A model generated the notes under the pieces. It made no database searches. It was not told the DNA's origin and saw nothing but the letters and a program-made list of their open reading frames with translations. DNA of 64,000 nucleotides from NCBI GenBank assembly GCA_004570425.1, contig SPQJ01000019.1:1-64000 (forward strand). Direction: 5' to 3'. Positions within the stretch are counted from its first letter, which is position 1. The number at the start of each line of letters is the position of its first letter. The stretch comes from Bacillus sp. AZ43. Lineage in GTDB: Bacteria; Actinomycetota; Actinomycetes; Mycobacteriales; Geodermatophilaceae. Of this stretch, positions 1 to 64,000 are shown in pieces. Position numbers and translations under genes: made by a program.

Positions 1-1
1 C

Positions 2-553
2 GCGCCCGCGGCCCCGCCGACGCCCCGCCGCCGCCCGCGGCGTCCCCTCCTGGCGGCCGTGCTGGGTGGCGTCGCGGTGCTGGCCGCGGTCCTCGCCGCC
101 GCCCTCCTCGGCGATCGCGCCACCTCGGAGGCCGGCGCGAACCCCGGCGTCACCACCTCCCCGGCCGGCATCGAGGTCGTGGCGGCGGAGTGGGTCGGGA
201 AGCCCGTGCGCGACGTCCAGGCGGAGCTGATCGGCCGCGGTCTGGAGGTGCGGCTCCTGGCGGTGGAGACCAGCGAGGTGCCGGCCGGCCAGGTCACCGC
301 CGTCGACCCGGCGGGCGTCCTCGCCCCCGGTGACCTCGTCCGGCTGTCCTACGCCGTCCCGCCCGTGTCGGTGCCGGCGCCCGTGGAGGCGCCCCCCGCG
401 GGCGACGGCGGGGCGAACGGCACGACCGGCAACGGCACCACGGGGAACGAGGGCGGCGACGACGGCGACGAGGGGGACGAGGACGAGGGCGACGGGGACA
501 AGGGGAAGGGCAAGGGCAAGGACAAGCCCGGCCGCGGGAACGGCCGGGACTGA
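2..553 (+). CDS. PASTA-domain protein, C-terminal part (probable Ser/Thr protein kinase), 5' truncated
   Basis: The frame is open from the window edge to 553, so this is the last 183 residues of a longer protein. It begins with a basic, Pro/Arg-rich stretch and a strongly hydrophobic segment (about residues 17-36), then one PASTA-like repeat of about 65 residues containing GKPVRDVQAEL and VPAGQVTAVDPAG. It ends in a Gly/Asp/Glu/Lys low-complexity tail. A cytoplasmic basic stretch, one membrane span and an extracellular PASTA repeat are typical of PknB-like kinases that sense peptidoglycan. The kinase domain itself is outside the window, so the kinase call is an inference. The tail ends 30 bases before tsaC. 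Confidence 0.7.
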   Translation, partial: APAAPPTPRRRPRRPLLAAVLGGVAVLAAVLAAALLGDRATSEAGANPGVTTSPAGIEVVAAEWVGKPVRDVQAELIGRGLEVRLLAVETSEVPAGQVTAVDPAGVLAPGDLVRLSYAVPPVSVPAPVEAPPAGDGGANGTTGNGTTGNEGGDDGDEGDEDEGDGDKGKGKGKDKPGRGNGRD

Positions 554-583
554 CGCCCCGCCCCGGGACCGTCCCGGGAGCCG

Positions 584-1243
584 ATGAGAGACTCCGTGCC
601 CGTGGCCGACGTCTTCGACTGCTCCGACCCAGGGACACGCGCCGCCGGTATCGACGCGGCGGCCGACGCGATCTCCCGCGGCGAGCTGGTGCTGCTGCCC
701 ACCGACACCGTCTACGGCGTCGCCGCCGACGCGTTCACGCCGGCCGCGGTCACCCGGCTGCTGGCCGCGAAGAACCGCGGCCGCGCGATGCCGGTGCCGG
801 TGCTGATCGGCGAGGCGTCGACCCTGGCCGGCCTGGTGGTGAACCTGCCCCCCACGGCGCACGCGCTGGCCCAGGCGTTCTGGCCCGGTGGGCTGACCCT
901 GGTCATGGAGCACGCGCCGTCGCTGGCGTGGGACCTCGGCGACGCCGAGGGCACGGTCGCCGTGCGGCTGCCGGACGACGAGATCACCCGGGACCTGCTC
1001 CGGCGCACCGGTCCGCTGGCCGTCTCCAGCGCCAACCGGTCCGGTCGCCCGGCGGCCACGACCGCGGCCGAGGCTGCCGAGCAGCTCGGCGAGCACGCGG
1101 CCGTGGTGCTCGACGGCGGCTCCCGGGCGGGCTCGGCCGCCAGCACGATCGTCGACTGCACGGGGCCGGTGCCCCGCGTGCTCCGCGTGGGCGCGCTGCC
1201 CGTCGACCGGCTGCGCGAGGTCGTCCCCGAGATCACCGACTGA
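584..1243 (+). CDS. tsaC: L-threonylcarbamoyladenylate synthase (TsaC/Sua5/YrdC family)
   Basis: This 219-residue YrdC-fold enzyme makes threonylcarbamoyl-AMP from threonine, bicarbonate and ATP, the first step of t6A37 modification of ANN-decoding tRNAs. Family signatures visible are LPTDTVYG near the N-terminus, KNRGRAMP in the nucleotide-binding region, FWPGGLT, and SSANRSG. The length matches the short TsaC type without the Sua5 C-terminal domain. The ATG has GGGAG four bases upstream. Its place just before wecA and the ATP synthase genes is the same as in mycobacteria. Confidence 0.93.
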   Translation: MRDSVPVADVFDCSDPGTRAAGIDAAADAISRGELVLLPTDTVYGVAADAFTPAAVTRLLAAKNRGRAMPVPVLIGEASTLAGLVVNLPPTAHALAQAFWPGGLTLVMEHAPSLAWDLGDAEGTVAVRLPDDEITRDLLRRTGPLAVSSANRSGRPAATTAAEAAEQLGEHAAVVLDGGSRAGSAASTIVDCTGPVPRVLRVGALPVDRLREVVPEITD

Positions 1244-1286
1244 GCGGGACGGCGGCACGGTCCGAGGGGTCGCGACGTCGTGGCGA

Positions 1287-1292
1287 TACCGT
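1287..1292 (+). promoter_or_regulatory. -10 box (TACCGT) of a probable leaderless transcript
   Basis: TACCGT fits TANNNT and ends six bases before the ATG at 1299, the spacing expected if transcription starts on that A. It would drive a 17-codon leader ORF followed by wecA. No clear -35 box is visible. Confidence 0.4.
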
Positions 1293-1298
1293 GGGGGG

Positions 1299-1352
1299 AT
1301 GAGCACACCGGGCGTCGACGACCGCGCTCGCCGGGCGAACAGCACCGACTGA
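1299..1352 (+). CDS. possible 17-residue leader peptide upstream of wecA
   Basis: An ATG directly after the TACCGT box opens a 17-codon frame (peptide MSTPGVDDRARRANSTD) that stops four bases before the wecA GTG. wecA has no Shine-Dalgarno-like sequence of its own, so ribosomes finishing this ORF could re-initiate there. The peptide resembles no known attenuator and has no codon run that would suggest sensing an amino acid. It could be chance; conservation of the frame in relatives would decide. Confidence 0.3.
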   Translation: MSTPGVDDRARRANSTD

Positions 1353-1356
1353 TCCC

Positions 1357-2631
1357 GTGCGCGAGTACGCCGTCGTCCTCCTCACCGCCGCGCTGGTCAC
1401 GTTCCTGACCACCCCGGTGGTGCGGATGTTCGCCATCCGGGCCCGGATGATGGCGGCGCCCCGCGAGCGCGACGTGCACGTCATCCCCACTCCCCGGGGC
1501 GGCGGCGTCGCGATGTACCTCGGGGTGGCCGCGGCGATCCTGGTGGCCACCCGGTTGCCCGCCCTGCAGCGCACGTTCGACGACTCGCAGACCATCGCGG
1601 TCCTCGTGGCGGGCGGGCTGATCTGCGCCCTGGGCGTGCTCGACGACCGCTGGGGGCTGGACGCCCTCACCAAGCTGACCGGCCAGATCGCCGCGGCCGG
1701 CGTCATGGTCCTGCTGGGCGTGCAGCTGGCGTTCCTGTTCCTGCCGGTCGCCGACATCGGCACGATCTCGCTGGGCCCCGACATCGGCGTGCCGCTGACG
1801 ATCCTGCTCACCGTCGCCACGATCAACGCGCTGAACTTCATCGACGGCCTCGACGGCCTCGCCGCCGGCGTCTCGGGCATCGCGGCGCTGGCCTTCTTCG
1901 CCTACAGCTACCACCTCGGCAGCGTCGGCTACGACGACGTCGCCAGCGCCCCCTCGCTGATCACCGCGGTGCTCGCCGGCGCCTGCCTGGGCTTCCTGCC
2001 GCACAACTTCAGCCCCGCCCGGATCTTCATGGGCGACTCGGGGTCGATGCTGGTCGGCCTCATGCTGTCGGCGGCGGCGGTGTCCGCGACCGGGGGAGTG
2101 GACCCGCAGTCGTTCGACTCCGCCGCCAGCCTGGTGCCGCTGGCGCTGCCGCTGCTGGTCCCCATCGCGGTGCTCTTCATCCCGTTCGTCGACCTGCTGA
2201 TGGCGGTCGTCCGGCGGACCAGGAAGGGCCAGTCGCCCTTCTCGCCCGACAAGATGCACCTGCACCACCGGCTGCTGTCGATCGGGCACTCGCACCGCCG
2301 CGCCGTGCTGGTCATGTACTTCTGGGCCTCGCTGCTGTCGTTCGGCGCGGTGGGGCTGTCGATCACCGGCGGGTCGGCCGAGCTGCTGGTGGCGATCGCC
2401 GTCCTCCTCGTCGTCGGCGTCGTGGTCGTCCTCAGCCCGCGGGCCCGTCGAGCGGCCCGCGAGGCACGCGCGGCAGAACTGGCGGCCCAGCGCGAGCGCA
2501 GCCGCGCCGAGCACCCGACGGCCCGGGCCCTGCGCGCCCAGGCGGCACAGGCGAGCCCGACGAAGCCCACCTCGCCGGCCCGCCCCGGCCCCGAACAGCG
2601 CGCCGCGGGCGCGGGACAGGTACTGCGATGA
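1357..2631 (+). CDS. wecA: undecaprenyl-phosphate GlcNAc-1-phosphate transferase (WecA/MraY family)
   Basis: A polytopic membrane enzyme of 424 residues with about ten hydrophobic spans. It transfers a sugar-1-phosphate, most likely GlcNAc-1-P, to a polyprenyl phosphate at the inner face of the membrane, starting synthesis of arabinogalactan- or teichoic-acid-like wall polymers. Catalytic signatures are DDRWGLDA, NALNFIDGLDGLAAG, FMGDSGS and the histidine motif HLHHRLL. The C-terminal 80 residues are a charged Ala/Arg-rich cytoplasmic tail. The GTG start lacks a clear ribosome site and follows the small ORF at 1299. It overlaps the next gene by ATGA. The M. tuberculosis ortholog (Rv1302) sits in the same place. 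Confidence 0.92.
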   Translation: MREYAVVLLTAALVTFLTTPVVRMFAIRARMMAAPRERDVHVIPTPRGGGVAMYLGVAAAILVATRLPALQRTFDDSQTIAVLVAGGLICALGVLDDRWGLDALTKLTGQIAAAGVMVLLGVQLAFLFLPVADIGTISLGPDIGVPLTILLTVATINALNFIDGLDGLAAGVSGIAALAFFAYSYHLGSVGYDDVASAPSLITAVLAGACLGFLPHNFSPARIFMGDSGSMLVGLMLSAAAVSATGGVDPQSFDSAASLVPLALPLLVPIAVLFIPFVDLLMAVVRRTRKGQSPFSPDKMHLHHRLLSIGHSHRRAVLVMYFWASLLSFGAVGLSITGGSAELLVAIAVLLVVGVVVVLSPRARRAAREARAAELAAQRERSRAEHPTARALRAQAAQASPTKPTSPARPGPEQRAAGAGQVLR

Positions 2632-3092
2632 CCAGGCCGGGCACGCCCCCGCGCAGCGACGCCCCGTGGGACATCTCCTTCCTCCGGGTGGGAACCGGGG
2701 TGACGGGCGCCACTGCCCTGGTGGCGGCGGTCGCGGCCGGGCTGGTCGGCGGATGGGGCAGCGCGGCCGGCGTGCTCGCCGGTGCGCTCGTCGTGACGGC
2801 GTTCTTCTGCGTGTCCGCGGTCGTGATCGCCCGGGCCGGTCGCGTCGACGACTCGCTGACGCTGCCCGCCGCGATGGGAACCTTCCTGGTCAAGGCCCTG
2901 GTCCTGTTCCTGGTCCTCGGCGCGGTGCCGGAGGACGGCTGGCTCGACCGGCTCGCGCTCGCGTGGACCGTCATCGCCGCCACGCTGCTCTGGGGGGCGG
3001 TCCAGGCGCGCTGGGTCTGGACGCGGCAGCTGTACTACGTGCCCCCTCCGGCGGCGCAGCCGGACCCGGAAAAGCCCGCGTCACGCGGCTGA
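2628..3092 (+). CDS. four-span membrane protein, AtpI-like (Rv1303 type)
   Basis: A 154-residue protein with four predicted membrane helices (about residues 20-41, 45-68, 80-100, 108-130) and a short Pro-rich tail. Its start overlaps the wecA stop (ATGA), and the ATP synthase genes follow. Small membrane proteins here resemble ATP synthase protein I, which is thought to help assemble the c-ring, but the sequence has diverged and the role is inferred from position and topology. Arg/Trp-rich residues follow the last span. Confidence 0.75.
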   Translation: MTRPGTPPRSDAPWDISFLRVGTGVTGATALVAAVAAGLVGGWGSAAGVLAGALVVTAFFCVSAVVIARAGRVDDSLTLPAAMGTFLVKALVLFLVLGAVPEDGWLDRLALAWTVIAATLLWGAVQARWVWTRQLYYVPPPAAQPDPEKPASRG

Positions 3093-3094
3093 GA

Positions 3095-3100
3095 TAGTGT
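3095..3100 (+). promoter_or_regulatory. -10 box (TAGTGT), possible ATP synthase operon promoter
   Basis: TAGTGT ends eight bases before the ATG at 3109, overlapping the alternative GTG at 3097. The spacing suits a leaderless or nearly leaderless transcript beginning at the AtpZ-like gene. A longer transcript from upstream is also possible. Confidence 0.35.
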
Positions 3101-3108
3101 CCCGACCG

Positions 3109-3446
3109 ATGGCCGAGGACAGCCCTGCTCGCGGGGACTCTCGACCTCGGTCCACCGAGCCGGCCGATCGTCAGCCCAGCGGGGCGGACATCGGCTGGGG
3201 GATCACCGGGACGATGCTCTCGGGGATCATCGTGTGGGGCGGGGTCGGGCTGCTGCTCGACCGCTGGCTGGAGACACGCTTCTTCGTCCTGGTCGGTGTG
3301 GTCCTCGGTCTCGGAGTGGCCATCTACCTGGTGGTCGTCAAGTACGGGGCCGTCGATCCGCCTGCGGGAGGTCGGCCCACCAGCACGACCCGGGGCGGGC
3401 AGCGGAGCCGGCCACCGGAATACCGCAAGACGCAGAAGGGACGACG

Positions 3447-3450
<4 letters not shown>
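3109..3450 (+). CDS. AtpZ/AtpI-family small membrane protein
   Basis: A 113-residue protein whose central part has two hydrophobic spans separated by a short LLDRWLET turn, the layout of the AtpZ/AtpI family (ATPase_gene1). Members accompany ATP synthase genes and are linked to Mg2+ transport or c-ring assembly. Both ends are hydrophilic; the C-terminus is rich in Arg/Lys. I chose ATG 3109 over GTG 3097 because the TAGTGT box overlaps the GTG. The stop overlaps the atpB GTG (GTGA), suggesting translational coupling. Confidence 0.75.
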
Positions 3451-4563
<1,113 letters not shown>

Positions 4564-4608
4564 TCGACCAGCCCGGTCCGATCCAGCTGACTTAGGGACG
4601 TGCGAAGC

Positions 4609-5172
4609 ATGAACATCCTGGCTGCGGAGAGCGCCAACCCGCTCCTGCCTCCGGTGGGCGAGATCATCGTCGGCCTGATCACCTTCTCGATCCTGCTGTT
4701 CGTGGTGATCAAGTTCGTGGTGCCCCGCTTCGAGCAGGTCTTCCAGGCCCGCCGCGAGGCGATCGAGGGCGGCATCGAGCGCGCCGAGGCCATGCAGGCC
4801 GAGGCGAAGGCCGCGCTGGAGCAGTACCGGGCGCAGCTGGCCGAGGCGCGCAGCGAGGCCGCGCAGATCCGTGACCAGGCCCGCGCCGAGGGCCAGCAGA
4901 TCCTCGAGGAGCTGCGGGCCCAGGCGCAGGAGGAGTCGGCGCGGATCGTCGCTCGCGGCGAGGAGCAGCTGGCCACCGCGCGCCAGCAGGTCGTCAACGA
5001 GCTGCGCGGCCAGATCGGCACGCTCGCCGTCCAGCTGGCCGGCCAGGTCGTGGGCGAGTCCCTCGCCGACGACGCCCGGCGCAGCGGCACGGTCGACCGC
5101 TTCCTCGCCGACCTCGACAGCATGGCGGCCGCCGGCGACGGCGCCGTCGGCGCGCGAGAGGGCTCCCGCTGA
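4609..5172 (+). CDS. atpF: F1Fo ATP synthase subunit b
   Basis: The stator subunit b has 187 residues: one N-terminal membrane helix (about residues 15-35, [17 protein letters not shown]), then a long Ala/Glu/Arg/Gln-rich helix that forms the peripheral stalk. There is no second b' gene and no fusion with delta, unlike mycobacteria, where a b-delta fusion exists. ATG 4609 is preferred over GTG 4600 because AGGGA lies at a proper distance only from the ATG. The stop shares a base with the atpH start (TGATG). Confidence 0.95.
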
Positions 5173-5990
5173 TGGAGGCCTCCAGCCGGGTGGCGATCGC
5201 CGCGGCGCGCGAGCGCCTCGGCGAGCAGTCGGCCGGGGCCACCGGCCCCGCGCTGCTGACCCTGGCCGACGAGCTGTTCTCGGTGGCCCGGCTGCTCGAC
5301 GGCCAGCTCACGCTGCGCCGTGCGCTGTCGGACCCGTCGGCCAAGGCCGAGGAGCGGGCGGGACTGGCCCGGCGCCTCTTCGGCTCCCGCCTCTCGCCGC
5401 AGGCGCTCGACGTGGTCGAGACCGTCGCCCGGCAGCGCTGGTCGCGGCCGCGCGACCTGGTGGACGCGTTCACCACCCTGGCGACGGAGGCCTCGCTCGA
5501 CGCGGCCGACGCCCGGGGCGAGCTGGAGAGCGTCGAGGACGAGCTGTTCCGGTTCGGCCGCATCGTCGGCGGTGACCGGGAGCTCGCCCGCATCCTGAGC
5601 GACCGGTCGGCGCCGGCGGAGGGCAAGCGCGCCCTGCTGGACCGGCTGCTGTCCGGCCGGGTCAGCCCCGTCACCGAGCAGCTGCTGCGCAACGTGCTCA
5701 CCGGTGCCCACCTCGGCAACGCCGAGAACGCCGTCGAGCGGCTGTCCGAGGTGGCCAGCCGGCGGCGCGGGCAGTCCATGGCCCGCGTGGTCAGCGCCGT
5801 GGCGCTGACCGCCGCGCAGGAGCAGCGGCTGGCCGACGTGCTCGGCCGGATCTACGGGCGGACCATCGGACTGCAGGTCACGGTGGACCCGACCGTCCTC
5901 GGCGGCCTGATCGTCCAGGTGGGCGACGAGGTCATCGACGGCAGCATCGCCCACCGCCTGGAAGTCGCCGAACGGCGACTGGCCGGCTGA
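5172..5990 (+). CDS. atpH: F1Fo ATP synthase subunit delta
   Basis: Delta (272 residues) joins the b stalk to the top of the F1 head. The length is that of actinobacterial delta chains, about 90 residues longer than the E. coli subunit, with the extra material in the N-terminal half. The C-terminal part shows the family pattern [21 protein letters not shown]. It is translationally coupled to atpF by a one-base overlap. Confidence 0.95.
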
Positions 5991-6049
5991 CCGCCCCCAC
6001 CGACCGACACACCCCAGACACGACCCCGCAGGGAAGAGGACTCAGACCC

Positions 6050-7687
<1,638 letters not shown>

Positions 7688-7690
7688 CCG

Positions 7691-10181
<2,491 letters not shown>

Positions 10182-10184
10182 GGA

Positions 10185-10272
10185 CCCCGCTGCCCCCCAC
10201 GCTTCGCAAGCTCAGCGTGGGCCCCTGCAGCGGGGCCGGACGAGCGGCCGGGCCCTTCGGGCCCGGCCGCTC
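10185..10272 (+). terminator. double hairpin terminator after atpD
   Basis: Two structures follow the atpD stop. The first has a 9-base outer stem (10185-10193 with 10227-10235) around an 8-base inner stem (10196-10203 with 10214-10221). The second is a perfect 14-base stem with a TTC loop (10242-10255 with 10259-10272). No U-tract follows, as is common for terminators of high-GC actinobacteria. They should end or attenuate the transcript before atpC. Confidence 0.7.
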
Positions 10273-10400
10273 GCACGTTCGGGCGAACGAACGGTCACCC
10301 GAGTGGGTGGATCCGCGCTACCGTCCCTGCTGGTCAGCACTCCGCGTGCCGACCATTGGACCGATGAGCCCGATCCGCGGGCACCGTGACGAGGACCGAC

Positions 10401-10583
10401 GTGGACGCGAACGACGCGACACCCCGCACCGCCGAGGACGGCTGGAGCTGGCCGCCCTACGCGCCGTGCGACCCGGTCGACGGGGAGCCGTTCGGCGTCG
10501 ACGAGTGGGCGCCGGCCTCCACGGTGCGCCGTCCCTGGGTCCGGGTCGGGCGCTGGACCCTCCTCTACCGTCGCTCCGCCTGA
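10401..10583 (+). CDS. hypothetical 60-residue protein between atpD and atpC
   Basis: A small frame with GAGGA five bases before GTG 10401, so this start is preferred over GTG 10386. The product is acidic at first, rich in Trp and Pro (WSWPPYAPCDP), and ends in a basic segment RPWVRVGRWTLLYRRSA. No membrane span, signal peptide or known domain is seen. It lies where atpC would normally follow atpD directly. It could be a real small protein or a chance frame; third-position GC bias and Trp content do not settle this. Confidence 0.4.
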   Translation: MDANDATPRTAEDGWSWPPYAPCDPVDGEPFGVDEWAPASTVRRPWVRVGRWTLLYRRSA

Positions 10584-10618
10584 GGGGACCGGCCCCGCGG
10601 CCGCCTGCGACACGCCGC

Positions 10619-10624
10619 TACAGT
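10619..10624 (+). promoter_or_regulatory. possible -10 box (TACAGT) for atpC
   Basis: TACAGT lies 32 bases before the atpC GTG, placing a transcript start near 10631 and leaving room for the GAGGAG ribosome site. No convincing -35 is visible. It would let atpC be made despite the hairpins after atpD. Confidence 0.3.
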
Positions 10625-10656
10625 GAGCGGCACAGTTCGTTCAACCGAGGAGTGTC

Positions 10657-11046
10657 GTGGCGACCCTGCAGGTCGAGTTGGTGGCCGTCGAGCGGAAGAT
10701 CTGGTCCGGCGAGGCGACGATGGTCATCGCCCGCACGACCGAGGGCGAGCTGGGTGTGCTGCCCGGTCACGCGCCGCTGCTCGGGGAGCTCGCCGAGGGC
10801 GGCGTGGTCACGATCCGCACCGAGTCCGGTGACGACGTCGTCGTCGCCGCGCACGGCGGGTTCCTGTCGGTGACCGAGAAGGGCGTCTCGATCCTCGCCG
10901 AGAACGCCGAGATCTCCACCGAGATCGACGTCGAGCGCGCCCGCGAGGCGCTGCGCCGCGCCGAGAGCGCGGGCGACGACCCGGATGCGCTCGAGGCCGC
11001 CCGCCGGGCCCAGTCCCGCCTCCGCGCCGCCGGCGAGAGCGCCTGA
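10657..11046 (+). CDS. atpC: F1Fo ATP synthase subunit epsilon
   Basis: Epsilon (129 residues) has the N-terminal beta-sandwich with the family motifs [13 protein letters not shown] and [10 protein letters not shown], and a C-terminal helical hairpin ([14 protein letters not shown]). It couples the shaft to the c-ring and can inhibit hydrolysis. GTG 10657 follows CCGAGGAG at a good distance. It is separated from atpD by about 475 bases, a departure from the usual adjacent arrangement. The DUF2550 gene follows after 46 bases. Confidence 0.95.
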
Positions 11047-11092
11047 CCGACCGGCCCCAGCCTCCGCCGAGCACCCGGAACACCCGCGCAGC

Positions 11093-11494
11093 GTGACCAC
11101 GGTCCTGCTGGTCCTGGCCGGCGTCCTCGTCGTCGGCCTCGCGGTCGCCTTCCTGCTGCGCCGCCGGTTCCTGCTGTCCGGGCTCGGGGCGGTCACCATG
11201 TGGCTGCGGCCGGCCGGCACGCCGCGCTGGTCGGTGGGCGTCGCCTGGTACGGCGGTGACGTCCTGCTCTGGTACCGCGGGCTGTCGCTGGCGGTGCGCC
11301 CGCACGAGCGGCTCTGCCGCGCCGAGCTGCGGGTGGAGTCGCGCCGGAACCCCGGCCGCGACGACCTCGCCCTGCCCTCCGACGTCGTCGTGCTCGCCAT
11401 CGCCACGCCCGAGGGGCCGCGCGAGCTGGCGATGGACACCTCGACGGTGACCGGGTTCCTCTCCTGGGTGGAGTCCGCCCCGCCCGGCAGCTGA
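11093..11494 (+). CDS. DUF2550 single-span membrane protein (Rv1312 type)
   Basis: A 133-residue protein of unknown function with one N-terminal membrane helix (LLVLAGVLVVGLAVAFLL) followed by a basic RRRF anchor and a soluble domain rich in Trp/Arg (WLRPAGTPRWSVGVAWY). Such proteins follow atpC in many actinobacteria, as Rv1312 does in M. tuberculosis, which is why I assign the DUF2550 family. GTG 11093 is chosen because it starts just before the membrane helix; the upstream part of the frame is low-complexity Pro/Ala. Confidence 0.8.
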   Translation: MTTVLLVLAGVLVVGLAVAFLLRRRFLLSGLGAVTMWLRPAGTPRWSVGVAWYGGDVLLWYRGLSLAVRPHERLCRAELRVESRRNPGRDDLALPSDVVVLAIATPEGPRELAMDTSTVTGFLSWVESAPPGS

Positions 11495-11504
11495 CGGCGC
11501 GGGG

Positions 11505-12110
11505 TCAGGCGTCCCGGGCCGCGCGCTGCGCGTGCGCGCCGCTGTGCGCGCCCGGCTCCCAGAGGATGTCCCCTCCGGGGTTGGCCACCCGCGACAGGAT
11601 GAACAGCAGGTCCGACAGGCGGTTGAGGTAGCGGGCGGTCTCGGCGTTGGTGCGCTCGGCGTCGGCCTCCAGCAACGCCCAGACGCTGCGCTCGGCGCGC
11701 CGGGCGACCACCCGTGCCTGGTGCAGCAGCGCCGCGCCGGGCGTGCCACCGGGGAGGATGAAGCTGTCCAGCTTCGGCAGCGTGGCGTTGTACTCGTCGC
11801 AGGCCGCCTCGAGCCGCTCGGTGTAGGCAGCGGTGATCCGCAGCGGCGGGTACGCCGGCTCGGGCGTCACCGGGGTGCAGAGGTCGGCGCCGACGTCGAA
11901 CAGGTCGTTCTGGATGCTGCGCAGCAGCTCCGCGACCGGCGCGTCGAAGGTGCCCAGGGCCAGGGCCGTCCCCAGGACGCTGTTGGCCTCGTCCACGTCG
12001 GCGTAGGCGACCAGCCGCGGGTCGGTCTTCGCCACCCGGCTCATGTCGCCCAGGTGGGTCTGACCGGCGTCGCCGGTCTTCGTGTAGATGCGCGTGAGCC
12101 GGACCGTCAT
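11505..12110 (-). CDS. pduO: PduO-type ATP:cob(I)alamin adenosyltransferase
   Basis: A 201-residue helical enzyme that transfers the adenosyl group of ATP to cob(I)alamin, making the cofactor of B12-dependent mutases. The ATP-binding N-terminus TRIYTKTGDAGQTHLGD and the C-terminal motif RSVWALLEAD...ETARYLNRLSDLLF, with its conserved Arg, Asn and Asp, are characteristic. The ATG is six bases after a TACGCT box, so the message is probably leaderless. It is convergent with the DUF2550 gene and divergent from murA, as in mycobacteria. It could supply the two mutases encoded at 13.9 and 35.5 kb. Confidence 0.93.
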   Translation of the reverse strand: MTVRLTRIYTKTGDAGQTHLGDMSRVAKTDPRLVAYADVDEANSVLGTALALGTFDAPVAELLRSIQNDLFDVGADLCTPVTPEPAYPPLRITAAYTERLEAACDEYNATLPKLDSFILPGGTPGAALLHQARVVARRAERSVWALLEADAERTNAETARYLNRLSDLLFILSRVANPGGDILWEPGAHSGAHAQRAARDA

Positions 12111-12116
12111 GGCCGA

Positions 12117-12159
12117 AGCGTATGACGTGGGCGGGTCGCAGAGCCGCCCACCGTAGGGT
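12117..12159. promoter_or_regulatory. divergent leaderless promoters for the adenosyltransferase and murA
   Basis: The 55-base gap holds two TANNNT boxes: TACGCT on the minus strand (12117-12122), six bases before ATG 12110, and TAGGGT on the plus strand (12154-12159), six bases before GTG 12166. Both imply that transcription starts at the start codon. No cobalamin riboswitch could fit here. Confidence 0.5.
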
Positions 12160-12165
12160 GGGCCG

Positions 12166-13446
12166 GTGGAGTGCTTCGAGGTGACCGGCGGCACCGCCCT
12201 CACCGGGCGGGTCCGGGTCACCGGTGCGAAGAACAGCGCCCTCAAGCTCATGGCGGCGGCACTGCTGGCCCCGGGGCGGACGACGATCGACGAGGTCCCC
12301 GACATCCTCGACGTCTCGATCATGAGCGAGGTGCTGCGCCGGCTGGGCTGCGCCGTCGACTACCAGCGCACCGGGAACGGTGGCGGGGGCGGGCGCGTGC
12401 GGATCGACGTCCCGGAGCGCCCCTCCACGGAGACCGACTACGACCTGGTCCGCCGGATGCGGGCGTCGATCAGCGTGCTGGGGCCCCTGGTCGCCCGCTG
12501 CGGCAGCGCCCGGGTGGCCCTGCCCGGCGGTGACGCGATCGGGTCGCGCGGGCTGGACATGCACATCGCCGGCCTGGAGCGGCTGGGCGCCTCGATCGTC
12601 AGCGAGCACGGCTTCCTCGTCGCGACCGCCCCCCGCCTGACCGGGACGTCGATCTGGCTGGACTTCCCGTCGGTGGGCGCGACGGAGAACCTGGTCATGG
12701 CCGCCGTGCTGGCGCGCGGGACGACCGTCATCGACAACGCCGCCCGCGAGCCGGAGATCGTCGACCTCTGCGCGATGCTCGGGGCGATGGGGGCCCGGAT
12801 CGACGGCGCCGGCACCTCCACGGTGACGGTCGAGGGCGTCGAGTCCCTGGAGCCGGTGAGCTACACGACCGTGCCCGACCGGATCGTCGCCGGCACCTGG
12901 GCCATCGGGGCGGTGATGACCCGCGGCGACGTCGTCATCGAGCGCGCGGTGGCCGCGCACCTCACCGTCGCCCTCGACAAGCTCACCGACGCCGGTGCGC
13001 AGGTCGAGGTCGTGCCCGACGGCGTCCGGGTGGCCATGGCCGACCGGCCGCGCTGCGTCGACATCGTGACGCTGCCGTTCCCCGGGTTCCCCACCGACCT
13101 GCAGCCGATGGCCGTCGCGCTCGCCGCGGTCTCGACCGGGACGGCGCTGGTGACCGAGAACGTCTTCGAGGGCCGGTTCATGTTCGTCAACGAGCTGGTC
13201 CGGCTGGGCGCCGACGTCCGCATCGACGGCCACCACGCCGTCGTCCGCGGGCGGGAGAGGCTCTCCAGCGCCCCCGTCGTGGCCACCGACATCCGGGCCG
13301 GTGCCGGTCTGGTGCTCGCCGGCCTGGTCTCCGACGGGGTCACCGAGGTGCAGGACGTGCACCACGTCGACCGCGGCTACCCCGACTTCGTCGAGCAGCT
13401 GCGCGGCCTCGGCGCGACGATCGAGCGCACCGAGCGACCGGGCTAA
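12166..13446 (+). CDS. murA: UDP-N-acetylglucosamine 1-carboxyvinyltransferase
   Basis: MurA (426 residues) makes the first committed step of peptidoglycan synthesis, adding enolpyruvate from PEP to UDP-GlcNAc in the cytoplasm. The substrate-binding Lys/Asn pair is K22-N23 ([13 protein letters not shown]). The active-site loop reads [12 protein letters not shown], so the usual cysteine is Asp123, as in mycobacteria; that change is known to make MurA insensitive to fosfomycin. A loop insertion NGGGGG lies near residue 71. GTG 12166 follows a TAGGGT box by six bases, suggesting a leaderless message. Confidence 0.96.
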
Positions 13447-13775
13447 CCGCCGGGGAACACCGCGGCCAGCGAGCGCGCCCGTGCGGCGTCCTCCGGGAAC
13501 ACCAGGACGTCGGCGCGGTTCGGCGCGGGGCAGCGGACCGTGGAGCGGATCCCGGCGTCGGACAGCACCGCGCGCAGGGCGAGCGCGGACTCGCGGCGGG
13601 AGAGCGTCGCGACCAGGGTGAGCAGGCCGTCGTCGTCCCGAGGGGGAGCGGCGGTCCGGCGGCCGTAGCCGGTGCCGAAGGCCCAGCGCATGAACAGCGC
13701 GAGCAGGGCGAGGACGGCGAACGCGATCACCGGTCCCACCAGGTAGTGCAGGTCGCCGCCCACGCCGATGGGCAT
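13443..13775 (-). CDS. membrane-anchored DUF2007-like protein
   Basis: A 110-residue protein: one N-terminal hydrophobic span (about residues 11-30), a basic linker, then a small domain reading [23 protein letters not shown]...[18 protein letters not shown]. That pattern resembles the DUF2007/putative signal-transducing domain, which often ends in such a helix. The start ATG 13775 gives a normal N-in span; upstream frame continuation is Arg/Pro-rich and unlikely to be coding. Its end overlaps the murA end tail to tail by four bases. Function unknown. Confidence 0.6.
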
Positions 13776-13898
13776 CCGGCCTCCCCTCCGGCCCTCGTGC
13801 GGGGGCCCGATCCGGGCGGAGCGAGGATCGGGGGCACGGGGGTCCTCCTGTCGAGTGTGCCACCGGTCATAGTCGGGTGAGGGTGCGGAGCTGGGGCT

Positions 13899-13925
13899 GC
13901 TACCGGCGAGTAACCGCCCTACACT
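13899..13925 (+). promoter_or_regulatory. operator-like dyad and -10 box before the mutase gene
   Basis: GCTACCGGCGAGTAAC (13899-13914) matches the dyad seen before ccr (27275) with one change in each outer half-site. It sits just upstream of TACACT (13920-13925), which ends eight bases before the mutase ATG, so a bound protein would block the promoter. Similar dyads lie at 19921, 27275 and 37630. Confidence 0.5.
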
Positions 13926-13933
13926 CCGCCGGT

Positions 13934-15952
13934 ATGCCGTTCCCTTCATCGCCGAAGGAGCGCGACCGCCCCTGGGTCATGCGCACCTACGCCGGCCACT
14001 CCTCGCCGGCCGAGTCCAACGCTCTGTACCGGCGCAACCTCGCCAAGGGCCAGACCGGCCTCTCGGTTGCCTTCGACCTGCCGACGCAGACCGGCTACGA
14101 CCCCGACGACGAGCTCGCCGTCGGTGAGGTCGGCAAGGTCGGCGTGCCGATCAGCCACATCGGCGACATGCGCGCCCTGTTCGACGGCATCCCGCTCGAC
14201 GAGATGAACACGTCGATGACGATCAACGCCACCGCGATGTGGCTGCTCGCGCTCTACCAGGCGGTCGCCGAGGAGCACGGGCACGACGTCAGCAAGCTCG
14301 CCGGGACGACGCAGAACGACATCATCAAGGAATACCTGTCGCGGGGGACCTACGTCTTCCCGCCGGCTCCCTCGATGCGGCTGATCACCGACATGGTCGC
14401 CTACACGGTGACGACCATGCCGAAGTGGAACCCGATCAACATCTGCAGCTACCACCTGCAGGAGGCGGGGGCGACGCCGGAGCAGGAGATCGCCTACGCG
14501 ATCAGCACCGCCATCGCCGTCCTCGACTCGGTCCGCGACTCCGGGCAGGTGCCGCAGGAGAAGTTCGGCGAGGTCGTCGCGCGCATCTCCTTCTTCGTCA
14601 ACGCGGGTGTCCGCTTCGTCGAGGAGATGTGCAAGATGCGCGCCTTCACCCAGCTCTGGGACGAGCTGACCGCGGAGCGGTACGGCGTCGAGGACCCCAA
14701 GCACCGCCGCTTCCGCTACGGCGTGCAGGTCAACTCGCTCGGCCTGACCGAGGCCCAGCCGGAGAACAACGTCCAGCGGATCGTGCTGGAGATGCTCGCC
14801 GTCACGCTCTCCCGCGACGCCCGCGCCCGCGCCGTGCAGCTGCCGGCCTGGAACGAGGCGCTCGGGCTGCCCCGGCCATGGGACCAGCAGTGGTCGCTGC
14901 GCCTGCAGCAGGTGCTCGCCTACGAGACCGACCTGCTCGAGTACGAGGACCTGTTCACCGGGTCCGTGGTCGTCGAGAAGAAGGTCGCCGAGATCCTCGA
15001 GGGCGCGCGGGCCGAGATCGCCCGGGTGCAGGAGATGGGCGGGGCCGTCGCGGCCGTCGAGTCCGGCTACATGAAGGGCCAGCTGGTCGCCTCGCTGGCC
15101 GAGCGGCGCCGGAAGATGGAGAGCGGCGAGGACGTCGTCGTCGGCGTCAACAAGTTCGACAGCACCGAGCCCAACCCGCTCACCGCGGACCTCGACACCG
15201 CGATCATGGTCGTCGACCCGGCCGTGGAGGCCGCCGCCCAGGAGGCGGTGAAGAAGTGGCGCGCCGAGCGCGACCAGGCAGCCGCCGACAAGGCGCTGGA
15301 GGCGTTGCGCGAGGCCGCCAGCAGCGACGTGAACCTCATGGCCGCGACCCTCGACTGCGCCCGCGCAGGCGTGACGACGGGTGAGTGGGCGGGGGTGCTC
15401 CGCGAGGTGTTCGGCGAGTACCGCGCACCGACCGGGGTCTCGGCGGCCACCGGCGGCGGCGAGGCCGACGAGACGCTGGCCGAGGTCCGCGAGCGGGTGC
15501 GGGCCACCGGTGAGGACCTCGGCGGCCGGCTGCGGTTCCTGGTCGGCAAGCCCGGCCTGGACGGGCACTCCAACGGTGCCGAGCAGATCGCCGTCCGCGC
15601 CCGGGACGCCGGCTTCGAGGTCATCTACCAGGGCATCCGGCTGACGCCGTCGCAGATCGTCTCGGCGGCCGTGGAGGAGGACGTCCACGTCGTCGGCCTG
15701 TCGGTGCTGTCCGGCTCGCACCTGCAGGTGGTGCCGGCGGTGCTCCAGGGCCTCAAGGACGCCGGCCTGGACGACGTCCCGGTGGTCGTCGGCGGGATCA
15801 TCCCGGACAGCGACGCCCGCCGGCTCCGCGAGCAGGGCGTGGCCCGGGTCTTCACGCCCAAGGACTTCGGGCTGACCGAGATCATGGGGCAGGTCGTGGA
15901 CGTGATCCGCGAGGCCAACGGTCTGGACGAGAAAGTGCCCGCCCCGGCCTGA
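13934..15952 (+). CDS. meaA: B12-dependent acyl-CoA mutase, ethylmalonyl-CoA mutase type (MeaA)
   Basis: A 672-residue single-chain mutase with an N-terminal (beta/alpha)8 substrate domain and a C-terminal B12 domain. The cobalt-ligand motif is DGHSNG with His545, and the lower-axial region LSVLSGSHL and VVVGGIIP are clear. Relative to methylmalonyl-CoA mutase, Tyr19 (Y89) and Arg137 (R207) are kept, so the substrate should carry a free carboxylate. Thr18 replaces Gln and Gly138 follows the Arg. The short N-terminus starting at RPWVMRTYAGHS is typical of Ecm/MeaA. Ccr, an epimerase and MeaB nearby support ethylmalonyl-CoA as substrate. Methylmalonyl-CoA activity cannot be excluded. Confidence 0.88.
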   Translation: MPFPSSPKERDRPWVMRTYAGHSSPAESNALYRRNLAKGQTGLSVAFDLPTQTGYDPDDELAVGEVGKVGVPISHIGDMRALFDGIPLDEMNTSMTINATAMWLLALYQAVAEEHGHDVSKLAGTTQNDIIKEYLSRGTYVFPPAPSMRLITDMVAYTVTTMPKWNPINICSYHLQEAGATPEQEIAYAISTAIAVLDSVRDSGQVPQEKFGEVVARISFFVNAGVRFVEEMCKMRAFTQLWDELTAERYGVEDPKHRRFRYGVQVNSLGLTEAQPENNVQRIVLEMLAVTLSRDARARAVQLPAWNEALGLPRPWDQQWSLRLQQVLAYETDLLEYEDLFTGSVVVEKKVAEILEGARAEIARVQEMGGAVAAVESGYMKGQLVASLAERRRKMESGEDVVVGVNKFDSTEPNPLTADLDTAIMVVDPAVEAAAQEAVKKWRAERDQAAADKALEALREAASSDVNLMAATLDCARAGVTTGEWAGVLREVFGEYRAPTGVSAATGGGEADETLAEVRERVRATGEDLGGRLRFLVGKPGLDGHSNGAEQIAVRARDAGFEVIYQGIRLTPSQIVSAAVEEDVHVVGLSVLSGSHLQVVPAVLQGLKDAGLDDVPVVVGGIIPDSDARRLREQGVARVFTPKDFGLTEIMGQVVDVIREANGLDEKVPAPA

Positions 15953-15959
15953 GGATGGG

Positions 15960-15965
15960 TAGCGT
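15960..15965 (+). promoter_or_regulatory. -10 box (TAGCGT) before the crotonase-like gene
   Basis: TAGCGT begins eight bases after the mutase stop and ends six bases before ATG 15972. It suggests the crotonase-like gene has its own leaderless transcript in addition to readthrough. Confidence 0.45.
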
Positions 15966-15971
15966 CGGCCC

Positions 15972-16742
15972 ATGGCTGACGGTGCTCCCCGGGTCGAGCG
16001 CGACGGCGACGTCGTCCGCATCACGATGGTGCGGGCGGCGCGCCGCAACGCGCTCTCCCGGGAGCACCTGACCCAGCTGCTGGCCGCCGTGACGGAGGCC
16101 GGGGAGAGCGATGCCGCCGGCATCGTGCTCGCCGGCGAGGGGCCGGTGTTCAGCGCCGGGCACGACTTCGCCGACGTCGCCGGGAAGCCGGTGACCGAGG
16201 TGCGCAGCCTGCTGCGGCTGTGCACCGACCTGATGCAGGCGATCCAGGACGTGCCCCAGGTCGTCCTCGCCCGGGTGCACGCCCTGGCCACCGCAGCAGG
16301 CTGCCAGCTCGTCGCCTCCTGCGACCTCGCGGTCGCCGCCGAGTCGGCCGGCTTCGCCGCCCCCGGCGGCAAGGGTGGCTGGTTCTGCCACACGCCGATG
16401 GTCGCGATCGCGCGCAACGTCGGGCGCAAGCGCGCCATGGAGCTCGCCCTGACCGGCGACGTCATCGACGCGCGGACGGCGCTGGACTGGGGCCTGGTCA
16501 ACCGCGTGGTGCCCGACGACCAGCTCGACGCCGCCGTCGACGAGCTCATGGCCCGCGCCACCCGTGGCTCCCGGGCGAGCAAGGCGTGGGGCAAGCAGAC
16601 GATGTACGCCCAGCTGGACCGGCCCGAGCGCGACGCCTACGCCACCGCGATCGAGGTCATGGCGTCGGCCAGCCAGCTGCCCGGCGCGGTCGAGGGGATG
16701 GCGTCGTTCCTGGAGAAGCGCCCGCCCGTCTGGCCCGACTGA
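15972..16742 (+). CDS. enoyl-CoA hydratase/isomerase family protein with altered catalytic residues (ECHDC3-like)
   Basis: A 256-residue crotonase-fold protein. The oxyanion-hole region GHDFADV and the second strand motif are recognisable, but the two glutamates of true hydratases are missing: the first position is Gln112 (AAGCQLVASCDLA) and the second, 20 residues on, is Gly132 (FAAPGGKGGWFCH). That resembles the ECHDC3 branch, whose reaction is uncertain. It follows the mutase gene by 19 bases, so an acyl-CoA role is likely, but crotonase activity should not be assumed. Confidence 0.8.
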   Translation: MADGAPRVERDGDVVRITMVRAARRNALSREHLTQLLAAVTEAGESDAAGIVLAGEGPVFSAGHDFADVAGKPVTEVRSLLRLCTDLMQAIQDVPQVVLARVHALATAAGCQLVASCDLAVAAESAGFAAPGGKGGWFCHTPMVAIARNVGRKRAMELALTGDVIDARTALDWGLVNRVVPDDQLDAAVDELMARATRGSRASKAWGKQTMYAQLDRPERDAYATAIEVMASASQLPGAVEGMASFLEKRPPVWPD

Positions 16743-16932
16743 GCCACGGACGAGTGAACCCGAGCACAGCCGGAATGGCCCCGCGCCCGTTCGGCATTGA
16801 CCCTGCCGTGCAGAACCTGTGGGGGCTCACGCGTCGGCGTGCCCTGGACTTCGGACGGATGACGACCGCCGGCTGTTGACGCCGGCCGCTCCGTCGTCCC
16901 GTCCTGATCTCCCCCCGAAAGGCCCTCTCCTC

Positions 16933-18291
16933 GTGCTCGCACGTCTCCGCCGCGTCCCGTTCGCGGCACAGGTGCTCCTCGCCCTCGTCGTGGGCGTGGC
17001 CCTCGGCCTCCTCGCCCGTGAGATGGGCACCGTCTCCGACGGCTCGCCCAACTGGCTCACCAGCACCCTCCAGACCATCGGTGGCACCTTCGTCACGCTG
17101 CTCAAGGCGCTGGTCCCGCCGCTGATCGTCACGGCGGTCATCGTCAGCATCGCCAACCTCAAGCAGGTCTCCAACGCCGCCCGCCTCGCCGGGCAGACCC
17201 TCCTGTGGTTCGCGATCACCGCGCTGATCGCCGTCGGCATCGGCATCGGCCTGGGGCTGCTCACCGAGCCGGGTCGCAACAGCTCGGTCGACGCCGCCGC
17301 CCAGACCGACCCGGGCACCACCGGCTCCTGGTGGGACTTCCTCAACGGCATCGTGCCGGGCAACATCCTCGGTCTGCAGGCGTCGGCCGGGAGTGACGGA
17401 TCGGTCGGGCTGTCGTTCAACGTCCTGCAGCTGATCGTCATCTCCGCCGCCATCGGCATCGCGGCGCTCAAGGTGGGCGAGGCGGCCGAGCCGTTCCTGG
17501 GCTTCGTCCGCTCCGCGCTGGCGATCGTCCAGAAGGTGCTGTGGTGGGTCATCCTGCTCGCGCCGCTGGGCACCGTCGGCCTGATCGGCAACGCGGTCGC
17601 CAGCTACGGCTGGGGGTCGCTCGGCTCGCTCGGCGTCTTCGCCGGCGCGGTGTACGGCGGTCTGGCCCTGGTGCTGTTCGTCGTCTACCCGGTGCTCCTG
17701 CGCCTGCACGGCCTCTCGCCGCTGCGGTGGTTCGCGGGCGCCTGGCCGGCCATCCAGCTGGCCTTCGTCTCCCGGTCGTCGATCGGCACCCTGCCGGTGA
17801 CCGAGCGGGTGACCGAGCAGAACCTCGGCGTCCCGCGGTCCTACGCCTCGTTCGCCGTGCCGCTGGGCGCGACGACCAAGATGGACGGCTGCGCCGCGAT
17901 CTACCCGGCGCTGGCCGCGATCTTCGTGGCCCAGTTCTTCGGCGTGGACCTGTCGGTCACCGACTACCTGCTGATCGCGCTCGTGTCGGTCATCGGCTCG
18001 GCCGCCACCGCCGGCGTCACCGGCGCGGTGGTCATGCTGACCCTCACGCTGTCGACCCTCGGTCTGCCGCTGGCCGGTGTGGGCCTGCTGCTGGCGATCG
18101 ACCCGATCCTGGACATGGGCCGCACCGCGGTGAACGTCGCCGGCCAGGCGCTGGTGCCGACGATCGTGGCCAAGCGCGAGGGCATCCTCGACATCGAGCG
18201 CTACCGGTCGACCTCCACGGTCGACCCGCTGGCCAGGGTCGAGGAGCGCGGCGGCGTCGACGCCGACCTGCGCGAGCCCGCCACCGTCTGA
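16933..18291 (+). CDS. DAACS-family dicarboxylate/acidic amino acid symporter
   Basis: A 452-residue membrane transporter with the two re-entrant hairpins of the GltPh/DctA fold. HP1 carries SSIGTLP, the unwound TM7 reads [10 protein letters not shown], and TM8 reads [16 protein letters not shown]. Asp394 and Arg397, which in GltPh hold the amino and side-chain carboxylate groups, are present, favouring glutamate/aspartate. The Na+-site residues differ: Lys316 replaces the TM7 Asn and Gln405 replaces the TM8 Asp. GTG 16933 follows AAAGG. In the 190 bases upstream I see no clear promoter. A 16-base hairpin ends the gene. Confidence 0.87.
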
Positions 18292-18302
18292 GCCGGAGCC
18301 GA

Positions 18303-18337
18303 ACGGCCCGGTCCCCCCCGCGGGGGGACCGGGCCGT
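18303..18337. terminator. bidirectional hairpin terminator
   Basis: A perfect 16-base stem (18303-18318 with 18322-18337) with a three-base loop lies between the convergent symporter and lipoprotein genes, so it can serve both strands. There is no U-tract. Confidence 0.85.
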
Positions 18338-18344
18338 CGTCGTC

Positions 18345-19181
18345 TCAACCGGTGAGGTCGGCGCAGCCCGTCTCGTCGGGGAGCAGCGGCCGGAGGGTGA
18401 CCGACCAGCGGGCGCCGTCACCGGTCACCCAGGGTGTCGCGGCGTTCGCCTCCCGGGCCGCGGCGAGCACCGCCCGCGCCTCCTCCCCGGTCGCCGTCAC
18501 GCAGGTGACGTCGGGCGGCCCGCCGGTCGGCTCGCCCGGCAGCGCCGGCCCCGGCCAGGCCGCCTCCGCCTGGACCAGGCCGTCGCCGGGATCGACCCAC
18601 GGGGTCGCGATCGCCGCCACCGCCGCCGGCTCGTAGGCCGTGGTGTCCTGCGCCGGTTCGGTGAGGGACGTCAGGAGTTCGCTCAGCTCACCCCGAGCCG
18701 CCTCCTGCTCCCCGGTCAGGCCGCCGGCCCCCACGCCCTCCCACAGCGCGTAGACCTCCCGGACGTACGTCCTCCCGGTGGTGACGACGGTGAAGCGGGT
18801 GGACGTCGCGTCGGCGATCGGCGGCGTCCCCAGGTCGCCGGTCCCGGCCACCCCGGCGTCCAGGGCCCGGTCGACCATGGCCTGCACGTCGGCCGTCGCG
18901 ATCTCGGCGACCTGCACGTTGGGCAGCGCGGGGCCCGGGTAGATCGCCGCCACCGGCCCCTCGGTGATCACCCGGCCGTCGGCGTAGACGCTGATCATCG
19001 GCAGCCGCGCGACCAGCGACGACGGCGTCACGAAGCCGCCCGTCTGCTCCACCCGGAGGACCAGTCCGTCGGTGGCGGCGGCCTCGGACGACGGGGGAGC
19101 GCCCGGCGGCCCACCGGTGCTGCCGCGCTCCGCGCAGCCCGCCAGCCCGAGCACCAGGAGCGCGGCGGTGGCCGCCCGCAT
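18345..19181 (-). CDS. hypothetical lipoprotein
   Basis: A 278-residue exported protein with a short signal peptide ending in the lipobox LGLAGC, so it should be anchored to the outer face of the membrane. The mature part starts with a Gly/Ser/Pro linker and has no domain I recognise; a C-terminal pair of cysteines (DVTCVTA, ETGCADL) may form a disulfide. GGAGGGG lies about ten bases before ATG 19181 but only one base before ATG 19190, so the former is preferred. It diverges from nucS. Confidence 0.75.
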
Positions 19182-19233
19182 GATCGTCATGCCCCTCCGA
19201 CGACGGGAGCGCGAGCGGGGTTCCCGCGCCCGG

Positions 19234-19239
19234 TAGCGT
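19234..19239 (+). promoter_or_regulatory. -10 box (TAGCGT) before nucS
   Basis: TAGCGT ends eight bases before the nucS GTG, consistent with a leaderless or near-leaderless message. The 66-base gap must also hold the divergent lipoprotein promoter. Confidence 0.4.
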
Positions 19240-19247
19240 CGGCCCCC

Positions 19248-19919
19248 GTGCGTCTGGTCATCGCCCGCTGCTCCGTCGATTACATCGGGCGGCTCACCGC
19301 CCACCTGCCGATGGCGACCCGGCTCCTGCTGGTCAAGGCCGACGGCTCGGTGTCGGTGCACGCCGACGACCGGGCCTACAAGCCGCTGAACTGGATGAGC
19401 CCGCCGTGCACGCTCAAGGAGGAGCTGACCGACGGCTCGGGCACCTGGACGGTGACCAACAAGGCCGGCGAGCAGCTCATCATCACCATCGAGTCGGTCG
19501 ACCACGACCACGCCCAGGAGCTCGGCGTCGACCCCGGCCTGCAGAAGGACGGCGTGGAGGCCGAGCTGCAGCGGCTGCTCGCGCTGCACGTGGAGACGTT
19601 CGGCGAGGGCTGGTCGCTCGTCCGCCGCGAGTACCCGACCGCCATCGGGCCGGTCGACCTGCTCTGCCGCGACGCCTCGGGCGCCGTCGTCGCCGTGGAG
19701 ATCAAGCGGCGGGGCGAGATCGACGGCGTCGAGCAGCTGACCCGCTACCTGGAGCTGCTCAACCGCGATCCGCTGCTGGCCCCCGTCAAGGGCGTGTTCG
19801 CCGCGCAGGAGATCAAGCCGCAGGCGCGGGTTCTCGCCCAGGACCGCGGCATCGACTGCGTCACCGTCGACTACGCCGTCCTCAAGGGCACGGACGACCC
19901 GACCCAGCGCCTGTTCTGA
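19248..19919 (+). CDS. nucS: mismatch-specific endonuclease NucS/EndoMS
   Basis: NucS (223 residues) cuts both strands at mismatches and supports non-canonical mismatch repair in actinobacteria that lack MutS/MutL. The N-terminal DNA-binding domain starts [16 protein letters not shown], and the RecB-like nuclease domain has Asp137 (GPVDLL), Glu151 and Lys153 (VEIKRRG), with the same spacing as the catalytic D-E-K of Pyrococcus NucS. Many such proteins contact the sliding clamp through their C-terminus, and the last residues DDPTQRLF fit that. It occupies the position of Rv1321. Confidence 0.95.
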
Positions 19920-19920
19920 A

Positions 19921-19936
19921 GTTACCTACGGGTAGC
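19921..19936. promoter_or_regulatory. operator-like dyad before 3-hydroxybutyryl-CoA dehydrogenase
   Basis: GTTACCTACGGGTAGC begins two bases after the nucS stop and about 70 bases before the dehydrogenase GTG. Left half GTTACC and right half GGTAGC differ from a perfect dyad by one base. A separate 8-base inverted repeat with a 3-base loop (19957-19975, CGGGTGAG/CTCACCCG) lies in the leader and may be a second site or an RNA hairpin. Confidence 0.5.
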
Positions 19937-20005
19937 CCCCGAGCGGCGCCGATGGCCGGGTGAGAGACTCACCCGCGATCACCGTCGGTGGGAGGAGATG
20001 GCAGC

Positions 20006-21787
20006 GTGGCCAGGGAACTGAACGAGGTCGGCGTCGTGGGGCTGGGCACCATGGGTGCCGGCATCGCGGAGGTGCTCGCGCGGGCGGGCCTGTCGGTCAC
20101 CGCCGTCGAGGTGACCGAGGAGGCGCTGGCGCGCGGCCGTGGCCACGTCGAGCAGTCCACCGACCGCGCCGTGAGCCGCGGCAAGCTGGACCCCGCCGAC
20201 CGGGACGCGATCTTCGAGCGGATCCGGTTCAGCACGTCGCTGGAGGACCTCGCGAACGCCGAGCTGGTCATCGAGGCCGTGCCGGAGCGCATGGAGCTCA
20301 AGGCCGAGGTCTTCGCCCAGCTGGACAAGATCTGCGCGCCGGACACCATCCTGGCGACCAACACCTCGAGCCTGTCGGTCACCGAGCTCTCGGTGGTCAC
20401 CGGCCGGCCGAGCAAGGTCATCGGCATGCACTTCTTCAACCCCGCGCCGGTCATGAAGCTGGTCGAGGTGGTGCAGACCGTCGTCACCGAGCCCTCCGTG
20501 GTGGAGGACGTCGAGGCGCTGGCCGAGCGGCTGGGCAAGGTCGACGTCACCATCGGCGACCGCGCGGGCTTCATCGCCAACGCGCTGCTGTTCGGCTACC
20601 TCAACCACGCGGTCTCGATGTTCGAGAACCGCTACGCCTCGCGCGAGGACATCGACGCGGCCATGCGGCTGGGCTGCGGCCTGCCGATGGGCCCGCTCGC
20701 GCTCATGGACCTCATCGGCATCGACACCGCCTACGAGATCCTCGACACGATGTACAAGCAGTCGCGCAACCGGCTGCACGCCCCCAGCCCGATCATCAAG
20801 CAGATGATGACCGCCGGGCTGCTGGGCCGGAAGTCCGGCCGCGGCTTCTACACGTACGCCGAGCCCGGCTCGGCGGAGGTCGTCGCGGACGCGCAGACCC
20901 CGACCCCGGGCGGCGCGGCCGAGGGGGCCCGCGAGGTGCGGACCGTCGGCGTCGTCGGCTCGGGCACGATGGCCACCGGCATCATCGAGGTCGTCGCCAA
21001 GGGCGGCTACGACGTCGTCTTCGTCGCCCGCGCGGCCGAGAAGGTCGAGGCGGTGCACAAGGCGCTCGCCAAGTCGCTGGAGAAGCAGGTCCAGCGCGGC
21101 CGGCTCGAGGAGGCGGCGCGCGACGAGATCCTCGGCCGGATCACCGGCACGACGTCGCTGGACGACCTCGCCGACCGCGACCTGGTCATCGAGGCCGTCG
21201 TCGAGTCGCTGCCGGTCAAGGAGGCGCTGTTCGCCAACCTCGGCGAGATCGCCAAGCCCGGCGCGGTGCTGGCCACGACCACCTCCAGCCTCCCGGTGAT
21301 CGAGTGCGCCAAGGCCAGCGGCCGTCCGGCCGACGTGGTGGGCATGCACTTCTTCAACCCGGCCCAGGTCATGAAGCTCGTCGAGGTCGTCTCCACGATC
21401 TCCACGGCGCCCGACGTGGCCGCCACCATCCACGCCGTCTCGGCGCAGCTGAAGAAGCACCCCGTCTCCTGCACCGACCGCGCCGGCTTCATCGTCAACG
21501 CGCTGCTCTTCCCGTACCTGAACGACGCGGTGAAGATGCTCGAGGCGCACTACGCGACCGCCGACGACATCGACGCCGCGATGAAGGTCGGCTGCGGCTA
21601 CCCGATGGGGCCCTTCGAGCTGCTGGACGTCGTCGGGCTCGACGTCTCCCTCGCCATCGAGCGGGAGCTCTACACCGAGTTCCGCGAGCCGGGCTTCGCG
21701 CCCGCCCCGCTGCTCGAGCACCTGGTCACCGCCGGCTACCTCGGCCGCAAGACCGGCCGGGGCTTCCGGGACTACGCCACCCGCTGA
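20006..21787 (+). CDS. tandem (duplicated) 3-hydroxybutyryl-CoA dehydrogenase
   Basis: A 593-residue protein made of two complete dehydrogenase units of about 290 residues. Each has a Rossmann nucleotide motif (GLGTMGAG in the first, GSGTMATG in the second), a substrate serine region (NTSSLSV; TTSSLPV), the catalytic HFFNP motif and a C-terminal domain starting near DRAGF. It should reduce acetoacetyl-CoA to 3-hydroxybutyryl-CoA, or the reverse. Since the second unit lacks one Rossmann glycine, the halves may differ in cofactor affinity. GTG 20006 is ten bases after GGAGG. The dyad at 19921 links it to ccr and the mutase. Confidence 0.88.
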   Translation: MARELNEVGVVGLGTMGAGIAEVLARAGLSVTAVEVTEEALARGRGHVEQSTDRAVSRGKLDPADRDAIFERIRFSTSLEDLANAELVIEAVPERMELKAEVFAQLDKICAPDTILATNTSSLSVTELSVVTGRPSKVIGMHFFNPAPVMKLVEVVQTVVTEPSVVEDVEALAERLGKVDVTIGDRAGFIANALLFGYLNHAVSMFENRYASREDIDAAMRLGCGLPMGPLALMDLIGIDTAYEILDTMYKQSRNRLHAPSPIIKQMMTAGLLGRKSGRGFYTYAEPGSAEVVADAQTPTPGGAAEGAREVRTVGVVGSGTMATGIIEVVAKGGYDVVFVARAAEKVEAVHKALAKSLEKQVQRGRLEEAARDEILGRITGTTSLDDLADRDLVIEAVVESLPVKEALFANLGEIAKPGAVLATTTSSLPVIECAKASGRPADVVGMHFFNPAQVMKLVEVVSTISTAPDVAATIHAVSAQLKKHPVSCTDRAGFIVNALLFPYLNDAVKMLEAHYATADDIDAAMKVGCGYPMGPFELLDVVGLDVSLAIERELYTEFREPGFAPAPLLEHLVTAGYLGRKTGRGFRDYATR

Positions 21788-21808
21788 CGGGTGCCCCGTC
21801 GCCGTCCT

Positions 21809-21846
21809 CGGCCCGGTTCACGACCGTCCGGTCGTGAACCGGGCCG
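21809..21846. terminator. perfect 18-base hairpin after the dehydrogenase
   Basis: A 38-base palindrome (arms 21809-21826 and 21829-21846, two central bases) begins 22 bases after the dehydrogenase stop. It should fold into a very stable hairpin and end the transcript. It lies inside the longest open frame of the next gene, which argues for a later start there. Confidence 0.8.
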
Positions 21847-21886
21847 ACGCGTCGAGAACGTCGAGGAGTCCGGCGACGGCGACTGG

Positions 21887-22096
21887 GTGGTCCGCCCCCT
21901 CACCGGGTCGTCGACCGGCAAGACCTACCGCTGCCCGGGCTGCGACCAGGAGATCCGCCCGGGGACCCCGCACCTCGTGACGTGGCCGGCGTACGCCCGG
22001 GACTCCGACCTCGACCCGTGGGACACCGAGTCGGCCGCCGACCTGCGCCGGCACTGGCACGCCACCTGCTGGCGGGCCCGCGCCCGCCGCCGCTAG
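21887..22096 (+). CDS. small zinc-ribbon-like conserved protein
   Basis: A short protein (69 residues from GTG 21887) with CPGCDQEIRPGTPH, a Trp/Tyr-rich middle and a C-terminal RRHWHATCWR. The CxxC pair plus the distant His/Cys could bind one zinc. The frame is open from GTG 21791, but that start would put the strong hairpin at 21809-21846 inside the gene, so I prefer the internal GTG. Neither start has a good ribosome site. It overlaps the end of the BenE gene by four bases, tail to tail. Function unknown. Confidence 0.55.
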   Translation: MVRPLTGSSTGKTYRCPGCDQEIRPGTPHLVTWPAYARDSDLDPWDTESAADLRRHWHATCWRARARRR

Positions 22097-23223
22097 CCCC
22101 GCGCGGGGCCGAGGACGAGCCGTGCCACCAGCCCGGCCACCAGCGCCCAGAAGGCGGCGCTCACCCCCGCGACGGCGATGCCCGAGGCGGCCGTCGCGAA
22201 GGTGACGACGGCGGGGATCCGCTCCCCGGGATCGGCGAGGGCCGCCTGCAGCGAGGCGGCGAGCGTGCCGAGCAGCGCGAGCCCGGCGACGGCCGGGATG
22301 ACCCCCTCGGGGGCCAGCAGCACGAGCGCCCCGAACGCCGCCGAGGCGACGCCGAGCAGGACGAACCCCACGCCGGCGGTCACGCCGGCGACCCAGCGCC
22401 GCGAACGGTCCTCGCCCGCCTCGGGGCCGGCGGAGAGCGCCGCGCTGATCGCCGCGAGGTTGATCGCGTGCCCCCCGGCCGGCGCACCGAGCACGGTGCC
22501 GACGCCGGTCACGAGCATCGAGCGCCGCCACGGCACGGTGTACCCGAGGCCGGCCATCACGGCGACGCCCGGGACGTTCTGCCCGGCCATCGTCACGAGG
22601 TAGAGCGGCAGCGCGATGCCGACGACCGCCGCGACCGTGAACGCCGGCGCGGTCAACTCCAGCCGCGGCGCGAGCGCGGCGGGGTCGAGCGCGACGTCCG
22701 AGGTGGCGAGGTGGACGCCGATGACGACCGCCGCGGCGACGAACGCGAGCGGCGCCGCCCAGCGAGGCGCGAGCCGGAGCGCGAGCAGCCAGACGGCGAC
22801 GACCGGCGCGACCGCGAGCGGGTTCTCCGCCAGCCCGGTGACCGGTCCCAGGCACAGCTGGAACAGCACCCCGGCGAGCATCGCCTGGGCGACCGACGCC
22901 GGGATGCCGGCGATGAGCGCGCCCAGGCGCGGGACGAGGCCGGTCAGCAGGATCAGCCCGCCGGTGACGAGGAAGGCGCCGACCGCGGCGGGCCAGCCGC
23001 CCTCCACCGGCCCGGTCGCGGCCAGCAGGGCGGCGCCCGGCGTCGACCACGCGACGGTGATCGGCAGCCGGGTCCAGGACGCGAGCGCGATGCACGCCAG
23101 GCCCATCGTGACGCTCACCGCGAGCAGCCCGCTCGACGCCTGGCCGGCGTCCGCGCCGACGCCCGTGAGGCCGCTCAGGACGACGACGAACGCGCTCGTG
23201 AAGCCGACGAGCGCCGACACCAC
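22093..23223 (-). CDS. BenE-family transporter (benzoate/H+ symporter like)
   Basis: A 376-residue hydrophobic protein with about 11-12 spans and the family features TRLPITVAWSTPGAALL, GIPASVAQAMLAG and GAPAGGHAINLAAIS. BenE relatives import benzoate or similar aromatic acids by proton symport, but no aromatic catabolic gene is near, so the substrate is unknown. GTG 23223 is the first conventional start. The frame continues upstream for 13 more residues (IADARYLRPVSAG) that look like a natural N-terminus and begin at an ATA overlapping the upstream stop (ATAG). Confidence 0.85.
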   Translation of the reverse strand: MVSALVGFTSAFVVVLSGLTGVGADAGQASSGLLAVSVTMGLACIALASWTRLPITVAWSTPGAALLAATGPVEGGWPAAVGAFLVTGGLILLTGLVPRLGALIAGIPASVAQAMLAGVLFQLCLGPVTGLAENPLAVAPVVAVWLLALRLAPRWAAPLAFVAAAVVIGVHLATSDVALDPAALAPRLELTAPAFTVAAVVGIALPLYLVTMAGQNVPGVAVMAGLGYTVPWRRSMLVTGVGTVLGAPAGGHAINLAAISAALSAGPEAGEDRSRRWVAGVTAGVGFVLLGVASAAFGALVLLAPEGVIPAVAGLALLGTLAASLQAALADPGERIPAVVTFATAASGIAVAGVSAAFWALVAGLVARLVLGPARG

Positions 23224-23258
23224 CCCGGCCGAGACCGGCCGGAGGTAACGGGCATCCG

Positions 23259-24608
23259 CTATGACGACGCTCCCTCGGCGAAGACCACCACGTTGTCCTC
23301 GTAGCTCCCCCGCGCCCGGTCGAAGGCGCCGCCGCAGGTGATCAGACGCAGCTCCGCGCCCTCCACCGGCGCGTAGACCTCGGCGGTCGGGAAAGAGGTC
23401 TTGGGCGTCCGGACGACGCGGGTGACGGTGAAGCGCGCCGTGCCGCCGTCGGCGCGGGCGACGACCACCGCCGCGCCCGGCTCGACCCGGGCGAGCGCGG
23501 CGAACACACCCGGCGCCCCCGCCCAGTCGACGTGCCCGGCGATCGCCGCGGGACCGATCGCGCCGGGCGCCGGGCCGCCGGTGTACCAGCCGGCCACCGC
23601 CGGATCGGCCGGAGGCGCGAAGGCGCCGGAGGGGTCCAGGCCCACCCCGGTGAGCGGGGCGTTCACGCCGACCGAGGGCACGACGAGGCGGACCGGCGCC
23701 GCCGGCAGCGCGGCCGCGTGCGGGGAGGTCACGGCGCCCTCGGCCGAAGCGGGTCCCGGCGCGGTGAGGAGGGCGGTGGCGGTCAGGCCCGCCACGGTCA
23801 GCAGGACCCGGGCACGGCGCCGCGCCACGACGAGACCGGCCAGGACGGCGCCGGCGGCCGGGACGAGCCCGGGACCGCTCCCGGCCTCCACGGCGCCGGT
23901 GGGGACGACGCCGGGCCCGGCCGCGTCGAGGACCGTCCGGACCTCCAGCCCGCCGCCGGGCCGGTCGAGGACGAGCAGCGTGACGACGGTGCCCGCGGCC
24001 ACGGTGACCGGCACCTCGGCGGCGCCGACGGCGAGGGTCAGCGTGCCCGCCGGGACGGTCCCGGCCGCGCCGACGTCGCCCGGGGCGAGCCGCTCCGCCG
24101 GGGCGTCGCCGCCGACCACACCGACGTCGACGGGTCCGGCCGCGGCGGACAGGACCCGTACCCGCGCCGAGCCCGGGGGAGGGGCGCTGAGGTCGTCGGG
24201 GACCGTCGCGAGCGCGGCGTCGGCGAACATGCCGGTCAGCGTCACGGTGCGCGCCGCGCCCGCCGCCAGCTCCACGCGGGTGGAGAGCACGGGCGGGGTC
24301 GAGCGGTCGCTGCCCGCGGCCCGCACGCTCACGGCGTAGCTGCCCGGGGGGAGCGCGGTCGCGGGGCTGACCGTGCCGTAACCCAGGCCGCTCGCGAGGT
24401 CGTCGCCCGGATCGGTCAGCGGGCCGCTGCCCGGCGGCAGCGGAGCCACGGCGACGTCGACCGCGGGGGTGTCGGGGGAGAGGTGGGCGAACCGCAGGCC
24501 GGCCTCGTCCGCGGCAGCGGCCACGGGCGTGCCGGACGACCAGAGGAACGACGCGAGCGCCGCGAGCAGGAGCCCGCGGCGCCCACGTGCCGGGAGAACT
24601 CGGATCAG
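23259..24608 (-). CDS. DUF4397 domain - class F-like sortase fusion protein
   Basis: The N-terminal part (LRFAHLSPDTPAVDV) is a DUF4397 domain. A hydrophobic span follows in mid-protein (about LVPAAGAVLAGLVVA and LLTVAGLTATALL). The C-terminal 150 residues are a sortase with active-site His in IAGHVDW, Cys in LITCGG and Arg near RARGSYEDN. From the first GTG (24524) the protein would lack a signal peptide; reading back in frame gives 28 residues with basic RGRR and a hydrophobic LLLAALASFLW run ending before AAAA. That frame begins with CTG 24608 overlapping the upstream TGA. I favour this 449-residue form. No LPxTG substrate gene is in the window. Confidence 0.75.
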   Translation of the reverse strand: MIRVLPARGRRGLLLAALASFLWSSGTPVAAAADEAGLRFAHLSPDTPAVDVAVAPLPPGSGPLTDPGDDLASGLGYGTVSPATALPPGSYAVSVRAAGSDRSTPPVLSTRVELAAGAARTVTLTGMFADAALATVPDDLSAPPPGSARVRVLSAAAGPVDVGVVGGDAPAERLAPGDVGAAGTVPAGTLTLAVGAAEVPVTVAAGTVVTLLVLDRPGGGLEVRTVLDAAGPGVVPTGAVEAGSGPGLVPAAGAVLAGLVVARRRARVLLTVAGLTATALLTAPGPASAEGAVTSPHAAALPAAPVRLVVPSVGVNAPLTGVGLDPSGAFAPPADPAVAGWYTGGPAPGAIGPAAIAGHVDWAGAPGVFAALARVEPGAAVVVARADGGTARFTVTRVVRTPKTSFPTAEVYAPVEGAELRLITCGGAFDRARGSYEDNVVVFAEGASS

Positions 24609-25771
24609 GAGCGGCCCTGGCCCTGGCCGACCGGCTGGTCGATGGCCTGGGTCGGCGGGTTCTGCGGCGCCTGCGTCGCGCCGTGCCGCGGGGGCATCGG
24701 CAGCTGACGGGTGGCCGCGGGCTCCGGACGGGTCGGCTGGCGGGCCGCAGCGGCCTCGCTCTCGCCCCGCGGCGCGCTGCTCGGCGCGGCCGGTGCCGTC
24801 GAGGGCGCGGTGGCCGACGACGACGTGGTGGGCGCGGCCGACGCGGGAGCGGGCTGCGGCCGGCGCTCGTCCTCGCGGGCCGGCGTGGACGTCGCGGCGG
24901 CCGGGGCGCTGGGAGCGGGCTGGGCGGCCGGCTGCGGGGCGGCGGGCTGCTGGGGGGCCGGCTGCTGCGGGCGGTCGCTGAGGTCGGGCAGCGTGGTGAG
25001 CAGCTGGCGGGCCTGGAGCAGGCGGCTGGTGAGCTCGTCGCGCACGTCGCGGATCGCCTCGGCCTTGGCCTCCGCCTCGGCGATGAGCTGGGCGGCGTGC
25101 TGCTCGGCGGCGGCGATGCGCTGCCGGGCCGCCTGGGTGGAGACGCGCTCGCGCTCCTCCTCGGCGGCGGCCGCCTCGGCGCGGCGGGCGCGCTGGGCGA
25201 TGTCGAAGTCCTCCTCGACCTTGGCGCGGCGGGCCTGCGACTCGGCGTCGAGGCGGGCGACCCGCTCCTGGGCCTTGGCGACGAGCTCGTCGGCGCGCTG
25301 CTGGGCCTTCTGCATGATCTGCTCGGCGTTCTGGCGGGCCTCGGCGAGCATCCGCTCCACCTCGGCCTGACCCGCGGCGTGCCGCTCGAGCAGGGCGCGC
25401 TCCTCGGCGGCGGTCTGCTCGCGGACGGCCTGCGCGTCGAGCTCGGCGGCGCGGCGGATCTCGCCCGCCTCCTCCTCGGCGAGCTGCAGCATGTGCTGGA
25501 TCCGCTCGCTGATGTTCTCGAAGGTCGGGGCCGAGGCCGTGGCCGCCTTGCGGCGCAGCGACTCGATCTCGCCGTGCAGGGCGGAGAGCTGGCTGGCGAG
25601 GTCCGCCGACCGGCTCACGGCGGCGTCGCGGTCGGCCAGGGCGATGCGGAAGTCGGCCTCGAGGCGCTCGATCGTCTCGGCGACCTGGCTGCGGTCGTAC
25701 CCCCGCAGGACCACGTCGAACGAGTGCTGGGCCTCGTGCATCGGCAGCTGATCGTGGCGGGGGTCGCTCAT
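24605..25771 (-). CDS. DivIVA-domain coiled-coil protein
   Basis: A 388-residue protein beginning with the DivIVA-like SFDVVLRGYDRSQVAETIERLE, followed by a long Ala/Glu/Arg/Gln coiled coil (about residues 60-260) and a Pro/Ala/Gln/Ser-rich disordered tail. DivIVA-family proteins mark curved membrane and organise polar growth or cytoskeleton-like filaments in actinobacteria. ATG 25771 is preferred over ATG 25780 because GCGAGG is at a good distance only from the former. The TGA overlaps the downstream sortase frame as CTGA. Confidence 0.8.
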   Translation of the reverse strand: MSDPRHDQLPMHEAQHSFDVVLRGYDRSQVAETIERLEADFRIALADRDAAVSRSADLASQLSALHGEIESLRRKAATASAPTFENISERIQHMLQLAEEEAGEIRRAAELDAQAVREQTAAEERALLERHAAGQAEVERMLAEARQNAEQIMQKAQQRADELVAKAQERVARLDAESQARRAKVEEDFDIAQRARRAEAAAAEEERERVSTQAARQRIAAAEQHAAQLIAEAEAKAEAIRDVRDELTSRLLQARQLLTTLPDLSDRPQQPAPQQPAAPQPAAQPAPSAPAAATSTPAREDERRPQPAPASAAPTTSSSATAPSTAPAAPSSAPRGESEAAAARQPTRPEPAATRQLPMPPRHGATQAPQNPPTQAIDQPVGQGQGRS

Positions 25772-25841
25772 GTCATCCATCCTCGCAGACCGCCGGACGC
25801 GCGTCAGCGTGTCGGCGGCCAATCCGTTGCCAGTGGGACAA

Positions 25842-25875
25842 CTGTGCCGCGGGGCGCCGAGGCCCCGCGGCACAG
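25842..25875 (-). terminator. hairpin terminator after ccr
   Basis: A perfect 14-base stem (25842-25855 with 25862-25875) with a six-base loop lies 13 bases after the ccr stop on the minus strand. It separates ccr from the DivIVA-like gene. Confidence 0.8.
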
Positions 25876-25887
25876 CTGCTCCGTCGA

Positions 25888-27219
25888 TCAGACCCCGCGG
25901 AAGCGGTTGATCGCGTCGATGTGCTTCTCGCGCTTCTCGGCGTCCTTGACGCCGAGACCTTCCTCGGGGGAGAGGGTCAGCACGCCGACCTTGCCCTGGT
26001 GGGCGTTCTTGTGGACGTCGAGGGCGGCCTGGCCGACCTCCTCCATCGGGTACACCTTCGACAGGGTCGGGTGGATGAGCCCCTTGTCGATGAGCCGGTT
26101 GGCCTCCCACGCCTCCTTGTAGTTGGCGAAGTGCGAGCTCAGGATCTTCTTGAGGTTCATCCAGAGGTACCGGTTGTCGTACTGGTGCAGGTAGCCGGTG
26201 GTGGAGGCGCAGGTGACGACCGTGCCGCCCTTCTTGGCGACGTAGACGCTGGCGCCGAAGGTCTCGCGGCCGGGGTGCTCGAAGACGATGTCGACGTCCT
26301 CGCCACCGGTCAGCTCACGGATCTTCTTGCCCAGGCGCTGCCACTCCTTGGGGTCCTGGGTGTTCTCGTCCTTCCAGAACTTGTACTGCTCGGCGGAGCG
26401 GTCGATGACCAGTTCCGCGCCCATCTTGCGGACGATCTCGGCCTTCTCCGGGCTGCTGACGACGCACACCGGGATCGCGCCGCCGTTGAGGGCCATCTGG
26501 GTGGCGTAGGAGCCCAGCCCGCCGGAGGCGCCCCAGATGAGGACGGTGTCGCCCTGCTTCATCGCCGCGCCGTTCTTGCTGACCAGCTGGCGGTAGGCGG
26601 TGGAGTTGACCAGGCCGGGCGCGGCGGCCTCCTCCCAGGAGAGGTGCGCCGGCTTCGGCATGAGCTGGTTGCTCTTGACCAGCGCCATCTCGGCGAGGCC
26701 GCCGAAGTTGGTCTCGAAGCCCCAGATCCGCTGCTGCGGGTCCATCATCGTGTCGTCGTGGCCGGCCGGATCCTCGAGCTCCACGGAGAGGCAGTGCGCG
26801 ACGACCTCGTCGCCGGGCTTCCACTTGTTCACGCCCGGGCCCACGCGCAGGACGACGCCGGCGAGGTCGGAGCCCACGATGTGGTACGGCAGGTCGTGGC
26901 GCTTGGTCAGCTCGGAGACCCGGCCGTAGCGCTCCAGGAAGCCGAAGGTCGAGACCGGCTCGAAGATCGACGTCCAGACGGTGTTGTAGTTCACCGAGGA
27001 GGCCATGACGGCGACGATCGCCTCACCCGGCCCCAGCTCGGGGGTGGCGACCTCCTGCACGTGCAGCGACTTGCGGGGGTCCTTCTCCTTGGTGGCCATG
27101 CCCTGGAACATGTCCTGCTCGTCCTTGCGCACCACGACGGCGCGGTAGGACTCCGGCACGGCCAGACCCCCCACGGCGTCCAGCTGGTCGGCGAGGATGG
27201 CGTCCCTGATCTCGTTCAC
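25888..27219 (-). CDS. ccr: crotonyl-CoA carboxylase/reductase
   Basis: Ccr (443 residues) reduces crotonyl-CoA with NADPH and fixes CO2, giving ethylmalonyl-CoA. It is an MDR-family enzyme with the cofactor motif WGASGGLGSYA. The four residues described as the CO2 pocket of enoyl-CoA carboxylases/reductases (N81, F170, E171, H365 in the Kitasatospora enzyme) have counterparts at a constant offset of two: Asn79, Phe168, Glu169 and His363. GTG 27219 has CAGGAG seven bases upstream. A perfect GTTACC/GGTAAC dyad lies 56 bases upstream. Two mutases, an epimerase and a thiolase nearby support the ethylmalonyl-CoA pathway. Confidence 0.96.
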   Translation of the reverse strand: MNEIRDAILADQLDAVGGLAVPESYRAVVVRKDEQDMFQGMATKEKDPRKSLHVQEVATPELGPGEAIVAVMASSVNYNTVWTSIFEPVSTFGFLERYGRVSELTKRHDLPYHIVGSDLAGVVLRVGPGVNKWKPGDEVVAHCLSVELEDPAGHDDTMMDPQQRIWGFETNFGGLAEMALVKSNQLMPKPAHLSWEEAAAPGLVNSTAYRQLVSKNGAAMKQGDTVLIWGASGGLGSYATQMALNGGAIPVCVVSSPEKAEIVRKMGAELVIDRSAEQYKFWKDENTQDPKEWQRLGKKIRELTGGEDVDIVFEHPGRETFGASVYVAKKGGTVVTCASTTGYLHQYDNRYLWMNLKKILSSHFANYKEAWEANRLIDKGLIHPTLSKVYPMEEVGQAALDVHKNAHQGKVGVLTLSPEEGLGVKDAEKREKHIDAINRFRGV

Positions 27220-27274
27220 GCGAACTCCTGGGTCTTCGTCGGCTCGGAGGCGTCGGCGGTGCGGGTGGCGCGAT

Positions 27275-27290
27275 GTTACCGATGGGTAAC
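27275..27290. promoter_or_regulatory. perfect 6+4+6 operator dyad before ccr
   Basis: GTTACCGATGGGTAAC is a perfect inverted repeat of GTTACC around four bases. On the minus strand its right end runs into TAACAT, a possible -10 box, which would put the start of transcription near 27268 and a 49-base leader before ccr. A bound dimer would cover the promoter. Related dyads lie at 13899, 19921 and 37630. Confidence 0.6.
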
Positions 27291-27307
27291 CGGGACGGCG
27301 AGCCCGG

Positions 27308-27766
27308 TCAGTGGGTCGGGTGAGCGGCGGGCTGGACCAGCTCGACGAGCACGCCGCCGGCGTCCTTCGGGTGGATGAAGTTGACCCGGCTGTCCGACGT
27401 GCCGCGCTTGGGCTCGTCGTAGAGCAGGCGCAGACCGCGCTCGCGCAGGGTCGCGCTGACCGCCTCGACGTCGTCGACGCGGAAGGCCAGCTGCTGGAGG
27501 CCCGGGCCGGAGCGGCCGATGAACTTGGCGATCGTCGACTCCGGGGTCAGCGGGGCCAGCAGCTGGATCCGGGTGTCCCCGTTCCCGACGGCGAGCATGG
27601 CCTCGCGGACGCCCTGCTCCTCGTTGGTCTCCTCGTGCACCGACTGCACGCCGAAGGCCTGCGCGTAGAACGCGATGGCCTCGTCGAGGTCGGGGACGGC
27701 GATCCCGACGTGGTCGATCGTGGTGAACAGCTCGCCGGGCAGCCCGGTACGCGTCTCGTTGGTCAC
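27308..27766 (-). CDS. mce: methylmalonyl-/ethylmalonyl-CoA epimerase
   Basis: A 152-residue VOC-fold enzyme that interconverts the 2R and 2S forms of methylmalonyl- or ethylmalonyl-CoA, feeding the mutases. Metal ligands by family position: His in [11 protein letters not shown], Gln in TRIQLLAPL, and Glu in VLVELVQ. The third ligand, usually His in GLHH, reads Gln here ([11 protein letters not shown]). It is divergent from the thiolase gene and lies upstream of ccr on the same strand, 88 bases apart. M. tuberculosis has the same epimerase-thiolase pair (Rv1322A-Rv1323). Confidence 0.92.
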
Positions 27767-27782
27767 GCGGGCATACTGCCGC

Positions 27783-27810
27783 CAGACGTCTCAGACGTCA
27801 CATCGATGTG
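27783..27810. promoter_or_regulatory. repeat and palindrome in the divergent epimerase/thiolase promoter region
   Basis: The 175-base gap contains two direct copies of CAGACGTC (27783 and 27792) followed by the perfect 12-base palindrome CACATCGATGTG (27799-27810). Further on, TATCCT at 27872-27877 could be a -10 box for the thiolase. The GTTACC dyad is absent here, so this promoter may be under other control. Confidence 0.35.
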
Positions 27811-27941
27811 GTGCTGTTCACGCTCGGGTGGGAGTGCGCGACAGCGGGGTGGCTCGTTGCACAGGTCGCCCTATCCTCATCGGCAACGAGATCGCACACG
27901 ACACGGCTGCCAACGGCGGCGGCCCGGCACTGGAGGCAGCA

Positions 27942-29132
27942 ATGTCCCGCTCCGTCATCGTCAGCGGCGCCCGCACCCCGATGGGCCGGCTCCTCGGCTC
28001 GCTGAAGGACTTCTCCGCCGCCGACCTCGGCGGCATCGCCATCAAGGCGGCGCTCGAGCGGGCCGGCATCTCGGGCGACCAGGTCGACTACGTGATCATG
28101 GGTCAGGTCATCCAGGCCGGCGCCGGCCAGAACCCTGCCCGCCCGGCCGCGGTCGCCGGCGGCATCCCGATGTCGGTGCCCTCGCTGACCATCAACAAGG
28201 TCTGCCTCTCGGGCATCAACGCCATCGCCATGGCCGACCAGCTCATCCGCGCCGGCGAGTACGACGTCGTCGTGGCCGGCGGCATGGAGTCGATGACCCA
28301 GGCCCCGCACATCCTCGCCAACTCGCGCACCGGCACGAAGTACGGCGACACCAAGCTGATCGACTCGATGGCCCACGACGGGCTCTCCGACACCTTCGAC
28401 CAGGTCGCGATGGGCGTGCTGACCGAGCAGGCCAACAGCCGCTACGACCTGACCCGCGAGGAGCAGGACGAGTTCGCCGCGGCCAGCCACCAGAAGGCGG
28501 CGCGCGCGGCCAAGGACGGGATCTTCGACGAGGAGATCACCCCCGTCCTCATCCCGCAGCGCAAGGGCGACCCGATCGAGTTCCGCGAGGACGAGGGCAT
28601 CCGGCCCGACACCACCGCGGAGAGCCTCTCCAAGCTCAAGCCCGCCTTCGCCAAGGACGGCACGATCACCGCCGGCACCGCCTCGCAGATCTCCGACGGC
28701 GCCTGCGCCGTCGTGGTGATGAGCGCGGAGAAGGCCGCCGAGCTGGGCATCACGCCGATCGCCGAGATCGGTGCCCACGGCGTCGTCGCTGGGCCGGACG
28801 CCACGCTGCAGAGCCAGCCGTCGCGCGCCATCCAGAAGGCCTGCGCCCGCGAGGGCATCGACCCCACGGACCTCGACCTGGTCGAGCTCAACGAGGCCTT
28901 CGCCGCGGTCGGCATCGTCTCCACCCGCGAGCTCGGCATCGACCCGGAGAAGGTCAACCCCAACGGCGGCGCGATCGCGCTGGGCCACCCGGTCGGCATG
29001 AGCGGTGCCCGCATCGTGCTGGACCTGGCGCTCGAGCTGCGCCGCCGCGGCGGCGGGGTCGGCGCGGCCGCGCTGTGCGGCGGCGGCGGTCAGGGCGACG
29101 CCCTGATCCTGCACGTCCCCGCCAAGGCGTGA
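27942..29132 (+). CDS. acetyl-CoA C-acetyltransferase (thiolase)
   Basis: A 396-residue biosynthetic-type thiolase condensing two acetyl-CoA to acetoacetyl-CoA. The nucleophile is the Cys of [11 protein letters not shown]; the second catalytic set is His in [11 protein letters not shown] and Cys in [13 protein letters not shown] 27942 is chosen because GGAGG lies five bases upstream and the family length is met. It is coupled to meaB by a GTGA overlap. It provides the entry step of the ethylmalonyl-CoA route and corresponds in position to fadA4 of M. tuberculosis. Confidence 0.95.
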
Positions 29133-30151
29133 CGGACGGCACCGCCGTCCAGACGGACGCCCCCGCCACCCCCAGCGGGCGGCGGGGGCGCCGGGCCGTC
29201 GACGTCCCGACGCTCGTCGAGCGTGCCCGCGAGGGCGACGCGCGGTCGGTGGCGCGGCTGATCTCGCTGGTGGAGGACGCCAGCCCCGCGCTGCGCGAGG
29301 TGGCGGCGGCGCTGGCCCCGCACACCGGGAGGGCCCAGGTCCTGGGCCTCACCGGGTCGCCCGGCGTCGGGAAGTCCACGACGACGACGGCGCTCGTCCG
29401 GGCCCTGCGCGCGGCCGGCAAGCGGGTCGGCGTGCTCGCCGTCGACCCGTCGTCCCCCTTCTCCGGCGGCGCCCTGCTCGGCGACCGCGTGCGGATGCAG
29501 GACCACGCCGGCGACAGCGGCGTCTACATCCGGTCGATGGCCTCCCGCGGCCACCTGGGCGGGCTGTCCTGGGCCACGCCGCAGGCGCTGCGGGTGCTCG
29601 ACGCGGCCGGCTGCGACGTGGTGCTGATCGAGACGGTCGGCGTCGGGCAGTCGGAGCTGGAGATCGCGTCGCTGGCCGACACGACGCTGGTCCTCATGGC
29701 GCCCGGGATGGGCGACGGGATCCAGGCGGCCAAGGCCGGGATCCTCGAGGTGGCCGACGTCTTCGTCGTCAACAAGGCCGACCGGGACGGCGCCGACCAG
29801 ACGGTGCGCGACCTGCGCTACATGCAGTCGCTGGGCGGCCGGCACTCCGAGCCGGGCGGCTGGCGCCCGCCCATCTGCCGGACCGTCGCCGCGCGGGAGA
29901 CCGACAACGGCATCGACGACGTCCTCGAGAAGATCGAGGCGCACCGGCAGTGGCTGGAGTCCTCGGGCGAGGGGCACCGCCGCCGGGCCGAGCGGGCCGC
30001 CCGCGAGATCGAGGCGATAGCCCTGGCCTCGCTGCGGGAGCGGATGGGCGACGTCCACGGCTCCGCCGCCCTGGGCGCGCTGGCCGACCGGGTGGTCGCC
30101 GGGGAGACCGACCCCTACCGCGCGGCGGACGACCTGCTCGAGCAGCTCTGA
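29129..30151 (+). CDS. meaB: MeaB/ArgK-type GTPase, B12-mutase chaperone
   Basis: A 340-residue G3E-family GTPase that guards loading and reactivation of adenosylcobalamin in acyl-CoA mutases. Walker A is GSPGVGKS at residues 76-83, followed by the switch-like [27 protein letters not shown] and the base-recognition motif NKAD. GTG 29129 overlaps the thiolase stop, so the two are translated together. Neither mutase gene is adjacent; it could serve both meaA (13.9 kb) and icmA (35.5 kb). Confidence 0.93.
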
Positions 30152-30187
30152 CCTGCGCGTCCCCGGTCGGCCGATGAGGATGGACCG

Positions 30188-31657
30188 ATGAACGGGAGAC
30201 CGGACGCCGTCGTCGTCGGCGCGGGGCCCAACGGGCTGGCCGCGGCGCTGCGCCTGTCCGCCGCGGGGCTGCGCGTGCAGGTGGTCGAGGCCGCCGAGCG
30301 ACCCGGCGGGGGCATGCGCACCGAGGAGCTGATGCGCCCCGGCTACCTCCACGACGTGTGCTCGATCGTCCAGCCGATGGCCGCGGCGGCGCCGTTCTTC
30401 CGGGAGTTCGACCCGGAGAGCCGCGGTGTGCGGCTGGTGCACCCCGAGATCAACTTCGCCCACCCGCTCGACGGCGGGCGGGCGTCGCTGTCGTACCGCT
30501 CGCTCGAGCAGACCGCCGCCGGGCTGGGGGCGGACGCCGCTGCCTACCGCCGGCTGTTCGGGCCCCTGGTGGAGCACGGCACCGACGTCGTGGACTTCTT
30601 CCTGACCAGCCGGCTGCGCAGCCTGCCCACCCGCAGCCCGCTGCAGATCGCGCAGTTCGGCCTCAACGGGCTGCCGAACGTCCGATGGCTCGCGCACCGC
30701 TGGTTCGACACCGAGGAGGCGCGTGCGCTGCTCGGCGGCGCAGCCGCGCACGGGATGCTCGACCTCAGCCAGCCGCTGACCTCGGCGCTGGGCATGCTGC
30801 TCACGATGCTGTCCCACCACGTGGGGTGGCCGCTCGTCGAGGGCGGCTCGCAGAAGCTGGCCGACGCGATGGTCACCGCGCTCGAGGAGCAGGGCGGCGA
30901 GGTGGTCACCGGCCACCGGGTCACCGATCTGCGGGAGTTCGAGGGCGTGCCGGCCGTCCTGCTGAACACCACGCCGGAGGCGTTCGTCGACATGGCCGGT
31001 GACCGGGTGCACGAGGGCTACCGCCGCTGGGTCTCGCGCTACCGGCACGGCGCCGGTGTGTTCAAGATCGACTGGATCCTGTCCGAGCCGGTGCCGTGGA
31101 CCAACCCCGACGTCCGCCGGGCGGGGACGATCCACGTCGCCGGCACCCTGGACGAGACGATCGCGGGGGAGCGCGCGCCGAACGAGGGGCGGATCACCGA
31201 CGAGCCGTACGTCCTCGCGGTGCAGCCCACCGTGCCCGACCCCACGCGGGCGCCCGAGGGCGGGCACGTGTTCTGGGCGTACGTGCACGTCCCACACGGC
31301 GCCGATGTCGACATGACCGAGGCCATCGAGAAGCAGATCGAGCGGTTCGCGCCGGGCTTCCGGGACACGGTGGTGGAGCGGTACACCAAGACCGCCGTCG
31401 AGATGGAGGAGTGGAACCCCAGCTACCTGGGCGGCGACATCTCCAACGGCCAGGCCACGCTGCGCCAGATGCTGGCCCGTCCGGTGCCGCGGTGGAACAC
31501 GTACCGGACGCCGGTGACGGGCGTCTACCTCGCGTCGGCGGCGACGCCTCCGGGCCCGGCGGTGCACGGCGCGTGCGGCGACAACGCCGCACGGGTCGCC
31601 CTGCGCGAGGTCTTCGGCGTCCGATCGGTCCCACCGCTGCGCCCGCCCCTCCGCTGA
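30188..31657 (+). CDS. FAD-dependent NAD(P)-binding oxidoreductase (phytoene desaturase-like)
   Basis: A 489-residue flavoprotein. The N-terminal dinucleotide motif is VVGAGPNGLAAALRL, followed by VVEAAERPGGGMRTEEL, and the C-terminal FAD-binding segment reads GVYLASAATPPGPAVHGACGDNAA. This is the pattern of the phytoene desaturase/amine oxidase superfamily, of the large uncharacterised branch often present in actinobacteria. No carotenoid genes are nearby, so the substrate is unknown. It starts 36 bases after meaB. Confidence 0.82.
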   Translation: MNGRPDAVVVGAGPNGLAAALRLSAAGLRVQVVEAAERPGGGMRTEELMRPGYLHDVCSIVQPMAAAAPFFREFDPESRGVRLVHPEINFAHPLDGGRASLSYRSLEQTAAGLGADAAAYRRLFGPLVEHGTDVVDFFLTSRLRSLPTRSPLQIAQFGLNGLPNVRWLAHRWFDTEEARALLGGAAAHGMLDLSQPLTSALGMLLTMLSHHVGWPLVEGGSQKLADAMVTALEEQGGEVVTGHRVTDLREFEGVPAVLLNTTPEAFVDMAGDRVHEGYRRWVSRYRHGAGVFKIDWILSEPVPWTNPDVRRAGTIHVAGTLDETIAGERAPNEGRITDEPYVLAVQPTVPDPTRAPEGGHVFWAYVHVPHGADVDMTEAIEKQIERFAPGFRDTVVERYTKTAVEMEEWNPSYLGGDISNGQATLRQMLARPVPRWNTYRTPVTGVYLASAATPPGPAVHGACGDNAARVALREVFGVRSVPPLRPPLR

Positions 31658-31731
31658 CCCGCGCACGCGCCGGTTGACAGCGCGGGGCGGCCGCGGTCAG
31701 GTACGGGGACGCCGCGGAGCTGGGGGGAACA

Positions 31732-32769
31732 GTGCGCGCACGCGATCCGAGACGATGCATCCTGCCGCCGAACGTGCTCGACCGGCTGGCCCGCTCCGAC
31801 GATCCGGACGTGCGGCGGGCGGCGCTGGACGCGCTCTCGCACGACGTCCGCTTCCGCATCGCGCGGGCCGAGGCGGCGTCCCGCGCGGGCGGACGGCTCG
31901 CGCCGGTGGTCACCTTCGCCCGCATCGGCGGGAAGCCCAACCGGACGATCTACGACCAGCAGCACGCGACGACGCAGACCCTGGGCGTCGTCGTCCGCGC
32001 GGAGGGCCAGCCCGACACGGGGGACGTCGCGGTGACCGAGGCCTACGACGGGCTGGGTGCCACCTACGACCTCTACTGGAGCGAGTTCCAGCGCGACTCG
32101 ATCGACGGGCAGGGCCGCACGCTGCACGGCTGCGTGCACTACGGGCAGGACTACGCCAACGCCTTCTGGGACGGCCGCGCGATGTGGTTCGGCGACGGCG
32201 ACGGCCGCATGCTGCTGCGGACGACCCAGGGCCTCGACGTCATCGGCCACGAGCTCACCCACGGCGTCGTCCAGTTCGAGGCCAACCTCGTCTACTCGGG
32301 GATGTCCGGCGCGCTGAACGAGTCCATCTCCGACGCCTTCGGGATCATGGTCAAGCAGCGGGCGCTCGGCCAGGACGTGACGACGTCGGACTGGCTGATC
32401 GGCGCCGACATCGTCGGCCCGGCGCTGCCGGGGGCGCTGCGGTCGATGAAGGAGCCGGGCACCGCCAACCCGGCCGACGAGCAGCCCGCCGACATGGACG
32501 GCTACCTGCCCGACGGCGACGTGCACCTCAACTCGGGCATCCCGAACAAGGCGTTCCACGTGCTCGCCACGACCCTCGGCGGCCGGGCGTGGGACGCGGC
32601 GGGCCCGATCTGGTACGGCGCGCTGCGGGACGCGCGGTTGAGCCCGACCGCCACGTTCACCGACTTCGCGCGGCTGAACCTGCTGTTCGCGCAGTCGACC
32701 TACGGGCACACCAGCACGGAGGCCGACGCGGTCCGGGGTTCGTGGGACGCGGTGAAGGTGCCACTCTGA
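31732..32769 (+). CDS. M4-family (protealysin-like) zinc metalloprotease
   Basis: A 345-residue thermolysin-family protease. Zinc ligands are His173 and His177 in HELTH and Glu197 in NESISDAFG, exactly 24 residues after the first His as in thermolysin; Glu174 is the general base. The calcium-site region is present, and SGIPNKAFHVL holds the catalytic-domain Asn/His segment. There is no signal peptide; the roughly 50-residue N-terminal piece starting CILPPNVLDRL resembles the short propeptide of protealysin. The GTG follows GGGGGGAAC. The next gene encodes a predicted inhibitor. Confidence 0.92.
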   Translation: MRARDPRRCILPPNVLDRLARSDDPDVRRAALDALSHDVRFRIARAEAASRAGGRLAPVVTFARIGGKPNRTIYDQQHATTQTLGVVVRAEGQPDTGDVAVTEAYDGLGATYDLYWSEFQRDSIDGQGRTLHGCVHYGQDYANAFWDGRAMWFGDGDGRMLLRTTQGLDVIGHELTHGVVQFEANLVYSGMSGALNESISDAFGIMVKQRALGQDVTTSDWLIGADIVGPALPGALRSMKEPGTANPADEQPADMDGYLPDGDVHLNSGIPNKAFHVLATTLGGRAWDAAGPIWYGALRDARLSPTATFTDFARLNLLFAQSTYGHTSTEADAVRGSWDAVKVPL

Positions 32770-32773
32770 CCGG

Positions 32774-33082
32774 GTGCGCATCCGGGTTCGCCGCGTGGGC
32801 GGCATCGCAGGCAACGTGGCGCTGGCCGCCGAGCTCGAGACGTCGGGGCTGCCCTCGCCCGACGCGTCGCGGTTGGAGGCCGCGGTCACCGGGCTGCCGT
32901 GGGGAGGGGGCGACGTCGCCCCGGCCCGTCCCGACGCGTTCCGCTACGAGGTGGACCTGCCCGACGAGCCGGGCCGGGGGACGGCGGTGCTCGACGAGAC
33001 CGGGCTCGAGGGCGACCTCGCGCCGCTGCGCAGCCACCTGCAGCAGAACGGGACGGTCGAGCCCGCCCGGCGGCGCGGGTGA
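32774..33082 (+). CDS. emfourin-like protease inhibitor
   Basis: A 102-residue protein starting four bases after the M4 protease stop. Its pattern (MRIRVRRVGGIAGN..., a central PDAFRYEVDL strand, a C-terminal LRSHLQQ helix) fits emfourin, the small proteinaceous inhibitor found next to protealysin-like genes. It should bind and block the neighbouring protease in the cytoplasm before or after release. The family call rests on position plus recognisable pattern. Confidence 0.75.
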   Translation: MRIRVRRVGGIAGNVALAAELETSGLPSPDASRLEAAVTGLPWGGGDVAPARPDAFRYEVDLPDEPGRGTAVLDETGLEGDLAPLRSHLQQNGTVEPARRRG

Positions 33083-33104
33083 CCGCGCCGCCGCGCGGAC
33101 CGGG

Positions 33105-33614
33105 TCAGGCGATGCGGCGGGCGAAGGAGTAGCCCTCCATGTCGACGCTGCGCTGCGAGACGCCGGTCGACTCGTTGCCGGCGTCGACCATCTGACCGTC
33201 GCCGACGTAGATGCCGACGTGGCTCACCGGCTCGTAGAAGAAGACGAGGTCGCCGGGCAGCAGCTGGTCTCGGGAGACCGGGGTGCCCATCTCGGACTGG
33301 CTGCGGCTGGAGTGCGGCAGCTCGATGCCGGCGGCGCGGTAGGCGTACTGGGTCAGCCCGGAGCAGTCGAAGGTGTCCGGGCCCGCGCCGCCGTACTCGT
33401 AGGCCTTGCCGACCTGGGCGCGTGCGGTGTCGACGGCGGTCTGCGCGGCCGCGGAGGGCGCGGCGGTCGAGGAGGCGGCCGGCGCGGGAGCCGGCTCGGC
33501 CGCCACGGCGGCGCCGGGGGCCAGGCCGATCGCCAGCGAGGCGGCGGCCCCGGTGAGGAGCCCGGCGCCGAGGCGGCGGGTGCGGAGTCGGGAGTTCGGG
33601 CGAGTGGTCACCAT
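33105..33614 (-). CDS. secreted NlpC/P60 peptidoglycan endopeptidase
   Basis: A 169-residue exported hydrolase. A basic N-terminus with twin Arg, a hydrophobic stretch and an AVAAEP cleavage region make a signal peptide; a short Ala/Pro linker leads to an NlpC/P60 domain. The catalytic Cys is Cys84 in DTFDCSGL, the His is in SHVGIYVGDG, and the third polar residue is probably the Asn of VDAGN. Such enzymes cut peptide stems of peptidoglycan. ATG 33614 has AGGAGAG upstream. It is convergent with the emfourin gene. Confidence 0.9.
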   Translation of the reverse strand: MVTTRPNSRLRTRRLGAGLLTGAAASLAIGLAPGAAVAAEPAPAPAASSTAAPSAAAQTAVDTARAQVGKAYEYGGAGPDTFDCSGLTQYAYRAAGIELPHSSRSQSEMGTPVSRDQLLPGDLVFFYEPVSHVGIYVGDGQMVDAGNESTGVSQRSVDMEGYSFARRIA

Positions 33615-33789
33615 GCGGTGGCTCTCCTTCCGTTCGCCCGCCGCGGCGCGCGGCACACCGCTGACGAGGGGCGTGGGAGCGCGGTTCGCTCGCCGGGCGG
33701 GCCCTGTCGGGCGCACCGCTCCGGGGCCGCGGCGGTACCGGTCCCGGGGCCACCCTCGTCGGGCGGCGACCACCCGGCCGGCGTCATCG

Positions 33790-33861
33790 ACCGTACGAAG
33801 GGCGTGCGGCGACCACAACCGCGGGATCGACATGTCGCCACGTCGACGAGCTGACATGTCG
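33790..33861 (-). promoter_or_regulatory. promoter and twin palindromes in the 326-base gap before the NlpC/P60 gene
   Basis: On the minus strand, TTGTGG (33813-33818) and TACGGT (33790-33795) are 17 bases apart, a plausible promoter. It would leave a GC-rich leader of about 165 bases before the ATG. Just upstream of the -35 lie two copies of GACATGTC: CGACATGTCG (33828-33837) is a perfect palindrome, and TGACATGTCG (33852-33861) has one mismatch. Their centres are 24 bases apart. The position suggests an activator. I see no gene in the rest of the gap (33615-33940). Confidence 0.4.
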
Positions 33862-33940
33862 CGCCAGCAGCGGGAATACGGGCGGCGTTGTGGACCGGGT
33901 CACACCGAGATGCGGCGGAGGCCGCCTACGACTGCGCCCG

Positions 33941-34831
33941 TTACCGGATCAGTGCTGATCTCGATGCCAGGACGCGCTCGATCCGGGACAGGAGGAGATC
34001 CGGCCGGTGCAGGTCGGCCGCGGTGACGAAGACGACGAGCCAGCCCGCCGCCGTCAGCCGGTTCAGCCGTCTCCGGTCGCGGCCGAACTGGCCCGGCTCC
34101 CCGTGCCACGCGCCGTCGTACTCGAGCGCGACACGCAGTTCCGGCCAGGCGAAGTCGACGCGAGCGATCTCGCGGCCACCGTCCCGGATGCGGCACTGGG
34201 CGACGGGGTCGGGCAGCGCCGACCGGTGGAGCAGGAGACGGAGCCGGGTCTCCTGAGGCGACTCGGCCAGCCCGTCCGCGAGCCGGGTCACGGCTCTGAT
34301 GTGCCGGCAGTCCCGGCCGGTCAGGTCGTCGGCGGCCGCGCGCACCTCGTCGAGGAAGACGAACCCAGGCAGCAGGAACCTGTCGAGAGCGACTACCGCC
34401 TCGTCGCGCGGCCGGATCCGGCAGAGGTCGAGGGCGGTGCGCAGGGCGCTCGTGCACCGGACGCCCCGGCGTCCGGTGACTTCGTCAGGCAGCAGGGCCC
34501 GTCGGTTGAGGGTCAGGCCGGACCGGGAGCTCGCACCGGCGCCCGGAAGGACGGTGCAGTCGACCGGATCGTCGACGTCGGCCAGGTCGACGCCCCAGAG
34601 GACCGCCGCCGTGCGGCCACTCGCGACCGCACCCGGGATGAGAAGCGCCGCCGCCTCGGCGCGCAGCTCGTGGGTGACGGGCAGGGACGCGCAGGCGTAG
34701 ACGTCGGGGAACAGCCGACGCCACGCCGTGCTCTGCAGCTGGTGACGGGTGAGCTGCCCGGTCCGGACCGCCCGCGAGCCGCGGAAGACGGAGGCTCGCA
34801 ACTCGGCAGGGCGATGAGGACGTCGTGGCAC
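33941..34831 (-). CDS. AbiEi-like N-terminus with DUF559 (Vsr-like) endonuclease domain
   Basis: A 296-residue protein of a type numerous in soil actinobacteria. The N-terminal half (LTRHQLQSTAWRRLFPDVYA..., ASGRTAAVLWGV) resembles the AbiEi-type helix-turn-helix region. The C-terminal half has the DUF559 core: RVDFAWPELRVALEYDGAWH, then RDRRRLNRLTAAGWLVVFVT. The core resembles very-short-patch-repair nucleases, with Asp/Glu residues that could bind metal. No toxin partner is adjacent, so a toxin-antitoxin role is not supported. The GTG start is the first in frame. Confidence 0.7.
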   Translation of the reverse strand: MPRRPHRPAELRASVFRGSRAVRTGQLTRHQLQSTAWRRLFPDVYACASLPVTHELRAEAAALLIPGAVASGRTAAVLWGVDLADVDDPVDCTVLPGAGASSRSGLTLNRRALLPDEVTGRRGVRCTSALRTALDLCRIRPRDEAVVALDRFLLPGFVFLDEVRAAADDLTGRDCRHIRAVTRLADGLAESPQETRLRLLLHRSALPDPVAQCRIRDGGREIARVDFAWPELRVALEYDGAWHGEPGQFGRDRRRLNRLTAAGWLVVFVTAADLHRPDLLLSRIERVLASRSALIR

Positions 34832-34962
34832 CGGGGCACGATCGCCGATCTGGCTCGGCGGCGTGCCGGTCGTCCACAGGACCCCATCGAGAAGCGAGCC
34901 AGACCGGTATCCCGGTCGGGTGACACCGGTCCCTCACTGATCTCGGCGCATTCCGGCGCCGG

Positions 34963-34968
34963 TAGCGT
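34963..34968 (+). promoter_or_regulatory. -10 box (TAGCGT) before the MarR gene
   Basis: TAGCGT ends seven bases before ATG 34976, suggesting a leaderless message. It also argues that the long open frame upstream, antisense to the DUF559 gene, is not part of the regulator. Confidence 0.45.
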
Positions 34969-34975
34969 TCCGCGC

Positions 34976-35497
34976 ATGGTCCGACCGCTGGGGCTGCCCT
35001 TCGACCCCATCGAGCGGGCCGCCCAGACCTGGGAGCAGCGCTTCGGCCCCGCCTCGGCGATGCGCGCCGCGACGAGCGTCTTCCGGGTCCAGCAGATCCT
35101 GCTCGCCCGCTTCGACGAGGTGCTCAAGCCGCACGCGCTGACCTTCGCCCGGTACGAGGTGCTGGTGCTGCTCACGTTCAGCCGCGCCGGCGAGCTGCCG
35201 CTCAAGGTCATCGGCAGCCGCCTGATGGTGCATCCGACCAGCGTCACCAACGCGATCGACCGGCTGGTGGCGGCCGGGTACGTGCGCCGGCGTCCCAACC
35301 CCGACGACGGTCGCGGCGTCCTGGCCGGCATCACCGATGCGGGCCGGGCGGTGGTCGAGGTCGCGACGACGGCGCTCACCGACCTCGACTTCGGCCTCGC
35401 CGACCTCTCCGAGGACGAGCGGACGGCGCTCTTCGAGACGCTCCGCACGGTCCGCCTGGGCGCCGGCGACGTCCGGGACGCCACCCCGGGCGGATGA
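34976..35497 (+). CDS. MarR-family transcriptional regulator
   Basis: A 173-residue winged-helix regulator. The recognition segment is LPLKVIGSRLMVHPTSVTNAIDRLVAAGYV and the wing reads RRPNPDDGRGVLAGITDAG, the classic MarR Asp/Arg turn. It is 36 bases upstream of the isobutyryl-CoA mutase gene on the same strand, and a palindrome of the right size covers the promoter between them. Acyl-CoA or a related small molecule is a plausible ligand, but this is an inference. Confidence 0.9.
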   Translation: MVRPLGLPFDPIERAAQTWEQRFGPASAMRAATSVFRVQQILLARFDEVLKPHALTFARYEVLVLLTFSRAGELPLKVIGSRLMVHPTSVTNAIDRLVAAGYVRRRPNPDDGRGVLAGITDAGRAVVEVATTALTDLDFGLADLSEDERTALFETLRTVRLGAGDVRDATPGG

Positions 35498-35505
35498 TCG
35501 ACGGA

Positions 35506-35529
35506 AGATAGTTGGACGTCCTACTATCT
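35506..35529. promoter_or_regulatory. 24-base palindromic operator overlapping the icmA promoter
   Basis: Arms AGATAGTTGGA and TCCTACTATCT surround CG; 10 of 11 pairs match. The right arm contains TACTAT (35522-35527), which ends six bases before the icmA ATG and fits a -10 box of a leaderless message. A possible -35 (TCGACG) is 18 bases upstream of it. A repressor here, probably the adjacent MarR protein, would block transcription. Confidence 0.6.
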
Positions 35530-35533
35530 GGTC

Positions 35534-37213
35534 ATGGCACAGGACGCCGCCCAGCGGTGGCAGCAGCGGTACGACGCGGCGATGGCCACGGGCCTGGTCC
35601 GGGACGCCGACTTCACGACGCTGTCCGGCGTCGAGGTCGACCCCGTCTACGGGCCGGCCGACGAGAGCGCGGTCGAGAACTTCGAGCGCATCGGCTATCC
35701 CGGTGAGTTCCCGTTCACCCGCGGCCTGCACGCCACGGGCTACCGCGGCCGGGCGTGGACGATCCGCCAGTTCGCGGGCTTCGGGAACGCCCGGCAGACC
35801 AACGAGCGCTACCGGATGATCCTGGCCGAGGGCGGGGGAGGTCTCTCCGTCGCCTTCGACATGCCCACCCTCATGGGGCGCGACTCCGACGACCCCCGTG
35901 CGCTCGGCGAGGTCGGGCACTGCGGCGTCGCCATCGACAGCGCCGCCGACATGGACGTCCTGTTCGACGGCATCGACCTGGCGGCGACGACGACGTCGAT
36001 GACGATCAGCGGCCCCGCCGTCCCGGTGTTCTGCATGTACCTCGTGGCCGCCGAGCGCCAGGGTGCCGACGTCGGGACGCTCAACGGCACCCTGCAGACC
36101 GACATCTTCAAGGAGTACATCGCGCAGAAGGAGTGGCTCTTCGCCCCCGAGCCGCACCTGCGCCTGATCGGCGACCTCATGGAGTACTGCGCGGAGAACA
36201 TCCCCGCGTACAAGCCGATCTCCGTCTCCGGCTACCACATCCGCGAGGCCGGCTCCACCGCCGCGCAGGAGCTCGCCTACACGCTGGCCGACGGCTTCGC
36301 CTACGTGGAGCTGGGTCTCTCCCGCGGCCTGGACATCGAGAAGTTCGCGCCCGGCCTGTCCTTCTTCTTCGACGCGCACATCGACTTCTTCGAGGAGATC
36401 GCGAAGTTCCGTGCCGCTCGCCGGATCTGGGCCCGGTGGCTGCGCGACGTCTACGGGGCGACGACGGACAAGGCGCAGCAGCTTCGGTTCCACACGCAGA
36501 CCGCCGGGGTGTCGCTGACCGCCCAGCAGCCGGACAACAACATCGTCCGGACGGCGATCGAGGCGCTGTCCGCCGTTCTCGGCGGAACCCAGTCGCTGCA
36601 CACCAACGCCCTCGACGAGGTGCTGGCCCTGCCCAGTGCCAGGGCCGCGCAGATCGCGCTGCGCACCCAGCAGGTCATCGCCGAGGAGACCGGCGTCATG
36701 AACGTCGCCGACCCGCTGGGTGGCTCCTGGTACGTCGAGGCGCTCACCGACGAGCTCGAGCGGCAGGCCGAGGAGATCTTCGCCCGGATCCGCGACATGG
36801 GCGCCGACGGGACGATGACCAGCGGCATCCTCCGCGGCATCGAGGACGGCTGGTTCACCGGGGAGATCGCCGAGGCGGCCTTCGTCTACCAGCGCGCGCT
36901 GGAGAAGGGCGACAAGAAGGTCGTCGGCGTCAACACGCTGACCGGCACCGTGCAGGGCGAGGAGCCGCTGCAGATCCTGCGCGTGAGCCACGAGGTCGAG
37001 CGCGAGCAGAAGGCCGAGCTGGCGGCCCGTCGGCAGCGCCGGGACGACGCCGCCGCGCGGGCCGCCGTGGAGCGGATGGTGGCGGTGTCGCGCACGGAGC
37101 AGAACATGGTGCCGGCGATGCTCGACGCCGTCCGTGCCGAGGCCACCCTCGGCGAGATCTGCGACGCCCTCCGGGCCGAGTGGGGGAGCTACACCGAGCC
37201 CGCCCGGTTCTGA
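35534..37213 (+). CDS. icmA: isobutyryl-CoA mutase large subunit (IcmA type)
   Basis: A 559-residue mutase substrate subunit without a B12 domain, so it needs a separate small subunit that is not in the window. The two specificity residues of methylmalonyl-CoA mutase (Y89, R207) are Phe80 (WTIRQFAGF) and Gln198 (AQKEWLF), the same residues at the same numbers as in Streptomyces IcmA. This predicts isomerisation of isobutyryl-CoA and n-butyryl-CoA. The SGYH motif with the catalytic His and the [11 protein letters not shown] segment are present. A MarR gene and palindrome precede it. The 2-hydroxyisobutyryl-CoA mutase type has Ile at the first position, so is less likely. Confidence 0.88.
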
Positions 37214-37238
37214 CGTACCCCTGGGCCATGCTCCCGGC

Positions 37239-37598
37239 ATGGCTGACACGCACCGGCACCACGCCATCGACTACGTCGAGCTGACCGTCACCGACCTCGG
37301 ACGGGCGAAGCGCTTCTACGCCGAGGCCTTCGGCTGGGAGTTCACCGACTACGGCCCCGGGTACGCCGGCATCCGCGATGCCGACGGCGAGGTCGGCGGA
37401 CTCCGGCTCGACACGGAGCCGCCGAAGGCCGGAGGCCCGCTGGTGCTGCTGTTCTCGGCCGACCTCGACGGGACGGTCGCGTCGGTGGAGGCGGCCGGCG
37501 GCACGGTCACCGACGGCCCGTACGACTTCCCCGGCGGCCGTCGCTTCCACTTCCGCGACCCCAGCGGGAACCAGCTCGGCGCCTGGGGGCAGGCCTGA
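37239..37598 (+). CDS. VOC-family (glyoxalase-like) protein
   Basis: A 119-residue single VOC domain with the pattern YVELTVTDLGRAKRFYAEAFGWEFTDY in its first half and RRFHFRDPSGNQLGAW at its end. The Glu and His at metal positions are present, but the substrate cannot be told. ATG 37239 is chosen because the upstream part of the frame reads through the icmA tail. The gap to icmA is 25 bases, so the two may share a transcript. Confidence 0.8.
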   Translation: MADTHRHHAIDYVELTVTDLGRAKRFYAEAFGWEFTDYGPGYAGIRDADGEVGGLRLDTEPPKAGGPLVLLFSADLDGTVASVEAAGGTVTDGPYDFPGGRRFHFRDPSGNQLGAWGQA

Positions 37599-37629
37599 CG
37601 CCCGGGTTCTGACCTTTCTCGGTCCGTAA

Positions 37630-37645
37630 GTTACCGGCGCGTAAC
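37630..37645. promoter_or_regulatory. operator-like dyad before the penicillin acylase gene
   Basis: GTTACCGGCGCGTAAC has the left half GTTACC and right half CGTAAC, one mismatch from a perfect dyad, and shares its first 10 bases except for the second with the site before meaA. It is 54 bases before the acylase GTG. Confidence 0.45.
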
Positions 37646-37699
37646 CGGCCGCGATGTGCCCTCGTTCACACGGCACCACTCCCGGACCCGGAGGTCGCC

Positions 37700-40468
37700 G
37701 TGCCCCGCATCCCGCTGCGCCGCCTCGCGGTGGTGCTGTCCGTCAGCGCCGTGGCCGTCGCCGGACTCGTGACTCCGGCGGGGGCTGCGCCGTCCGAGGG
37801 GGAGACCGGGTACGGCGGTGTGCGGAACATCCTCCCGCCGGGGCAGTCGGGCGGGATGACGCTGCCCGGCGCCGTCGGCGCCGTGCTCGGCGATCCCCTG
37901 GGCCGGCAGGCCGTCGACGGCCGGAACGCGCCGCGGAACTTCGCCGACCAGCTCGAGATGTACGACGCGCTGAACGCCGCCGACCTGGCGAGCCTCACCG
38001 ACGAGCAGCTCGGGGACTACTACAAGGACGCACCGCTCACCCTCTCCGACGAGGACGCGGTGCGCATCGAGCGGCCCCGAGACGGCGTGGTCATCCGCCG
38101 GGACGCCTTCGGGGTGCCCTACATCGAGGCCGAGACCCGCGAGCTCGCCGCCTGGGGCTCGGGCTACGCCGGTGTCCAGGACCGGATGTTCCTCATGGAC
38201 GTGCTCCGGCACGTCGGCGCGGGGCGGGCGTCGGAGTTCCTCGGTCCGAGCGCGGAGAACATCGCGATGGACCAGGAGCAGGTCCGCACCGCCTACTACA
38301 CCGAGGAGGAGGCCGCCGCCCAGGTCGAGGACGTCGCCGGCCGGTTCGGCGAGGAGGGCCAGGCACTCCTGCGCGCCACCGACGCCTTCCTCGAGGGCAT
38401 CAACGCCGGCCAGCGCGCGCTGTGCCCGGGGCTCGTCGTCGGCCCGCACTGCCCCGCCGAGTACGTCGCCCTCCAGAAGGTGCCGGAGGACTGGGACCGC
38501 GCCGACCTGGTCTACATCGCCTCGCTCGTCGGCGGCATCTTCGGCAAGGGCGGCGGCGCGGAGTACGCCAACGCCCGCTGGCTGCAGCAGCTCGAGGCAC
38601 GGTTCGGGCCCGAGGAGGGCCGCCGGATCTTCGACGACCTCCGCTCCGCGGACGACCCGCAGGCCCCGACGACGTCCTCGGAGCCCGCGCCGAACGGCGG
38701 CGGCACGCCGGTGGACCCGACCCTCCCCGGCGTGGCCCTGCCCGACCTCGACGGCCCCACGGCCCCCGGCACCGGCGCGGACGCCGGCGGGCACGACATC
38801 CCGCTGCCCTCGCTGGGCTCGCTGAAGGGCCGGCTGGACCCCGCGCCCATGCGGATCACCGGGCCGTTCGGCACCCTCGACCTCGGCCAGGTCGGCGACG
38901 GCATGAGCAACGCCGCCCTCGTGGCCGGGAAGCACACCGAGGACGGCCACCCGCGCGCCGTCTTCGGCCCGCAGACCAGCTACTACGCGCCGCAGCTGCT
39001 CACCGAGCAGGCCGTCGTCGCCCCCGGCGTCCGCGCCCGCGGCGTCTCCTTCGCCGGCACCCACCTGGTCGTCCAGCTCGGCCGCGGGGTCGACTACGCC
39101 TGGTCGGCGACCAGTGCCAATAGCGACAACGTCGACACCGTCGTCGTCCGGCTCTGCGATCCCTCCGGGGGGCCGGCCACCGTGGAGTCCGAGGGCTACC
39201 TGGACGACGGCAGGTGCGTGGCCATGGACCGCCGGGTGCACGAGCAGGTGGCCCTCCCGACCCTCGGAGGCGCGGGGGCGCCGCAGGTGCTGAAGTTCCT
39301 CGTGCTCCGCACCGAGCAGGGGATCGTGCAGCTGCGCACGACGGTCGACGGCGAGCCGGTGGGCGTCGTGCTGCAGCGCAGCACCTACCACCGCGAGCTG
39401 GACTCGGTCGTCGGCTTCGAGCGCCTCGGCAACCCCGAGCACACCCGGGACGCCGAGAGCTTCCAGGAGGCCGCGGCGGCCATCGACTACACGTTCAACT
39501 GGTTCTACGCCGACGACCGCGACATCGCGTACTACTCGTCGGGCCTGCTCCCGGTGCGCGCCGAGGGCACCGATCCGCACCTGCCCCGCTGGGCGGGCGA
39601 GGAGTACGACTGGCAGGGCTGGATGGACGCCGACGACCACCCGCAGCAGGTCGACCCGCCGTCGGGCTACCTGGTCAGCTGGAACAACAAGCCGGCGCCC
39701 GAGTGGGCCGCGGCCGACGACGGCTGGGGCTGGGGTCCGGTGCAGCGCAGCCTGGCGCTGTCCGACCGCATGGACGCGCTCGTCGGCGACGGCGGCGTGA
39801 CCACCGCGGACCTGGTGGCCGCCGTCCAGGACGCCGCGACCGTCGACCTCCGCGCCGTCGAGACGCTGCCGGCCCTCCTGGGGACGATCGGCGACGACCC
39901 GGCGCTCGCCGAGGCCACCGCGCTGCTGCGCGACTGGCAGGAGCGCGGTGCGCACCGGATCGACGCCGACCGCGACGGCTCCTACGACGACCAGGCGGCG
40001 ATCGCGCTCTTCGACGCCTGGTGGGAGTCGACCGCCGACGACGGCACGGTGACCTCGGTGGCGCACGAACTGCTCCGCGGCACCCTGGGCGATCTCGTCA
40101 CCGAGCTGCCGCAGCGGCTGGACGACCACCCGCGCCAGGGCGTGGGCTCCGCCTGGAACAACGTGGCCTGGTACGGCTACGTCGCCCGGGACCTCGGCGG
40201 CGACGAGGACGGCGTCTGGTCGCGGACGTACTGCGGCGGCGGCGACGGCGCGGCCTGCGCCGACGACCTGCGGGCGTCCCTGCGGACGACGGTCGACCGG
40301 GTGCTCGCCGAGCAGGGCGTCGCGTCGGTGAGCGAGCTGACCTACGACAAGCACCAGGACGACATCAGGTCCACGGCCACCGGTGTGATCGGGGTGCGCG
40401 ACATCGACTGGCAGAACCGCCCGACCTTCCAGCAGGTGGTGAGCTACAGCGGACACCGGCCCCGCTGA
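37700..40468 (+). CDS. secreted penicillin acylase family amidohydrolase
   Basis: A 922-residue exported Ntn-hydrolase precursor. A signal peptide (basic start, hydrophobic VVLSVSAVAVAGLV, AGAAPS cleavage) is followed by the alpha-chain region with RDAFGVPYIEAET. A Pro/Gly-rich linker then leads to Ser403 in GDGMSNAALVAGKHT, the likely autocatalytic cleavage site and nucleophile. The motif reads SNAA instead of the more usual SNNW. Relatives cleave amides such as penicillins or acyl-homoserine lactones; the true substrate is unknown. GGAGG precedes GTG 37700. Confidence 0.88.
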   Translation: MPRIPLRRLAVVLSVSAVAVAGLVTPAGAAPSEGETGYGGVRNILPPGQSGGMTLPGAVGAVLGDPLGRQAVDGRNAPRNFADQLEMYDALNAADLASLTDEQLGDYYKDAPLTLSDEDAVRIERPRDGVVIRRDAFGVPYIEAETRELAAWGSGYAGVQDRMFLMDVLRHVGAGRASEFLGPSAENIAMDQEQVRTAYYTEEEAAAQVEDVAGRFGEEGQALLRATDAFLEGINAGQRALCPGLVVGPHCPAEYVALQKVPEDWDRADLVYIASLVGGIFGKGGGAEYANARWLQQLEARFGPEEGRRIFDDLRSADDPQAPTTSSEPAPNGGGTPVDPTLPGVALPDLDGPTAPGTGADAGGHDIPLPSLGSLKGRLDPAPMRITGPFGTLDLGQVGDGMSNAALVAGKHTEDGHPRAVFGPQTSYYAPQLLTEQAVVAPGVRARGVSFAGTHLVVQLGRGVDYAWSATSANSDNVDTVVVRLCDPSGGPATVESEGYLDDGRCVAMDRRVHEQVALPTLGGAGAPQVLKFLVLRTEQGIVQLRTTVDGEPVGVVLQRSTYHRELDSVVGFERLGNPEHTRDAESFQEAAAAIDYTFNWFYADDRDIAYYSSGLLPVRAEGTDPHLPRWAGEEYDWQGWMDADDHPQQVDPPSGYLVSWNNKPAPEWAAADDGWGWGPVQRSLALSDRMDALVGDGGVTTADLVAAVQDAATVDLRAVETLPALLGTIGDDPALAEATALLRDWQERGAHRIDADRDGSYDDQAAIALFDAWWESTADDGTVTSVAHELLRGTLGDLVTELPQRLDDHPRQGVGSAWNNVAWYGYVARDLGGDEDGVWSRTYCGGGDGAACADDLRASLRTTVDRVLAEQGVASVSELTYDKHQDDIRSTATGVIGVRDIDWQNRPTFQQVVSYSGHRPR

Positions 40469-40492
40469 CCTGCGCGGCGGCGCGGTGGGATC

Positions 40493-41464
40493 ATGTCTCC
40501 CATGCAGCCCACCCGTCCCGGACGCCCCGACCCTCGGGCCGCGGCGCAGCAGGCGCAGCTGGCGGCCGCCATGTCCGGCGCCGTCGACCTCGCCGCCGTG
40601 AAGGCCCGCTCCGACGCCGCCGCGCGCGCCGCGGCGGCACCGCCCCCGAGCGCCACCGCGCCCGGCGGGGCGCCGGGCTCGGCCGTCGTCGACGTCACCG
40701 AGGCCACCTTCCAGGCCGAGGTCCTCGACCGCTCCTTCCAGGTGCCGGTCGTCCTCGACCTGTGGGCCGAGTGGTGCGGCCCGTGCAAGCAGCTGTCCCC
40801 GGTGCTCGAGCGGCTCGCCGCCGAGGGTGGTGGCAGCTGGGTGCTGGCCAAGGTCGATGTCGAGGCGAACCCCGCGCTGGCCCAGGGCCTGCGGGTGCAG
40901 GGCATCCCGGCGGTCAAGGCGGTGTGGCAGGGACAGCTGGTCGCCGAGTTCACCGGGGCGATCCCGGAGGAGCAGGCCCGGCAGTTCGTGGACGAGCTGG
41001 TGCGCGCGACGACCGGCGGGGCGGTGCCCGGTGCCGCCGCGGCCGAGGCGCCCGAGGACCCGCGGCTCGACGCCGCCGAGGCGGCGCTGGAGCGGGGCGA
41101 CCTGGCCGCGGCGGAGGCGGCCTACCGGTCGATCCTCGACGCCGAGCCCGACCACCCCGAGGCCGGGCTGGCCCTCCGGCAGGTCCAGCTCTTCCGCCGG
41201 GCCGAGGAGGCCGGGCCGGACGCGCTGGCGAAGGCCGACGCCGCGCCCGACGACGTCGAGGCGCAGACCCGCGCCGCTGACTTCCTGCTGGGCACCGGGA
41301 ACATCGAGGCGGCCTTCGACCGGCTGCTCGACGTCGTCCGGCGCACCTCCGGCGAGGACCGCGACCGCGCCCGCACGCACCTCGTGGAGCTGTTCGCCGT
41401 GGTCGGCGACGAGGACCCCCGCGTCGGTACCGCCCGCCGTCAGCTGATGGCCGCGTTGTTCTGA
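40493..41464 (+). CDS. thioredoxin-domain protein with C-terminal TPR-like region (Rv1324/YbbN type)
   Basis: A 323-residue protein. After an Ala/Pro-rich lead, a thioredoxin domain carries WAEWCGPCK (Cys95 and Cys98), then helices with TPR character (AALERGDLAAAEAAYRSILDAEPDHPEAG) as in YbbN/CnoX co-chaperones. Both active-site cysteines are present, so redox activity is possible. No signal peptide is evident. A second ATG at 40502 could also be used. It occupies the place of Rv1324, upstream of the glycogen genes. Confidence 0.88.
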   Translation: MSPMQPTRPGRPDPRAAAQQAQLAAAMSGAVDLAAVKARSDAAARAAAAPPPSATAPGGAPGSAVVDVTEATFQAEVLDRSFQVPVVLDLWAEWCGPCKQLSPVLERLAAEGGGSWVLAKVDVEANPALAQGLRVQGIPAVKAVWQGQLVAEFTGAIPEEQARQFVDELVRATTGGAVPGAAAAEAPEDPRLDAAEAALERGDLAAAEAAYRSILDAEPDHPEAGLALRQVQLFRRAEEAGPDALAKADAAPDDVEAQTRAADFLLGTGNIEAAFDRLLDVVRRTSGEDRDRARTHLVELFAVVGDEDPRVGTARRQLMAALF

Positions 41465-41468
41465 GCGG

Positions 41469-42854
41469 TCAGGCCCCGACGTCGCAGGCGTCGAGGCCCT
41501 CCTCGAACCCGTTGCGGAAGAGGTCGACCAGCTCGAACCCCGAGAGCTCGGCGGTGGGGAGCACGGTCGCCGACCGGCCGTAGGTGAGCAGGAACTGCAC
41601 GCTCTCGTCGAGGTCGCCCGGCGAGATGGTCAGCCCGGCCTGCCCGTTGTAGACCTTGGCGGCGTACCAGCCGGTGAGGCAGACCGCCGAGCGGATGCCC
41701 GCCGGGTCCTCGTCGGAGAGGCCGAGCTCGTCGCGGACGGCCTGCGCGTACGGGATGGCGACGGCGGTGACCACCGCGAAGTCGCCGATGTCGGCGTAGG
41801 CGGGCTGGGCGAGGTCGGCCTGGTCGAAGGCCACCAGCTGCTCGTCCGCGCAGTGCACGAGGTCGAGGTCGGGGTCGTCGGCGCAGGCCGGGGCCCGCCG
41901 GTCGAAGGGCTCGACCGACGGCGCGGTGAAGTCCTCGCGGAACACCTCGCGGAACGCCTGCTCCCACACCTGCGCGAGCGACGGCTCGAGCGCCTGGACG
42001 ACGAAGCCGTACTCCGCGTTGCCCCGGGCGGCGAAGTCCCGGTCGTCCACGAACTCGCCCTGGGTGAAGACGCGCTCGGGGCCGAAGTCGTCGCGGCAGG
42101 CCTCGGGGCCGTCGTCGAAGCCGTCCTGGAACGCCGACACGCGGTCGAAGTAGGAGCCGTGCGCCGACTCCTCCGCCGAGCTCGTGCCCACCGGGTCGCG
42201 CAGCAGGAAGTAGCCGCGGAGCAGGTCGTCGAGGTCGGGCTCGTCGAGGCTGGAGCGGGCGGCCTCGCCGTCGGCCACCCACCGGGTCCAGCTGCCGGCC
42301 AGGCAGTCGGCCTGCGTCTCGGTGGCGATCGACGTCCGGGGCAGCCCGACCCGCGCCTGCACGGCGTGGCCGAACTCGTGCGCCATGACCAGGGCGGGGA
42401 GGAACGCGCCGTAGTTCTCGCCGAGCTCGCCGAGGAACGCCCGGTCGTAGCTGATGGAGTCCGCGTTCGGGGTGTCCGGTGACTGGCAGTAGAACGCGTT
42501 GTTCTCGACCTGGCGGGGGTCGGAGCCGCAGCCGATGCCGTCGGGGTACGCCGCCGGGTCGACGTCCCCGGGGTCGACGCTGAAGTAGCCGCCCGCCAGG
42601 GGCTCGAACTCCCCGCCGAAGACGTCCGGGAACGTGTCGGTCCAGTACTCCTCGAGGTCGGCGAGCGCGTCCGCGGCCAGCCGGTCCACCGGGCCACCGT
42701 CGGCCCCCACGACGGTGACCGGGCCCCCGGTGTCCCGGGGGCGCGACGGCTCGGAGCGCGGCCCGTCGACGACGATCGTCGCGCACCCGGTCAGCCAGAG
42801 GACGGAGACCGCCAGGAGGGCGGGCAGCGCACGACCCGGGCGCGAGACAGCCAT
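41469..42854 (-). CDS. zinc metallopeptidase lipoprotein (YpfJ-like), copy 1
   Basis: A 461-residue lipoprotein with lipobox LTGC and an extracellular neutral zinc peptidase domain. The zinc motif is HEFGH (MAHEFGHAVQAR) with the downstream acidic motif ETQADCLAG supplying the third ligand. Several paired cysteines suggest disulfides. ATG 42854 starts the signal peptide; TTG 42887 upstream is unlikely. It has a paralog immediately upstream (42891-44285), with matching segments such as AHGSYFDRVSAF. Convergent with the thioredoxin gene. Confidence 0.85.
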   Translation of the reverse strand: MAVSRPGRALPALLAVSVLWLTGCATIVVDGPRSEPSRPRDTGGPVTVVGADGGPVDRLAADALADLEEYWTDTFPDVFGGEFEPLAGGYFSVDPGDVDPAAYPDGIGCGSDPRQVENNAFYCQSPDTPNADSISYDRAFLGELGENYGAFLPALVMAHEFGHAVQARVGLPRTSIATETQADCLAGSWTRWVADGEAARSSLDEPDLDDLLRGYFLLRDPVGTSSAEESAHGSYFDRVSAFQDGFDDGPEACRDDFGPERVFTQGEFVDDRDFAARGNAEYGFVVQALEPSLAQVWEQAFREVFREDFTAPSVEPFDRRAPACADDPDLDLVHCADEQLVAFDQADLAQPAYADIGDFAVVTAVAIPYAQAVRDELGLSDEDPAGIRSAVCLTGWYAAKVYNGQAGLTISPGDLDESVQFLLTYGRSATVLPTAELSGFELVDLFRNGFEEGLDACDVGA

Positions 42855-42890
42855 GGGCGGTGCATCGGCGTTCCCGGGCCGGTGCAAACG

Positions 42891-44285
42891 TCACCGCTCG
42901 AGGTCGCAGGCCTCCCCGCCCTCGAGGAAGCCGGCCCGGAACGCCCCGACGAGCTCGAAGCCCGAGGCGTCCACGTTCGGGAACACCTCGGGGTCCACGC
43001 CGTAGGTCAGGAGGAACTGCACGGCCTCGTCGATGTCGCCCGGGCTGATGGCCGCGCCCGGGAGGATGTCGCCGAACTCGCGGTTGTACCACTGGGCCTC
43101 GTACCAGCCGGTCAGGCAGACGGCCGAGCGGGTGGCCGCGCCGTCGTCGGTCGACAGGCCCGCCTGCTCGCGGACGGCGAGCGAGTACGGCAGCGCGATG
43201 GCCGTCGCGAGGGCGAAGTCGCCGATCTCGTCGTACGCCGGCGTCGCGAGGTCCGACTCGTCGAGGTAGACGGTGTTGTCCTCCGCGCAGTAGCCGAGAT
43301 CGCGGTCGTCCAGCCCGTCGCAGTCGGGCGCGTCGCCCTGGAAGCCCTCCACGACCGGGGGGTCGAACTCGTCGCCGAACGCGGCCGGGAACACCTCGCC
43401 CCAGAAGTCCGGCAGGCTGGTGTCGATCAGGGAGACGAGCTCGTCGAACGAGGCGTCGCCCTGGGACGCGGCGTCCAGCGGATCCTCGAACGCCGCGGCG
43501 GTGAACAACCGGTCGGGGCCGAAGTCGTCGCGGCAGGACGCCATGCCGCCGTCGAACCCCTCGTAGAAGGCCGAGACCCGGTCGAAGTAGGAGCCGTGGG
43601 CCTGGGTGTCGTCGGGATCGCTGCCGACGTCGTCGCGCAGCAGCAGGAACCCGCGGACGACGTCGTCCAGCTCGGGCCGGCGGATGGACACGTGCTCGGC
43701 CTCGCCCGCGGCGACCCACGCCGTCCAGGCGCCGGCCAGGCAGTCGGCCTGCGTCTCGTCGAGGATCGCGCGCTCGGCGAACCCGAACCGGGCCTGCATC
43801 GCGTGGCCGAACTCGTGCGCCATGACCACCGGCACGAGGAAGCGGCCGTACTCGTCGGCGAGCTCCTCCAGCAGCGCCCGGTCGAACGCGATGACGTCGC
43901 ACTCCGGGTCGTAGAACGCGTTGTCGGCCACCTCCTCCGGCGGCGTGGGCGAGCCCGCGCAGCCGATGCCGGTGTCCTCGGGGTACGCGCTCGGGTCGAG
44001 GTCCAGGGAGTCGACCGAGAAGAACCCGCCCTGCAGGGGCTCGTACTCGTCGTCGAAGTACTCGGGGTAGGCCTCGGCCCAGAAGGCGTCGAGGTCGGCC
44101 AGCGCGTTGCGGGCGAACCGGTCGATCGGCTCGTCGCCGGCCCCGGTGACCGGGAACTCGTCGGCCGGCACGTCGACGGGTCCGCCGGTCCCGGGGGAGG
44201 CCTGGCCCGCCACCACATCGGTGCTGCAGCCGGCGAGCAGGAGGGCGGTGACGACGACGGGGACGGCGCGGCGCAGCACCGTCAC
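42891..44285 (-). CDS. zinc metallopeptidase lipoprotein (YpfJ-like), copy 2
   Basis: A 464-residue paralog of the downstream gene with the same layout: lipobox LLAGC, HEFGH (MAHEFGHAMQAR), ETQADCLAG, AHGSYFDRVSAF and the C-terminal SAVCLTGWYEAQW. The two genes are 36 bases apart and arose by tandem duplication, though the surface segments between the motifs have diverged. GTG 44285 is chosen as the start of the signal peptide. The protein targets are unknown. Confidence 0.85.
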   Translation of the reverse strand: MTVLRRAVPVVVTALLLAGCSTDVVAGQASPGTGGPVDVPADEFPVTGAGDEPIDRFARNALADLDAFWAEAYPEYFDDEYEPLQGGFFSVDSLDLDPSAYPEDTGIGCAGSPTPPEEVADNAFYDPECDVIAFDRALLEELADEYGRFLVPVVMAHEFGHAMQARFGFAERAILDETQADCLAGAWTAWVAAGEAEHVSIRRPELDDVVRGFLLLRDDVGSDPDDTQAHGSYFDRVSAFYEGFDGGMASCRDDFGPDRLFTAAAFEDPLDAASQGDASFDELVSLIDTSLPDFWGEVFPAAFGDEFDPPVVEGFQGDAPDCDGLDDRDLGYCAEDNTVYLDESDLATPAYDEIGDFALATAIALPYSLAVREQAGLSTDDGAATRSAVCLTGWYEAQWYNREFGDILPGAAISPGDIDEAVQFLLTYGVDPEVFPNVDASGFELVGAFRAGFLEGGEACDLER

Positions 44286-44296
44286 AGGATGCCCGT

Positions 44297-44322
44297 TCGA
44301 GGGCCCCCGCGGGGGCCCTCGA
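44297..44322 (-). terminator. palindromic hairpin after glgB
   Basis: A 26-base perfect palindrome (13 + 13) lies five bases after the glgB stop on the minus strand and just before the lipoprotein gene. It should end the glgE-treS-mak-glgB transcript. Confidence 0.75.
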
Positions 44323-44326
44323 CGCA

Positions 44327-47020
44327 TCAGCCCTCGTGCACCAGCCAGACGGTGCCCAGCGGGGGAGCGGCGACGGTCGCCGAGTAGGGCAGGCCGTGCC
44401 ACGGCTCCTCGACGGCCTCCACGCCGCCGAGGTTGCCCACGCCGGACCCGCCGTAGCCCTCGGCGTCGGTGTTGAGCACCTCGCGCCACTGGCCGCCGCG
44501 CGGGAGCCCGATCCGGTAGCCGTGGTGCGGCGCGCCGGAGAAGTTCACCACGCAGGCCAGGGCCGAGCCGGCGCCGTCGTCCGCGGGCTCGGCGCCCTCC
44601 TTGACGGGCTTGCCGTACCGCAGGAACGACAGGACGTTGCCGCCCGCGTCGTTGGCGTCGATCCACTGGAAACCCGACGGGTCGACGTCGAGCGACCACA
44701 GCGCGTCCAGCTCCTTGTAGCGGCTGTTGAGGTCGGTGACCAGCTGCAGGACGCCGCGGTGCGCCGGGTCGTCGAGGTGCCACCAGTCCAGCGAGCGGCT
44801 CTCCGCCCACTCGGAGTCCTGGGCGAACTCCGAGCCCATGAACAGCAGCTGCTTGCCCGGGTGCGCCCACATGTAGGCGAGGTAGGCGCGCAGGTTGGCC
44901 AGCTGCTGCCAGCGGTCGCCGGGCATCTTCCGCAGCATCGAGCCCTTGCCGTACACGACCTCGTCGTGGCTGATCGGCAGCACGTAGTTCTCGGAGTAGG
45001 CGTACATCATCGAGAACGTCAGCTGGCCGTGGTGGTAGCTGCGGTAGACCGGCTCGCGCTCGACGTAGGCCAGCGAGTCGTGCATCCAGCCCATGTTCCA
45101 CTTGAAGCCGAAGCCCAGGCCGCCGAGGTGCGTCGGGCGGGTGACGCCCGGCCACGCCGTCGACTCCTCGGCGATCGTGACGACGCCGGGCACCTCGCGG
45201 TAGACGGTCGCGTTCATCTCCTGCAGGAACGCCACCGCCTCGAGGTTCTCCCGCCCGCCGTACTGGTTGGGCAGCCACTCCGAGCGCGAGTAGTCCAGGT
45301 AGAGCATGGAGGCGACGGCGTCGACGCGGATGCCGTCGACGTGGAACTCCTTGGCCCAGTACAGGGCGTTGGCCACGAGGAAGTTCCGCACCTCGGAACG
45401 CCCGAAGTCGAAGACGTAGGTGCCCCAGTCCAGCTGCTCGCCGCGGCGCGGGTCGCCGTGCTCGTAGAGCGGCGTGCCGTCGAAGCGGGCCAGGGCCCAC
45501 TCGTCCTTGGGGAAGTGGGCGGGCACCCAGTCGACGATGACGCCGATGCCTGCCTGGTGGGCGCGGTCGATCAGGTAGCGGAGGTCGTCGGGGCTGCCGA
45601 AGCGGGAGGTCGGCGCGTAGTAGGAGGTGACCTGGTAGCCCCAGGACCCGCCGAAGGGGTGCTCGGCCAGGGGCATGAACTCGATGTGGGTGAAACCCGC
45701 GGCGGCGACGTAGTCGACGAGCTCGTCGGCCAGCTCCCGGTAGGAGAGCCCCTGCCGCCACGAGCCCGCGTGCACCTCGTAGACGCTCATCGGACGCTCG
45801 TGCCAGCCGCCCGCGGCGCGCTCGGCCAGCCAGGCCTCGTCGTTCCACTCGTAGGCCGACTCCGTGACGACCGACGCGTTCAGCGGCGGCACCTCGGTGG
45901 CGAACGCGAGCGGGTCGGACTTCTCCCGCCAGGTGCCGTCGGCGCCCAGCACGTGGTAGCGGTAGCGGCTGCCGACCTGCACGCCGGGGACGAAGATCTC
46001 CCAGACGCCGGAGGAGCCGAGCGACCGCATCGGGTAGGCGCGCGCCTCCCAGTAGTCGAAGTCGCCGGTGACCTTGACGCCGCGGGCGTTGGGCGCCCAC
46101 ACGGCGAAGGAGACGCCCTCGACGGTGCCGCGCGGGGTGTCGTAGCGGCGGACGTGCGCGCCGAGGACCTCCCAGAGCCGCTCGTGCCGGCCCTCGCGGA
46201 TGAGGTGCTCGTCCAGGGGGCCGAGCGTCGGGAGCCAGCGGTACGGGTCGTCGACGGTGTGCGTGGTCGTGCCGCCCTGCCCGTCGGGGTAGACGACCTC
46301 GATGCGGTAGTCGCCCGGCTGCCGGGGGAGCGAGGCCTCGTGGATGCCGCCGTCGTGCAGGCGGGTGGTCTCGTACCGGGTGCCGTCCTCGTCGACGACG
46401 GCGACCGAGACGGCGTCGGGCCGCAGGGTGCGCACCACCCAGCCGTCGCCCGACTCGTGCGCGCCGAGGATGCCGTGCGGGTCGTGCGACCAGCCCTCGA
46501 CGATGGCGCGCAGCTCCTCCTCGGTCACCTGCCGCGTGGTGGCCGCCTGCGGGTCGTTGGATCCGTCCTCCGGGGCCGCCGCGGAGACCGCGGCCTGCGG
46601 CGCCGACGCCTGCGACGTCTCCGGTGCCTGCGGCTCGTTCGGCTCCGCCGGGTCGGGGGAGGGCGCGACCGGCTGGCCGGCCGGGGCCCCGGTGCCGTCG
46701 CCCGGTTCGGCGATCGGCGCCGGCGCGACCACCGGGTTGGCGGTCACCGGGCTCTCCTCGGAGCCCGGCTCCGGCGTCACCGTGGAGACCGCCTTCCTGG
46801 CGGGTGCCTTCTTCGCCGCGGCCCGCTTCGCCGGTGCCTTCTTGGCGGGCGCCTTCTTCGCGGGTGCCTTCTTGGCCGCCGCCCGCTTGGCGCTCGTGCG
46901 CGGCGGGTCGGCGTTCACGACCGGCTCGGCCTCGGCCGCCTCCGCTGCGGCGACCTTCTCCTCGACGGCGCGCTGCAGGTCGTCCTTGTCGGCCACGGGG
47001 CCGTTCTCGTCGCTCGTCAT
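44327..47020 (-). CDS. glgB: 1,4-alpha-glucan branching enzyme with histone-like N-terminal extension
   Basis: GlgB (897 residues) adds alpha-1,6 branches to the glucan made by GlgE. From about residue 165 it follows the normal plan: N-terminal beta domain, GH13 barrel with nucleophile Asp567 (GIRVDAVAS), the acid/base Glu in IAEESTAW, and HDE in ISHDEVVYG, then a C-terminal beta domain. The first 165 residues are extra: an acidic start, a run of Ala/Lys/Pro repeats (residues 43-78), and a Pro/Ala/Glu linker. The ATG is the first in frame. It is last in the glgE-treS-mak-glgB unit. Confidence 0.96.
46787..46894 (-). repeat. AKKAP-type repeats encoded in glgB
   Basis: Residues 43-78 of GlgB contain repeated AKKAP and AAKK units resembling the lysine-rich tails of histone H1 and of actinobacterial HupB. 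The DNA shows matching short tandem repeats of a five-codon unit. Confidence 0.8.
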
Positions 47021-47069
47021 CGTCTCGCCGTCCTCTTCCGTGCTCGGGTTGCGTGCCGGTCCCGGCGGG

Positions 47070-48443
47070 TCACTCGCCGCCGGCCAGCCGGGTCAGCGAG
47101 TTCAGCGGGATCATCAGCCAGTGCGGACGGTTGCGTGCCTCGTAGACGCACTCGTAAACCGCCTTGTCGGCCTCGAACGCCCGAAGGAGTGGTGACTCTC
47201 CGCACGGGTCCAGGCCGCTCGCGGCGGAGTAGCCGGTGCAGTAGGCCGCCCGGTTGCGGGCCGCCCACTCCTGGGCGCGGTAGGCCCGCTGGGCGTCGTC
47301 GGGCTGCTCGACGAGCATGTGACGGGCCGCGTAGTCGAAGCTGCGGAGCATGCCGGCCACGTCGCGCAGCGGGCTGTCCAGCTCCCGCCGGGCGGCCAGC
47401 GGCCGGGCCGGCTCGCCCTCGAAGTCGAGCACGATCCAGCCGGTCGCGGTGCGCAGCACCTGACCGAGGTGCAGGTCGCCGTGCACGCGCTGGCGCACGA
47501 CCGGTTCCCGGCTCCCGGCCACCGCGGCGTACAGCGCGCGCAGGCCGTCGGCGTGCTCGGCGAGCTGCGGCACGACCTCGATGGCGGCGTCGAGCCGCTC
47601 GTTCATCTGGGCCGCGACCGCCGCGTACCAGCCCTCGTCGGCCGGCTCGGTCGGCAGCACCTTCGCCATGTCGGCGTGCACCGAGGCGGTGGCCGCGCCC
47701 AGCCGCTCGCTGTCGGCCGCGAAGTCCCCGCCCACCTCGTCGGCGTGCAGGTCGCCCTCGGCGTACAGGTCGCGGACGCTGGCGGTCGCCAGCCGCCACC
47801 CGTCGCTGGCGTTGGGCACGAAGGTCTGCAGCATCGCGACCGTCGCCGGCGGGGTCGACGGGTCGTCGTCCTCGTCGATCTCGACGTAGCCGAGCAGCGG
47901 CGCGATGTGCTCGTTCTCGGTCCGGCGCAGCGCGTCGTGGATCTCGACGTCGGGGTTGAGGCCGGGCTCCAGGCGGCGGAACAGCTTGAGGATCGCCTCC
48001 TGCCCGTAGATCAGCGAGGTGTTGCTCTGCTCGCCGGAGACGATGTCGCCGGGGAGGCCCTCGGGGATGTAGGCGACGCCGGCCGGGTGGAAGTGCATCG
48101 GCCCGACGGTCGAGGCGTTCACCAGGTGGATCAGCCAGGGCGGCGTCGCGTCCCGGTCGCGCATGGCGTCGTAGGCGTAGGTCTCCTTGCCGTCGTTGGC
48201 GACGGCTCCGACGAACGCCGACTCGAGCTCGTCGGCCGGGTGGTCGCGCCACGACAGCGGCACCAGGTAGGTCTCGCGCACGCCGTCGGTGTAGGTGATG
48301 TGCACCCGGTGCACCGAGAGGACCGGGTTGGCCCGGTCGAGGAAGAAGCCGTTCTCGGTGACGTCGGCCCACTCCCGGCCCTTGCCTCCGAACCACCGCT
48401 GGTGGGGCATCCAGTCCCGGAAGAGGTCGGTCAGTGCCTTCAT
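47070..48443 (-). CDS. mak: maltokinase
   Basis: Mak/Pep2 (457 residues) phosphorylates maltose with ATP to maltose-1-phosphate, the substrate of GlgE. The phosphotransferase core shows the catalytic loop [11 protein letters not shown] and the metal-binding VLDFEGEP; the N-terminal cap starts [18 protein letters not shown] 48443 overlaps the treS stop (ATGA), so both are probably translated in step. It is a separate gene here and not fused to TreS. Confidence 0.95.
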
Positions 48444-50275
48444 GACGTCTCTCCCTGGTCGCGGGTGTCGCTGTCGCCCGGGATCTCCTCGGCGTCGCTC
48501 ACCAGGCCGGCGGCGAGGAGGGTGTCGGCGACGGTGCTGGAGGTGGCGGCCTCCCAGTCCTCGTGCTCGTCGGCCGGCGCCGGGGTGGCCGGCTTGGCGA
48601 GCTCGAACCAGTAGAAGCCGTGCCCGGCGAGGGTGAGCATGTAGGGCAGGACGCCGATCTGCGGGAACTCCACCCGGCCGGTCAGCTCGATGGGCGTGTA
48701 GCCCTCGTACTGGCGGAGGTCGAGCTCCACCGGCTGCGGGAACCGCGACAGGTTGTTCACGCAGAGGACGACGTCGTCGCCGAACTCGCGGACGAACGAG
48801 AGCACCGTGGGGTTGCGCGAGCCGATCTCGGTGAAGCTGCCGAGGCCGAACGTCGGGTGCTCGTTGCGCACCTGGATCATCCGGCGGATCCAGTGCAGCA
48901 GCGACGTGGTGTTCCGCAGCTGCGACTCGACGTTGGTGACCTGGTAGCCGTAGACCGGGTCCTGGTTGAGCGGCAGGTACATCCGCTGCGGGTCGGCCGT
49001 GGAGAAGCCACCGTTGCGGTCGGGCGTCCACTGCATGGGGGTGCGGACGCCGTCGCGGTCGCCCAGCCAGATGTTGTCGCCCATGCCGATCTCGTCCCCG
49101 TAGTAGAGGACCGGCGAGCCCGGCAGCGAGAGCAGCAGCGCGTTGAAGAGCTCGAGCGTGTTGACGTCGTTGTCGAGCAGCGGGGCCAGCCGCCGGCGGA
49201 TGCCGATGTTGGCCTTCATGCGGGGGTCCTTCGCGTACTCCGCCCACATGTAGTCCCGCTCCTCGTCGGTGACCATCTCGAGGGTCAGCTCGTCGTGGTT
49301 GCGGAGGAAGACGCCCCACTGGCAGTTGTCGGGGATGTCCGGCGTCTGCGCCATGATCTCCGAGATCGGGAAGCGCTGCTCCCGGCGCACGGCCATGAAC
49401 AGGCGCGGCATCACCGGGAAGTGGAAGGCCATCTGGCACTCGTCGCCGTTCTCGCCGAAGTACTCGACGACGTCGGCCGGCCACTGGTTGGCCTCGCACA
49501 GCAGCACGCGGTCGGGGTAGTCGGCGTCGACCACCTTGCGCACCTGCTTGAGGAACTCGTGGGTGCGCGGCAGGTTCTCGCAGTTGGTGCCCTCCTCCTC
49601 GAAGAGGTAGGGCACGGCGTCGAGCCGGAAGCCGTCGATGCCCAGGTCCAGCCAGAACCGCAGGGCGTCGATGATCGCCTCCTGCACCCGCGGGTTCTCG
49701 AAGTTGAGGTCCGGCTGGTGGGAGAAGAAGCGGTGCCAGAAGTACTGCTTGCGGACCGGGTCGAACGTCCAGTTCGAGCTCTCGGTGTCGACGAAGATGA
49801 TCCGCGCGTCGGCGTAGCCGGTGTCGTCGTCGGCCCACACGTAGAAGTCGCCGTACGGGCCGTCGGGGTCGCTGCGGCTGGCCTGGAACCAAGGGTGCTG
49901 GTCCGAGGTGTGGTTCATGACGAAGTCGATGATCACGCGCATGCCGCGCGCGTGGGCCTCGTCCAGGAACTCCTTGAAGTCCTGGATGTCGCCGAACTCC
50001 GGCAGGACCGCGGTGTAGTCGCTGACGTCGTAGCCGCCGTCGCGCAGCGGCGAGGCGAAGAACGGCGGGAGCCAGAGGCAGTCGACGCCGAGCCACTGCA
50101 GGTAGTCGAGCTTGTCGATCATGCCGCGGAGGTCGCCGACGCCGTCGGCGTTGCTGTCGGCGAAGCCCCGGACCAGCACCTCGTAGAAGACCGCGCGCTT
50201 GTACCACTCGGGGTCGGTCCCGGGCGGGGGCAGCGCGGAGCGGCTGTCGGGGAAGTCGGGGACGGGAACGGTCAT
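48440..50275 (-). CDS. treS: trehalose synthase (maltose alpha-D-glucosyltransferase)
   Basis: TreS (611 residues) interconverts trehalose and maltose by intramolecular transfer. It is a GH13 enzyme with nucleophile Asp219 ([17 protein letters not shown]), the Glu in LLCEANQWP, and the HDE of [12 protein letters not shown]. The extra 50 acidic residues at the C-terminus (EHEDWEAA to the end) lie beyond the usual domain. It starts 50 bases after glgE and is coupled to mak. Confidence 0.96.
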
Positions 50276-50325
50276 CGGGGGAGGTCGACCTCGTTCGGAT
50301 CGCAGGTGCGGTCGGGAGAAGGGGG

Positions 50326-52356
50326 TTACGCGACCGGCGGCGGGAACTGCACCGGTCGCGGCAGCGTGACCGCGAAGACGTGGGCGGGCTCCCGGTGGGG
50401 ATCCAGCTCCAGGTAGTTGAACTGGCCCCAGTCGTAGTGGGCGCCGGTCAGCTCGTCGGTGACGCCGAACCGCTCGTGCCAGTCCAGGCCGAGGGTGGGC
50501 ATGTCCAGCGCGGTCGTCCCGATCTGGGTGTCGCGGCTGGACAGGTTGACCACGACGATCACCGCGTCCTGCGACCCCGGGTCGGTCTTGGAGAAGCAGA
50601 TCAGGTTGGGGTTGTCGACCGCGTGGAAGCGCAGGGTGCGCAGCTGCTGCAGCGCGGGGTGGGCGCGGCGGATCTCGTTGAGCCGGCGGAGGTAGGGCGC
50701 CAGCGTGCGGCCCGACGCCTCCGCGCCCGCCCAGTCCCGGGGCCGCAGCCGGTACTTCTCGCTGTCGAGGTACTCCTCGCTGCCCGGCCGGACGGCGACG
50801 TGCTCGAACAGCTCGAAGCCGGAGTAGACGCCCCAGGTCGGGCTCATCATCGCGGCGAGCACGGCGCGGATCTTGAACATCGGCGGGCCGCCGAACTGCA
50901 GCGACTCGTGGAGGATGTCCGGGGTGTTCACGAAGAAGTTGGGCCGCATGTAGTGGCAGTTGGCGGCCAGCTCCTGGCCGTACTCCTCCAGCTCGGCGCG
51001 CTCGGTGCGCCAGGTGAAGTACGTGTACGACTGAGTGAACCCGATGCGGGCGAGCTGGTGCATCATCGCCGGCCGCGTGAACGCCTCGGCGAGGAACAGC
51101 ACGTCCGGGTCGGTCCTCTTGACCTCCCAGATCAGCCAGTGCCAGAAGTTCAGCGGCTTGGTGTGCGGGTTGTCGACGCGGAAGATGCGGACCCCGGCCT
51201 CGACCCACACCCGGATCACCCGGAGGCACTCGGCGTAGATGCCCTCGGGGTCGTTGTCGAAGTTGATCGGGTAGATGTCCTGGTACTTCTTCGGCGGGTT
51301 CTCCGCGTAGGCGATGGTCCCGTCCGGCTTGGTGGTGAACCACTCCGGGTGCTCGGCGACCCACGGGTGGTCGGGCGCGGCCTGCAGCGCGAAGTCCAGC
51401 GCGACCTCCATGCCCAGCTCGCGGGTGCGCGCGACGAAGGCCCGGAAGTCGTCCATCGTGCCGAGCTGCGGGTGGACGGCGTCGTGACCGCCCTCGGCGC
51501 TGCCGATGGCCCACGGCGAGCCGACGTCGTCCGGTCCGACGTCGTGCGGGTTGCCGCCGGGGAACTGGGCGGAGTTCGGGCCCTTGCGGTTCACGGTGCC
51601 GATCGGGTGGATCGGCGGCAGGTAGACGACGTCGAAGCCCATGTCGGCGATGGCCGGCAGCCGGTCGGCGGCCGTGGTGAACGTGCCGTGGGTGGGGACG
51701 CCGCCGACGACGGGCCCCTCGGAGCGGGGGAAGAACTCGTACCAGGAGCCGTAGAGCGCGGTCGGCCGGTCGACCCACACCTCGTACTCGGGCGTGGCGG
51801 TGACCAGTTCCCGGACCGGGTGCTCGTGCAGGTAGCGCTGCAGGCCGGCGGCCAGGGCCGGCGCGATGCGGACGGTCAGCTCCTGGTCGGTGTCCCGCAG
51901 GGCGGCCGCCGCGGCCTCGACGCGGCCGCGCCACTCGTCGTCGGCGTCCTTCGCCACGCGGTCGAGCAGGCGGGCGCCCTCCTCCAGGTCGTTGGCGAGC
52001 TCCTCGGCGCCCTGGCCGGCCTCGACCTTGACCTCGACGGCGTGCCGCCAGGTGGACAGCGGGTCGCTCCAGGCCTCGACGCGGAAGGTCCACAGGCCCT
52101 CGCGGTCGGGCACCACGGTCGCCAGCCAGCGGTCGGGCTCCGGCGGCAGCTTCGCCATGCGGAGGAACGGGCCGTTCGCGTCGCCGTCCGGACCGGTCCA
52201 GACGACGTTCGCCGCGACGGCGTCGTGGCCCTCGCGGAAGACGGTCGCGGTGATCGGCAGGTGCTCGCCGACCACGGCACGGGCGGAGAAGGATCCGCAG
52301 GACACGACAGGGGCGACATCGGAGATGCCGAGGCGGAGGTCAGCGCGGCCAGTCAT
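50326..52356 (-). CDS. glgE: alpha-1,4-glucan:maltose-1-phosphate maltosyltransferase
   Basis: GlgE (676 residues) extends alpha-1,4-glucan by transferring maltose from maltose-1-phosphate. It has the GH13_3 layout with nucleophile Asp395 ([14 protein letters not shown]), acid/base Glu in [10 protein letters not shown], and the substrate loop NRKGPNS. The N-terminal domain supports dimerisation. ATG 52356 is preferred to GTG 52359; a TAGCGT box lies just upstream, and no ribosome site is visible, so the message may be leaderless. It opens the glgE-treS-mak-glgB unit and diverges from glgP. Confidence 0.96.
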
Positions 52357-52364
52357 CACCGACC

Positions 52365-52499
52365 ACGCTACTGACGTCGGGCCCCACCAGCACCTCGGCT
52401 GCGATCACGCCTCATCTGCCTCACCCGATGGGGCCGGGTCGCCGGTGTCCCGGATTGTTCGTCGCAACCCCTGGCGGTACGGCTCCGGCTGGTTAGTCT
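52365..52499. promoter_or_regulatory. divergent promoter region between glgE and glgP
   Basis: On the minus strand TAGCGT (52365-52370) lies eight bases before the glgE ATG. On the plus strand TAGTCT (52494-52499) lies six bases before the glgP GTG. Both suggest leaderless messages starting at opposite ends of the roughly 150-base gap, so the sequence between could serve a common regulator. No clear dyad was found in it. Confidence 0.45.
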
Positions 52500-52505
52500 C
52501 GGCCG

Positions 52506-55055
52506 GTGCGTGCTCTTCGTCGGTTCACCGTCCGCGCGGCGCTGCCCGAACCCCTGACGCCCCTGTCCCAGCTCGTCATGAACCTCCGGTGGTCCTGGCA
52601 CCCCGAGACCCGTGACCTGTTCGAGGCGCTCGACCCGAACCTGTGGGAGTCCTGCGGCGCCGACCCGGTCCGGGCGCTCGGCGAGGTCTCGGCGGAACGG
52701 CTGGCGACCCTGGCCAACGACCGCCGATTCGTGCGGCGCCTGCAGGACGCCGTCGACGACCTCGAGGAGTACCTCGCCACCCCCCGCTGGTACCAGTCGC
52801 TGGGGCCCGAGGCGCCGGCGAGCATCGCGTACTTCTCCGCGGAGTTCGGCATCACCGAGGTGCTGCCCCAGTACTCCGGCGGCCTCGGCATCCTGGCCGG
52901 CGACCACCTCAAGGCGGCGTCCGACCTCGGCGTCCCGCTGATCGGCGTCGGGCTGCTCTACCGGGCCGGCTACTTCACCCAGGGCCTGTCGGCCGACGGC
53001 TGGCAGCTGGAGCACTACCCCTCGCTCGACCCGCACGGCCTGCCGGTGAAGCTGCTGCGCGAGCCCGACGGGTCCGCCGCGGTGATCACCGTGCCGCTGC
53101 CCGAGGGGCGCACCCTGCACGCCCACGTGTGGCGGGCCCAGGTCGGTCGCGTGACCCTGCTGCTGCTCGACAGCGACATCGAGGAGAACGCGCCGGCCGA
53201 GCGGCTGGTCACCGACCGGCTCTACGGCGGCGACGAGGACCACCGCCTCCGGCAGGAGATGCTGCTCGGCATCGGTGGCGTCCGGGCCCTGCGCACCTAC
53301 TGCGGCCTCACCGGCACCCCGCTGCCCGAGGTCTTCCACGCCAACGAGGGCCACGCCGGGTTCCAGGGCGTCGAGCGCATCCGCGAGCTCACCGAGGCGC
53401 ACTCGCTCTCGTTCGCCGAGGCGCTGCAGGCGGTCCGCGCCGGCACCGTGTTCACCACGCACACGCCGGTGCCCGCGGGCATCGACCGCTTCCCGAAGGC
53501 GCTCATCGAGCGCTACTTCGCCGGCTTCGGCGTGCCGCTGCACGACCTGCTCGCGCTCGGCGCCGAGGAGGACCCGTCGAAGTTCAACATGGCGCACATG
53601 GGCCTGCGGCTGGGCCAGCGGGCCAACGGCGTGAGCGAGCTGCACGGCCACGTGAGCCGCGGCATGTTCAACGGCCTCTGGCCGGGCTTCGACGAGGGCG
53701 ACGTGCCGATCGGCTCGATCACCAACGGCGTGCACGCGCCCACCTGGACCGCCCGCGAGCTGCTCGACATGGGCACCCAGAGGACCAGCCAGGGCGACCC
53801 GGTCGAGGTCGACGGCCCGGTGCACTTCGACGGCGTCGACGGGATCCCGGCCGCGGACCTCTGGAACGTGCGGCGCACGCTGCGCGCCCGGCTGGTGCAG
53901 GAGGTGCGCCGCCGGATCCGGGAGACGGCGCTCTCCCGCGGCGCGACCGAGGCCGAGGTCGGCTGGACCGACACCGCCTTCGACCCCGACGTCCTGACGA
54001 TCGGCTTCGCGCGGCGGGTGCCCTCCTACAAGCGCCTCACCCTGATGCTGCGCGACCCCGCCCGGCTCAAGGCGCTGCTGCTCGACCCCGAGCGGCCCAT
54101 CCAGCTGGTCATCGCCGGCAAGAGCCACCCGGCCGACGACGGCGGCAAGAAGCTCATCCAGCAGATGGTCGAGTTCGCCGACGACCCGGAGATCCGCCAC
54201 CGGATCGCCTTCCTGCCCGGCTACGACATCGGGATGGCGCGCTACCTCTACTGGGGCTGCGACGTCTGGCTGAACAACCCGCTGCGCCCGCTGGAGGCCT
54301 GCGGCACGTCCGGCATGAAGGCGGCGCTCAACGGCGGGCTGAACCTCTCCATCCGCGACGGCTGGTGGGACGAGTGGTTCGACGGCCAGAACGGCTGGGC
54401 GATCCCGACGGCCGACGGCGTGAGCGACGCCGACCGCCGCGACGAGGTCGAGGCGCGGGCGATCTACGACCTGCTGTCCACCCAGGTGCTGCCGCGGTTC
54501 TACGAGCGGGACGCCGCCGGGATCCCGGGCCGCTGGGTCGAGATGGTGCGGCACACCCTCCGCGAGACCGGTCCCAAGGTGCTGGCCACCCGCATGGTCC
54601 GCGACTACGTGCAGGCGCTGTACGTGCCGGCCGCCGGATCGTCGCGCGTCATGGCGGCCGACGGCTACGCGCCGGCCCGCGAGGAGGCCTCGTGGCGGGC
54701 GCACCTGCTGTCCAACTGGCCGACGGTGCGGGTCGCGCACGTCGAGGCGACCGGCGCGGGGGACACCCCGGAGATCGGCTCGACCCTCGCGCTGCGCGCC
54801 GAGGTGGAGCTGCCGGGGCTCACGCCGTCCGACGTCCAGGTGCAGGCCGCCTACGGCCGGGTGGACGACGCCGACGGGCTGCACGACGTGACGAGCATCC
54901 CGATGGCGCACGAGCAGACGGAGGGCTCGCGGCACTGGTTCACCGCGACCGTCCCGCTCGAGCGGACGGGTGCTTTCGGTTACACCGTGCGCGTGCTCCC
55001 GCACTCCGAGCGCATGGCGGTGCCGTCCGAGCTGGGTGTGGTGAGCACCGCATGA
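52506..55055 (+). CDS. glgP: alpha-glucan phosphorylase
   Basis: GlgP (849 residues) releases glucose-1-phosphate from alpha-1,4-glucan with phosphate. It belongs to the GT35 branch common in actinobacteria. The PLP lysine is Lys605 in GTSGMKAALNG, followed by GWWDEWF; the active-site FSAEFGITEVLPQYSGGLGILAGDH segment is split over about residues 109-135. The C-terminal 100 residues form an added beta-like domain. GTG 52506 has no ribosome site and lies six bases after a -10 box. Confidence 0.94.
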   Translation: MRALRRFTVRAALPEPLTPLSQLVMNLRWSWHPETRDLFEALDPNLWESCGADPVRALGEVSAERLATLANDRRFVRRLQDAVDDLEEYLATPRWYQSLGPEAPASIAYFSAEFGITEVLPQYSGGLGILAGDHLKAASDLGVPLIGVGLLYRAGYFTQGLSADGWQLEHYPSLDPHGLPVKLLREPDGSAAVITVPLPEGRTLHAHVWRAQVGRVTLLLLDSDIEENAPAERLVTDRLYGGDEDHRLRQEMLLGIGGVRALRTYCGLTGTPLPEVFHANEGHAGFQGVERIRELTEAHSLSFAEALQAVRAGTVFTTHTPVPAGIDRFPKALIERYFAGFGVPLHDLLALGAEEDPSKFNMAHMGLRLGQRANGVSELHGHVSRGMFNGLWPGFDEGDVPIGSITNGVHAPTWTARELLDMGTQRTSQGDPVEVDGPVHFDGVDGIPAADLWNVRRTLRARLVQEVRRRIRETALSRGATEAEVGWTDTAFDPDVLTIGFARRVPSYKRLTLMLRDPARLKALLLDPERPIQLVIAGKSHPADDGGKKLIQQMVEFADDPEIRHRIAFLPGYDIGMARYLYWGCDVWLNNPLRPLEACGTSGMKAALNGGLNLSIRDGWWDEWFDGQNGWAIPTADGVSDADRRDEVEARAIYDLLSTQVLPRFYERDAAGIPGRWVEMVRHTLRETGPKVLATRMVRDYVQALYVPAAGSSRVMAADGYAPAREEASWRAHLLSNWPTVRVAHVEATGAGDTPEIGSTLALRAEVELPGLTPSDVQVQAAYGRVDDADGLHDVTSIPMAHEQTEGSRHWFTATVPLERTGAFGYTVRVLPHSERMAVPSELGVVSTA

Positions 55056-55164
55056 ACGTTGTGCACCAGGCACTTCGGTCACGCGCGTCCCACGGGCCTC
55101 GCGGAACGTGGTGACCGCCCGGCGTGGCGGGGACGTGGCAGCGCCGAGACCGCGCGTCGATCAC

Positions 55165-55170
55165 TAGGCT
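55165..55170 (+). promoter_or_regulatory. -10 box (TAGGCT) before the FHA gene
   Basis: TAGGCT ends seven bases before ATG 55178. A GGAGG lies between box and ATG, so the transcript either starts at the ATG or the box is coincidental and the ribosome site is used. Confidence 0.35.
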
Positions 55171-55177
55171 GGAGGCC

Positions 55178-56131
55178 ATGCCTGACCGCTGTGAAGTCCT
55201 CCCCGGAGATTCCGTCGTCGCTCGCCGCGGCGGCGGGCTGCTGTGGGTCGACGCTCCCGGCTCGCCCGCCCTCGTCGCGGCCCTGCACGCCTGCCTCGGT
55301 GTGTCCGGTCCCGGCGCCGACCGCGTGCTCGCCGCCGTCGCGGGGCAGGTGAGCTCGCTCGCCCACGGGGCTGCCTCCTTCGCCCTCGTCATCGCCGACC
55401 CCGCCGGCACCGGCACCGGTGTCGCGCTCTGGTCCGGCAAGGGCCAGCCCGCCGTCGACGGCGTCCCGGTCTCGGGGTCGTCGGTCGAGGGCGGCACTCT
55501 CGCCTCCGGCTTCCAGCTCGGCCAGACGCTGTACGTCGGCCCCGGCCAGGCCGCGCCGCAGATGCCCCCGGGCGTCTCGTTCGACCTCGTCGAGGGCACG
55601 GTGCCCGGCTCCGGTGCGATGCTGCAGCTGGCCGCCCCCGCGCCGTCGGCGTCGTCGGCCGTCCCGGCGTCGTCCGGGTCGTCGTTCAGCGCCGCCTCCG
55701 ACGCCGGCTTCGGCTCGGGCGCCAGCCGGGCGTCGGCTCCCGACTCCGGCGAGCAGACCGCCTTCTGGCGCCCGGAGAAGGACGCCGCGGCGCCGATCCT
55801 GCGGTTCGACGACGGCATGGTCGTGACCGTCGACGAGGACATCGTGCTGGGCCGCCGTCCCGACAACCACGAGATGGTCACCAGCGGCGGTGCGCGGCCG
55901 GTGCCGATCGCCGACACCCAGAACGTGCTCTCGTCCGCGCACGCGGCCCTGCAGCGCTCGGGCAACGAGGTGTCGCTCGTCGACCTCGGCTCGCTCAACG
56001 GCACCCACGTCGCCGGCCCCGAGGCCACCGAGTGGACCCAGCTCGAGCCGGGCGTCGCCCACCCGCTCTCGGACGGCGACCGCCTCCTCCTCGGCTGGAC
56101 GGTCATCACCTTCGAGCAGCCGAACGACTAG
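55178..56131 (+). CDS. FHA-domain protein
   Basis: A 317-residue cytoplasmic protein. The first 160 residues resemble a phosphatase-like or adaptor domain that I do not recognise. A Ser/Ala-rich linker follows, then a C-terminal FHA domain: DIVLGRRP, an insertion containing NVLSSAHAAL, then VSLVDLGSLNGTHV. The Arg, Ser-x-x-His and Asn-Gly positions that bind phosphothreonine are present. It may sense Ser/Thr kinase activity. GGAGG precedes the ATG. Terminated by a long hairpin. Confidence 0.82.
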   Translation: MPDRCEVLPGDSVVARRGGGLLWVDAPGSPALVAALHACLGVSGPGADRVLAAVAGQVSSLAHGAASFALVIADPAGTGTGVALWSGKGQPAVDGVPVSGSSVEGGTLASGFQLGQTLYVGPGQAAPQMPPGVSFDLVEGTVPGSGAMLQLAAPAPSASSAVPASSGSSFSAASDAGFGSGASRASAPDSGEQTAFWRPEKDAAAPILRFDDGMVVTVDEDIVLGRRPDNHEMVTSGGARPVPIADTQNVLSSAHAALQRSGNEVSLVDLGSLNGTHVAGPEATEWTQLEPGVAHPLSDGDRLLLGWTVITFEQPND

Positions 56132-56144
56132 TTCGCCCGACGAC

Positions 56145-56190
56145 GTGCGCTGAGGCCCCGTTCCGGCCCCGGAACGGGGCCTCAGCGCAC
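56145..56190. terminator. 46-base bidirectional hairpin terminator
   Basis: A perfect 22-base stem (56145-56166 with 56169-56190) lies between the convergent FHA and glgX genes, so it can end both transcripts. It is the longest perfect hairpin I found in the window. Confidence 0.88.
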
Positions 56191-56194
56191 TCCG

Positions 56195-58330
<2,136 letters not shown>

Positions 58331-58392
58331 GACGTGATCGTGCCAACTCGATCGCCCATGCGTGCGCAGGTCCGGCGCGACGGGTTGGTTGG

Positions 58393-59202
58393 ATGGGGGA
58401 CGTGTCGAGTACAGCCGCCGGTGAGGCGGTCGTCGAGATGACCGGGGTCGACGTCGTCCGGGGCGAGAACCACCTGCTCCGCGGCGTCGGCTGGACCGTC
58501 GAGGCCGACCACCGGTGGGTGATCCTGGGCCCGAACGGCGCCGGCAAGACCACGCTGCTGCAGCTGGCCGCGGCGCAGATGCACCCCACGCGCGGCACGG
58601 TCAGCCTGCTGGGGGAGACCCTCGGCGCGGTCGACGTCTTCGAGCTGCGCCCCCGCATCGGGCTGACCAGCGCGGCGCTGGCGCAGCGGATCAGCCCGCG
58701 GGAGACGACCGGCGACATCGTGGTCTCGGCCGGCTACGCGGTGGTCGGCCGGTGGCGGGAGCGTTACGACGTCCACGACCTGACGCGCGCCGGGATCCTC
58801 ATGCAGCAGTGGGGGATCGCCCAGTACGCGCACCGCCCGTTCGGCACCCTCAGCGAGGGCGAGCGCAAGCGGGCCCAGATCGCCCGCGCCCTCATGCCCG
58901 ACCCGGAGCTGCTGCTGCTCGACGAGCCCGGCGCCGGTCTCGACCTCGGCGGCCGGGAGGACCTCGTCACCCGGCTGTCGGACCTGGCGCGCTACCACTA
59001 CGCGCCCGCTCAGGTGCTGGTCACGCACCACGTCGAGGAGATCCCGCCGGGCTACACCCATGCCCTGCTCCTGCGGGACGGCGCGGTGGTCGCCTCCGGC
59101 GCCGCGGACGACGTCCTCACCGCGGGGAACCTCTCCGACACCTTCGGGCTGAAGCTCGCCCTGACCCGCACCGACGGCCGCTTCACCGCGCGGAGGGCAT
59201 GA
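58393..59202 (+). CDS. orphan ABC transporter ATP-binding protein
   Basis: A 269-residue ABC ATPase with Walker A GPNGAGKTT, the signature LSEGERKRAQIARAL (Glu-Gly-Glu instead of Gly-Gly-Gln), Walker B LLLLDEPGAG and the switch VTHHVEE. No permease gene is next to it. It resembles the YlmA/ModF-like group, often found alone, so it may have a role outside transport. GTG 58402 is an alternative start. Confidence 0.82.
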   Translation: MGDVSSTAAGEAVVEMTGVDVVRGENHLLRGVGWTVEADHRWVILGPNGAGKTTLLQLAAAQMHPTRGTVSLLGETLGAVDVFELRPRIGLTSAALAQRISPRETTGDIVVSAGYAVVGRWRERYDVHDLTRAGILMQQWGIAQYAHRPFGTLSEGERKRAQIARALMPDPELLLLDEPGAGLDLGGREDLVTRLSDLARYHYAPAQVLVTHHVEEIPPGYTHALLLRDGAVVASGAADDVLTAGNLSDTFGLKLALTRTDGRFTARRA

Positions 59203-59260
59203 CGGCTCCCTCCGGAGGCTCGGCCCGGGCGAAGCGAGGGTCGAGACGAAGGGGCCCTTA

Positions 59261-59266
59261 TAGGGT
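59261..59266 (+). promoter_or_regulatory. -10 box (TAGGGT) before the enoyl-CoA hydratase gene
   Basis: TAGGGT ends seven bases before ATG 59274 and no ribosome site follows it, so a leaderless message is likely. The GTTACC dyad is absent. Confidence 0.45.
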
Positions 59267-59273
59267 GCGATCC

Positions 59274-60062
59274 ATGTCTGGAGCGCCCGAGTTCGTGACC
59301 CTGCAGGTCGAGGACGGGGTGGGCACCATCCGCCTCGACCGCCCGAAGATGAACGCGATCGACGAGCAGCTGCACATGGAGGTGCGGGCCGCGGCGGTGG
59401 AGGCGAGCGAGAACCCCGACGTGCGCGCCGTCGTCCTCTATGGCGGCGAGCGGGTGTTCGCGGCGGGGGCCGACATCAAGGCGATGTCGCAGCTCGACGG
59501 CAGCGGCATGACCGCGTGGGGGCGCGAGCTCCAGGACTCCTTCCGCGCGGTCGCCCGCATCCCGAAGCCGGTCATCGCCGCGATCACCGGCTACGCCCTC
59601 GGCGGCGGCTACGAGCTGGCCCTCTGCGCGGACTTCCGCGTCCTCGGCGCCGGCGCGAAGATCGGCCAGCCGGAGATCCTGCTCGGCATCATCCCCGGCG
59701 CTGGCGGCACCCAGCGCCTCGCTCGCCTGGTCGGGCCCGCCAAGGCCAAGGACCTGGTCTTCACCGGCCGGCACGTGGGCGCCGAGGAGGCGCTCGAGAT
59801 CGGCCTCGCCGACGCCGTCGTCCCGGACGACGAGGTGTACTCCACCGCGGTGGCCATGGCCCGCAAGTTCGCCGCCGGCCCGCCGCTGGCCCTGGCCGCC
59901 GCCAAGCGCGCGATCGACGGCGGGCTCGACGGCACCCTCGACGAGGGGCTCGACCTCGAGACCCGCCTGTTCGCCGAGCTGTTCGACACCGAGGACCAGA
60001 GGACCGGGATGCAGTCGTTCCTGGAGCACGGACCGGGGAAGGCCGAGTTCACCGGTCGGTGA
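59274..60062 (+). CDS. enoyl-CoA hydratase
   Basis: A 262-residue crotonase with both catalytic glutamates in place: Glu114 (ALGGGYELALCAD) and Glu134 (KIGQPEILLGIIPGAGGTQ), 20 residues apart as in the rat enzyme. The oxyanion-hole loop is AGADIKAM. It hydrates trans-2-enoyl-CoA and could make crotonyl-CoA from 3-hydroxybutyryl-CoA for Ccr, as it is the only crotonase in the window with full active-site residues. ATG 59274 is favoured over upstream frame, which shadows the ABC gene. Confidence 0.94.
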   Translation: MSGAPEFVTLQVEDGVGTIRLDRPKMNAIDEQLHMEVRAAAVEASENPDVRAVVLYGGERVFAAGADIKAMSQLDGSGMTAWGRELQDSFRAVARIPKPVIAAITGYALGGGYELALCADFRVLGAGAKIGQPEILLGIIPGAGGTQRLARLVGPAKAKDLVFTGRHVGAEEALEIGLADAVVPDDEVYSTAVAMARKFAAGPPLALAAAKRAIDGGLDGTLDEGLDLETRLFAELFDTEDQRTGMQSFLEHGPGKAEFTGR

Positions 60063-60134
60063 TCGTTCACCACACGTTCGTGCGCCGTAACCGCCCCTGA
60101 GCACGCGGCGTCAGCCACAATCTCGACGCCGGCC

Positions 60135-60159
60135 GCCCGGCGCCAACGGGGCGCCGGGC
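60135..60159. terminator. hairpin between enoyl-CoA hydratase and the ABC importer
   Basis: A 10-base GC stem (60135-60144 with 60150-60159) and five-base loop sit 72 bases after the hydratase stop and about 28 bases before the importer GTG. It could end the hydratase transcript or be part of the leader of the importer. Confidence 0.5.
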
Positions 60160-60186
60160 CGGTACGGCGCCAACTCAGGAGGACAC

Positions 60187-61332
60187 GTGCGACGAAGCTC
60201 CCTGCGGACCGCGGTCGCGGTCGTCACGGCCGGGCTCACCCTCACCGCGTGCGGTGGCTCGGACGACGGCGGCGGCTCCGGCGGCAGCGGGTCCGACGCC
60301 GCGACCGCCACGTCGGCCGAGGACTTCGGCGGCATGGACGCGCTGATCGAGGCCGCGCAGGAGGAGGGCACGCTCAACGTCATCGCGCTGCCCCGCGACT
60401 GGGCCAACTACGGCGAGATGCTCGACACCTTCAGCGAGAAGTACGGCATCGAGATCAACGAGGCCAACCCGACCGGCTCCAGCCAGGACGAGCTCAACGC
60501 GGTCGAGAGCCAGCGGGGCCAGGACCGCGCGCCCGACGTCCTCGACCTCGGCACCGCGTTCGCCCGGCAGGCCCAGGCCGAGGGCCTGACGGCGCCGTAC
60601 CAGGTGGAGACGTGGGACGAGATCCCCGAGGGCCAGAAGGACCCGGAGGGCCACTGGTTCAACGACTACGGCGGCTACATCTCGATCGGCTGCAACGCCT
60701 CGGTGATCGCCGAGTGCCCGACGACGTTCGCCGACCTGCTCGACCCCCAGTACGCCGGCCAGGTCGCGCTCAACGGCAACCCGACCCAGGCCGCGGCGGC
60801 CTTCGCCGGTGTCTGGGCGGCCTCCCTGGCCAACGGCGGGGACCTCGACGACATCGGCCCGGGCATCGACTTCTTCAAGCAGATCAAGGACGTCGGCAAC
60901 TTCAACCCGGTCGAGATCACCCCGGCGACCATCCAGAGCGGCGAGACGCCCATCGCCATCGACTGGGACTACCTCAACGCCTCGTTCACCGAGGACTTCG
61001 CCGCCGACGGCGTCGAGTGGCAGGTCGCCGTCCCGTCCGACGGCCTGTTCGGCGGGTACTACAGCCAGGCGATCAGCAAGTTCGCCCCGCACCCGGCGGC
61101 CGCCCGCCTCTGGCAGGAGTTCCTCTACAGCGACGAGGGGCAGAACATCTGGCTGAAGGGCGGCGCCCGGCCGGTCCGCCTGCCCGCGATGGAGGACGCC
61201 GGGACGGCCGACGCCGAGGCGCTCTCGGCCCTGCCCCCGGTCGAGGGGACGGCGGAGTTCCCGACCCAGGAGCAGGAGACGGCGGCCCAGGCGGTCGTCG
61301 CCGAGCGCTGGAACGCGGAGATCTCCGGCTGA
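60187..61332 (+). CDS. ABC importer substrate-binding lipoprotein
   Basis: A 381-residue lipoprotein (lipobox LTAC) with a Gly/Ser linker and a type-2 periplasmic-binding fold related to those of iron, polyamine and phosphonate importers. Segments such as GTLNVIALPRDWANYGEML and NPTGSSQDELNAVE are typical of the group, but the substrate is not clear. AGGAGGA is five bases before GTG 60187. Two permeases and an ATPase follow with stop/start overlaps. Confidence 0.87.
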   Translation: MRRSSLRTAVAVVTAGLTLTACGGSDDGGGSGGSGSDAATATSAEDFGGMDALIEAAQEEGTLNVIALPRDWANYGEMLDTFSEKYGIEINEANPTGSSQDELNAVESQRGQDRAPDVLDLGTAFARQAQAEGLTAPYQVETWDEIPEGQKDPEGHWFNDYGGYISIGCNASVIAECPTTFADLLDPQYAGQVALNGNPTQAAAAFAGVWAASLANGGDLDDIGPGIDFFKQIKDVGNFNPVEITPATIQSGETPIAIDWDYLNASFTEDFAADGVEWQVAVPSDGLFGGYYSQAISKFAPHPAAARLWQEFLYSDEGQNIWLKGGARPVRLPAMEDAGTADAEALSALPPVEGTAEFPTQEQETAAQAVVAERWNAEISG

Positions 61333-62240
61333 GTACCGCAGCCCCGCACGCGGTCGCGCCGGCTCCCCGCAGGGGGGACCGGCGCGGCCGCGTGCTCGCG
61401 TTCCTCGGCGCCCTGCCGTTCTTCCTCTACGTCGCGGTCTTCCTGCTGCTGCCCATCGCGGTGCTGGCCGTGGAGTCCTTCCGCGTCACCGACCCGGTCA
61501 CCTTCGAGGAGAGCTGGTCGGCGGCCAACCTCGGCACGGTCACCGAAGGCGCCTACCGCCGGGCGTACCTGGGCAGCCTGCAGCTGTCGGCCATCACCGC
61601 GGTGCTCAGCGCCGTGCTGGGGCTGGCGCTCGCCGTGGCGATCCTGCGGGCGCGCCGAGGCCGCCTGCTGCGCCGGCTGGTGCTCACCGCCTCGGGCGTC
61701 CTGGCCAACTTCGGCGGCATCCCGCTGGCGTTCGCCTTCATCGCCACCATCGGCACCAACGGCGTGGTCACCGCGCTGCTCACCGACACCCTCGGCCTCG
61801 GGCTGGGCGGCTTCTCGCTGTACTCGATGACCGGCCTCGCGCTGGTCTACCTCTACTTCCTCGTCCCGCTGATGGTGCTCACGATCGTCCCGGCGCTGGA
61901 GGCCCTGCGGCCCCAGTGGCGCGAGGCCTCGGACAACCTCGGGGCCAGCGGCTGGCAGTACTGGCGGCACGTCGGCGGGCCGGTCCTCGCCCCGCCGGTC
62001 ATCGGCGCCACGATGCTGCTGTTCGCCTCGGCGTTCGCCGCGTACGCCACCGCCCGCGCGCTGGTCGGCAGCAGCGTCCCGCTGGTGACCCTGCAGATCG
62101 CCGACGCGCTGTCGAGCAACGTGATCGTCGGATCCGAGAACCTCGGCAAGGCCCTGGCCCTCGGCATGGTCCTGCTCATCGCGCTGGTGATGGTCTTCTA
62201 CGCCTGGGTCCAGCGCCGTACCCAGCGGTGGCTGTCGTGA
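61329..62240 (+). CDS. ABC importer permease 1
   Basis: A permease with six predicted spans and the EAA loop EASDNLGASGWQYWRHVGGP. The first conventional start is GTG 61392, which would place the membrane helix at residue 1. In frame upstream there is CTG 61329, overlapping the TGA of the substrate-binding gene as CTGA, and a 21-residue hydrophilic segment, so I give the longer 303-residue form. The same CTGA arrangement occurs at 24608. It overlaps the second permease by GTGA. Confidence 0.85.
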   Translation: MSTAAPHAVAPAPRRGDRRGRVLAFLGALPFFLYVAVFLLLPIAVLAVESFRVTDPVTFEESWSAANLGTVTEGAYRRAYLGSLQLSAITAVLSAVLGLALAVAILRARRGRLLRRLVLTASGVLANFGGIPLAFAFIATIGTNGVVTALLTDTLGLGLGGFSLYSMTGLALVYLYFLVPLMVLTIVPALEALRPQWREASDNLGASGWQYWRHVGGPVLAPPVIGATMLLFASAFAAYATARALVGSSVPLVTLQIADALSSNVIVGSENLGKALALGMVLLIALVMVFYAWVQRRTQRWLS

Positions 62241-63115
62241 CGGCCCTCGCCGAGAGCGTCGCCGGGGCGGGCGGCGTCGCGCCCGAGACGCCGGTCCGGC
62301 CGGGACGACGGGGTGCGGGCGCCTGGCGCTCCGTCGTCCTCGTCGTCCTGGGGCTGTACTTCCTGGTGCCGATCGCGGCGTCGGTCTGGTTCACGATCCG
62401 CGAGCGGGACGGCGTCTCGCTGGAGACCTACGGGCAGATCCCCGGCGCCGAGGGCTTCGCCGAGGCGTTCGCCCGATCGCTGGCGCTGGCCGGCCTCACC
62501 GTCGTCCTCGCCTTGCTGCTCATGGTGCCGACGGTCGTCCTGGTGAACCTCCGGCTGCCCCGCCTCCGGACGACGGTCGAGCTGCTCACCCTGGCGCCGC
62601 TGGTGCTGCCCCCGATCGCGCTGGTCGTCGGGGTGCGCAGCGTGCTGGCGTGGGCCCCGGACCACTTCTTCGGGACGCCGCTGGCCGAGGTGTTCTTCGC
62701 CCTCCAGGAACCGTCCCTGCCCTGGATCCTGGTGTTCGTCTACGTCGTCCTGGCGCTGCCGTTCGTCTACCGGGCACTCGACGCCGGGGTGCGCGGAGCG
62801 GACCTGCGCACCCTCACCGAGGCGGCCCGCAACCTCGGCGCCTCGTGGCCGCGGGTGCTGGTGTCGGTCGTGCTGCCGGTGCTGCGGACGTCGGTGCTCA
62901 ACGCCTCGTTCCTCACCGTCGCCCTCGTGCTCGGCGAGTTCACCGTGGCCAACATCCTCGGGTTCGAGACGTTCCCCACCTGGATCCTGCGCATCTCGGG
63001 CTCCCAGTCGCAGCTGTCGGTCGCCGTCTCGGTGCTGTCGCTGCTGATCACGTGGGCGCTGCTGCTGCTGATCTCCGCGCTGGACCGCCGGCGCGGCACG
63101 AAGGAGACCTCATGA
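62237..63115 (+). CDS. ABC importer permease 2
   Basis: A 292-residue permease with about six spans and the EAA loop EAARNLGASWPRVLVSVVLP. A hydrophilic Pro/Arg/Gly-rich lead of about 30 residues precedes the first helix. GTG 62237 overlaps the stop of permease 1, and its own stop overlaps the ATPase ATG. The two permeases form the channel of the importer. Confidence 0.9.
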   Translation: MTALAESVAGAGGVAPETPVRPGRRGAGAWRSVVLVVLGLYFLVPIAASVWFTIRERDGVSLETYGQIPGAEGFAEAFARSLALAGLTVVLALLLMVPTVVLVNLRLPRLRTTVELLTLAPLVLPPIALVVGVRSVLAWAPDHFFGTPLAEVFFALQEPSLPWILVFVYVVLALPFVYRALDAGVRGADLRTLTEAARNLGASWPRVLVSVVLPVLRTSVLNASFLTVALVLGEFTVANILGFETFPTWILRISGSQSQLSVAVSVLSLLITWALLLLISALDRRRGTKETS

Positions 63116-64000
63116 CCGCCGTGACCGCCCGGGTCCTCGGCCCGGCCGACCTCCGCGAGCGGCCGGGCGTGCCGATCCGGCTGGAGGGGCTGACCCGCCG
63201 GTACGGCTCGGTGGTCGCGCTGGACGGCCTCGACCTCGACATCTCGGGCGGTGAGTTCCTCGCCCTGCTCGGGCCCTCGGGCTGCGGGAAGACGACGGCG
63301 CTGCGGGCGATCGCCGGGTTCGACCGGCCGGACGCCGGCCGGGTGCTGGTCGACGGCCGCGACCTGACCGGCGTCCCGGCGAGCAGACGCGACATGGGCA
63401 TGGTGTTCCAGGCCTACAGCCTGTTCCCGAACCTGACCGTCGCCGAGAACGTCGCCTACGGGCTGCGGGTGCGGCGGCGGCCGAAGGCGGAGCAGACCGC
63501 GCGGGCCGCTGAGCTGCTCGACCTCGTCGGCCTGGCCGACCGGGCCGCCCGGTACCCGCACCAGCTCTCCGGCGGTCAGCAGCAGCGGGTCGCTCTGGCC
63601 CGCGCCCTGGCGGTGGCGCCGCAGGTGCTGCTGCTCGACGAGCCGCTGTCGGCGCTCGACGCCCAGGTGCGCGTGCAGCTGCGGGAGGAGATCCGGCGGA
63701 TCCAGCTGGAGCTGGGCATCACGACGGTCTTCGTCACGCACGACCAGGCCGAGGCGCTCTCGGTCGCCGACCGGGTGGGCGTGATGCGCGGCGGGCGGCT
63801 CGAGCAGGTGGCGAGCCCGGACGAGCTCTACGAGCGGCCGGCGACGGCGTTCGTCGCGGAGTTCGTCGGCACGATGAACCGGCTGCCCGCCGAGCTGTCC
63901 GGCGGTGAGGTCCAGGTGCTGGGGGTGCGCCGTCCGGTCGCCGGCGCCGCGCCGTCGGGCGGGCCGGTGGTGGCCCTCGTCCGCCCCGAGGCGCTCACCG
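63112..64000 (+). CDS. ABC importer ATP-binding subunit, 3' truncated
   Basis: The frame starts at ATG 63112 (ATGA overlap) and stays open to the end of the window, giving at least 296 residues. Walker A is GPSGCGKTT, the signature LSGGQQQRVALARAL, Walker B LLLLDEPLSALDAQ, and the switch THDQAEAL. After about residue 240 a C-terminal TOBE-like regulatory domain begins (EFVGTMNRL...VRPEAL). This is the PotA/FbpC class of importer ATPase, which agrees with the substrate-binding protein type. The stop codon is beyond the window. Confidence 0.9.
   Translation, partial: MTAVTARVLGPADLRERPGVPIRLEGLTRRYGSVVALDGLDLDISGGEFLALLGPSGCGKTTALRAIAGFDRPDAGRVLVDGRDLTGVPASRRDMGMVFQAYSLFPNLTVAENVAYGLRVRRRPKAEQTARAAELLDLVGLADRAARYPHQLSGGQQQRVALARALAVAPQVLLLDEPLSALDAQVRVQLREEIRRIQLELGITTVFVTHDQAEALSVADRVGVMRGGRLEQVASPDELYERPATAFVAEFVGTMNRLPAELSGGEVQVLGVRRPVAGAAPSGGPVVALVRPEALT

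Follow-up and report, generated by a model that had tools for sequence, protein, structure and literature searches.

Described regulators of acyl-CoA metabolism

The ethylmalonyl-CoA pathway is a route for acetyl-CoA assimilation and also a source of polyketide building blocks, and CcrR of Methylobacterium is a regulator tied to it. RamB of Paracoccus denitrificans is likewise tied to this pathway in the available part of its report (PMC10370305). Both regulators, however, come from a phylum other than that of the genome studied here, and in the material examined on them no RamB or CcrR beta-oxidation regulon was seen. AccR of Streptomyces avermitilis, described together with BkaR and PccD, is a TetR repressor of acyl-CoA metabolism that recognises a 16-bp palindrome (PMC10933834, in excerpt). 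The AccR box reads GTTAA-N6-TTAAC in that excerpt, whereas all 143 sites collected in this work have C at position 5; AccR and PccD were rejected as the regulator because their box differs at this position.

Two mycobacterial TetR proteins are also relevant. FdmR (Rv0238) is described, in the accessible text of PMC12403877, as a repressor of fatty-acid degradation genes that responds to long-chain acyl-CoA. FasR of M. tuberculosis is a long-chain acyl-CoA sensor with solved structures (PDB 6o6n, 6o6o and 6o6p), and F123 matters for its signal transmission. The excerpted reports describe FasR as an activator of fas-acpS, i.e. of synthesis (PMC7382501, PMC7652896), and the first of them describes its release from DNA by long acyl-CoA and its co-crystallisation with a 25-mer. 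In the portions of the literature that were available, no report on this sequence or on a beta-oxidation regulator with this motif was recognised as describing the regulon below.

Four dyads precede acyl-CoA genes and an acylase gene

A preliminary description of the 64-kb window (the whole stretch of DNA analysed) reported four GTTACC-N4-GGTAAC dyads, and all four are present. The copy before ccr, GTTACCGATGGGTAAC (27275..27290), is a perfect dyad, as described, and the other three depart from it by 1, 1 and 2 mismatches. These lie before meaA (GCTACCGGCGAGTAAC, 13899..13914), before the tandem hydroxybutyryl-CoA dehydrogenase gene hbd (GTTACCTACGGGTAGC, 19921..19936) and before a penicillin-acylase-family gene (GTTACCGGCGCGTAAC, 37630..37645); all four operator assignments draw on the sequence and on relatives. 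With start codons as called in our analysis, the distance from site to start is 19 bp for meaA, 69 bp for hbd, 55 bp for ccr and 54 bp for the acylase gene.

The identities of the four genes were examined with protein family models. The product of ccr (25888..27219, minus strand), a crotonyl-CoA carboxylase/reductase, exceeds the NCBIfam equivalog cut-off (TIGR01751, 601.9 bits; cut-off 378.55). The gene called as hbd (20006..21787, plus strand) encodes a tandem 3-hydroxybutyryl-CoA dehydrogenase that, on the part tested, is above two subfamily cut-offs (NF005875 and NF004474). MeaA (13934..15952, plus strand), an ethylmalonyl-CoA mutase-type acyl-CoA mutase, passes the cut-offs for the N- and C-terminal acyl-CoA-mutase domains and misses that of the methylmalonyl-CoA-mutase equivalog; its name was assigned by the preliminary description and by us, with the models supporting acyl-CoA mutase domains. 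The acylase gene (37700..40468, plus strand) encodes a secreted-looking protein that passes PF01804 (178.1 bits; cut-off 21.3).

The four dyads exist as described and are not explained by chance. With as many as 2 mismatches allowed, 5 matches occur in the window, namely the four dyads and one at 51550; the expected number is 0.47, and none of 100 dinucleotide shuffles gave as many as 5. When 3 mismatches are allowed, 11 matches face an expectation of 7.5, an ordinary number that is not above chance. The core YTACY-N4-RGTAR occurs three times against 0.01 expected, and the acylase site falls outside it. A matrix scan of the window returned just the four sites, themselves among the matrix seeds, leaving the thiolase and epimerase genes without a site, as had been noted.

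The dyads belong to a genome-wide regulon

The four dyads form a small part of a regulon that spans the genome, where the element is GYTACY-N4-RGTARC or a near match and the operator is approximately GYTACYSRYSRGTARC. Hits across the genome are not random: the strict pattern gives 16 sites compared with 5 for a reversed control, and 11 of the 16 precede fatty-acid or ethylmalonyl-CoA genes. Further sites stand before a fadA-like thiolase gene (followed by a fadB-like gene), etfBA, an etfD-like gene and a Mce-type lipid-import operon. A fadE5-type acyl-CoA dehydrogenase gene has two sites in front, and fadD has a weak site only. A malyl-CoA-lyase-like gene, one of the targets that the preliminary description had suggested seeking, also has a site (C17:117527); the targets recognised here do not include methylsuccinyl-CoA dehydrogenase or mesaconyl-CoA hydratase, two others that it had suggested.

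The operator is therefore common to beta-oxidation, electron-transfer and import genes, as in a fatty-acid-catabolism regulon. From this sequence evidence, we judge that the dyads mark what appears to be a TetR fatty-acid-catabolism regulon, of a known kind, that also takes in the ethylmalonyl-CoA pathway. The earlier proposal that one dimer-type operator is shared by unlinked genes of acyl-CoA metabolism holds; its assignment to an ethylmalonyl-CoA regulon does not, since many of the targets serve fatty-acid breakdown in general.

A FasR-type TetR protein is the most likely regulator

The preliminary description placed the regulator gene outside the window and its product in the TetR or GntR type. 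The former is borne out by our best candidate, and of the two types TetR is the probable one. Judged by sequence, the most likely regulator is a FasR-type TetR protein encoded on another contig (G000 contig C75:30108-30734, minus strand). It has a TetR-type N-terminal DNA-binding domain (PF00440, 62.3 bits; cut-off 24), is identical to M. tuberculosis FasR at 100 of 199 aligned residues (50%) and shares with it the helix stretch IADRAGVSKPVLYQHF unchanged. Among solved structures it matches 6o6p (E 6.4e-59) ahead of the next different protein, 3f1b (E 1.3e-18). At the signal-transmission positions L98, F123 and F138, the L and the second F are kept and F123 is replaced by Y, assuming a PDB-chain offset of 20 that is consistent at all three. 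As the protein misses the NCBIfam FasR equivalog cut-off (NF053731; 253.7 compared with 330 bits), we call it FasR-type rather than FasR. The likeness extends to DNA and gene neighbourhood: the FasR crystal DNA contains two 12-base windows with 1 mismatch each to TACY-N4-RGTA, a result equalled by 0.0165% of shuffles (a similarity only), and a DUF3107 gene adjoins the FasR-type gene. Rv3208A is presumably the same DUF3107 neighbour in M. tuberculosis.

The FasR-type protein was found in 59 of 61 genomes. Of 80 named relatives, 41 have a variant site, in strict form, before the gene for it. In this genome that site is degenerate (matrix score 8.0), and no more than 15 of 30 relatives have one that exceeds a score of 11. 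In 26 of 27 cases the end of the site that is conserved doubles as a -10-like hexamer, and the site may therefore be a promoter rather than an operator.

The same regulon and operator might instead be served by a different binder, namely an FdmR-like TetR, another TetR or a regulator of another family, which we regard as rather unlikely. The described activity of FdmR would suit such a role, and its published motif may be the present one. In G020 and G046 no FasR-type copy was detected, yet a site stands before etfB or ccr. At locus L269, a TetR gene follows an lpqI-like gene, and a fadE5 gene preceded by two sites lies within the same 20 kb; we take this arrangement to match the Rv0237-Rv0244c gene order, on which the presumed orthology of this TetR to FdmR rests. 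However, the best match of the L269 protein among the TetR loci of our genome is the FasR-type protein itself, at 27-30% identity, so that no close relative of the TetR from the lpqI-fadE5 neighbourhood was found here; FdmR was compared by its description rather than by motif or targets. Nor did any TetR locus scanned (sets of 30 and 37, TetR family only) have a strong site before its TetR gene. The best scores beside TetR genes were 15.3 (L034, behind the gene), 13.3 (L017) and 13.0 (L022).

Other candidates were rejected individually. Ten of 61 genomes (G018, G021, G026, G028, G029, G031, G035, G039, G041 and G054) lack the desaturase-linked TetR (L017), and all ten still have a site before ccr or etfB. 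The gene of the thiolase-linked TetR (L181) is preceded by a different palindrome rather than by a matching site, and no site was found in the locus of the TetR three genes before fadE5 (L043). This genome and L054 have a PadR gene beside the etfD-like gene, but there is none among the called genes of L058, L060, L069 and L071.

Promoter geometry suggests repression

The preliminary description noted that the dyad overlaps or abuts a -10 box at ccr and meaA, and relatives agree. The right half of the site forms a TANNNT -10-like hexamer in 29/29 ccr and 29/29 etfB sites, and at meaA such a hexamer lies 5 bp after the site in 22 of the 28 relatives that have it. In the window, the predicted ccr -10 hexamer is TAACAT (27273..27278, minus strand), made of the dyad's right half plus the two bases that follow it, and that of meaA is probably TACACT (13920..13925, plus strand), 5 bp after the dyad. 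At hbd, the acylase gene, the malyl-CoA-lyase-like gene and fadE5 (hexamer in 4 of 57 sites) the right half mostly forms no such hexamer, and the hbd and acylase sites of this genome have no adjoining -10-like hexamer. Because the right half is itself a -10-like hexamer at ccr and etfB, an operator on or beside this element suggests repression.

An activator, as FasR is at fas-acpS in mycobacteria, would be easier to reconcile with the hbd and acylase sites. We consider it improbable, since a dimer bound at ccr and etfB should exclude polymerase, and the meaA site ends just before its hexamer. Despite its likeness to FasR, the system here differs in having breakdown and ethylmalonyl-CoA targets and a geometry that suggests repression.

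From what was seen directly, i.e. the sites, their enrichment and conservation, their position on -10-like hexamers, and the presence and distribution of the FasR-type protein, we infer the identity of the binding protein, repression rather than activation, and an acyl-CoA ligand. It is likely that a TetR-type dimer, most likely the FasR-type protein, represses a genome-wide fatty-acid-catabolism regulon via these operators and is released by long-chain acyl-CoA. The regulon would reach from import (the Mce-type operon) and activation (fadD, with its weak site) through beta-oxidation (fadE5, fadA with the fadB-like gene, and hbd) to electron transfer (etfBA and the etfD-like gene) and, in this family, to the ethylmalonyl-CoA route that assimilates the resulting acetyl-CoA (ccr, meaA and the malyl-CoA-lyase-like gene). 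A dimer on or beside the -10 box would block RNA polymerase; accumulating long-chain acyl-CoA would bind the regulator and free the operator, switching on import, oxidation and assimilation together. The FasR-type protein probably also binds the variant operator at its own promoter. If true, the ethylmalonyl-CoA pathway is tied to a beta-oxidation operator, placing fatty-acid use and carbon assimilation under one signal, and the operator can be sought in other actinomycete genomes.

More tentatively, fatty-acid use in much of the class could be under one FasR-type acyl-CoA sensor as its ancestral master switch, covering import, beta-oxidation, the electron branch and, where present, the ethylmalonyl-CoA pathway. 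In mycobacteria it might have split by duplication into FasR, activating synthesis, and FdmR, repressing breakdown, two proteins that would read operators of one kind and whose division of labour would become testable in harmless soil bacteria.

Conservation in relatives and in the class

The sites before ccr and meaA, which had been expected to persist in relatives, are kept in 29/30 and 28/30 loci respectively, the latter mostly 32-36 bp before the start. Those of etfB and fadE5 are each kept in 29/30 relatives, and 28 relatives have both fadE5 sites. For each of these four genes the reversed matrix and the in-gene control gave 0/30, with matrix seeds that overlap the tested sets in part. 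The hbd site is present in 8 of 9 relatives examined; the acylase gene lies in the fetched stretch of 4 of 9, three of them with the site. In other families of the order, the site precedes fadE5 in 19/19 fetched stretches holding that gene, etfB in 20/25, ccr in 7/11 and meaA in 2/4.

The etfB and fadE5 sites occur even in genomes where neither ccr nor meaA was found (e.g. G039, G043, G044, G054 and G057), and the ethylmalonyl-CoA genes therefore look like recruits to the regulon. A regulator reserved for the ethylmalonyl-CoA pathway and the short-chain CoA esters of that route, the narrower view first proposed, would account for ccr, meaA, hbd and the malyl-CoA-lyase-like gene as targets, but is very improbable given the same site before fadE5, fadA, etfBA, the etfD-like gene and the import genes, and its retention in genomes that yielded neither ccr nor meaA. 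That the element is a mere promoter part, or chance, has next to no probability: although its right half often reads as a -10-like hexamer too, the left half keeps TAC in 143/143 collected sites (matrix selection favours TAC), site and hexamer are mostly not in the same place at fadE5 and meaA, and the reversed pattern gives lower counts in this genome as well as in 55/61 relatives. Of 158 class genomes sampled, the exact pattern is more frequent than its reversed control in 111, equally frequent in 20 and less frequent in 27.

Putative operator sites precede fatty-acid and ethylmalonyl-CoA genes

The GTTACC-N4-GGTAAC dyads mark a fatty-acid regulon that is real, deeply conserved and takes in ethylmalonyl-CoA genes. 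The sequence bore out the positions of the four dyads before meaA (13899), the tandem hbd gene (19921), ccr (27275) and the penicillin-acylase-family gene (37630). With up to two mismatches, the window holds five matches compared with 0.47 expected, a number reached in none of 100 shuffles; the fifth, at 51550, has no assigned target. Allowing three mismatches gave a window count not above chance, and the core YTACY-N4-RGTAR (the strict pattern) occurs three times in the window compared with 0.01 expected. Across the whole genome (4.06 Mb, 99.99% complete), 36 sites match the dyad with up to two mismatches (reversed pattern, 13) and 16 match the strict pattern (reversed pattern, 5). Eleven of these 16 lie upstream of fatty-acid or ethylmalonyl-CoA genes; the remaining five, on contigs C2, C30, C39 and C53 (two), equal the reversed-control count. 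Weaker sites with two mismatches also occur where no relation to these genes is evident, for instance at apparent ribosomal RNA (L011) and at glutamine synthetase (L009), among others.

On C16, the contig holding the window, strict sites precede meaA, hbd, ccr and etfBA. Elsewhere, they precede a fadA-like thiolase gene that is followed by a fadB-like gene (C5:81233), a Mce-type ABC/MlaE operon for lipid import (C12:71571), a fadD-like gene of the AMP-binding family (C14:37784; matrix score below 11), a gene for an etfD-like Fe-S protein (C54:121271) and, as a pair, a fadE5-type acyl-CoA dehydrogenase gene (C54:148655 and 148678). The malyl-CoA lyase suggested beforehand as a further target also has a counterpart, a malyl-CoA-lyase-like gene with a strict site (C17:117527). 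The sites upstream of an aldehyde dehydrogenase gene (C65:9833) and of the acylase gene do not match the strict pattern. Family models back the thiolase, acyl-CoA dehydrogenase, ETF beta, MlaE, ABC, AMP-binding and HpcH/HpaI assignments; the names fadA, fadB, fadE5, etfD, Mce and malyl-CoA lyase are those we take to fit from general knowledge of these families. The preliminary description was thus right about the dyads but drew the regulon too narrowly, as one of ethylmalonyl-CoA genes, since sites also stand before fatty-acid genes.

Sites are conserved in relatives and beyond the family

Conservation was scored with a matrix built on 18 sites, drawn from this genome and from relatives. At a score above 12 and within 300 bp upstream, in 30 loci per gene out of 61 genomes (seed sites partly overlapping these test sets), the site was kept before ccr in 29/30, meaA in 28/30 and etfB in 29/30, bearing out the conservation expected for ccr and meaA; the reversed matrix and in-gene stretches each gave 0/30 for every gene. 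Loci lacking the site were L104 (ccr), L152 (etfB), and L133 and L134 (meaA; L134 is a gene fragment). Its distance to the start was 32–36 bp for meaA (once 49), 77–87 bp for etfB (twice 122–125) and 58–121 bp for ccr. At least one site preceded fadE5 in 29/30 loci and two in 28/30, with centres 22–26 bp apart (controls 0/30), and eight of nine relatives have a site upstream of hbd.

In other families of the order, all 19 fetched stretches holding fadE5 had a site, 12 of them two sites scoring at least 14, and sites preceded etfB in 20/25 loci, ccr in 7/11 and meaA in 2/4; sites of breakdown genes therefore reach further than those of ethylmalonyl-CoA genes. Exact pattern matches outnumbered the reversed control in 55 of the 61 relatives (equal in 3, lower in 3; 288 versus 52 matches) and in 111 of 158 genomes sampled from the class (equal in 20, lower in 27; 794 versus 309, or 667 versus 303 without the three genomes that have at least 15 matches).

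The right half-site with the next two bases forms a TANNNT hexamer at all 29 ccr and all 29 etfB sites, and at meaA such a hexamer starts 5 bp past the site in 22/28. With this geometry, a dimer on the ccr, etfB or meaA site would be expected to hinder polymerase. Only 4/57 fadE5 sites show TANNNT; in this genome, a TAACGT lies across the end of the first fadE5 site and ahead of the second. No TANNNT hexamer was seen at the hbd and acylase sites.

A FasR-type protein is the candidate regulator

The genome has 38 matches to TetR-type proteins, and no strong site was found upstream of any TetR gene in the loci scanned. Several lines of support suggest that the regulator is a FasR-type protein encoded outside the window (C75:30108-30734, minus strand), next to a DUF3107 gene. 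It matches Mycobacterium tuberculosis FasR at E = 6.4e-59 (next different solved protein, 1.3e-18), with 100 of 199 residues identical and a stretch through the recognition helix unchanged; against the candidate, it misses the NCBIfam FasR cut-off. Its closest named relatives are from Blastococcus (Geodermatophilaceae), and it is present in 59 of 61 genomes; also against it, G020 (79% complete) and G046 (94%) have sites, and no FasR-type copy was detected in them. The 25-base DNA co-crystallised with FasR, as given in the methods of PMC7382501, contains two 12-base windows, each one mismatch from TACY-N4-RGTA, and 0.0165% of its shuffles hold two such windows. The paper states that resolution precluded detailed analysis of FasR–DNA contacts.

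A variant site lies about 28 bp upstream of the FasR-type gene. Of 80 named relatives, 41 carry it in its strict form, RACYCGYCRGTAAY, and 51 have a looser version no more than 120 bp upstream (reversed pattern, 0); the four Nocardioides loci carry TACC-AGCG-GGTA at this position. The general matrix scores the gene's own site above 11 in 15/30 relatives and at 8.0 in this genome. This line of support is weak, because the conserved end is also TANNNT (26/27).

A rival candidate is an FdmR-like TetR: PMC12403877 describes FdmR as repressing fatty-acid degradation and responding to long-chain acyl-CoA. At locus L269, a TetR gene follows an lpqI-like gene, in the same stretch as htdX-like, fabG4-like and double-site fadE5 genes. 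We take this arrangement to fit the order Rv0237-Rv0244c. Among the TetR loci of our genome, the L269 protein is nearest to the FasR-type protein (27–30% identical), which suggests that a single ancestral role may have been divided in mycobacteria, with FasR and FdmR each taking a share. In the literature searched, which leaves out most subscription papers, we found no report that connects either ccr or meaA with an operator of the FasR or FdmR type.

Another TetR gene lies between thiolase and acyl-CoA dehydrogenase genes (L181, ~1085–1110, on C23), with a different palindrome, GTACTCAGAGTAC, upstream; it probably encodes a separate fatty-acid or acyl-CoA regulator. A desaturase-linked TetR was excluded, being absent from 10 of the 61 genomes, all ten of which have sites. 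A dyad related to the one described here but different from it, GTTACGGGCACGTAGC (L017, 359–374, on C74), lies upstream of a desaturase-like gene with a TetR gene behind it, and is perhaps that TetR's own operator.

Further sites

Among stretches fetched from nine relatives, four contain the acylase gene, three of them with a site. The off-palindrome right half of this site (37630-37645), GCGTAAC, is identical in G017 and G007 (L476, L478). The enzyme might act on N-acyl compounds and set fatty acids free, and such an activity would account for its membership of the regulon.

In the class sample, G085 had 93 exact matches (control 0), G098 18 (control 1) and G068 10 (control 1). Many of the matches listed are pairs of GTTACTGGTGAGTAGC and GCTACTCACCAGTAAC, 53 bp apart, which look like a dispersed repeat carrying an inverted operator pair.

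A gene for a PF11271 (PorA) protein and one for a glycosyltransferase-like protein diverge from a region with two strict sites 202 bp apart (C53:21829-21842 and 22031-22044; L176, L177), which may mark an envelope arm of the regulon or be chance matches. A site at C39:16986-16999 (L175) lies between a GT4-type glycosyltransferase gene and a divergent gene, and the same glycosyltransferase is preceded by a site in loci of four relatives (L061, L063, L064 and L068).
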